Shown: positions 1 to 26,210, counted from the first letter of the stretch. The stretch is DNA of 26,210 bases from a virus (IMGVR_UViG_3300041809_000574:1-26210); one strand, 5' to 3'. Made by a program: numbers and translations. The notes: generated from the letters alone by a model not told the origin.

Positions 1-22
1 TACAGGTGCTTCTAGTTAATAC

Positions 23-838
23 TCAAACCATCAGTTTAATTCGTTCTAAAGATTTTTTGGGGTTGCTTGCGTCTTTCATGCAAAGGGTGTGAAGCCCCTG
101 ATGAGTAACCTTACTCCAATACTCAGGTCGGTGGAGAACGCCTTTGGTCTGAATTCGAGAAGTCCTACCCCTCCCCTTTACTTCCTGCTTGGCATCACAC
201 AAAGAAGTCAGGGCTCTACTTGGAACCTCCTCAGGCAACCCCGATAAAATACTAACCACGTAACGTCCGCACATAGCCAAAAGGACCGCATCACAAGCGT
301 CACTATCTATCTCTGGGAATTTCCCCTTGTCGATAAACTCCAAGGATTTATTGATGTTCTCTTTTTTGTTCCCTGCTCCACGTTGATACAACCCCATAAT
401 TGACCTAAGGGTGCTGGCATTGATAGACAGTAGGTATAGGGGAGGCACAATCAAAGGGGAATTTGATGTAAAAAACACTGAATCCACAAGACGCCTAACA
501 CTAGATAGATAGTCATTCCTTGGAGTAAACGCCTCAAACACCAAAATCAAACCAGCACCGTCATTCAACAAACTTACAACTCTGGGTGAATTGACTACCT
601 GAAGTAACCCCTTCCCAATCATCATCCCTCGAAGCCATACTGGAAGGGTGGTATCTTCCGGTTTTACCGACCCTGCACCAATAAATTCCGCGTGGGTTCT
701 ACCCCCATCCTCCTGAACGTGGGCAACTGCCCACCCTGACCGTGACAAGGATAAATCAAACCCCATGACTACCCATGAGGAGATGCCCAACCGTGGAGGA
801 ATTTGTAGTTCTACCTTTTTATGAGTATTACGTAACAC
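23..838 (-). CDS. RuvC-like Holliday junction resolvase / RNase H-fold nuclease
   Basis: 271 aa. The fold is read from the acidic residues expected in RuvC-type nucleases: D28 in GFDLSLSRSGWAVA on the first strand, E102 in LILVFEAF, and D180/D183 in the late helix IDSDACDAVLLAM. By family knowledge such enzymes cut branched DNA during phage recombination and packaging. The start is a GTG about 8 nt after a strong AGGAGG. The stop is TGA at 23-25. It is the last gene of the leftward replication/repair block and is divergent from the GIY-YIG gene just upstream; the 37-bp gap holds both SD sites. Specific family membership is inferred; the nuclease fold is fairly secure. Confidence 0.75.
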   Translation of the reverse strand: MLRNTHKKVELQIPPRLGISSWVVMGFDLSLSRSGWAVAHVQEDGGRTHAEFIGAGSVKPEDTTLPVWLRGMMIGKGLLQVVNSPRVVSLLNDGAGLILVFEAFTPRNDYLSSVRRLVDSVFFTSNSPLIVPPLYLLSINASTLRSIMGLYQRGAGNKKENINKSLEFIDKGKFPEIDSDACDAVLLAMCGRYVVSILSGLPEEVPSRALTSLCDAKQEVKGRGRTSRIQTKGVLHRPEYWSKVTHQGLHTLCMKDASNPKKSLERIKLMV

Positions 839-846
839 TAAACCGA

Positions 847-868
847 CCTCCTACCCCTAATGTAGAGG
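847..868 (+). promoter_or_regulatory. SD-sequestering leader hairpin of the plus-strand GIY-YIG gene
   Basis: CCTCCTAC (847-854) pairs with GTAGAGG (862-868), with one bulged C and a 7-nt loop. The 3' arm is the SD of the ATG at 876. It is weaker than the other leader hairpins in the window but has the same geometry. Confidence 0.45.
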
Positions 869-875
869 ATTAGAC

Positions 876-1697
876 ATGAAGCTACCTTCAAAAGAGACGA
901 TACACAACCGCTGTGGAGTCTACTGTATCAGTAATACTGTAAATGGGAAAAAGTATGTGGGTAGTTCTTTGTCTTTGTACTCCCGGCTTCAACACCATCG
1001 ACGCTACCTGCAACTACAAAAACATGAGAACCCACATCTTCAACACGCATGGGATAAGTATGGGGAGGAGCAGTTCACCATAACCATACTTGAATTCTGC
1101 AACGCCGATACTCGAATTGAAAAAGAAGAGATGTACATCACCTTTAATAACTCATTGAAAACTGGGTACAATATACGAAAACCAACAGAAGTAGGTAGAC
1201 CACCATCCCCCCGACGTGGGGTACCTTTAACCTTAGAACAAAAAGAAAAAATTTCAAACACACTGAAAGGTCGAAAAGCTGACCGTGTGGGGGTGCAAAA
1301 AGGGGCCGCGACTCGCAAACGAAATAACCACCGCCCCCTTCTAGGTAAGACTTTTTCAGATGAATGGAAACACAACCTATCTGAAAGTAAAAAGGGAAAA
1401 CCAAAACCACCGGGTTTTGGTGCTAAAATAAGCCGCGCATTGACTGGAAGAGTGCGGACGATTGAGCACTGTAACCACATCAGTGAAGGCAGGAAGGGAA
1501 TCCCCTCACCGAACAAAGGGACTAAAATGACCGAAAAACAAAAACACCACCTCTCAGAGGCACGTAGGGGGAGGGTTTGGTTATTGAACCTTGAGACTAA
1601 AGAAACTCTGTTTGTGCCCACAGCCGAGGTTGAAGCCCTGATACAAAGACAATGGGTACGATGCACAAAAAAGCTGTACCGAGAAATAAATCAATAG
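876..1697 (+). CDS. GIY-YIG homing endonuclease with NUMOD3 repeats
   Basis: 273 aa, the only convincing plus-strand protein gene here. The N-terminal GIY-YIG module shows GVYCISNTVNGKKYVGSS (residues 14-31), R37 and an acidic EKEEMYI stretch near 82-88. The rest is repeated NUMOD3-like DNA-binding motifs (KTFSDEWKHNLSESKKG and related, about 150-225). It is free-standing, inserted between RuvC and exonuclease genes, and its 3' end overlaps the convergent exonuclease by 7 bp. The SD (GTAGAGG, 862-868) can pair with CCTCCTAC (847-854), so the leader can hide the ribosome site. Confidence 0.9.
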   Translation: MKLPSKETIHNRCGVYCISNTVNGKKYVGSSLSLYSRLQHHRRYLQLQKHENPHLQHAWDKYGEEQFTITILEFCNADTRIEKEEMYITFNNSLKTGYNIRKPTEVGRPPSPRRGVPLTLEQKEKISNTLKGRKADRVGVQKGAATRKRNNHRPLLGKTFSDEWKHNLSESKKGKPKPPGFGAKISRALTGRVRTIEHCNHISEGRKGIPSPNKGTKMTEKQKHHLSEARRGRVWLLNLETKETLFVPTAEVEALIQRQWVRCTKKLYREINQ

Positions 1698-2437
1698 ACG
1701 CCTTCAGGAATTTCAATCTTTGTTACCGAAAATCCAGCCTCTTTAGCCGCCGCTTCTTCTTCAGCGAACCTATGCTCTTTAATTTTCTTCATCCAAAACT
1801 TGATATAGGAGTTGTTCTTGTCTTTGTACCAAAAATATCCGTGGTCTTTCCCCCACTGGTTGCTCTCATAAGGGATGGTGAGGCGGACGCCGATGGTGGG
1901 AATCTTGGCGTAAGCTACAACCTCTTCGATAGGATACTTATCGAGTATGGTAAGCGTAGTCATCACGTCGGAGAGGGCTTGATGGGGGAACGGGTTGAGA
2001 AACCCGTGATAGGCCGCAAGACAAGTCAACTGCTTGTTCCACTTCTTGGGGTACTCGATGTCAGTCAGTGTGTCAATCCACAACTTGCTTTCATCAAAGT
2101 CGAAGCCGCACGAAGCAATCCATGCCAGCAAAAATGGGCGGTCGCAGGTTGTGCCATTGTGAGCAACGATGACATCTGCTTGCTCATACATGTAGAGAAA
2201 TTGCCGGAGCCCTTTGACAGATTCCTTGCCGTACTTGGCGACTAACTCCAACGGGAGTTGGGTTGCTTTCAACGCCTCTTCTTCAAAGGGGGCATTCTCG
2301 GGAACCTGTACGAGGTACCCCATGGACAGCACGGCACGATGATAGTCGGTATCCCATAAAACTGCTCCAACCTCACTAATGGAGTGGAGTTTAGGATTCA
2401 ATCCAGTGGTCTCGAAGTCGATTGCAAGTAAAAGCAC
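1691..2437 (-). CDS. DEDDh 3'-5' exonuclease (DnaQ/RNase T-like)
   Basis: 248 aa. All five DEDDh catalytic residues are visible: D7 and E9 in LLLAIDFETTGL, D99 in VIVAHNGTTCDRPFLLAW, and H152 plus D157 in HQALSDVMTTL. The family removes nucleotides from 3' ends in proofreading or repair; with no polymerase domain attached this is a stand-alone exonuclease. The start is GTG 3 bp after the stop of the upstream HNH gene, and the SD-like GGGGGTGATAG lies in that gene's end. The C-terminal 50 residues beyond the exonuclease domain are unassigned. Confidence 0.85.
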   Translation of the reverse strand: MLLLAIDFETTGLNPKLHSISEVGAVLWDTDYHRAVLSMGYLVQVPENAPFEEEALKATQLPLELVAKYGKESVKGLRQFLYMYEQADVIVAHNGTTCDRPFLLAWIASCGFDFDESKLWIDTLTDIEYPKKWNKQLTCLAAYHGFLNPFPHQALSDVMTTLTILDKYPIEEVVAYAKIPTIGVRLTIPYESNQWGKDHGYFWYKDKNNSYIKFWMKKIKEHRFAEEEAAAKEAGFSVTKIEIPEGVY

Positions 2438-2440
2438 CTA

Positions 2441-3088
2441 TCACCCCCCATATTTCAAAGTCGTCTCATTGTTAATACAACGTTTTAACCAATTACAATT
2501 AGAACAAAGAAGCTGATACCCAAAAGAATTATTTAGTACCTTCTTGAGATAGGCTTCAACATGAAGCTCTTTTCTTTCGCGATAGCCCCCTCCGTTCACG
2601 TGGTCTATCTGTAATAGACGTTCATCGGTACAGCCGGTCGAGCCATCATCATTAACCCAGCGGCAGTTAGGAGAGGAGCACTTTCCTCCCATTTTCTGGA
2701 TTACCTCATGTCTAAGTTTTTGCCGCCGCCGTTGATTATTCAACGCTCGATTACTCAAATACTTCTTATCATATCTCTTCACCTGTTCTGGATGAGAAAC
2801 TAACCAATCTTTGGTGTGTTGTTGTTTCTGTTGTTTTCTTTCCTCAGGGGTTCGGTCTTCTCCGGTTCGAGACTTACTTATTTTCGCTCTCGTTTCCTCT
2901 GAATGAGACTTACCAAAGAAGGGGTTTTTCTCTCCAGTACGTTGTCTACCCATCTCTGCCAACCTATATCGTTGCTCATCCGTCTGTTTCCATCCCCGAC
3001 CCTGCGTACCCCGTTCTTTACGAGTCAATGCGGTTATCCGTGCCTTTTCTATTATCTCTGGTGTTCTAATGTACTTTCCCGCTGGCAT
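2441..3088 (-). CDS. HNH homing endonuclease with NUMOD3
   Basis: 215 aa. Residues 55-80 carry a NUMOD3 DNA-binding motif (KNPFFGKSHSEETRAKISKS). The C-terminus is an HNH module: CSSPNCRW, then LLQIDHVNGGG with the HNH histidine, then LLCSNCNWLKR, giving two CxxC-type zinc pairs around the catalytic core. It sits between the Nudix and exonuclease genes of the repair block and ends 3 bp before the exonuclease start. The ATG at 3088 follows an SD buried in a hairpin (3095-3114). Confidence 0.88.
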   Translation of the reverse strand: MPAGKYIRTPEIIEKARITALTRKERGTQGRGWKQTDEQRYRLAEMGRQRTGEKNPFFGKSHSEETRAKISKSRTGEDRTPEERKQQKQQHTKDWLVSHPEQVKRYDKKYLSNRALNNQRRRQKLRHEVIQKMGGKCSSPNCRWVNDDGSTGCTDERLLQIDHVNGGGYRERKELHVEAYLKKVLNNSFGYQLLCSNCNWLKRCINNETTLKYGG

Positions 3089-3094
3089 AAATAA

Positions 3095-3121
3095 AGCCCC
3101 CTATTAAGGGGACTCATAGTC
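3095..3121 (-). promoter_or_regulatory. Leader hairpin hiding the SD of the HNH gene, with ACTAT motif
   Basis: On the minus strand AGTCCCC pairs with GGGGGCT across the 6-nt loop TTAATA. The 3' arm is the SD of the ATG at 3088. GACTAT (3116-3121) lies one base upstream of the stem and is the recurrent motif found ahead of most homing genes in this window. Confidence 0.6.
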
Positions 3122-3145
3122 GTGTTTCAAAATTAAACCCTAGAA

Positions 3146-3913
3146 TTAGCTTTTCCCATCAATGTCGGGAGTTTTGAAACGCCATTTAGTGTGAGCAGTG
3201 TGAACTGCTTCCTTATCATACTCCAACATAGAAGTGAGCAGCATTCCAGTGTGCATCCACATAGGCTGCGGGAGTTCCTTCGAAGGGTCGAACCACTTCC
3301 ACTCTTCTACCTTCTCAGGCTCCAGCGTTTTCAGGTCTTGAGGATTGATAGCCTCCGCGATGTAGTAGAGAGTGATGTAGTGCTTACCCCGGTCGGGAAA
3401 GTAGTCATTGGTCACCTTGCCTGTGAAGTAAATGTCCTTCAAGTCAAGATTGGTCTCTTCCTTGATTTCACGCATGGCAGTAGCAAATGGGGTCTCTGCG
3501 AAATCAACCTTCCCACCCGGAATAGCATACTGACCACCACCGAGTTCTCCTTTGCGGCAACCGAGGAGAATGCACCCATTCGTGGGGTGCTGAATCACAA
3601 CACCAATTGCAACACCGGGGTACGCCATGTGAGGAACAACCGCACCAGAGGGCATAGGGATATTCAACACATCCTTGTGCCGAGCGAACAGTCCAGCAAG
3701 GCCCGTGGAAGCGGTGCATCCGTGACAGAAATAATCAATGCCGGGGGCGAGTTCCATATCCTTACCGCAATCCGGGCAAGCAGGGAAGCACGGACGCTTG
3801 CACCCTTTCGGGCACCAAGGGTCAATGTTTTGCTCGACGTTGAGTTCGCTTCCGCACTTCTGGCACTGGCTGCTGAGCCACGGGCGCTGCTTCAGGCTTT
3901 TTCTCCTGCTCAC
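3146..3913 (-). CDS. Nudix hydrolase with N-terminal zinc ribbons
   Basis: 255 aa from a GTG at 3913 that is preceded at 7 nt by AGAGGAG; an upstream GTG at 3976 (276 aa) is possible but has a weaker SD. The N-terminus has CxxC-rich zinc-ribbon segments (CQKCGS, CPDCGK, CHGC). The centre holds a Nudix box, G-x5-E-x7-REIKEET, but the usual late glycine is N (TNL instead of xGU). Nudix enzymes cleave nucleoside diphosphates linked to another moiety; phage versions often act on NTPs, NAD-type caps or alarmones, and the substrate cannot be read here. The gene starts inside the end of the winged-helix gene in another frame. Confidence 0.85.
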   Translation of the reverse strand: MSRRKSLKQRPWLSSQCQKCGSELNVEQNIDPWCPKGCKRPCFPACPDCGKDMELAPGIDYFCHGCTASTGLAGLFARHKDVLNIPMPSGAVVPHMAYPGVAIGVVIQHPTNGCILLGCRKGELGGGQYAIPGGKVDFAETPFATAMREIKEETNLDLKDIYFTGKVTNDYFPDRGKHYITLYYIAEAINPQDLKTLEPEKVEEWKWFDPSKELPQPMWMHTGMLLTSMLEYDKEAVHTAHTKWRFKTPDIDGKS

Positions 3914-4262
3914 GTTTCTTCTCCTCTTCCCGCTCCAGCCGTTCCTTCTCAACCCGCTCCAACGCTTGCTGTTCACGCTTCTTCTTGCGTGCTGGCGTCA
4001 TCAAAGGGCGAGGTCCGGGAGCATCCTCCGGGTCAACTATGTCTATTATACCATGGGCTTCCAGCCTGTCCATAAGAGCCACAGACCCCGCATACGAAAG
4101 ATGGAATTCCTTCATCATTTCAAAGCATGAAGCGTGCTTACGCTTTTGGACAAAACTGATGACCTCGGTAAAGGGGTCTATTGGGGGTGCTACATACTCA
4201 GCAACAACAAGCGCCGTGCTGTTGTTCTCAGGAACAATCTCAACATCAATTTTTTTCTTCAT
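3822..4262 (-). CDS. Winged-helix protein resembling the FtsK gamma domain, with charged tail
   Basis: 146 aa from the ATG at 4262, preceded by AGAAAGAAG; a longer start upstream would lie in the GIY-YIG gene. Residues about 30-90 (DPFTEVISFVQKRKHAS, then SYAGSVALMDRLEAHGII) match the layout of FtsK-gamma-type winged helices that bind short DNA motifs. The C-terminal third is a Lys/Glu-rich, probably helical tail. Its start overlaps the stop of the upstream GIY-YIG gene (ATGA) and its end overlaps the Nudix gene by about 90 bp. Role inferred as DNA binding only. Confidence 0.65.
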   Translation of the reverse strand: MKKKIDVEIVPENNSTALVVAEYVAPPIDPFTEVISFVQKRKHASCFEMMKEFHLSYAGSVALMDRLEAHGIIDIVDPEDAPGPRPLMTPARKKKREQQALERVEKERLEREEEKKREQEKKPEAAPVAQQPVPEVRKRTQRRAKH

Positions 4263-5083
4263 ATTACTTCTTTCTGAAAAACCAAAGGCATCGAACACCC
4301 ACACCCTTTAGTGTTACCGCTTCTGAGATTATCCCCGGCTGCTATAAAGAAACTCCCACAATGGCATCTACACCGCCAGCGTGCCTTACCCGATTTACTA
4401 CTCTCCGCTCTTTCTAATACTGTGACTCCATTGATAACCTGTCCAATCATATCCACCCTATTCAAGGCAGCTCGGCCCATCAGTGAGGTACTAAACTTCT
4501 TACGGGTCTCTTTTGAGTGTGTATACCCTTCTGGTAACCCTGAATGATGATTAGCTAAAGCTTTCTGCCAAGCTTCTTGTTGTTTCTCTGACCGGGGGGT
4601 AGCTCGAATGGTTTCCGCCCTCTTCGCTATGTTCTCGGGAAGTTGGCAAAGTTCAAGACTCTTCAATTGAGCCTCATTTTTAGGGAGGGCTTTCAACTTT
4701 GCACAAGTCTCTGGAGAGACAACGCGACCTGTCATTCTCTCCCGCATCATCTGTTTCCACTCATCTGTGTGGGTACCTGTGAATCCTTCCCCGCCCTTGC
4801 AGATGTTGTAACCTATCTCTGGGTTGCGGGTATCGTAGAGTGCGATGAGTAATCGCTCTAAGCGGTCAAGTTCTTCCTTTGTTTGGATGTTAGAAAAGAG
4901 GGGCTCTATTGACCAAACCTCTTTGGGATGTTTACGCATGGAGTTATACAGCCGTGATTGCCCACCCCTGTGCTTGCTGGCATCTGACAGTTTAGTTTGA
5001 AGGTATTTCTTTAAGCTGTTTCCTTTGTGTTGTCCAATATAAATCTTGCCTGTAACTGTGTTGGTGATAACGTATATGAACAC
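4259..5083 (-). CDS. GIY-YIG homing endonuclease with NUMOD3 and C-terminal zinc finger
   Basis: 274 aa, GTG start. GIY-YIG core at the N-terminus (FIYVITNTVTGKIYIGQHKG). NUMOD3-like repeats follow (THTDEWKQMMRERMTGR; HSKETRKKFSTSLMGR). The C-terminal 60 residues form a zinc-finger-like module WRCRCHCG...KGCGCS, the same type found in two HNH proteins here, suggesting module swapping between nuclease families. The SD AAGGGGG lies 5 nt before the GTG, inside a perfect 14-bp hairpin. The stop overlaps the ATG of the winged-helix gene. Confidence 0.9.
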   Translation of the reverse strand: MFIYVITNTVTGKIYIGQHKGNSLKKYLQTKLSDASKHRGGQSRLYNSMRKHPKEVWSIEPLFSNIQTKEELDRLERLLIALYDTRNPEIGYNICKGGEGFTGTHTDEWKQMMRERMTGRVVSPETCAKLKALPKNEAQLKSLELCQLPENIAKRAETIRATPRSEKQQEAWQKALANHHSGLPEGYTHSKETRKKFSTSLMGRAALNRVDMIGQVINGVTVLERAESSKSGKARWRCRCHCGSFFIAAGDNLRSGNTKGCGCSMPLVFQKEVI

Positions 5084-5084
5084 A

Positions 5085-5130
5085 CAAACCCCCTTGTAAT
5101 TGATACTGTCTACAAGGGGGTTTGATAGTT
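5085..5130 (-). promoter_or_regulatory. Perfect 14-bp hairpin hiding the SD of the GIY-YIG gene, with AACTAT motif
   Basis: Arms 5085-5098 and 5111-5124 are perfect inverted repeats with a 12-nt loop. Read on the minus strand, the 3' arm contains AAGGGGG, the SD of the GTG at 5083. AACTAT (5125-5130) abuts the 5' arm. The hairpin lacks a following T-run, so a leader switch fits better than a terminator. Confidence 0.7.
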
Positions 5131-5137
5131 AAAAAGG

Positions 5138-5974
5138 TTAGGACATATCATCAATGTCTTCGAGCGAGGCTTCTTTCCCGCTTGCTGCTTGCTGACCTGC
5201 CAACAGAGCACGCCATTCGATGACAGTCAACTTGCGGCCCAGCTTGTGAATCAACTTCTTGCCGCCATCCTTGACGAACTTCTGAGCCGCAGCTTCAACC
5301 TCAGCCGCGAGTTCAGGGTTCTGCTTCCACTTCGCCTTCAACGAACGGGCTACAAACTCATAGCCAATCCCGCTGGTCTTCTTGGACATCACGATGTCAA
5401 TGTCATACACCGAAGAGTCTTCAGGAGCCAGCCCGGAAACCGAGCGGAAGTTGGAGCGGGAAAGGTCAACGTAACCAATCTCCCATTCAATCGGGGTGCC
5501 CTTTTCGTACACGCCGGTCTTGGCATCGGCGTTCACGTAGTGAAGAGCGAGGGCGACAACGTGTGCCATTCCATCCTGCTCAAGCTTCTGGCAGCAGTAG
5601 GGAATTTCGTCTTCAGTCTTGGTCGGGGCGCAGCGGAAAGTACCCTTCTTGTCCTTGGTGTCAACGAAGTGAGACTTCGCGGCCTTGGGAGCGAGGAAAG
5701 GCAGGAGTGCAAAACGTACAACCTTGTCCTTATCCGGGCGGATGCGGTTGAGACCGTCACCCTTTGCCATCAGCTTCTGGTCGCCGAATTCAACGTCAAG
5801 ATTCTCGTCGTCGTCTGCTGCGGCCTTGGTGTGGGACTTTGCTGCTGGGACCTCTCCGTCGTCTTCCAGTTCATCCTTGGCGGGTGCAGTGGCGGCAGCG
5901 GTGGTTGTGGTTGTTGTTGGCTTGCTGGAAGCCACGGGTAGTTCGTCCAATTCGTCATTCTCGAATTGCTTCAT
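5138..5974 (-). CDS. Candidate ssDNA-binding protein
   Basis: 278 aa from the ATG at 5974, which has GTGAGGA at 7 nt; an upstream ATG (6022) has no SD. Residues 1-70 are low complexity (Thr/Ala runs, then acidic). The folded core begins near MAKGDGLNRIRPDKDKVVRF and holds an aromatic and basic pattern (KSHFVD, GTFRC, IPYCCQKL, IEWEIGYVDLSRS). The chain ends in an acidic tail, EASLEDIDDMS, as in many phage and bacterial SSBs, where the tail recruits partners. No motif is decisive; SSB is an inference from tail, size and position beside HU-like, resolvase and exonuclease genes. Confidence 0.5.
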   Translation of the reverse strand: MKQFENDELDELPVASSKPTTTTTTAAATAPAKDELEDDGEVPAAKSHTKAAADDDENLDVEFGDQKLMAKGDGLNRIRPDKDKVVRFALLPFLAPKAAKSHFVDTKDKKGTFRCAPTKTEDEIPYCCQKLEQDGMAHVVALALHYVNADAKTGVYEKGTPIEWEIGYVDLSRSNFRSVSGLAPEDSSVYDIDIVMSKKTSGIGYEFVARSLKAKWKQNPELAAEVEAAAQKFVKDGGKKLIHKLGRKLTVIEWRALLAGQQAASGKEASLEDIDDMS

Positions 5975-6054
5975 AGGTGTTTCCTCACGTTTCGGTATCT
6001 TAGTTTCGGTTTCGAGTGTCATTACTGCGTTGGGTGTTACATTGCTGAACGAGG

Positions 6055-6393
6055 TTACTCACTAGCTACAGCAGCAGCCTCATCCTTCATGACTTCGAGT
6101 TGCCGAAGCTTCCCGAGAGCCACAAACTTTACCTTACGTTTGGCGTTGGTCATCTTAGTCTCGCCCGTGAAAGGTATCTTTCTATAGATACCCAGTTTGT
6201 GGCGAATACTGAACTTGCCAAAGCTGTTTAATTTCATGGAAAAGTTGTCAGTGCCGAGATTGTCAATCAGAGTGTCTTCGATGCACGTAATGACCTTGTT
6301 GACGAGTTCTTCGGCTTCCTTCTTCGTGGGTAGGTTAAGAGCCTGTTGGACTCGACCTATCAGTAATTCTCGGCCTATGCGTGAATTTGCCAT
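6055..6393 (-). CDS. HU/IHF-family DNA-binding protein
   Basis: 112 aa. The pattern follows HU proteins: N-terminal helices with KKEAEELVNKVITCIEDTL, a strand LNSFGKFSIRHKLGI, a basic arm and a KVKFVALGKLRQL end. HU-type dimers bend DNA and compact or organise replication and recombination complexes. The ATG follows GAGG at 7 nt. It lies upstream of the candidate SSB gene and downstream of a strong terminator, so it probably heads a separate transcript. Confidence 0.8.
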   Translation of the reverse strand: MANSRIGRELLIGRVQQALNLPTKKEAEELVNKVITCIEDTLIDNLGTDNFSMKLNSFGKFSIRHKLGIYRKIPFTGETKMTNAKRKVKFVALGKLRQLEVMKDEAAAVASE

Positions 6394-6482
6394 TGACTAA
6401 CCTCAAACCTATGGTGCGCGAAGTACGCTATTCACCATCTAATACTGAACTCTGTAGCTGTAATTCCGCAGTATTTACGGCA

Positions 6483-6516
6483 AAACAGGAGACCCGCCGT
6501 AGCGGGTCTCCTGTTT
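6483..6516 (-). terminator. Intrinsic terminator after the secreted-protein gene
   Basis: Perfect 15-bp stem (6483-6497 with 6502-6516) and a CGTA loop; on the minus strand the stem ends in TTT and runs into TTTTG. It sits 15 bp past the stop of the gene ending at 6531 and separates it from the HU-like gene. Confidence 0.85.
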
Positions 6517-6530
6517 ATTTAGAGGGAGGG

Positions 6531-7031
6531 CTACTGACCCCAACCAAACAACACGCCAATGATGGGCTGATAGCCGGTACCGCTTGTGACAGAAGACTTC
6601 ACCACGCGCACATTAGGCATCAGGTAGTAGTTTCCCTTCAAATGAATGGAGGCCAATCCACCTGTATTCCACTGCCAGCCAGTGTTGGTGCCGTTGAAAG
6701 AGATACCCGCCGCCGTGGGGAGATAAACTGCCACATTGCCGATGGTGACCAGCTTCTGTGCAATACCCGCACCAAAGTTGGTGTTGACAGTGAAGGGCTT
6801 GACCGTTGTGGGCAGTACGTCTACAGCAGTGAAGGCGTACGTTGATGTGCTTGGCACCAACAAATGCGCGTACAGCCCTGTGCCAGCAACGGCCGGGGTT
6901 GCTCCGACGTTATACGACGCACCAGCCGCATAGATGTTGGTAAGTTGGGAAGCTGAGGCTGGGGTCTGTGCCGACAACGCACCAGCCAAAGAAAGAACTC
7001 CTGCAAGGAGTAGGATAAGATACTTCTTCAT
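6531..7031 (-). CDS. Small exported protein with signal peptide, function unknown
   Basis: 166 aa. The N-terminus is a textbook Sec signal: MKKYLILLLAGVLSLAGALSAQ, with a likely cleavage after ALSA (residue 21). The mature part is Gly/Ala/Thr rich with alternating hydrophobic residues and few charges, suggesting beta structure, and ends in FGWGQ. The ATG follows GGAG at about 10 nt. Exported proteins are uncommon in phage replication regions; it might act at the host envelope (exclusion or receptor masking) or be a virion protein. No family recognised. Confidence 0.7.
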   Translation of the reverse strand: MKKYLILLLAGVLSLAGALSAQTPASASQLTNIYAAGASYNVGATPAVAGTGLYAHLLVPSTSTYAFTAVDVLPTTVKPFTVNTNFGAGIAQKLVTIGNVAVYLPTAAGISFNGTNTGWQWNTGGLASIHLKGNYYLMPNVRVVKSSVTSGTGYQPIIGVLFGWGQ

Positions 7032-7066
7032 GTGAGTTATTCTCCAAGAGCCAGTGGGCTCTCCTA

Positions 7067-7882
7067 CTAATACTGAGATTTCCAGATGTTCGAGATTCGA
7101 AAAGCGCAGATGTAAGGGTCAGACCGTTTGGACCGCCACAGGTCAAGTAGTTCAATCGTGTCGTGTACCTTACCATAGTCAAGCTTCAATTGCTTGAAAA
7201 ACTTGACCTTCGAAGGAGAAGCATACGCAATGAACCCCGCCTTCTTCAAGGTAGAGTCCTCATCTACTTGGACTAAGGTGTAGACAGTAAGGTCAAGGTA
7301 CAGACTGTGGAGCCGATGCTCCGGGGTTACACCGGGAACGTTGAACCATAGATTGTTTTCCCATGGCTGGGGCCAACGCTTAGACTCAGGCGGCATAGGC
7401 CCGGTCAGAAGCCACACAGCCGTCCATAGAGCCACGCGGATGTCCTCAATGGTGCCTGACGTTGCCAAGGTATCCGCCAGCCTCTCTACGAGGTCTTTAT
7501 CGGGCTTGTCTATGTCCAGCAGGGAGGCGGCGTACCGCACAATCGCGTTCGCTCCGGCTGAGCCCCTCGTAATGGGGTCGAGTGACCAGAACCCTGTGTT
7601 GTCTCTAACTTGTGGGGATAATGTGGAGGCTTCTTTAGCCGAGAGGATGCGGAACAGCTTTGGCGTTCCATCCACCAGTAGATTGGCATCGGTTATCGTA
7701 TCAGCAAACACACAGGGGAGCCCTAGAATCTGTTCAGCCAACCGTTGCTGAACGAAGTCCTCACCCACAAGAATGTTGAACCGTTTGTGTACCTTGGAAG
7801 CCAGCATGACGGGTACGGGGTTGAATTCAGAGACTCTCCTTCCCGGTCGAAACACTGACTTCTTCTTGTTTGTACTTGGCAA
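7067..7882 (-). CDS. Phage protein of unknown function
   Basis: 271 aa from a TTG at 7882 that has GGAGGAG just upstream; an ATG at 7807 lacks an SD. The protein is soluble, with a Trp-rich middle (WTAVWLLTGPMPPESKRW) and a basic C-terminus (LDLWRSKRSDPYICAFRISNIWKSQY). No catalytic motif or known fold was recognised. Its first 56 bp overlap the end of the upstream endonuclease VII-like gene in another frame, which suggests that gene arrived by insertion at this gene's 5' end. Confidence 0.7.
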   Translation of the reverse strand: MPSTNKKKSVFRPGRRVSEFNPVPVMLASKVHKRFNILVGEDFVQQRLAEQILGLPCVFADTITDANLLVDGTPKLFRILSAKEASTLSPQVRDNTGFWSLDPITRGSAGANAIVRYAASLLDIDKPDKDLVERLADTLATSGTIEDIRVALWTAVWLLTGPMPPESKRWPQPWENNLWFNVPGVTPEHRLHSLYLDLTVYTLVQVDEDSTLKKAGFIAYASPSKVKFFKQLKLDYGKVHDTIELLDLWRSKRSDPYICAFRISNIWKSQY

Positions 7883-8342
7883 GGTACTCCTCCGCTTTCT
7901 TGCACCAACCTAATACTGCTTCCACACGAGCAAGAGCAACATTACATGCTTGGCACAAAAGACCACGAACTCTCCCAGTCGCATGGTCATGGTCTACAGC
8001 GAGATTTTTTCTAGTTGGAGGATTACCACAAAGGGCACAAAGACCGTGTTGTTCTTTGAATAGGGCGTCATGCTCAGTCGGGGTCAACCCATACTGCTTC
8101 AATTCATACTTACGCTTAGAGGATTCTACCCTTGCATGACAGGCGCTATCTTCCCGCTGTCGCTGAAGCTTTTTCTGAGTGCGTTCCCACATTCGTTCAG
8201 GGTGTTCTTTTCGATATAGGCGGTCGTCTTCCCTTATACATGACTTGCAACGATTGACATAACCATCTTTCGATGCGGTATTTCGATAAAAGTGCTTGTC
8301 GTCTAAAGGTAAAAGATTTTTACATCTGACACATGATTTCAT
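7827..8342 (-). CDS. Endonuclease VII-like HNH nuclease
   Basis: 171 aa from the ATG at 8342. An N-terminal zinc module (CVRCKNLLP then CKSC) is followed by a basic helix and the endonuclease VII signature: CALCGNPP, LAVDHDHATGRVRGLLC, CNVALARVEAV. T4 gp49 of this family resolves branched DNA, but related HNH genes are common mobile elements. The leader hairpin (8351-8393) and the overlap with the next gene favour a homing role here; a cellular role as resolvase cannot be excluded, though a RuvC-like gene is also present. Confidence 0.85.
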   Translation of the reverse strand: MKSCVRCKNLLPLDDKHFYRNTASKDGYVNRCKSCIREDDRLYRKEHPERMWERTQKKLQRQREDSACHARVESSKRKYELKQYGLTPTEHDALFKEQHGLCALCGNPPTRKNLAVDHDHATGRVRGLLCQACNVALARVEAVLGWCKKAEEYLAKYKQEEVSVSTGKESL

Positions 8343-8350
8343 AGTGCTAC

Positions 8351-8393
8351 CCCTGATAAAGGTATCAATAGTCAAATGATACCTTTATCAGGG
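8351..8393 (-). promoter_or_regulatory. Perfect 17-bp leader hairpin with ACTAT in its loop
   Basis: Arms 8351-8367 and 8377-8393 are perfect inverted repeats with a 9-nt loop. On the minus strand the loop contains GACTAT (8368-8373), and the 3' arm ends in ATCAGGGG, the SD of the ATG at 8342. A transcript started from the loop motif would lack the 5' arm and have a free SD. Confidence 0.7.
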
Positions 8394-8399
8394 TGGTGA

Positions 8400-8756
8400 T
8401 TAGGGCTTCTTCTTGACGAACTTCTTGACTTTGCCTTTGATGTTGGCTTCAACAGCCGCGAGTTTGGCTGCTGCTTCCTTCTCAGCAGCGATAGCGGCGT
8501 CTTCCGCAGCTTTGACTGCTACCTCTACAGCATACTCAGCAGAGCGAATCTCATCAGCCACCTTGGCAAGTTCTGCTTCAGGCTTGGGCTTGTACTGAGC
8601 GAAGATAGCCTTCGCCTTGGCAATTTCAAGTTGAATTTCAGTGGCGACCTTAGCCTCGGCGGCGTCGGCCTTCTCGGCGATGGACTCAAATGCGGCTTCC
8701 AGCTTGGCAATGTCCTCTGTGATGAGGGCACCGATTATAGAAACTCTAAGTGACAT
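8400..8756 (-). CDS. Ala-rich coiled-coil protein
   Basis: 118 aa from the ATG at 8756, preceded by AGGAGG at 6 nt. From about residue 15 to 105 the chain is a continuous Ala/Glu/Lys heptad-like helix, then a basic end GKVKKFVKKKP. This suggests a long helical bundle or coiled coil with a nucleic-acid-binding tail. No family recognised. A weak stem TTCCT/AGGAA (8761-8777) overlaps its SD. Confidence 0.7.
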   Translation of the reverse strand: MSLRVSIIGALITEDIAKLEAAFESIAEKADAAEAKVATEIQLEIAKAKAIFAQYKPKPEAELAKVADEIRSAEYAVEVAVKAAEDAAIAAEKEAAAKLAAVEANIKGKVKKFVKKKP

Positions 8757-8785
8757 GAGATTCCTCCTATAAAGGAACCCGGTAT

Positions 8786-9037
8786 TCACCCAATAAACCG
8801 CCTCTTACCCTTGATGGTAGTGTACTCCAGTCGCATCAGAATTTCAGCCTCTTCCCGGTTAATTTCCCCTCGCTCTAGCCATACCACAACCCGCTGACGG
8901 CTGAACACACAATCTGCCGAGGGCTCCCAGTTACCGAGGAACTGTTCACGCCATGAAGTGACAGGAGCCTTTCTCTCTTCAAAGTGCTCAGGAGGGTCGA
9001 ACTCTGTCCAAGGAATGTACGGATTGTCTTCTTTCAT
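8786..9037 (-). CDS. Small acidic phage protein, function unknown
   Basis: 83 aa. Trp- and Glu-rich N-terminal half (NPYIPWTEFDPPEHFEE), then a helix REEAEILMRLEY and a basic end KGKRRFIG. Its ATG overlaps the stop of the upstream gene as TAATG, so translation is probably coupled. No homology recognised. Confidence 0.65.
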   Translation of the reverse strand: MKEDNPYIPWTEFDPPEHFEERKAPVTSWREQFLGNWEPSADCVFSRQRVVVWLERGEINREEAEILMRLEYTTIKGKRRFIG

Positions 9038-9732
9038 TAGGTCATACTCAACTTTGGTCGGGATATTTGGAACTTCGCATGGGCCTTGGTCATATCTTCC
9101 ACGAACTTAGAAGCGTCCAAGAGATGAAGCAATACACGCTTCCCAACCGGCGTGATAGCCACCCCACCCTTCTTCACCTTGATGAGACCATAACTTTCAC
9201 CAAGAGCAACTATAGTGTCAGCCAATTGGTTTACAAGGTCGCGTACAAAAGCCTTCTGCCGGTCGGCGGGTACCGCCCCGCCAGTCTCATCGGTAATCTT
9301 GAAGCGTAGGTGCTTCTCCAATGGTTCGATGAGATACTCATGCTGTGGGTGTTCAAGTTCAGTCAAGAAGAGAACAAACAACTGTCGAATGACTGGGCTG
9401 AAATGCGGGTGGGCAGACTTCAACTGTTCAAAGATGAGTTCCCCGACAAGCAAAGTAACCCCAAATGTGGCTCCCCACTTGTAACCATCATACATTGAGG
9501 GAGTGGCAACAAACTCTGAGAGTGTGGGATAGTCCACATATTTCTTCAGGAGTGCCTTCTCTCTTTCCATAAAAAGCTTACCCTCTTTTATTGGGTTATC
9601 CTGTATTTCGTCCTCAACAAAATCCCCAGCCGTCGCTAATAACTCGTTCTTAGCTTGAGTGATAATGGTCTTTTGAAGGAACAATACCTTTTTCAGTTCC
9701 TCCAAGTTGGCAAGTGATACTAGATTTGGCAT
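9037..9732 (-). CDS. Phage protein of unknown function
   Basis: 231 aa. The N-terminal third is helical (SLANLEELKKVLFLQKT). The C-terminal half has a helix-strand pattern ending ESYGLIKVKKGGVAITPVGK, which could be a winged-helix-like hairpin, but this is weak. It heads a short coupled operon with the 83-aa gene (TAATG). A sigma70-like promoter lies about 50 bp upstream (9783-9812). Confidence 0.65.
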   Translation of the reverse strand: MPNLVSLANLEELKKVLFLQKTIITQAKNELLATAGDFVEDEIQDNPIKEGKLFMEREKALLKKYVDYPTLSEFVATPSMYDGYKWGATFGVTLLVGELIFEQLKSAHPHFSPVIRQLFVLFLTELEHPQHEYLIEPLEKHLRFKITDETGGAVPADRQKAFVRDLVNQLADTIVALGESYGLIKVKKGGVAITPVGKRVLLHLLDASKFVEDMTKAHAKFQISRPKLSMT

Positions 9733-9782
9733 AGTCTATATTACTCGTAGTGAAGACAGTTCGTGAAGTAAAACGTAAGTCA

Positions 9783-9812
9783 ATGATACTTTGTTTACTT
9801 TCACATCGTCAA
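9783..9812 (-). promoter_or_regulatory. Sigma70-like promoter
   Basis: On the minus strand TTGACG (9812-9807), an 18-bp spacer, then TATCAT (9788-9783). Each box matches the host consensus at 5 of 6 positions. It lies in a 99-bp gap and points at the gene starting at 9732. Confidence 0.55.
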
Positions 9813-9831
9813 TATCAAACTTTAGACAAAT

Positions 9832-10161
9832 TTACTGATGATGAAATCCTATCAGAAGTTCGTCGTAGGGGATTAGCTTAGAAACTCTATCAAGAGGTAA
9901 AACCGACTTTTTAAGCCGGGAGAGATGATAGTGGAAGCAACAAATTCTCAACCACAGGATAGGTCGCCGCCACAATAATATAGACATACTATAAGCAACT
10001 CTGCGGCGAAGACTAGTCAGGACGGCACGGTCGCGGAGGCCCGTGGCAGCTAGACGCTCGTAATAGTCCCTGTAGGCACGGAGCACGAACTGGATGTGGA
10101 ACTCCATTTCGAACGGGGTTGCCCGGTAGGGAAGCAGCAAGGTTAGCAACTGGTAAAGCAT
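9832..10161 (-). CDS. Small basic phage protein, function unknown
   Basis: 109 aa. A strong AAGGAGG sits 5 nt before the ATG, which argues that this is a real gene. The chain is Leu/Arg rich, with RVAYSMSILLWRRPILWLRICCF as a possible amphipathic or membrane-associated helix. No family recognised. It follows the GIY-YIG gene after 38 bp. Confidence 0.6.
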   Translation of the reverse strand: MLYQLLTLLLPYRATPFEMEFHIQFVLRAYRDYYERLAATGLRDRAVLTSLRRRVAYSMSILLWRRPILWLRICCFHYHLSRLKKSVLPLDRVSKLIPYDELLIGFHHQ

Positions 10162-10199
10162 GTTTGCCTCCTTGGCTACACGCTACCCGTTATCACCAG

Positions 10200-10868
10200 T
10201 TAGCATGTAACTCTTGAATTTCTCTGTCCCGCAAATTTACAAGCACAAGATTTGGAGCAGTATTTCCTCCCCATCGTGTTTACTCTGGTCTGAAATTTGG
10301 AACCACACATCGGGCATTCACGCTCCACAACTGGGGTTCGCATTTTACCTAAATTAGCCGCTCTAATTTTCTCCCCTACTTCTGGAGGTCTTACCCTTCC
10401 GGTTAAGGCCAAAGACACCCTATCTCTTGTACCCTGACTCACTGCGTGCCCCTTGCTTGCGGCTCCAATTTTACTTTTTGTTTCTGAAGAAAGAACATGA
10501 CCTGTCAATGCCTGACTAATCCTGTCACACCATTCCTGAGAGAATCGCTTACCCTTATTGGCACCCGGCCAACCTATAGGTACACCATCACCACCGGGTG
10601 TCATGTTATACCCCTTTAGGACACTGTTGGCCGATGCAATGCATTCAATTTCCTTATGCCTAGCGTCTGCTTCCGTCAAACCATCATACAGAATACTGAG
10701 CACAAAAGTGTCAGCCCCATACTTTCTAATGGCTCTGTGAAAGTGCAGGGTACTGCCTTTCTTTACTGAATAAAGGTGTGCCTTCCAGCGACTTGCGAGG
10801 GTTCGATGCGTTTTCCCTATATACACTTTGCCAGTAATCGTGTTTTGAATTTGGTATACCCGGAACAT
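10200..10868 (-). CDS. GIY-YIG homing endonuclease with NUMOD3 repeats and zinc finger
   Basis: 222 aa from the ATG at 10868; longer starts run into the upstream gene. GIY-YIG core FRVYQIQNTITGKVYIGKTH, then RWKAHLYSVKKG and the acidic EIECIAS. NUMOD3-like repeats (RFSQEWCDRISQALTG; SSETKSKIGAASKG; PPEVGEKIRAANLG) fill 110-175. The C-terminus is a zinc finger CPMCGSKF...YCSKSCAC. The SD is poor (TTAGG) and no clear leader hairpin is seen, unlike most homing genes here. It starts 17 nt after the upstream stop. Confidence 0.88.
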   Translation of the reverse strand: MFRVYQIQNTITGKVYIGKTHRTLASRWKAHLYSVKKGSTLHFHRAIRKYGADTFVLSILYDGLTEADARHKEIECIASANSVLKGYNMTPGGDGVPIGWPGANKGKRFSQEWCDRISQALTGHVLSSETKSKIGAASKGHAVSQGTRDRVSLALTGRVRPPEVGEKIRAANLGKMRTPVVERECPMCGSKFQTRVNTMGRKYCSKSCACKFAGQRNSRVTC

Positions 10869-10885
10869 ACCTAAGGAATGGGTAA

Positions 10886-11170
10886 TCAAGAAATACTCAA
10901 GCGTTTCCAAAGAAAACTTATCAACGCGGGAACAGTTCTAAGAGGTTCAGACCACTCCTCAACTTGAACATGATAAAAGTGCCCCCGGTATATATCCACC
11001 GTCCACGGAATTTCATTTGTTACACCCTTGACTCTAAAGCACGGAGTGTGTTTAAGAGACTCGTGCCTACCGTACACTGGGGACGCATCTGTGGGTATGT
11101 AGTGTAGAAGGGCTTGCATGACCGGCCCAACATCGCGGGGTTGAGGGTATTTTGGGGTTCCTTTACGCAT
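10886..11170 (-). CDS. Small phage protein, function unknown
   Basis: 94 aa from the ATG at 11170, with GAGG about 9 nt upstream. The start overlaps the stop of the preceding gene by 8 bp, so the two are probably coupled. Contains KGVTNEIPWTVDIYRGHFYHVQVEEW, likely a small beta sheet. No family recognised. Confidence 0.6.
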   Translation of the reverse strand: MRKGTPKYPQPRDVGPVMQALLHYIPTDASPVYGRHESLKHTPCFRVKGVTNEIPWTVDIYRGHFYHVQVEEWSEPLRTVPALISFLWKRLSIS

Positions 11171-11513
11171 CTTCCTCTTCCTCATCCCGACCAGCCCCCC
11201 TCTCACACCAACCACACGGTGGCATTCGGCAAGTTGAGCAGTAACAGCTAGTGGGAGCCTCATACCAATCGGCTTCGGGTTCAGGCGGAACCTTTGGCTT
11301 GCGAGTCGGGATGCCTAACTGCTTTCTGGTAGCATACCGCTTTCGCGCCTTCGCATTCCGCTGTTGTCTTGCGCGTTCCGCATTCTCCTGCTCCAATTTA
11401 TAAACAAGTTGGGAGAGTTTCATGAAGCCATCAAAGATGTCAGTGACAGTATCCCGTCCAGAGCCATGAGAAGCTGTCACTACATCGTCAACTGCCTTTT
11501 TAATCTCGTCCAT
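11163..11513 (-). CDS. Small protein with coiled coil and Cys cluster
   Basis: 116 aa. Residues 25-65 are a charged helix (LVYKLEQENAERARQQRNAK) followed by a basic stretch, then a Cys cluster CYCSTCRMPPCGWC that may bind zinc, and an acidic tail DEEEEDA. The ATG overlaps the helicase stop as TGATG, so it is likely co-translated with the helicase and could be an accessory factor; that link is inference. Confidence 0.65.
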   Translation of the reverse strand: MDEIKKAVDDVVTASHGSGRDTVTDIFDGFMKLSQLVYKLEQENAERARQQRNAKARKRYATRKQLGIPTRKPKVPPEPEADWYEAPTSCYCSTCRMPPCGWCERGAGRDEEEEDA

Positions 11514-13348
11514 CAGTCAGGCCACACCACGGCGTCCATCCACCACTTCGGGAACAAGTGACTGTAGCGGCTCAGGAAGCTGATGATGGCAGCGTCCAGA
11601 ATAAAGTGCTTCGCCTTGTCTTCCTTGTGACGATTACTGCGTCCTGTCGCCTGAACCAGAGCCAGAGCCACGCGGCTGGCGTACCACTCAGGGTCACGCT
11701 GCATCCGAGCCTTGACGTAGGGGTCGAGGCAGGGGTACGGCACCTTGACGATAACCGAGAACCGCGAGAGTTCATCCTTGAGGTCGAGTCCTTCCGTCAT
11801 ACTTGGAGAGAAGAGGACGGTTGGCTCCTCGGACTCAATGTGACGAACAATCGCGGAGTCCCGGTCACCTGTCACGCTCGTGTGCGTGAGCACCCGGTTG
11901 CGTGATTCCATGCTCTCGGACATGAAGCGATTCACCTTGTAGCTGTGCGTGTGAACAATGCCCTTGAAGCCCGAGAACTTATCCAAAATCTGCCCGAGGA
12001 AATCAGCAACCTTGGGCATGGCAACATCAATCGAAGGAACCTGACCAGAGTTATAGCACTTACGGCAACCTGAACCAGAGCGACCTTCGCGACCGGCGTT
12101 CTCCGGCGTCGAGCAGTCCGGGCAACCAACCTTGGTCGAGGACATATTCGCGATGGGCTTGAGGAACACTGGGCGATTCTCAACCGGGAAGTCACAGTCG
12201 ATGCGGCAAGTCACGGCTTCAGCCGGGTCAATACCGAGGTTACGCATGAAGAACTTGAAGTCGCCGATGGTAGCCGACATGATGATAACCTTCGCAGCCT
12301 TCGAGAAAAGAATCTCATCGGCGAACAGGGTGGCGGTAAGCGGCTTGACAATCATGCAGCCGAAGGAGTCGCTGCCCTTGGTCTCGTCGGTGTAGCAAAT
12401 CCAGTCAGTAATGTTCTCAGCGGCGGAGTTCAGGAAGAGGTTGATTTTCTCAGCGAACCGCTTCAAGCCATTCAGCTTCTTGCCAAGCTTGGCGGCGGCG
12501 TGATTGTTGCCGTCAGACTTGAGGTCTTCCAATTCTGACTCCCACTTCATGATGAGCGCCTGCGCGGCGGGGCGGAAAGTCTCAGCACACCATTCCATAC
12601 CCTTGGTGGTCTGCCCCGGCTTCACAACTGGCATAGAGAGGAAGTTGATACCAATCTCTTCGCAGCGGGAGCGGTTGATAACGATGTCAGCCAGTGAGAG
12701 AATCTGGTTCTCGCAGTTATGCCCCTCGTCAAGGATGAGCATGTTGCGGGGCAGAAGCTGACCAGCGTAGTTGGTCTCGTTCAGGTAGTAGGAGAAGTTG
12801 GTTACGCCAAGAGGATTCTTGCAGAAGGCAATCTTGGCTTCCTTGTAGGGGCAGTAGGAGCAGCCTGAACCTTCTCCACCCTCTTCCTCTGCCTCTTTTG
12901 CTGAGCGGCAAAGCATCCAGCCGATTTCGCAGTTGACGGGCTTGCCATCTTCATCAACAAACTGACTGCACTCGTAGTTCGAGCGACCCTTGAGTTCCTT
13001 GAGCCCCATGGAGGCAAAGTCGCCCGTCAATTGCGCTGTGAGAGATTTTTGGGGGGACAAGTAGTAGGCTCCGCGTTCAAATCGAGCATCAGTTCCCTGC
13101 GTTTTGGCAAAAGACCCCGCCGCCATACCAATAAAGCTCTTTCCAGCCCCGGTTGGAGCCTCGATGATGATAAACTTTTTGTTGGTGCAGTAGGCTTCAA
13201 GCACTGCCTCCAGCCCAATTTCTTGAGCCCTACGAATCTTGGTACCAAAGTTCTCAGCAATGATGTTAAAGTGGTCGTATATGTTTTGCGACCAGCAGTG
13301 ATTCAAACTTTTTATCACCTTTTGCTCGATTTGAACAAAGTCAGTCAT
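11513..13348 (-). CDS. Rad3/XPD/DinG-type superfamily 2 helicase with Fe-S cysteines
   Basis: 611 aa from the ATG at 13348 (GGAG 6 nt upstream). Walker A is EAPTGAGKS near residue 65. Walker B is LILDEGH near 205, the DEGH form. Between them lie six cysteines (YECSQF, VNCEIG, MLCRS, GCSYC, FCKNP) matching the Fe-S domain position of XPD/DinG helicases, which unwind DNA 5' to 3'. Motif VI QATGRSNRHKED is near the C-terminus. An extra CPDC...CRKC pair around 405-430, inside helicase domain 2, is unusual. It probably acts in phage recombination or repair and is followed by a coupled gene. Confidence 0.88.
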   Translation of the reverse strand: MTDFVQIEQKVIKSLNHCWSQNIYDHFNIIAENFGTKIRRAQEIGLEAVLEAYCTNKKFIIIEAPTGAGKSFIGMAAGSFAKTQGTDARFERGAYYLSPQKSLTAQLTGDFASMGLKELKGRSNYECSQFVDEDGKPVNCEIGWMLCRSAKEAEEEGGEGSGCSYCPYKEAKIAFCKNPLGVTNFSYYLNETNYAGQLLPRNMLILDEGHNCENQILSLADIVINRSRCEEIGINFLSMPVVKPGQTTKGMEWCAETFRPAAQALIMKWESELEDLKSDGNNHAAAKLGKKLNGLKRFAEKINLFLNSAAENITDWICYTDETKGSDSFGCMIVKPLTATLFADEILFSKAAKVIIMSATIGDFKFFMRNLGIDPAEAVTCRIDCDFPVENRPVFLKPIANMSSTKVGCPDCSTPENAGREGRSGSGCRKCYNSGQVPSIDVAMPKVADFLGQILDKFSGFKGIVHTHSYKVNRFMSESMESRNRVLTHTSVTGDRDSAIVRHIESEEPTVLFSPSMTEGLDLKDELSRFSVIVKVPYPCLDPYVKARMQRDPEWYASRVALALVQATGRSNRHKEDKAKHFILDAAIISFLSRYSHLFPKWWMDAVVWPD

Positions 13349-13360
13349 TCTTCTCTCCAC

Positions 13361-13450
13361 CTACAGTATACCCAACTCGCCGCTGTTTTGGCTAGTTTTT
13401 GGGGAATTTTTTCTCTTTTCCCATGCCTTTTTAAGTTTTTCACTCATCAT
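13361..13450 (-). CDS. Possible tiny basic protein or nuclease relic
   Basis: 29 aa from tandem ATGs at 13450, basic and helical (MSEKLKKAWEKRKNS). The upstream reading frame stays open for about 35 codons. The stretch resembles the NUMOD3-type helices in homing nucleases, and an AACTAT motif lies 28 bp upstream (13478-13483). No good SD. It may be a real micro-gene or debris between the helicase and the gene ending at 13503. Confidence 0.25.
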   Translation of the reverse strand: MMSEKLKKAWEKRKNSPKTSQNSGELGIL

Positions 13451-13502
13451 AGCTCGAAAAATGGGGTCGTGATACTGATAGTTTGTTTCTTCTGGGGAGA
13501 CA

Positions 13503-14171
13503 CTACACAATGACGTGAAAGCAGTCGGATGTGCAGGAGAACCCCTGAAGCTGCTCCTTTTCAAGGGCTTCCCGATGTTCTTCAGGCATGAATTCCAGCA
13601 GGGTAGCCGCCATCTCCCCTATCTTGTCCCGAAAGGTCTCGTCTGACACCCGTCCGGGGTACACCGAGGTTATGCCTCGCAACTTGCTGGCGTAGATAGA
13701 GCAGACATCTGAAGGGAGCCCACTGCCGGGGTCGTTGGCACACTTGGCGAATAGGGCAAGAGCCTCCTGCATCCGCTGGGTGGGGTTATCAACATGGTTG
13801 TAGAGGCAGGTCAGCTTTGTCCACAGTTTCTGACAGTCGGTTAGACCATTCCACTGGGAAGCGGTGCGGTTCGTAAGAGCGAACATCACATCATCATACA
13901 TCCGCTCTATCTTGAGGAAATGCTCAGCTTCTTTGAACTCATCAGACTCCATGGACAGAAATCTCTCGCGACGGCTGGCCTTCTCCTGTTGAACAAGTTC
14001 GAGAGAACAGGCGGCAGACCCGGCGTTGCCAATGCAACACAGATTGAGTTGAGAGTAGGGTATAGTTCGAAGAGTAGTCTCATCGAACTTCTTACCCTTC
14101 TCAATCAACTCACGTCGCAATTCAGCAAATTCCCGCTGTGGAGCATCCAAGGACTCAATTTCAATTTTCAT
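13503..14171 (-). CDS. Phage protein of unknown function
   Basis: 222 aa, soluble and mostly helical, with an N-terminal charged region (DAPQREFAELRRELIEKGKK) and scattered cysteines (NLCCIGNAGSAAC). No motif recognised. The ATG has AGGAC just upstream in a TATTATAGGAC context. It lies between the tail-fibre-like gene and the helicase block. Confidence 0.65.
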   Translation of the reverse strand: MKIEIESLDAPQREFAELRRELIEKGKKFDETTLRTIPYSQLNLCCIGNAGSAACSLELVQQEKASRRERFLSMESDEFKEAEHFLKIERMYDDVMFALTNRTASQWNGLTDCQKLWTKLTCLYNHVDNPTQRMQEALALFAKCANDPGSGLPSDVCSIYASKLRGITSVYPGRVSDETFRDKIGEMAATLLEFMPEEHREALEKEQLQGFSCTSDCFHVIV

Positions 14172-14268
14172 GTCCTATAATACCGCGTTACTTGAAACTC
14201 AAGATTGCTAGGAATGGCCCTCTCACAAAATGGTTAAAACAAACAAACTCCCAATTATAAGCACCAAC

Positions 14269-14520
14269 TTAATAAGCATAGATTTCATGTGTGTCTCCAT
14301 CTTGAGGGGGTACATCTGCTAAAATCGTGAGCGTGTTTCCACTGATTGAGTAGTATGCCCCATAAATTCTCTTAACACCATTCACAAAGTAGAACGATGC
14401 TGTCGGGGTTGTCGGTGTGGCTGACAACGTATAAGACGTGCCCCCATCGGGGTCAGTAGGAGTAGTAGTGAAAGGAGGACCAAATCCCCCGCCGCCGACG
14501 CCACCTACTGAGCTAATCAC
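14269..14520 (-). CDS. C-terminal part of the tail-fibre-like protein, split off by a frameshift
   Basis: 83 aa. Gly-rich linker GGVGGGGFGPPFTTTPT followed by a small beta domain ending THEIYAY. It continues, in the neighbouring frame, the repeat that breaks off in the upstream reading frame near 14622. It has no SD of its own; its GTG merely overlaps the upstream stop. Best read as the distal end of one fibre protein. Confidence 0.6.
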   Translation of the reverse strand: MISSVGGVGGGGFGPPFTTTPTDPDGGTSYTLSATPTTPTASFYFVNGVKRIYGAYYSISGNTLTILADVPPQDGDTHEIYAY

Positions 14521-15473
14521 ACCACCTGAAATAGTGATTGTCGTGCCATCGGGCTTGACGAGACCAAGCGTGCTTGTAGTGGCGGTTGGAATCGTATAGG
14601 TCGAAGCGGCGGAAACAGTCGCTTGGCATTTACAGTGACACTCGCGGGAGCATAGGTGCCCACATTGGAGTTGACAGTTGCAAGTGTGGCTACTTTACTT
14701 CCAGAGCCTGAACTTGTGGTGACATCACCAGTGAGTTGAGTAATCCCTCCCGCTGCACTGCTGATAACCCCACCTGAGATTGTGATAGTTGTTCCATCAG
14801 GCTTCACCAAACCAAACGCTGAACCCGTAGCCGTGGGAACACTAATCTGCCCACTCACATTGACATCAATCGTTACCCCATCTGGCTTCACAATACCCGC
14901 TACAGAGGTTGTGGCGATAGGCACACTCACAGCTTCAGCAAGAGGGTACGAGACGAAGGGGAATTGAACATAGCTATTCAACGTCCCCCCAACCTGATAG
15001 ATGTAACCCAACGGTTGAACCAAATCAGGAGGAGTGGGAAGCGCCAGTTGGACCGAACCGGGAGATGTGGTGCTCAAATAAACGGGGGCTCCCACATCAC
15101 TCGGACTAAACCCGGTTACGAATGGACAGTTAACTAGCCCCTGAGTGTTGACAGTTACAGTGGCTCCACTAGTAGCATCCGCAGCTACAAACCCCATGGC
15201 GGGAAGGTTATCCGTGCTCAGAGCAGAAGCCAGTCGAGCCGAAACATTGACGCCGGTATAATAAAGGTTGACAAGCTGTCCTGCGGTAAGGTTTACTGCG
15301 GCGGTGGCTGTAATAGGGGTGGAGGTAGAGAAGAAGCTACTATCCAGAGCACCTTCGGCGTTCAACACAATCGGTGCATATGCAGTGGCTGGGCTTCCAG
15401 TATATGTAGCCACACCGTCAGTGATGTCGATGAGGTTCGTAGTTTGGTTGAAGATGCAAAGCTTTGTAGACAT
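14517..15473 (-). CDS. Tail-fibre-like repeat protein, frameshifted near its end
   Basis: 318 aa as read. Two or more copies of a fibre repeat are visible (SVAGIVKPDGVTI; SAFGLVKPDGTTITISGG), and ASVTVNAK is typical of phage tail fibres just before the usual QVTAAS segment. At about 14622 the frame changes: the last 37 residues are Pro/Arg-rich and unlike the rest, while the neighbouring frame there reads ATVSAASTYTIPTATT and TSTLGLVKPDGTTITISG. Adding one base there restores a single protein of about 400 aa with the 14269-14520 part. The ATG has GAGG at 8 nt and overlaps the stop of the HNH gene (TAATG). Confidence 0.75.
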   Translation of the reverse strand: MSTKLCIFNQTTNLIDITDGVATYTGSPATAYAPIVLNAEGALDSSFFSTSTPITATAAVNLTAGQLVNLYYTGVNVSARLASALSTDNLPAMGFVAADATSGATVTVNTQGLVNCPFVTGFSPSDVGAPVYLSTTSPGSVQLALPTPPDLVQPLGYIYQVGGTLNSYVQFPFVSYPLAEAVSVPIATTSVAGIVKPDGVTIDVNVSGQISVPTATGSAFGLVKPDGTTITISGGVISSAAGGITQLTGDVTTSSGSGSKVATLATVNSNVGTYAPASVTVNAKRLFPPLRPIRFQPPLQARLVSSSPMARQSLFQVV

Positions 15474-16048
15474 TATCGCGTCCTCGAACTGAATTTAGCC
15501 AAATTGGTTACGAGCAAAGTTAGCTCCGCAAGAGTAGCATTACTCTTTATCGTGTTTGCGCGATGACTAATCACCCAAACATTCCCCTTTACATACCCTT
15601 GAGTTGCATCAAGGCGGTCTAGTGATGGGCTATTCGCTGAAAGAACCCCCTCTGCAACATGCAACTCCACGCCAAGAAGGGGGCAGTGTGTGGGGACTTG
15701 AATATCCCCCAACTCCAAATCAAACTTTAAGCCAGAAACCTTAGCCCTACGCCGAGCAGACTGCCAGAGGTTGTATTCAGCCGTTCCAGTCATACCGTGA
15801 GTTCTAAACCGTTTGGATGTTTGCTCACTCCTAACACAACCACAGCTTATACTTGCACCTGATTTAAGGCTCTTTCCGCAAACAACCTTCTCCGTTCCAC
15901 ACTTACAATGACAGAGCCAATAAGGACTCTCATGACGACTCTCAACATACTGTTTTACAGTCCAGTTTCCATACTGATTCCCTGTCAAATCTGACCGTAA
16001 CGTCTCACTTATCTTTTTCCTACAAGCAGCACTTTGTGTTCTCACCAT
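15473..16048 (-). CDS. HNH homing endonuclease with N-terminal zinc-finger module
   Basis: 191 aa from the ATG at 16048. The N-terminus has a zinc-finger-like module (YWLCHCKCGTEKVVCG...ISCGC). The nuclease half matches the 181-aa HNH protein at 18074: KFDLELGDIQVPTHCPLLG, then NSPSLDRLDATQGYVKGN and VISHRANTIKSNAT. The SD AGAGG abuts the 3' arm (GTCAAAAAA) of a leader hairpin. The stop overlaps the tail-fibre start as TAATG, so insertion kept the downstream start intact. Confidence 0.85.
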   Translation of the reverse strand: MVRTQSAACRKKISETLRSDLTGNQYGNWTVKQYVESRHESPYWLCHCKCGTEKVVCGKSLKSGASISCGCVRSEQTSKRFRTHGMTGTAEYNLWQSARRRAKVSGLKFDLELGDIQVPTHCPLLGVELHVAEGVLSANSPSLDRLDATQGYVKGNVWVISHRANTIKSNATLAELTLLVTNLAKFSSRTR

Positions 16049-16096
16049 TTTTTGACCTCTGCTAAAAGTTTTCAAAAGTCAAAAAACCATATAGTT
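16048..16096 (-). promoter_or_regulatory. Leader hairpin of the HNH gene plus AACTAT motif
   Basis: Nine-bp arms 16048-16056 and 16078-16086 (TTTTTTGAC/GTCAAAAAA) with a 21-nt loop. On the minus strand the 3' arm covers the end of the SD (AGAGGTC) and runs up to the ATG. AACTAT is at 16091-16096, 4 bp upstream of the stem. Confidence 0.55.
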
Positions 16097-16113
16097 ATCA
16101 GAGATTAAAATAG

Positions 16114-16794
16114 CTATCTGGTTCTCGGGGGCCAACTAACTCTCTTGTTTTTCCTTTCTGCCAAAGCTGGGAATTCTTTATCAGCATCACAATCTCGAAT
16201 AACATTTAGTGGATTCGGCGGGGTCTCGTGGTGGTCTTGCGGCTGAGCGGTATCGTCAATGTTTTTCTGGTTCTCCCGAGTAGCAAGTTCTCCCGAGCCT
16301 TCAAACACTTCTCCACTGATGTCATATCCATAGGCAGTTTTCTCATTGAAACTGGAAAACCTCTGCCGTGGAGATGTATTCGCCGCCCGTGTCAATGTCT
16401 CTAAGACACCATGAACCTTTGCCAAGGAATAGGACTGGTACAAAACCGCAGAAGAGTAGTCCCCCGCGTGGGCGTACATTACAGAGATTTCGAAGTCATG
16501 GCGTGCATTTTGCATGTACCGCCTAACCATTGGCATCCAAGGAACCTGTGGAACCACGTCTAACAAACTCATGACCAATTCACGAAGCTTGTTCGATGTC
16601 TGTGCAAACAGGAATTCATCTTGCGATGGGTCCTTGTACTCTTCCCAAAGATAGGCGATGTCGTCGTAGACATCCCGCAACCACCCGACCTCGCTAGGCC
16701 ATGTTTGACCTTGAAGTAACTCGTTTCTAGGTCTAAACTTAGTCTTCAAGGGACACACAGAGGATGCGGCTAATTTTTGTAGTTTTAGGCGCAT
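16114..16794 (-). CDS. Phage protein of unknown function
   Basis: 226 aa. Helical, with a Trp/Tyr-rich middle (WLRDVYDDIAYLWEEYKDPS; VPQVPWMPMVRRYMQNARHD) and a disordered, charged C-terminal 60 residues. The ATG has GGGGAG about 10 nt upstream and overlaps the HNH stop (TAATG). It lies beside the tail-fibre-like gene, so a virion or tail-assembly role is possible but unsupported. Confidence 0.65.
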   Translation of the reverse strand: MRLKLQKLAASSVCPLKTKFRPRNELLQGQTWPSEVGWLRDVYDDIAYLWEEYKDPSQDEFLFAQTSNKLRELVMSLLDVVPQVPWMPMVRRYMQNARHDFEISVMYAHAGDYSSAVLYQSYSLAKVHGVLETLTRAANTSPRQRFSSFNEKTAYGYDISGEVFEGSGELATRENQKNIDDTAQPQDHHETPPNPLNVIRDCDADKEFPALAERKNKRVSWPPRTR

Positions 16795-17549
16795 TATTTT
16801 ACACTCCCCACTCTTGTACGAAACTCAACTACCCTATCTAAGTAACCAATAAACGTTGTGTATGGCAACTCACGTTTCAGCCGGTTGCATTCGGTGCAGC
16901 AAGGAACAACATTCAAGGACGTGTATCCCTGTGAGTTGTCTTTCCTGTCCACCCCTGTGTATTGAAACCCCTCACATGTTGCTCTCTTACGAAGGTTGGC
17001 TGGAAGAGTCTGAGAGGGAGTCGAACCACAGTAATGACAACGCTCCTGTATAAGAGCAAAAAATGTCTCTTTATCGAGAGCCCACACCAATTTCCGCACC
17101 TTGGCTGCTGTTTTATACCTACTTAAAACATAGTTTTTAGCTGCTTGACCAGCAGGAAGTGCTGATTTAGTAAAGCTTCTAAATTTATTCTCTTTTGCTA
17201 AACACCCACAACTCTTAACTTGTCCTCTTCGAAGATTGAGCCCTGTTGTAATGTGGTCGTTCCCACAATCGCATTTACACAACCATGTGGCCCCACTTTT
17301 ATGGGGATTGACTACCCGCTTAACCACAGTAAGCCTAAAAAACCGCTCTCCAAGCAAGTCTATGGTGGGCTTCTTAGTTAAAACCTCATTCCTGTAGCAT
17401 CCACAACTTTTTGTATCCCCTCGGCGAAGGCTACTCTCCCGTACAACTACCCTGCGCCCACAATCACATAGAGCAGCCCACATAGAATTTCCCTTTACTG
17501 ATTCCACCTTTTCAACAACCTGTAGACGACCAAACCTACTCCCAACCAT
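16794..17549 (-). CDS. HNH homing endonuclease with two zinc-finger modules
   Basis: 251 aa. Two tandem copies of the DNA-binding finger module: WAALCDCGRRVVV...KSCGC (about 24-50) and WLCKCDCGNDHIT...KSCGC (about 90-117). The C-terminal HNH shows CHYCGS, YTGVDRKDNSQGYTSLNVVP and CTECNRLKRELP. SD AGAGGT lies before the ATG at 17549; no convincing leader hairpin. The stop overlaps the next gene's ATG (TAATG). Confidence 0.88.
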   Translation of the reverse strand: MVGSRFGRLQVVEKVESVKGNSMWAALCDCGRRVVVRESSLRRGDTKSCGCYRNEVLTKKPTIDLLGERFFRLTVVKRVVNPHKSGATWLCKCDCGNDHITTGLNLRRGQVKSCGCLAKENKFRSFTKSALPAGQAAKNYVLSRYKTAAKVRKLVWALDKETFFALIQERCHYCGSTPSQTLPANLRKRATCEGFQYTGVDRKDNSQGYTSLNVVPCCTECNRLKRELPYTTFIGYLDRVVEFRTRVGSVK

Positions 17550-17690
17550 ACACTACCTCTATACAATGAGTTAAAAAGTTCGATTTTTTATCTAGTTGAC
17601 ATTTGGTGCTATGGTTTCGCAACTATCAGCCCCCTATAAGAGGCTACTGCCTATATGAAGGTGAATATCGAGTAGCTAACATGCAGTACA
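17550..17690. other. Leader/intergenic region without a gene
   Basis: Noncoding. On the minus strand it holds CCTCTTATAGGGGGCT (near 17630-17645), which looks like the SD-containing leaders elsewhere in the window but has no start codon after it, and ATAGTT/AACTAT in inverted orientation near 17621. It may be a vestigial leader. Confidence 0.35.
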
Positions 17691-17693
17691 GAC

Positions 17694-17774
17694 AAAACTC
17701 CCACTCGTGTGGGAGTGACCCTCCACAGGATGTGAGGGCAAAATGGGCTAGGAAGCTCTGTTCCTAGCCCATTT
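17694..17774 (-). terminator. Three consecutive stem-loops, terminator-like
   Basis: Minus-strand order: a 13-bp stem (17762-17774 with 17741-17753) ending in TTTT directly after the stop of the 100-aa gene; a stem CCCTCACA with one bulge (17719-17738); and an 8-bp stem GTGGGAGT (17697-17716) followed by TTTTG. The first and third have the form of intrinsic terminators; the middle may act as spacer or processing site. Confidence 0.7.
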
Positions 17775-18077
17775 CTATGCCCATTCGTCAACGTGTTGGA
17801 TGGGCTCTACTGGGGCTGGCAAGGGGGCGACAACCTCTGGCGGGGCTGGCTCAGACGCTAACTCGAACTTACCTTCAATGATTCGGTTAGGAAGATAGCG
17901 GAGACGCACTCCGGGTTCAGCCGGGTTGTCAGGTTGCTGCTGTACTTGGCCTGTTGGGGATAGGTCTCCAAGGATGTGGGCAGGGATGAATAGCTCGTAT
18001 CCACCCTGCACCTGTTTACCATACATCCGACATAGCGAGGCTACGACCGGAGTAAAGTTCGGCATCACGTTAATCAT
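17775..18077 (-). CDS. Small Pro-rich phage protein, function unknown
   Basis: 100 aa. A compact N-terminal half (VVASLCRMYGKQVQGGYELF) is followed by a Pro/Glu/Ala-rich tail (EPAPPEVVAPLPAPVEP). The ATG overlaps the stop of the HNH gene as ATGA, indicating coupled translation. A terminator array follows immediately. Confidence 0.6.
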   Translation of the reverse strand: MINVMPNFTPVVASLCRMYGKQVQGGYELFIPAHILGDLSPTGQVQQQPDNPAEPGVRLRYLPNRIIEGKFELASEPAPPEVVAPLPAPVEPIQHVDEWA

Positions 18078-18619
18078 GAACGCATATGCATCAGTATGGC
18101 TTCCAACTCAGGCACTGTAGCATTACTCTTCAAGATATTAGCTCGATTAGAGATGATGTGTATGTTATCCCGCGTGTAGCCTTTACTGTTGTCCTTTCTG
18201 TCTAACGATGGAGAGTTGGGTGACACCCACAAACTCCCACCCTTTCCAACACCGTAAATCAAGGGGATTCCAAGAACAGGGCAATGGGTGGGTATAACCA
18301 AATCAGCAAGTGTGAGGTTGAACTCCAACCCCTTTTGTTTAGCTCTTAATCGAGCCTTCGACAGCATACGCTGCGTACACGCATTCATGTTCTTGCGATA
18401 GCTGCAATCTTTACACCTAGAGTCCAGCCCGTCCATACCGCACAGGAACCTGTAGAACTCCACTCGTGGTTTTGATTTCTTACACTGGCTGCATGTCTTC
18501 TCCCCCACAACATCGTAGGGGTTGTGAGAACTCCAATGCAGTTTGAATTCCCCCTGCCGTTTTTTGACGTAGGAGCGAATCTTCGCTTGGTTGTCAATCC
18601 GCCACTGCTTAGTGGACAT
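18074..18619 (-). CDS. HNH homing endonuclease
   Basis: 181 aa. Central zinc pairs CSQCKKSKPRVEFYRF and CKDCSY, then a nuclease half paralogous to that of the gene at 15473: FNLTLADLVIPTHCPVLGIP, NSPSLDRKDNSKGYTRDN, ISNRANILKSNATVPEL. The SD TAGGGGGG is the loop of a perfect hairpin and the ATG lies in its 3' arm. The stop overlaps the 100-aa gene start (ATGA). Confidence 0.85.
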   Translation of the reverse strand: MSTKQWRIDNQAKIRSYVKKRQGEFKLHWSSHNPYDVVGEKTCSQCKKSKPRVEFYRFLCGMDGLDSRCKDCSYRKNMNACTQRMLSKARLRAKQKGLEFNLTLADLVIPTHCPVLGIPLIYGVGKGGSLWVSPNSPSLDRKDNSKGYTRDNIHIISNRANILKSNATVPELEAILMHMRS

Positions 18620-18653
18620 CTGTAAACCCCCCTATTTACAGATACCCATAGTT
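18618..18653 (-). promoter_or_regulatory. Leader hairpin hiding the start codon, with AACTAT motif
   Basis: Perfect 9-bp arms 18618-18626 and 18635-18643 (ATCTGTAAA/TTTACAGAT), with the SD TAGGGGGG as the entire 8-nt loop. The first two bases of the ATG are paired. AACTAT is at 18648-18653, 4 bp upstream. Confidence 0.65.
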
Positions 18654-18654
18654 G

Positions 18655-19392
18655 TTAAATTTCAAATTCGGCTGAAATATACCGAGTCCACTTTCTTTCT
18701 TGTGGGTAGCCATAGGGGGAGCAGACTACTCTAGTTTCACCTAGAGTATAGTCGCAAGTAAGGTGCGTGTGTCCGTGAACCCATAGCCTTGGCTTCTTGT
18801 CCAAGATGAGGTCAGTCTCATCGGAGACAAAGAACCGATTGATGTCGCTGCCAGCGAACATTGGGTGAGTGCTCTTCGGTGATGGAAGATGATGAGACAA
18901 CACAACCGTCTCCGAGCGAATCAGCTTACGACCATTCTCACGGAACTCTGCGTTCTTCTGGTACACCCACTTGTGGATGTCTCCGATGAGGTTGAAATCA
19001 TTCAACTGACGCTCGTAAAGTTGATTGAGTGGGTCATCTGGAAACCACATAGTCCCACCATAAAATTCAACTCCATCAATGGTGGTCGCAGAATTATCAA
19101 GGAGATGACAATTGATGGGGAGCACTTCGAGAATGCGGGACTCAACTTCATGCCCGTACTTAGCCCCATAGAATTCGTGGTTGCCAAAGGTGAGTAAGGT
19201 GTGCCTCGCTTTGGACGCCAAAAACTCAAAAATACCTCGCATCTCAACTTTGGGTTGATGGGCTGGTACAACGATATCTCCCGGAAGCAGAAGAAAGTCG
19301 AGCTTGGGGGTGAAAACTAATGTCTTCAACATGTCCATTGCATCCCCATAGTAAAATTCAGTGTGGAGGTCCGAAAGTAGCTGTGCCTTCAT
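18655..19392 (-). CDS. Calcineurin-like metallophosphoesterase
   Basis: 245 aa with the full metal-binding series: D8 and H10 in LLSDLHTE, GD near 39 in LLLPGDIV, GNHE at 70-73, SHHLPSP near 165, and HGHTH near 210. The family hydrolyses phosphoesters; phage members may act on DNA ends, cyclic nucleotides or RNA 2',3'-phosphates, and the substrate is not readable. SD GAGGAG lies 4 nt before the ATG, which overlaps the stop of a possible small upstream ORF. Confidence 0.85.
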   Translation of the reverse strand: MKAQLLSDLHTEFYYGDAMDMLKTLVFTPKLDFLLLPGDIVVPAHQPKVEMRGIFEFLASKARHTLLTFGNHEFYGAKYGHEVESRILEVLPINCHLLDNSATTIDGVEFYGGTMWFPDDPLNQLYERQLNDFNLIGDIHKWVYQKNAEFRENGRKLIRSETVVLSHHLPSPKSTHPMFAGSDINRFFVSDETDLILDKKPRLWVHGHTHLTCDYTLGETRVVCSPYGYPQERKWTRYISAEFEI

Positions 19393-19496
19393 TTAACTCC
19401 TCGTTTCATATATTCAACCACTTTCTCCATCTCATCCACCGCTGGCGGCGTCTCTGTAGGCTTGACGTAAACGGTGGAATTCAGGGTCGATGACAC
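19389..19496 (-). CDS. Possible 35-aa upstream ORF coupled to the phosphoesterase
   Basis: GTG-started frame ending with TYVKPTETPP-like and VDEMEKVVEYMKRGVK residues. Its TGA overlaps the phosphoesterase ATG (ATGA), as expected for a coupled leader ORF, but it overlaps the 48-aa gene and lacks a good SD. Tentative. Confidence 0.25.
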   Translation of the reverse strand: MSSTLNSTVYVKPTETPPAVDEMEKVVEYMKRGVK

Positions 19497-19578
19497 CCTC
19501 GAACGAACTATATTGTCTGAAGGCATAGTCGAAGCCCTCATACTCTACTTTATTGCGGACATCTTGTAGGGATTCCAT
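19432..19578 (-). CDS. Small conserved-looking phage protein, function unknown
   Basis: 48 aa: aromatic and acidic, with VEYEGFDYAFRQYSSFEGV followed by DPEFHRLRQAYRDAASGG. This EGFDYAF...S.F..I.D..FH.LR..Y pattern is familiar from small hypothetical phage proteins. The SD is weak. It lies directly downstream of the tRNA candidate at 19599. Confidence 0.55.
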   Translation of the reverse strand: MESLQDVRNKVEYEGFDYAFRQYSSFEGVIDPEFHRLRQAYRDAASGG

Positions 19579-19598
19579 GCAGAGGTAATACTGAAGTT

Positions 19599-19671
19599 TG
19601 GAGCGAGAGACGGGATTTGAACCCGCGACCTTCGGCTTGAAGCCACTGCTCTACCGCTGAGCTACTCTCGC
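19599..19671 (-). tRNA. tRNA with probable UCA anticodon (opal-reading?), weak anticodon stem
   Basis: Acceptor GCGAGAG/CTCTCGC, D-arm GCTC/GAGC, T-arm with GTTTGAAT and an encoded TCCA end are sound. The only U33-consistent loop is CTTCAAG, giving anticodon UCA, but the stem AGTGG/CCGAA pairs at only about three positions and base 26 is missing. It is either an opal suppressor/UGA-reading tRNA or a decaying one. Sequence outside the anticodon arm resembles the Gly(GCC) tRNA at 24299. Confidence 0.65.
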
Positions 19672-19676
19672 ATACT

Positions 19677-20069
19677 CTACTTCACTTTCCAAACTGCATG
19701 TCTTTTTCGGTGGCATACAGCACAAAGTAATACGCACTTCTCTAATTCTACCACAATCCGCGCCCAACTTCGATTGATGAGGTTGGATATAGCCCCATCC
19801 TTTGTACTTGGGTCGAGATGGTGGAAGTCATAAACATCAGGAATATCCACAAGACCACAGTCTAGGCACTTACCACCCAAGTGTGCGACAGCTTGTCTCT
19901 TTCGTGCTTCACGTCGCCCATAAGCATATTTTATTCGACAAGGTATACAGTGGCTGTCCCTACCCACCCATGATTTATCAGTGACCTCGCTACGCTGTAG
20001 GGCTGCGTAGAACTCTACAGCAGGTTTAGGGAGATTACAACGCTTACATATTTTGATGTCTGTGTCCAT
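19677..20069 (-). CDS. HNH homing endonuclease
   Basis: 130 aa from the ATG at 20069, chosen because TTAAGGAG lies just upstream; a longer frame would start inside the leader hairpin. N-terminal zinc pair CKRCNLPKPAVEFY and CIPCR, then HNH core CLDCG, YDFHHLDPSTKDGAIS, CVLLCAVCHRKRHA. It ends 5 bp from the tRNA at 19599. Confidence 0.88.
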   Translation of the reverse strand: MDTDIKICKRCNLPKPAVEFYAALQRSEVTDKSWVGRDSHCIPCRIKYAYGRREARKRQAVAHLGGKCLDCGLVDIPDVYDFHHLDPSTKDGAISNLINRSWARIVVELEKCVLLCAVCHRKRHAVWKVK

Positions 20070-20070
20070 A

Positions 20071-20109
20071 GAACTCCTTAACATATTCTGTTTAAAGAGT
20101 TCCATAGTT
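20071..20109 (-). promoter_or_regulatory. 11-bp leader hairpin burying AAGGAG, with AACTAT motif
   Basis: GAACTCTTTAA (20102-20092) pairs with TTAAGGAGTTC (20081-20071), with one G-U pair and a 10-nt loop. The whole SD of the ATG at 20069 is in the 3' arm. AACTAT is at 20104-20109, directly upstream and after a T-run. Confidence 0.7.
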
Positions 20110-20111
20110 CA

Positions 20112-20145
20112 AAAAATGGTAGCAGCTTGCTGGCTCATGCCAGCC
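20112..20145 (-). repeat. 34-bp direct repeat, copy 1, with GCTGGC hairpin
   Basis: Identical to 20583-20616. It holds a 6-bp stem GCTGGC-TCAT-GCCAGC and a terminal A-run that reads as T5-6 on the minus strand. Both copies sit immediately upstream of an ACTAT-like motif and a gene leader, so the repeat may be a terminator or promoter module. Confidence 0.85.
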
Positions 20146-20167
20146 AAACAGGTACTCTTAGAGTATA

Positions 20168-20548
20168 CTACGCATTCACTGCGTTAGCAAAAAAGATTGT
20201 TGGAGCCGGTGTTCCTTTTGTCGGGATGGCAATACGAGGAGCGGGGTCAGGCGTCACCTTTGCCATGGCATAAGCCTGAGCATAGACGTTGGTGTTGGCA
20301 TCCGTAATCGCTGCCGCACTAAACCATTTGGTGAATGCTGCCCCAGTGATGGTGAAGCTGTGGTATGCCACAGGTTGAACGTTTCCCGCTTCGCGAGTAG
20401 CCTTGTCGGCGTAAGCTGAGAACTTGACCACCGCTGTCAAGGTCACCAAGTCAAGCTTATCAAAAGAAGCGACCCAGTAGGCTTGAGGGTAAACCAGAGG
20501 GGTGGACTGAAAAGGTACGGGTTTTGTGATGGACATCTGAAAAGCCAT
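20168..20548 (-). CDS. Probable virion-associated protein, function unknown
   Basis: 126 aa from the ATG at 20548; SD TAGGAG at 10 nt, itself in a short CTCC/GGAG stem (20559-20574). The sequence is beta-rich (YWVASFDKLDLVTLTAVVKF; HSFTITGAAFTKWF) and resembles small phage proteins near tail genes, in which a strand repeat follows AYW. Placement near the tail-fibre-like gene suggests, but does not show, a structural role. Confidence 0.6.
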   Translation of the reverse strand: MAFQMSITKPVPFQSTPLVYPQAYWVASFDKLDLVTLTAVVKFSAYADKATREAGNVQPVAYHSFTITGAAFTKWFSAAAITDANTNVYAQAYAMAKVTPDPAPRIAIPTKGTPAPTIFFANAVNA

Positions 20549-20582
20549 AGCGGGTAATCTCCTATTTAAGGGAGCTATAGCC

Positions 20583-20616
20583 AAAAATGGTAGCAGCTTG
20601 CTGGCTCATGCCAGCC
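20583..20616 (-). repeat. 34-bp direct repeat, copy 2
   Basis: Exact copy of 20112-20145, 471 bp apart, with the same GCTGGC/GCCAGC stem. On the minus strand it is followed by TTTTTGGCTATAGC and the leader of the 126-aa gene. Confidence 0.85.
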
Positions 20617-20617
20617 T

Positions 20618-20696
20618 GTAGTTGCCATGTGGGCTCGTCCCTCGCGAAGGCTTCGCCCGGAGACTACATTCGGGAGCTACCCGAAAGCTGCAACTT
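20618..20696. other. Candidate structured RNA element
   Basis: Closing stem AGTTGC (about 20619-20625) with GCAACT (about 20690-20695), enclosing hairpins GCGAA-GGC-TTCGC and TTCGGG-AGCTA-CCCGAA. No ORF and no T-arm consensus, so not a tRNA. It lies between the 34-bp repeat and the first tRNA gene. Confidence 0.4.
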
Positions 20697-20770
20697 GGCG
20701 TCCCGACGGGATTCGAACCCGCCATCATCTGATTGAAAGTCAGAGGTCCAAACCGATAGACGGCGATGAC
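20696..20770 (-). tRNA. tRNA-Glu(UUC), acceptor stem degenerate
   Basis: Anticodon arm TCTGA-CTTTCAA-TCAGA gives UUC; T-arm GCGGG-TTCGAAT-CCCGT and encoded GCCA end are good. The acceptor does not close: GTCATCG faces a 6-nt CGGGAC, leaving an internal loop. A second, sound tRNA-Glu(UUC) lies at 20853, so this copy may be decaying. Confidence 0.7.
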
Positions 20771-20775
20771 AAACT

Positions 20776-20851
20776 TGGTGCCCTCGGCAGGAATCGAACC
20801 TGCGACTTCTTCCGTGTGAAGGAAGCACTCGTACCGCTGAGTTACGAGGGC
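20776..20851 (-). tRNA. tRNA-Val(CAC)
   Basis: Acceptor GCCCTCG/CGAGGGC, D-arm ACTC/GAGT, anticodon arm CTTCC-TTCACAC-GGAAG with U33, T-arm GCAGG/CCTGC, encoded ACCA. All arms pair fully. Confidence 0.92.
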
Positions 20852-20852
20852 G

Positions 20853-20925
20853 TAGCGTGTATGGGATTCGAACCCATGATTCCCTGCGTGAAAGGCAGAT
20901 GTCCTGACCGCTAGACGAACACGCC
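20853..20925 (-). tRNA. tRNA-Glu(UUC)
   Basis: Acceptor GGCGTGT/ACACGCT, anticodon arm TCTGC-CTTTCAC-GCAGG, T-arm ATGGG/CCCAT. CCA is not encoded, unlike most of its neighbours. Confidence 0.9.
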
Positions 20926-20932
20926 ATAAAAC

Positions 20933-21199
20933 TTACCACCGATTGCTTGGACGCGGTGACGAGGATTTAACTCGTGTCTCAACCTTTGCAGGGTCGCGCC
21001 TGATTCGACTCGGCCACACCGCGTAATAAAACCTTGCTTCTGCTGGCACACAGGCTGCACATAGATGCTTTGCCTCATGCTTTAAACTCTGCCCCCATCC
21101 GGTCTCAAAGACTACAGTGAAGCCAACCTCATCGAAGTGCTCACACTCTGGAAGACCCTCCGGTTTGCACTGCTCCGAAATTTCGTAAGCCACTACCAC
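20933..21199 (-). CDS. Small protein whose frame runs through a tRNA-Cys gene
   Basis: 88 aa from a GTG at 21199 with GGAAG upstream, overlapping the stop region of the preceding gene. The N-terminal 60 residues look like a genuine small protein (CKPEGLPECEHFDEVGFTVV; HLCAACVP), possibly metal-binding. The last 27 residues are translated tRNA-Cys sequence (20948-21023), so the original stop has been lost or the tRNA was inserted. Function unknown. Confidence 0.5.
   Translation of the reverse strand: MVVAYEISEQCKPEGLPECEHFDEVGFTVVFETGWGQSLKHEAKHLCAACVPAEARFYYAVWPSRIRRDPAKVETRVKSSSPRPSNRW
20948..21023 (-). tRNA. tRNA-Cys(GCA), copy 1
   Basis: Acceptor CGCGGTG/CACCGCG, anticodon arm CGACC-CTGCAAA-GGTTG, T-stem ACGAG/CTCGT, encoded TCCA. 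The T-loop is TTAAATC, lacking the usual C56. It overlaps the 3' end of the 88-aa ORF. Confidence 0.85.
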
Positions 21200-21354
21200 G
21201 GTGATTCATCTTCCTTGTCACTCGGCTCTTCCGGATGATAAGCGTCCCACACTTTCAGAACAACTATCAAAGCGAGGAGCCCGAGTAAAACATAAAAGGC
21301 TCCGATGTCACCATGACTGTAAGGAGCAATCGCAGTCCACGCTGGTGTTTGCAT
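21193..21354 (-). CDS. Single-pass membrane protein, 53 aa
   Basis: ATG at 21354 with GGAGG at 6 nt. Short N-terminal segment, one transmembrane helix (IGAFYVLLGLLALIVVLKVW, about 18-37), then an acidic tail PEEPSDKEDESPW. Likely an inner-membrane micro-protein, topology unresolved. Lies between tRNA-Glu(CUC) and the 88-aa gene. Confidence 0.7.
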   Translation of the reverse strand: MQTPAWTAIAPYSHGDIGAFYVLLGLLALIVVLKVWDAYHPEEPSDKEDESPW

Positions 21355-21371
21355 GTGTTGCCTCCAAAACT

Positions 21372-21447
21372 TGGTAGCGGTAACGAGGTTCGAACTCGTG
21401 TTGCCGGATTGAGAGTCCAGTCGCCTAACCAACTAGCGGATACCGCC
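21372..21447 (-). tRNA. tRNA-Glu(CUC)
   Basis: Acceptor GGCGGTA/TACCGCT, anticodon arm CTGGA-CTCTCAA-TCCGG, T-arm ACGAG/CTCGT, encoded ACCA. Confidence 0.9.
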
Positions 21448-21458
21448 ACTACCTAAAC

Positions 21459-21507
21459 TGGAGCCGAGAGGGCGTGGTTACTCGCCACGGAGTTTCCCTG
21501 ACTCGGC
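21459..21507 (-). other. tRNA-like hairpin with encoded CCA
   Basis: Nested stems GCCGAG/CTCGGC, AGGG/CCCT and CGTGG/CCACG around a 7-nt loop CGAGTAA, ending in TCCA. It looks like an acceptor stem and anticodon-like arm without D and T arms, just upstream of tRNA-Glu(CUC). Could be a tRNA relic or processing element. Confidence 0.4.
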
Positions 21508-21532
21508 ATAAACTTGCGGGTGACCCCTACTC

Positions 21533-21679
21533 TTATCCCTTGCGGGTACCATGGGAATATCTCATCGCCGCCTGCAGATGATGCTGCGCCTGCTCAAGGA
21601 AGCCGAGCGCCTCTTTGCGCAGTCCGTTAGCAAATGTCGGGTCTTTCTCAATCTCTATAACAGCGTCGATGAAAGTCAT
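21533..21679 (-). CDS. Small helical phage protein
   Basis: 48 aa, ATG directly after the stop of the Cys-rich gene (TGAATG) with GGGAG in that gene's last codons. Helical: FIDAVIEIEKDPTFANGLRK and EALGFLEQAQHHLQAAMRY. Spacing and SD strongly suggest a real, coupled gene; function unknown. Confidence 0.6.
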   Translation of the reverse strand: MTFIDAVIEIEKDPTFANGLRKEALGFLEQAQHHLQAAMRYSHGTRKG

Positions 21680-21850
21680 TCAATCTCCCTTACACTTCTC
21701 GCAAAGGTCCGGGTCGTCTTCCTCGCTAAGTGGTGCCTTGCAACTCAAACATTTCTTGTATGAGTCAGGCGATTCCAAACACTCATTCCACGGGTTGCAG
21801 GTACACTCACCCACACAAACATCATTTTCACAAACAGGGTTAAACTTCAT
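21680..21850 (-). CDS. Cys-rich zinc-ribbon micro-protein
   Basis: 56 aa from the ATG at 21850. N-terminal Cys cluster (CENDVCVGECTCNPWNEC) and a C-terminal zinc ribbon CLSCKAP...CEKCKGD. Small zinc proteins of this kind are common phage host-interaction candidates, but no family is recognised. Followed immediately by the 48-aa gene. Confidence 0.65.
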   Translation of the reverse strand: MKFNPVCENDVCVGECTCNPWNECLESPDSYKKCLSCKAPLSEEDDPDLCEKCKGD

Positions 21851-21986
21851 GTAGCTTGAACCTTCTCGCCTTAATGTCTGCAAGCAAAATCTTTGGAGTA
21901 GCAGAAATCTCAAACACTGGAACCGTGACACGCTCTGGATAGATGAACTTTCTGCCTACGTGTCAGCTTCATTCAACCCTCAAACT

Positions 21987-22065
21987 TGGTGGAGCTAGAG
22001 GGCTTTGAACCCTCCTGAATTCCTCATTGCGAATGAGGCGACCACCCCCAGCAGTCCCTAACCCC
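21987..22065 (-). tRNA. tRNA-Ala(CGC), unusual variable loop
   Basis: Acceptor GGGGTTA/TAGCTCC with the G3-U70 pair that marks Ala tRNAs; anticodon arm CCTCA-TTCGCAA-TGAGG; T-arm GAGGG/CCCTC; encoded ACCA. Position 8 is not U and the variable loop is 7 nt (AATTCAG). Confidence 0.82.
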
Positions 22066-22262
22066 AAACTTGAAATCGAGAATCGTTCCTAACAGCCTCT
22101 CGACTTTTGTTTCTCATCGGAGCCGTGTCCTGACCTTAGCTGTTAAAACGATAGGTCAAGCGGTACGTCGATAAGAATGTCAAACTTTTGAGAGTGAAAA
22201 TTCTACGTTCTCGCACAGACGAAACCAAATCCTCCCCACTCTCTGCATCTGTTGAACCGCTG
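22066..22262. other. tRNA-array spacer with no gene seen
   Basis: No credible ORF. A stem TCGAGA/TCTCGA (about 22082-22116) encloses a 16-nt loop. Otherwise nothing recognisable. Confidence 0.4.
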
Positions 22263-22334
22263 TGTGGACAACGGCAGATCGAACTCACGTTTCCCTGCTG
22301 GTGCAGGGCGTCCTAGCCACTAGACGACGCGCCC
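22263..22334 (-). pseudogene. Degenerate tRNA relic
   Basis: D-arm GTCTAGTGGCTAGGAC is intact and the position of a TTCGATC T-loop is clear, but the anticodon loop is 6 nt without U33 (CCCTG-CACCAG-CAGGG), the T-stem pairs at only 3 of 5 positions, and the acceptor is partial. Resembles a Gly/Glu-type tRNA by its D-arm; no amino acid can be assigned. Confidence 0.55.
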
Positions 22335-22422
22335 CCCGGTTCAACAAACTCAATCTTGTGACCGAGTATCTCGCCCTCGGCCATGAGTCGCTGCTCACAA
22401 CTTACTAAGGGGACTTCAATCT

Positions 22423-22498
22423 TGGTGCTCTTGGCTGGATTTGAACCAACGACTTCCACCTTGTCGAGATGGCACTCTAACCACTGAGTTACAAGAGC
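22423..22498 (-). tRNA. tRNA-Val(GAC) with C33
   Basis: Acceptor GCTCTTG/CAAGAGC, D-arm ACTC/GAGT, T-arm GTTGG/CCAGC, encoded ACCA. Anticodon arm CCATC-TCGACAA-GGTGG gives GAC but with C instead of U at 33. Its body closely matches tRNA-Val(CAC) at 20776, supporting Val. Confidence 0.8.
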
Positions 22499-22528
22499 AA
22501 TTTCTCCCACTTCTCCGCATACTCTTCC

Positions 22529-22740
22529 TTAATGGATGGAGACTGCGGCTTTGTACTTCTTAACTTCTTCCCTACCCAACACATAGGCAGTATCAGTGAA
22601 TAAGTCATACCCTACCATGAAATCAAACTCATCATCACGATACCGTCGTTGATGTTTACGCCCGTCGGAACAACTTTAATTGACTCCCCTTGTTTACGTA
22701 GTCCAATAGCCAGCACCTGTGCTTCCGTTTTCTTTTCCAT
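22529..22740 (-). pseudogene. Decayed PD-(D/E)XK homing nuclease, internally deleted
   Basis: An ATG at 22740 with AGGGG upstream opens a 42-aa frame (KKTEAQVLAIGLRKQGESIK...) that stops at 22612. In the -1 frame the DNA reads CSDGRKHQRRYRDDEFDF, then MVGYDLFTDTAYVLGREEV, ending at 22529. The first part matches the opening helix and the second the C-terminal half of group I intron-associated PD-(D/E)XK nucleases (I-Ssp6803I type); the catalytic middle is missing. AACTAT lies upstream at 22778-22783. Confidence 0.5.
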
Positions 22741-22789
22741 CTGAACCCCTAACTAGTGTTTAATACTCCACTGTTTGATAGTTAAATTT

Positions 22790-22866
22790 TGGCGGGAATG
22801 GCGGGACTTGAACCCGTGACCTCTGCGTTGACAGCGCAGCACTCTAACCAACTGAGCTACATCCCC
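22790..22866 (-). tRNA. tRNA-Asp(GUC)
   Basis: Acceptor GGGGATG/CATTCCC, D-arm GCTC/GAGT, anticodon arm CTGCG-CTGTCAA-CGCAG, T-arm ACGGG/CCCGC, encoded GCCA. Fully regular. Confidence 0.93.
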
Positions 22867-23136
22867 AACTTCATCTTGCGGGAACTTCCATCCCTTTGCC
22901 GCCTACTAGGAGAGTCGAGGCTCCGCATTCGGTACGAGGGCGCTACTCCTCCGGTCTGCTTGCACAACTCTGCAAGCTGCTAATCTTGGTGGACGTGTCG
23001 TGCCGCTTACGCTGCCATTTAACGACGTGCAGTGTCGTTTAATGATGTAAGTCGAGCCTCGTTACTCGACTGAATAGCGGGTCCGCTGGTGATGCATCAC
23101 CCTTACCCGGTTCGCATTACTGCACATCATCAAAAT
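22867..23136. other. Gene-free spacer rich in hairpins
   Basis: No credible ORF. Contains GCTTGCA/TGCAAGC (about 22958-22979), AGTCGAG/CTCGACT (about 23050-23072) and the perfect palindrome GGTGATGCATCACC (about 23087-23100). A GGTGGACGTG segment near 22988 reads as an acceptor-CCA end on the minus strand but has no matching 5' half. Confidence 0.4.
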
Positions 23137-23216
23137 TGGTGGAGCATGTGGGAATTGAACCCACCTGAATATCTTCGCTGCCAGCGAAGCGACCACCCCG
23201 AGTAGTCCTATGCCCC
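23137..23216 (-). tRNA. tRNA-Ala(GGC), unusual variable loop
   Basis: Acceptor GGGGCAT/ATGCTCC with G3-U70, D-stem GACT/GGTC, anticodon arm CTTCG-CTGGCAG-CGAAG, T-arm GTGGG/CCCAC, encoded ACCA. Variable loop 8 nt; position 8 is A. Confidence 0.82.
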
Positions 23217-23226
23217 AAACTTGTTA

Positions 23227-23403
23227 CTACCTCTCCAATACCGAGGGTTCTGTCAACAGTCGCCGAATATTTTCATTCGGCTCTGCTGGCTTTTCCAAAA
23301 TCTCGATGAATGCTTTCCACTCATCAGGCTTGAGGCGGATGTCATCTCTTGCCGCCAATCTTTTGTGGACACTCTTCATGTCGGCATCGAAGTGAATCTT
23401 CAT
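23227..23403 (-). CDS. TacA-like (DUF1778) antitoxin, C-terminal neutralisation domain only
   Basis: 58 aa from the ATG at 23403 with GAGAGGAGG close upstream. The pattern LKPDEWKAFIEILEKPAEP then NIRRLLTEPSVLER matches the end of TacA/DUF1778 antitoxins (L..E.W..F...L..P..P...LR.LL..PS). In that family this C-terminal part wraps and blocks the GNAT toxin, while the N-terminal ribbon-helix-helix binds DNA; here the latter is absent, and no toxin gene is adjacent. It sits between tRNA-Ala and tRNA-Cys. Inferred role: an orphan antitoxin that neutralises a host toxin acetylating charged tRNA. Confidence 0.65.
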   Translation of the reverse strand: MKIHFDADMKSVHKRLAARDDIRLKPDEWKAFIEILEKPAEPNENIRRLLTEPSVLER

Positions 23404-23420
23404 CACGCCTCCTCTCAATT

Positions 23421-23497
23421 TGGAGGCAAGGATGGGATTCGAACCCACGAATAGCGGTTTTGCAGACCACCCCCTTAAGCCACTTGGGTACCTCGCC
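23421..23497 (-). tRNA. tRNA-Cys(GCA), copy 2
   Basis: Acceptor GGCGAGG/CCTTGCC, anticodon arm GTGGT-CTGCAAA-ACCGC, T-arm GTGGG/CCCAT with TTCGAAT loop, encoded TCCA. More regular than the copy at 20948 and typical of bacterial tRNA-Cys. Confidence 0.9.
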
Positions 23498-23519
23498 TAT
23501 AACATCATACAACAAAACT

Positions 23520-23596
23520 TGGAGCGGGATGCGGGTCTCGAACCCGCCTCTTCAGCTTGGAAGGCTGAGGCACACAAACCCCTATACCAATCCCGC
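23520..23596 (-). tRNA. tRNA-Gly(UCC)
   Basis: Acceptor GCGGGAT/ATCCCGC, anticodon arm TCAGC-CTTCCAA-GCTGA, T-arm GCGGG/CCCGC, encoded TCCA. Confidence 0.92.
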
Positions 23597-23599
23597 ATT

Positions 23600-23776
23600 T
23601 TACTTAGCCCGTGGCCAACCCCCTTTTGGGTTTTTGCCAGTAACAGTCTTCACCGCATGGCAATTAGCACACCGAACTACACACTTTGCAATCTCTGCTT
23701 CAATCTTCTCCCACTGCATCATCAAACAAGATGCAATCTTGCTGGGTTGATGCAATCTCACTAATGCGACTGTACA
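23600..23776 (-). pseudogene. 5'-truncated HNH endonuclease relic
   Basis: The frame reads RLHQPSKIASCLMMQWEKI then AEIAKCVVRCANCHAVKTV, the second half of an HNH module (normally D/H-H-x-DPSKKIAS ... W.KI..EI.KC.VRCANCH). The N-terminal half with the first zinc pair and the HNH histidine region is missing. It lies directly behind, and out of frame with, the complete HNH gene, whose C-terminus reads over it. Confidence 0.6.
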
Positions 23777-24155
23777 CCCATCCAAGGGCTCGTCTCGGTT
23801 TCTTTGCAACCACACCGTGTCTTGCTTCGGCGGTTTTAATTGCATGACAGTTGCCGCAACGTACATCGCATTTCGCAATCTCTTTCAGTAGTTGGTCGAG
23901 TCCTCGATTCCATCCAGCACCGATAGAAAACCTCTTTTCATTCGGATTTCGATGGTCAAATTCAAGGGCCGCAGGGTGTTTGTTATAGCCACAATCAATG
24001 CACCCCCGCTTCAGTTTTTCCTCATCGAGCATCCTTCTCCGCTTTGCGTATTTCTTATCTTTCGCACGGCGGTTACATGCAAGTTTGGCTTCTCTTCGGT
24101 CTTCCTCTGGCTTGACTTGAGCAGCATCTTTACAAGCACGCTTGCAAAAGAACAC
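23700..24155 (-). CDS. HNH homing endonuclease with overrun C-terminus
   Basis: 151 aa from a GTG at 24155. N-terminal Cys residues and a basic region (NRRAKDKKYAKRRRM), then the HNH core CIDCGYNKHPAALEFDHRNP, then EIAKCDVRCGNCHAIKT. The last 40 residues are an out-of-frame reading of the neighbouring HNH relic, so the natural stop has been lost. No leader hairpin; an AACTAT motif at 24169-24174 lies between the GTG and tRNA-Ala(UGC). Confidence 0.78.
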   Translation of the reverse strand: MFFCKRACKDAAQVKPEEDRREAKLACNRRAKDKKYAKRRRMLDEEKLKRGCIDCGYNKHPAALEFDHRNPNEKRFSIGAGWNRGLDQLLKEIAKCDVRCGNCHAIKTAEARHGVVAKKPRRALGWVYSRISEIASTQQDCILFDDAVGED

Positions 24156-24175
24156 CTTGCAAAGTCAAATAGTTT

Positions 24176-24255
24176 TGGTGGACCGTGCGAGATTCGAACT
24201 CGCCTGAATTTCCTCTGTGCAAGAGAGGCAAACACCCCAAGCATTTCCACGGCCC
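24176..24255 (-). tRNA. tRNA-Ala(UGC), unusual variable loop
   Basis: Acceptor GGGCCGT/ACGGTCC with G3-U70, anticodon arm CCTCT-CTTGCAC-AGAGG, T-arm GCGAG/CTCGC, encoded ACCA. Variable loop 8 nt (AAATTCAG), D-stem AAAT/GTTT, no U8; the same odd build as the other two Ala tRNAs. Confidence 0.82.
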
Positions 24256-24298
24256 AAACTTGTCAAAGAACACAATCACCGGCTGACCGGGATTAAAC

Positions 24299-24373
24299 TG
24301 GAGCGGAGGACGCGACTTGAACGCGCAGCCTTTACCTTGGCAAGGTATTGCTCCACCATTGAGCTACCCCCGC
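24299..24373 (-). tRNA. tRNA-Gly(GCC)
   Basis: Acceptor GCGGGGG/CCTCCGC, D-arm GCTC/GAGC, anticodon arm ATACC-TTGCCAA-GGTAA (first pair open), T-arm GCGCG/CGCGT, encoded TCCA. Confidence 0.9.
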
Positions 24374-24402
24374 ATAACTTCAAATACTGCGTAAAACCAA
24401 AC

Positions 24403-24483
24403 TTGGTAGTCCGGGAGGGATTCGAACCCCCGAAATCTTCCTTGTAGGGGAAGCGGTATAGGCCACTCACACCACCGGACTAT
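24403..24483 (-). tRNA. tRNA-Val(UAC) with C33
   Basis: Acceptor AGTCCGG/CCGGACT, D-stem GTGT/ATAC, anticodon arm CTTCC-CCTACAA-GGAAG giving UAC with C33, T-arm GGGGG/CCCTC with TTCGAAT, encoded ACCA. It is the first tRNA after the terminator at 24488. Confidence 0.8.
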
Positions 24484-24487
24484 GCTG

Positions 24488-24517
24488 CAAAAAACTAAAG
24501 CCAGCCTTTCGGCTGGC
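24488..24517 (-). terminator. Intrinsic terminator upstream of the tRNA array
   Basis: Minus strand: GCCAGCC-GAAA-GGCTGGC (24517-24500) followed by TTTAGTTTTTTG. It lies past the stop of the 42-aa gene and just before tRNA-Val(UAC). Confidence 0.85.
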
Positions 24518-24542
24518 CTCGGTCGAGATTCGTTTTGACTTG

Positions 24543-24671
24543 TTAGTCTACGAATCCTCCCCGAGGCATGGTATCCTCTCCCGCGCAACCGGCTTCAGCG
24601 GCTGCGACGACGCCCACGACGGCGGCTACTGCCGCTGCTGTGATGGTCGAGATGTTGGTGCGGATAGTCAT
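24543..24671 (-). CDS. 42-aa hydrophobic micro-protein
   Basis: ATG at 24671. Sequence: a short polar start, then an Ala/Val helix (ITAAAVAAVVGVVAAAEAG), a Cys, and a polar end TMPRGGFVD. Probably one membrane-spanning or membrane-associated helix. A good sigma70-like promoter lies just upstream and an intrinsic terminator just downstream, making it a self-contained transcription unit. Weak SD (GAGTGAGC). Confidence 0.55.
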   Translation of the reverse strand: MTIRTNISTITAAAVAAVVGVVAAAEAGCAGEDTMPRGGFVD

Positions 24672-24691
24672 GATGTTGCTCACTCTCTTAC

Positions 24692-24720
24692 TTAATACTC
24701 TGAAAGTTGAAAAATTGCAA
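24692..24720 (-). promoter_or_regulatory. Sigma70-like promoter of the 42-aa gene
   Basis: Minus strand TTGCAA (24720-24715), 17-bp spacer, TATTAA (24697-24692). The start site would be about 14 nt before the ATG at 24671. The AGTATTA core recurs upstream of genes at 6393, 7031 and 22740. Confidence 0.5.
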
Positions 24721-24770
24721 TGCCTTTTTCATTCACTGGCGATTTATTTTTCGCAACAGCTTAGAAAAAG

Positions 24771-24894
24771 GAGGAAAGCAACTACGGAAACGGGGTACCC
24801 GCCTTCAATGTTGGGCTTCGGCTGGAGTGGTTCCTATCGCTACGCGATGGGCTCCCGCTCTTCGCCCCCGAATGACCCGCCAGTTGCTTTCCTC
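24771..24894 (-). ncRNA. Candidate structured RNA closed by a 13-bp stem
   Basis: Perfect arms 24771-24783 and 24882-24894 (GAGGAAAGCAACT/AGTTGCTTTCCTC) flank 98 nt. Inside are GAGTGG/CCGCTC and ATCGC-TAC-GCGAT stems. On the minus strand the closing stem is followed by CTTTTTCT, a terminator-like end. No ORF with an SD spans it. Function unknown. Confidence 0.5.
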
Positions 24895-25189
24895 ACAAAA
24901 GGTCTACTCACATAATACACGGGTCGAGACCGTTTTGGCTACTGTTTTCAAAAAATCTGTGGAAAACTTTTTGATGTGGTCTCGTTCCTCGGCTAGTGGG
25001 CGAGAGGAATACATCAGCTTACGAGTCCGACGCTCCCACTACACCGAAGTCGTTTGGACTGCCACATCGTGGGGTGGTAGTGGCCTCGCTACAAGGACGT
25101 GGTATGAGCACTTCGGTCAGAGGCTCTCGGATTGCTCCGATTGTTGCTCCTGCGTCACACCACCAAACCCCAACACAATCAACTATACA
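24895..25189. other. Gene-free region with further long hairpins
   Basis: No supported gene. CCTCGG/CCGAAG with TAGTGGG/CCCACTA (24987-25049) forms a 6+7-bp hairpin whose apex contains a Thr(CGU)-like anticodon arm TCGGA-CTCGTAA-GCTGA. TCAAAAA/TTTTTGA (about 24949-24973) is another inverted repeat. Confidence 0.4.
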
Positions 25190-25474
25190 TCAAGCACCGG
25201 CTCCAATGCAAGTGGGTTTGACTTTTTTCTGCCGGGGCCTCGCTGTCTCGAACTTCTCAGTCACATTCACATACCGAGCAAGAGCGGTCTGTAAGGCGAT
25301 TACAGCTTCATACGCCTCGTAGGCATCCTCACAACCATGGCAACACCCACGGATGGCTCCACGCCCCTCTGCGGGGTTATAGCGAGTGTGCTTGGGGCAC
25401 CGCAGCACCAGCTTGCTCTTGGCGACGGTCTTCAAACGCAACTGCGTGGTGTCATTGAACCTCATCTGCAACAT
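25190..25474 (-). CDS. Small Cys/His phage protein, function unknown
   Basis: 94 aa, ATG with AGGAG at 6 nt. Central CPKHTRYNPAEGRGAIRGC, then HGCEDAYEAYEAV, looks like a compact metal-binding unit seen in small phage proteins (CP.H..Y.P ... GC..C). Starts 3 bp after the stop of the zinc-protease-like gene, so probably the same operon. Confidence 0.68.
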   Translation of the reverse strand: MLQMRFNDTTQLRLKTVAKSKLVLRCPKHTRYNPAEGRGAIRGCCHGCEDAYEAYEAVIALQTALARYVNVTEKFETARPRQKKVKPTCIGAGA

Positions 25475-25477
25475 TGA

Positions 25478-26210
25478 CTACTCCTCTCGACAATCACAAT
25501 CGTCCGGGCAGGGCTCCACCATAAACTGATACACATCCACCGTCTCTCTCACATCCCGAATTCCGTGACAAATGCGGCTGTGGACACCATCACCCATTTG
25601 ATACCCATCCTTAGTAAAGACTTCGTATTCGTCTCTTCCATGTTCTTCAAGACGGAAGCCACATGATTCAACGAACTCAGCCAAAGTCTGCAACCACGTG
25701 GGACGCTTCTCTGGCTTGGGTGGTGAGGGCGGCTCTGCCGCCCTCTTGGTGTAGTACCTCACTCTGGATTCCCACTTCTTGCGGAGTGTGGTCGCCCTTT
25801 TCTCTCGCGTCAACGCGGTCTTGAGCATCGCCTCAGAGTGGACCAGCTTTTTGTCGGGTGTGGTGTTGACCTTTGCTTTAGGCTGCACCTTCTCCAGTGG
25901 CATATCGAAGCCCCAACCATAAATGGTGCGGTAGTTGCCGACCCGGCGATAACGCGGATGATTCCGCATGGCATCGTGCCGCATCCCGCGAGTGTGGGCT
26001 AGTTCATGATAGATGACTCCAGCGAGGTCAACCTTATCCGGGTTCTCCTTCGGGAGTGTAAACTCATTGCAAGTGCAGTTGTGCGGGAAGGGATGAACCG
26101 GATGACTGAGCAGGAGTTGGGAAACCTCATTGCCTTTGCATGGCATTATGAGTTTGGCTCGTGGGGCACGCCGGTCCGCTACTACAAGGTGTTCTATGAT
26201 ATGGCGAAAG
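25478..26210 (-). CDS. Zinc-metalloprotease-like protein (HExxHxxGxxH), partial
   Basis: The frame is open to the window edge, so the start is outside; an internal ATG at 26146 would give 222 aa but has no SD. YHELAHTRGMRH fits the metzincin signature HExxHxxGxxH, with E as the catalytic base. The remainder has a Lys/Arg-rich helix (REKRATTLRKKWESRVRYY) and an acidic Cys end CPDDCDCREE. Could be a protease or a SprT-like DNA-protein crosslink enzyme; the motif is seen, the role is inferred. Confidence 0.6.
   Translation of the reverse strand, partial: FRHIIEHLVVADRRAPRAKLIMPCKGNEVSQLLLSHPVHPFPHNCTCNEFTLPKENPDKVDLAGVIYHELAHTRGMRHDAMRNHPRYRRVGNYRTIYGWGFDMPLEKVQPKAKVNTTPDKKLVHSEAMLKTALTREKRATTLRKKWESRVRYYTKRAAEPPSPPKPEKRPTWLQTLAEFVESCGFRLEEHGRDEYEVFTKDGYQMGDGVHSRICHGIRDVRETVDVYQFMVEPCPDDCDCREE

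Follow-up and report, generated by a model that had tools for sequence, protein, structure and literature searches.

Six of the ten free-standing homing-type nuclease genes in a 26.2-kb linear IMG/VR virus record (the window, i.e. the whole stretch of 26,210 nucleotides analysed here) have their Shine-Dalgarno (SD) sequence or start codon within a leader hairpin, and such hairpins are over-represented before nuclease genes of related phages. We propose, with a probability of roughly 0.78 for the explanation as a whole, that each mobile nuclease cassette carries its own leader as a filter for transcript origin, combining a hidden start with an embedded promoter. On read-through RNA from upstream phage genes, the 5' arm would pair with the SD/start region and block ribosome binding. 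A phage promoter element is predicted to sit in the loop or on the 5'-arm side, and RNA from this promoter would begin at or just before the SD, lack the 5' arm and so be translated. In this way nuclease production would be uncoupled from the invaded operon and would await the firing of the cassette's own promoter, which is probably a late one.

The ten nucleases recognized in a sequence-only reading of the window were borne out by Pfam and PHROGs, and comprise three GIY-YIG, one NUMOD3/HNH, one EndoVII-type and five HNH-type genes. HEG_1 (876..1697, plus strand; GIY-YIG) is oriented opposite to the others, which lie on the minus strand: HEG_2 (2441..3088; NUMOD3/HNH-type homing nuclease, Pfam NUMOD3 3.7e-15, PHROG homing endonuclease), HEG_3 (4259..5083; GIY-YIG homing nuclease with a GTG start, Pfam/PHROGs), HEG_4 (7827..8342; EndoVII-type, Pfam Endonuclease_7 1.9e-19), HEG_5 (10200..10868; GIY-YIG, Pfam), HEG_6 (15473..16048; HNH-type, phrog_3322/374), HEG_7 (16794..17549; HNH-type, phrog_374), HEG_8 (18074..18619; nuclease, phrog_3322), HEG_9 (19677..20069; HNH, phrog_2255) and HEG_10 (23700..24155; HNH, within the tRNA cluster of the record, PHROGs). 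Gene starts were called with our own script from codon and SD scores, and a few are expected to be wrong; HEG_4, which the caller had passed over in favour of an overlapping frame, was entered manually. The window shares synteny with two contigs, G001 (67 kb) and G006 (231 kb). Among annotated phages the closest one found, with 38% helicase identity, is Tunturiibacter phage Tunturi_5, isolated on an Acidobacteriota host, the culturable Tunturiibacter (PMC11924767), and our guess is that the window phage has a similar host. No GIY-YIG gene was seen in Tunturi_5. The helicase search of viral_contigs returned a single close relative, and tRNA was the only Rfam family found in the window. One tRNA (19599-19671) has the anticodon TCA, called SeC by ARAGORN, and is possibly a UGA-reading tRNA. 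The 3' part of the HEG_4 ORF holds CAGTATTAG (7867-7930), a likely promoter of the downstream gene 7067-7855, an arrangement like that of T4, where promoters are embedded in seg genes.

Folding located the SD or start codon in a hairpin for the genes starting at 3088, 5083, 8342, 16048, 18619 and 20069. The sequence-only reading had counted seven such leaders out of ten, including that at 876, but the only repeat there is a weak one of 5 bp (z -0.2, and p=1.0 when the upstream sequence is shuffled with the SD fixed), so that this leader is discarded as an example and the count is six. The inverted repeats that the sequence-only reading had placed at 5085-5124 (14 bp), 8351-8393 (17 bp), 18618-18643 (9 bp, with the SD as loop) and 20071-20102 were all recovered at these positions. 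The hairpins, all on the minus strand, are those of HEG_2 (3094..3115; 9 bp, SD AGGGGG in the 3' arm, p=0.002), HEG_3 (5081..5127; the 14 perfect pairs being extendable, SD in the 3' arm), HEG_4 (8351..8393; 17 perfect pairs, the 3' arm ending with the SD AGGGG), HEG_6 (16043..16091; 18 pairs with one interruption, start codon in the 3' arm), HEG_8 (18613..18648; ATG in the 3' arm) and HEG_9 (20066..20107; 16 pairs), with dinucleotide-shuffle z scores of -1.6, -5.3, -6.5, -4.9, -3.0 and -5.3, respectively. Shuffling only the sequence upstream of a fixed SD gave p<=0.003 for each of the six. Hairpins over the SD or start codon were absent on folding of the leaders at 10868/10910 (HEG_5), 17549 (HEG_7, which has an AACTTT/TATAG element) and 24155 (HEG_10). 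The folding comparison that the sequence-only reading had named as a refuting test came out in its favour: the leaders of nuclease genes form more stable folds than ordinary ones do, helices of -11.5 kcal/mol or stronger being found in 6 of 10 nuclease leaders versus 1 of 30 others in the window (p=3e-4); small hairpins lie near the SD of two ordinary genes (8756 and 20551).

The excess extends to related phages. In fifteen gene-called contigs, 81 nuclease genes collected by iterated HMMs have stronger RBS helices than 1270 other genes (p=1e-8) and differ from them in RBS opening energy (p=5e-7). Eleven related contigs gave helices reaching -10 kcal/mol in 23 of 47 intact nucleases versus 46 of 526 genes (p=4e-11), although the pooled fifteen-contig value is the fairer one because the eleven were picked after the results had been seen. 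The excess comes from G000, G006, G021 and G013 and is absent in G017 and G015. Two of the strong-helix "other" genes proved to be nucleases as well, namely G021_92 (HNH) and G001_78 (phrog_4645 endonuclease, with LAGLIDADG-like motifs by eye). Conservation of structure rather than sequence across the GIY-YIG, HNH and EndoVII-like families, as first read from the window, is thus extended to a LAGLIDADG-like nuclease of a relative. The strong hairpin is missing in about half of the intact nucleases of the related phages, and EndoVII-type genes of unrelated phages are not enriched (51 leaders, 12% versus a 14% background at -8 kcal/mol); it is therefore not a universal trait of homing nucleases, and a universal property of HNH/EndoVII genes is ruled out by these 51 leaders. 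A single query with the EndoVII gene of G017 returned, besides itself, fragments only.

Covariation was sought in the GIY-YIG family of HEG_3, for which a profile scan yielded 80 loci with 54 distinct leaders, and it was seen, so that the second refuting test named in the sequence-only reading likewise came out in its favour. The median helix of these 54 leaders is -11.8 kcal/mol versus -4.5 with the upstream sequence shuffled, and 59% of them versus 4% of shuffled ones reach -10 kcal/mol. Swapping 5' arms among family leaders roughly halved the mean helix energy (from -12.6 to -6.7 kcal/mol), and swapping them among the ten nuclease leaders of the window reduced it from -13.0 to -4.8, whereas 1137 other genes showed no arm dependence (-4.7 versus -4.6). 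In one leader subset (A3) 97% of the cells are paired, versus 31-52% with the partner slid, and three pairs have changed on both sides, i.e. by compensatory changes; in the subset with GACTTTC-type leaders (A2) the arm swap replaced pair counting because MAFFT shifts the 5' arms by one column. Sense helices are stronger than their antisense counterparts both for the family (p=2.6e-6) and for strong nuclease leaders (p=7e-4), a bias absent from other genes (p=0.6) and expected of RNA but not of a DNA dyad, which indicates that selection acts on the RNA. This bears directly on the idea that the inverted repeats act at the DNA level, as operators bound by a dimeric repressor or by the nuclease itself. 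I-TevI does bind an operator over its late promoter (PMC2988022) in an autorepression of this kind, but the arms here differ wholly between genes and between orthologues while pairing is kept through G-U, and together with the strand bias this makes the operator explanation highly improbable.

Comparison of insertion sites revealed that the hairpin arrives with the gene. Neither nuclease nor hairpin is present at the HEG_4 and HEG_6 sites of G001 and G006 or at the HEG_8 site of G006, and from these three empty sites we conclude that the hairpin travels with the nuclease. Decayed copies in G001 (contig L009) keep their leader hairpins: a broken HEG_3 copy (~49,550-49,760) has a different perfect hairpin, and a deletion remnant of HEG_2 (~50,870-50,990) retains its own with a U-G to C-G change. 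These sites also weigh on the possibility that the hairpins serve the upstream gene as intrinsic terminators and lie beside the nuclease start by chance. In L154, L158, L165, L178 and L225 a GC-rich stem and then a T run come before the ATG, CTTTATTT follows the HEG_2 stem, and a similar stem without a nuclease occupies the HEG_2 site of G006, so the stem at that site may have pre-existed. Nonetheless, terminator-like leaders make up at most 10 of the 41 strong family leaders, some of them being weak calls, most stems run to the ATG without a T run, the stem is missing at the empty sites mentioned above, and termination needs neither an SD in the arm nor a promoter in the loop. As a general account of the hairpins termination is unlikely, though in up to those 10 leaders a block of transcription could matter as much as one of translation.

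The second component of the proposed filter is the promoter. K-mer counting identified GTATTA-like motifs as enriched upstream of genes, GTATTA reaching 1.64/kb in sense versus 0.14 in antisense upstream of ordinary genes of G000 and G001, and 3.28 versus 0.33 in a 41-kb stretch of Tunturi_5. In ten Tunturi_5 genes and nine G006 genes the first base of GTATTA precedes the ATG by exactly 12 nt, which is where a -10 element would stand in leaderless genes. The mRNAs of the many Tunturi_5 (L239-L254), G006 and G015 genes with this spacing are probably leaderless. Using these genes as calibration, the predicted transcript start was set 12 nt downstream of the motif. GTAT[TC] is correctly placed in the loop of 22 of the 41 strong family leaders, and in nearly all 22 it starts about 2 nt past the 5' arm and puts the predicted start at the SD (e.g. 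ggaggttcaa followed by ATG), so that the nuclease's own RNA would lack the 5' arm. Motifs at matching positions were found in the window by inspection, all on the minus strand: GTATCA in the HEG_3 loop (5101..5106; by the GTATTA calibration, predicted start at AGGGGGTTTGT followed by GTG), GTATCA ending the HEG_4 5' arm (8377..8382; predicted start in the loop) and GTATCT within the HEG_8 hairpin (18640-18645).

A GTATTA-like motif is lacking in HEG_2, HEG_6 and HEG_9, which would depend on a weaker element, [AG]ACT[AT]T, of whose promoter function we are less sure. In nuclease leaders this element peaks at -31 to -35 (46.9 versus 5.7 per 1000 positions). Within the window it occurs on the minus strand as GACTAT at the foot of the HEG_2 5' arm (3116..3121; a candidate late promoter part), as AACTAT upstream of the HEG_3 hairpin (5125..5130) and as AACTAT in the HEG_9 5' arm (20104-20109). 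The earlier statement that the arms share no sequence holds for the arms as such, but this short element is found repeatedly, either immediately upstream of the 5' arm or within it. Near-identical copies of tggtagcagcttgctggctcatgccagcc lie at 20107-20145 and 20583-20615, upstream of HEG_9 and of the gene 20168-20548. The composite RACTWY-N5-13-TNWAG, with a spacing peak of 10, is present in 14 of 68 nuclease leaders, 16 of 1137 others and 24 of 12458 coding windows; the other genes carrying it include a tail fibre gene (G006_81) and several that look structural by eye, which suggests, though weakly, a late class.

Another possibility is that late genes of these phages have the hairpin in general, with the nucleases simply using late promoters. 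The same layout occurs in a few non-nuclease genes (e.g. G015_5, lysozyme-like by eye, W01_5 and G004_58), and T4 e and soc do likewise (PMC3014915, PMC2988022). Most non-nuclease genes with the [AG]ACT[AT]T layout, however, have weak helices, and the lack of arm dependence in the 1137 other genes argues in the same direction; we regard this explanation as improbable, slightly more so than termination. RBS hairpins as strong as those of the nucleases precede, besides the three genes just named, L006/W01 11381 (Tunturi_5 gp205), and one gene of this strong-hairpin non-nuclease set is annotated as an ADP-ribosyltransferase; these are possibly late genes controlled like T4 gene e.

A transcript-origin filter has precedents in T4-type phages. 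The RBS of I-TevI, I-TevII and I-TevIII is held in a stable hairpin that forms only on early or middle read-through RNA, and the position of a late promoter leaves the 5' part out of late RNA (PMC2988022, PMC3014915). Free-standing HNH and GIY-YIG genes, Aeh1 mobE and T4 segB, also combine an RBS hairpin with a late promoter (PMC2988022), and T4 e, soc and 49 are hidden by a hairpin on early RNA and escape through a late promoter (PMC3014915). The analogy with I-TevI and MobE drawn in the sequence-only reading is strengthened by the promoter-like element inside the hairpin, and the window cassettes would work like these T4-type nucleases, the step from structure to repression being argued from sequence. 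Several differences are evident. I-TevI, I-TevII and I-TevIII are intron-encoded, whereas the cassettes described here are free-standing, lie outside T4-like phages and are many per genome; mobE and segB are isolated T-even cases, whereas here the hairpin is present in about half of a phage group's intact nucleases and covaries across orthologues; e, soc and 49 are phage genes and not mobile cassettes; and the T4 late promoter is TATAAATA, in contrast to the GTATTA-like and [AG]ACT[AT]T motifs. The cassettes thus differ from the T4-type ones in phage group, promoter motif, number per genome and range of nuclease families. Such leader control outside T4-type phages was not found in the literature searched, which covered few subscription journals; the RBS-hairpin arrangement is seen here outside T4-like phages, in several nuclease families of a group of soil phages.

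A different structure was encountered in a separate phage group, G017 (L129-L134) and its relatives, where leaders of HNH-type nucleases have an 8-12 bp stem whose loop is complementary to the downstream SD region. This is a fresh observation that was not set up as a prior test. The candidate H-type pseudoknot joins a 7-nt loop, CCNNNAA, to the SD region UUNNNGG-AGG, and it covaries between leaders and in an orthologue pair (L255, L256, L258, G017): the L256 orthologue, 80% identical, has CCUGAAU/AUUCAGG versus CCAUUAA/UUAAUGG in L255. Candidates precede 5 of 13 called nucleases and 1 of 134 other genes in G017, the latter resembling the start of an AP2/HNH nuclease. A wider scan retrieved more cases before nuclease-like proteins in G017, L256 and L258, the exceptions being alternative start calls and two unrelated low-scoring matches. 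The loop complement averages 6.7 nt versus 3.2 when swapped, in twelve leaders chosen because they match. No pseudoknots were found among nucleases of the window's own clade. In Aeromonas phage 25, seg43 has a stable hairpin directly upstream of the SD, which it does not include (PMC2988022); unlike the G017 loops its loop has no SD complement, so it is rejected as a hidden pseudoknot. It is tempting to speculate, at somewhat better than even odds, that free-standing homing cassettes have repeatedly and independently evolved ways to hide the start from read-through RNA, in the soil phages studied here by a hairpin that embeds a promoter, and on HNH nucleases of the G017 group by a pseudoknot between loop and SD whose stems and loops covary.

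The proposal is directly testable, since the host of the nearest cultured relative is culturable and the leaders are short enough for reporters. Homing nucleases land in host operons and have no control over the transcription of these. If our explanation is correct, a selfish gene brings its own rule on which RNA is translatable, whatever operon it enters, which would help to account for one genome's tolerance of ten such genes within 26 kb, and unrelated phages and several nuclease families would have arrived at the solution known from T4.
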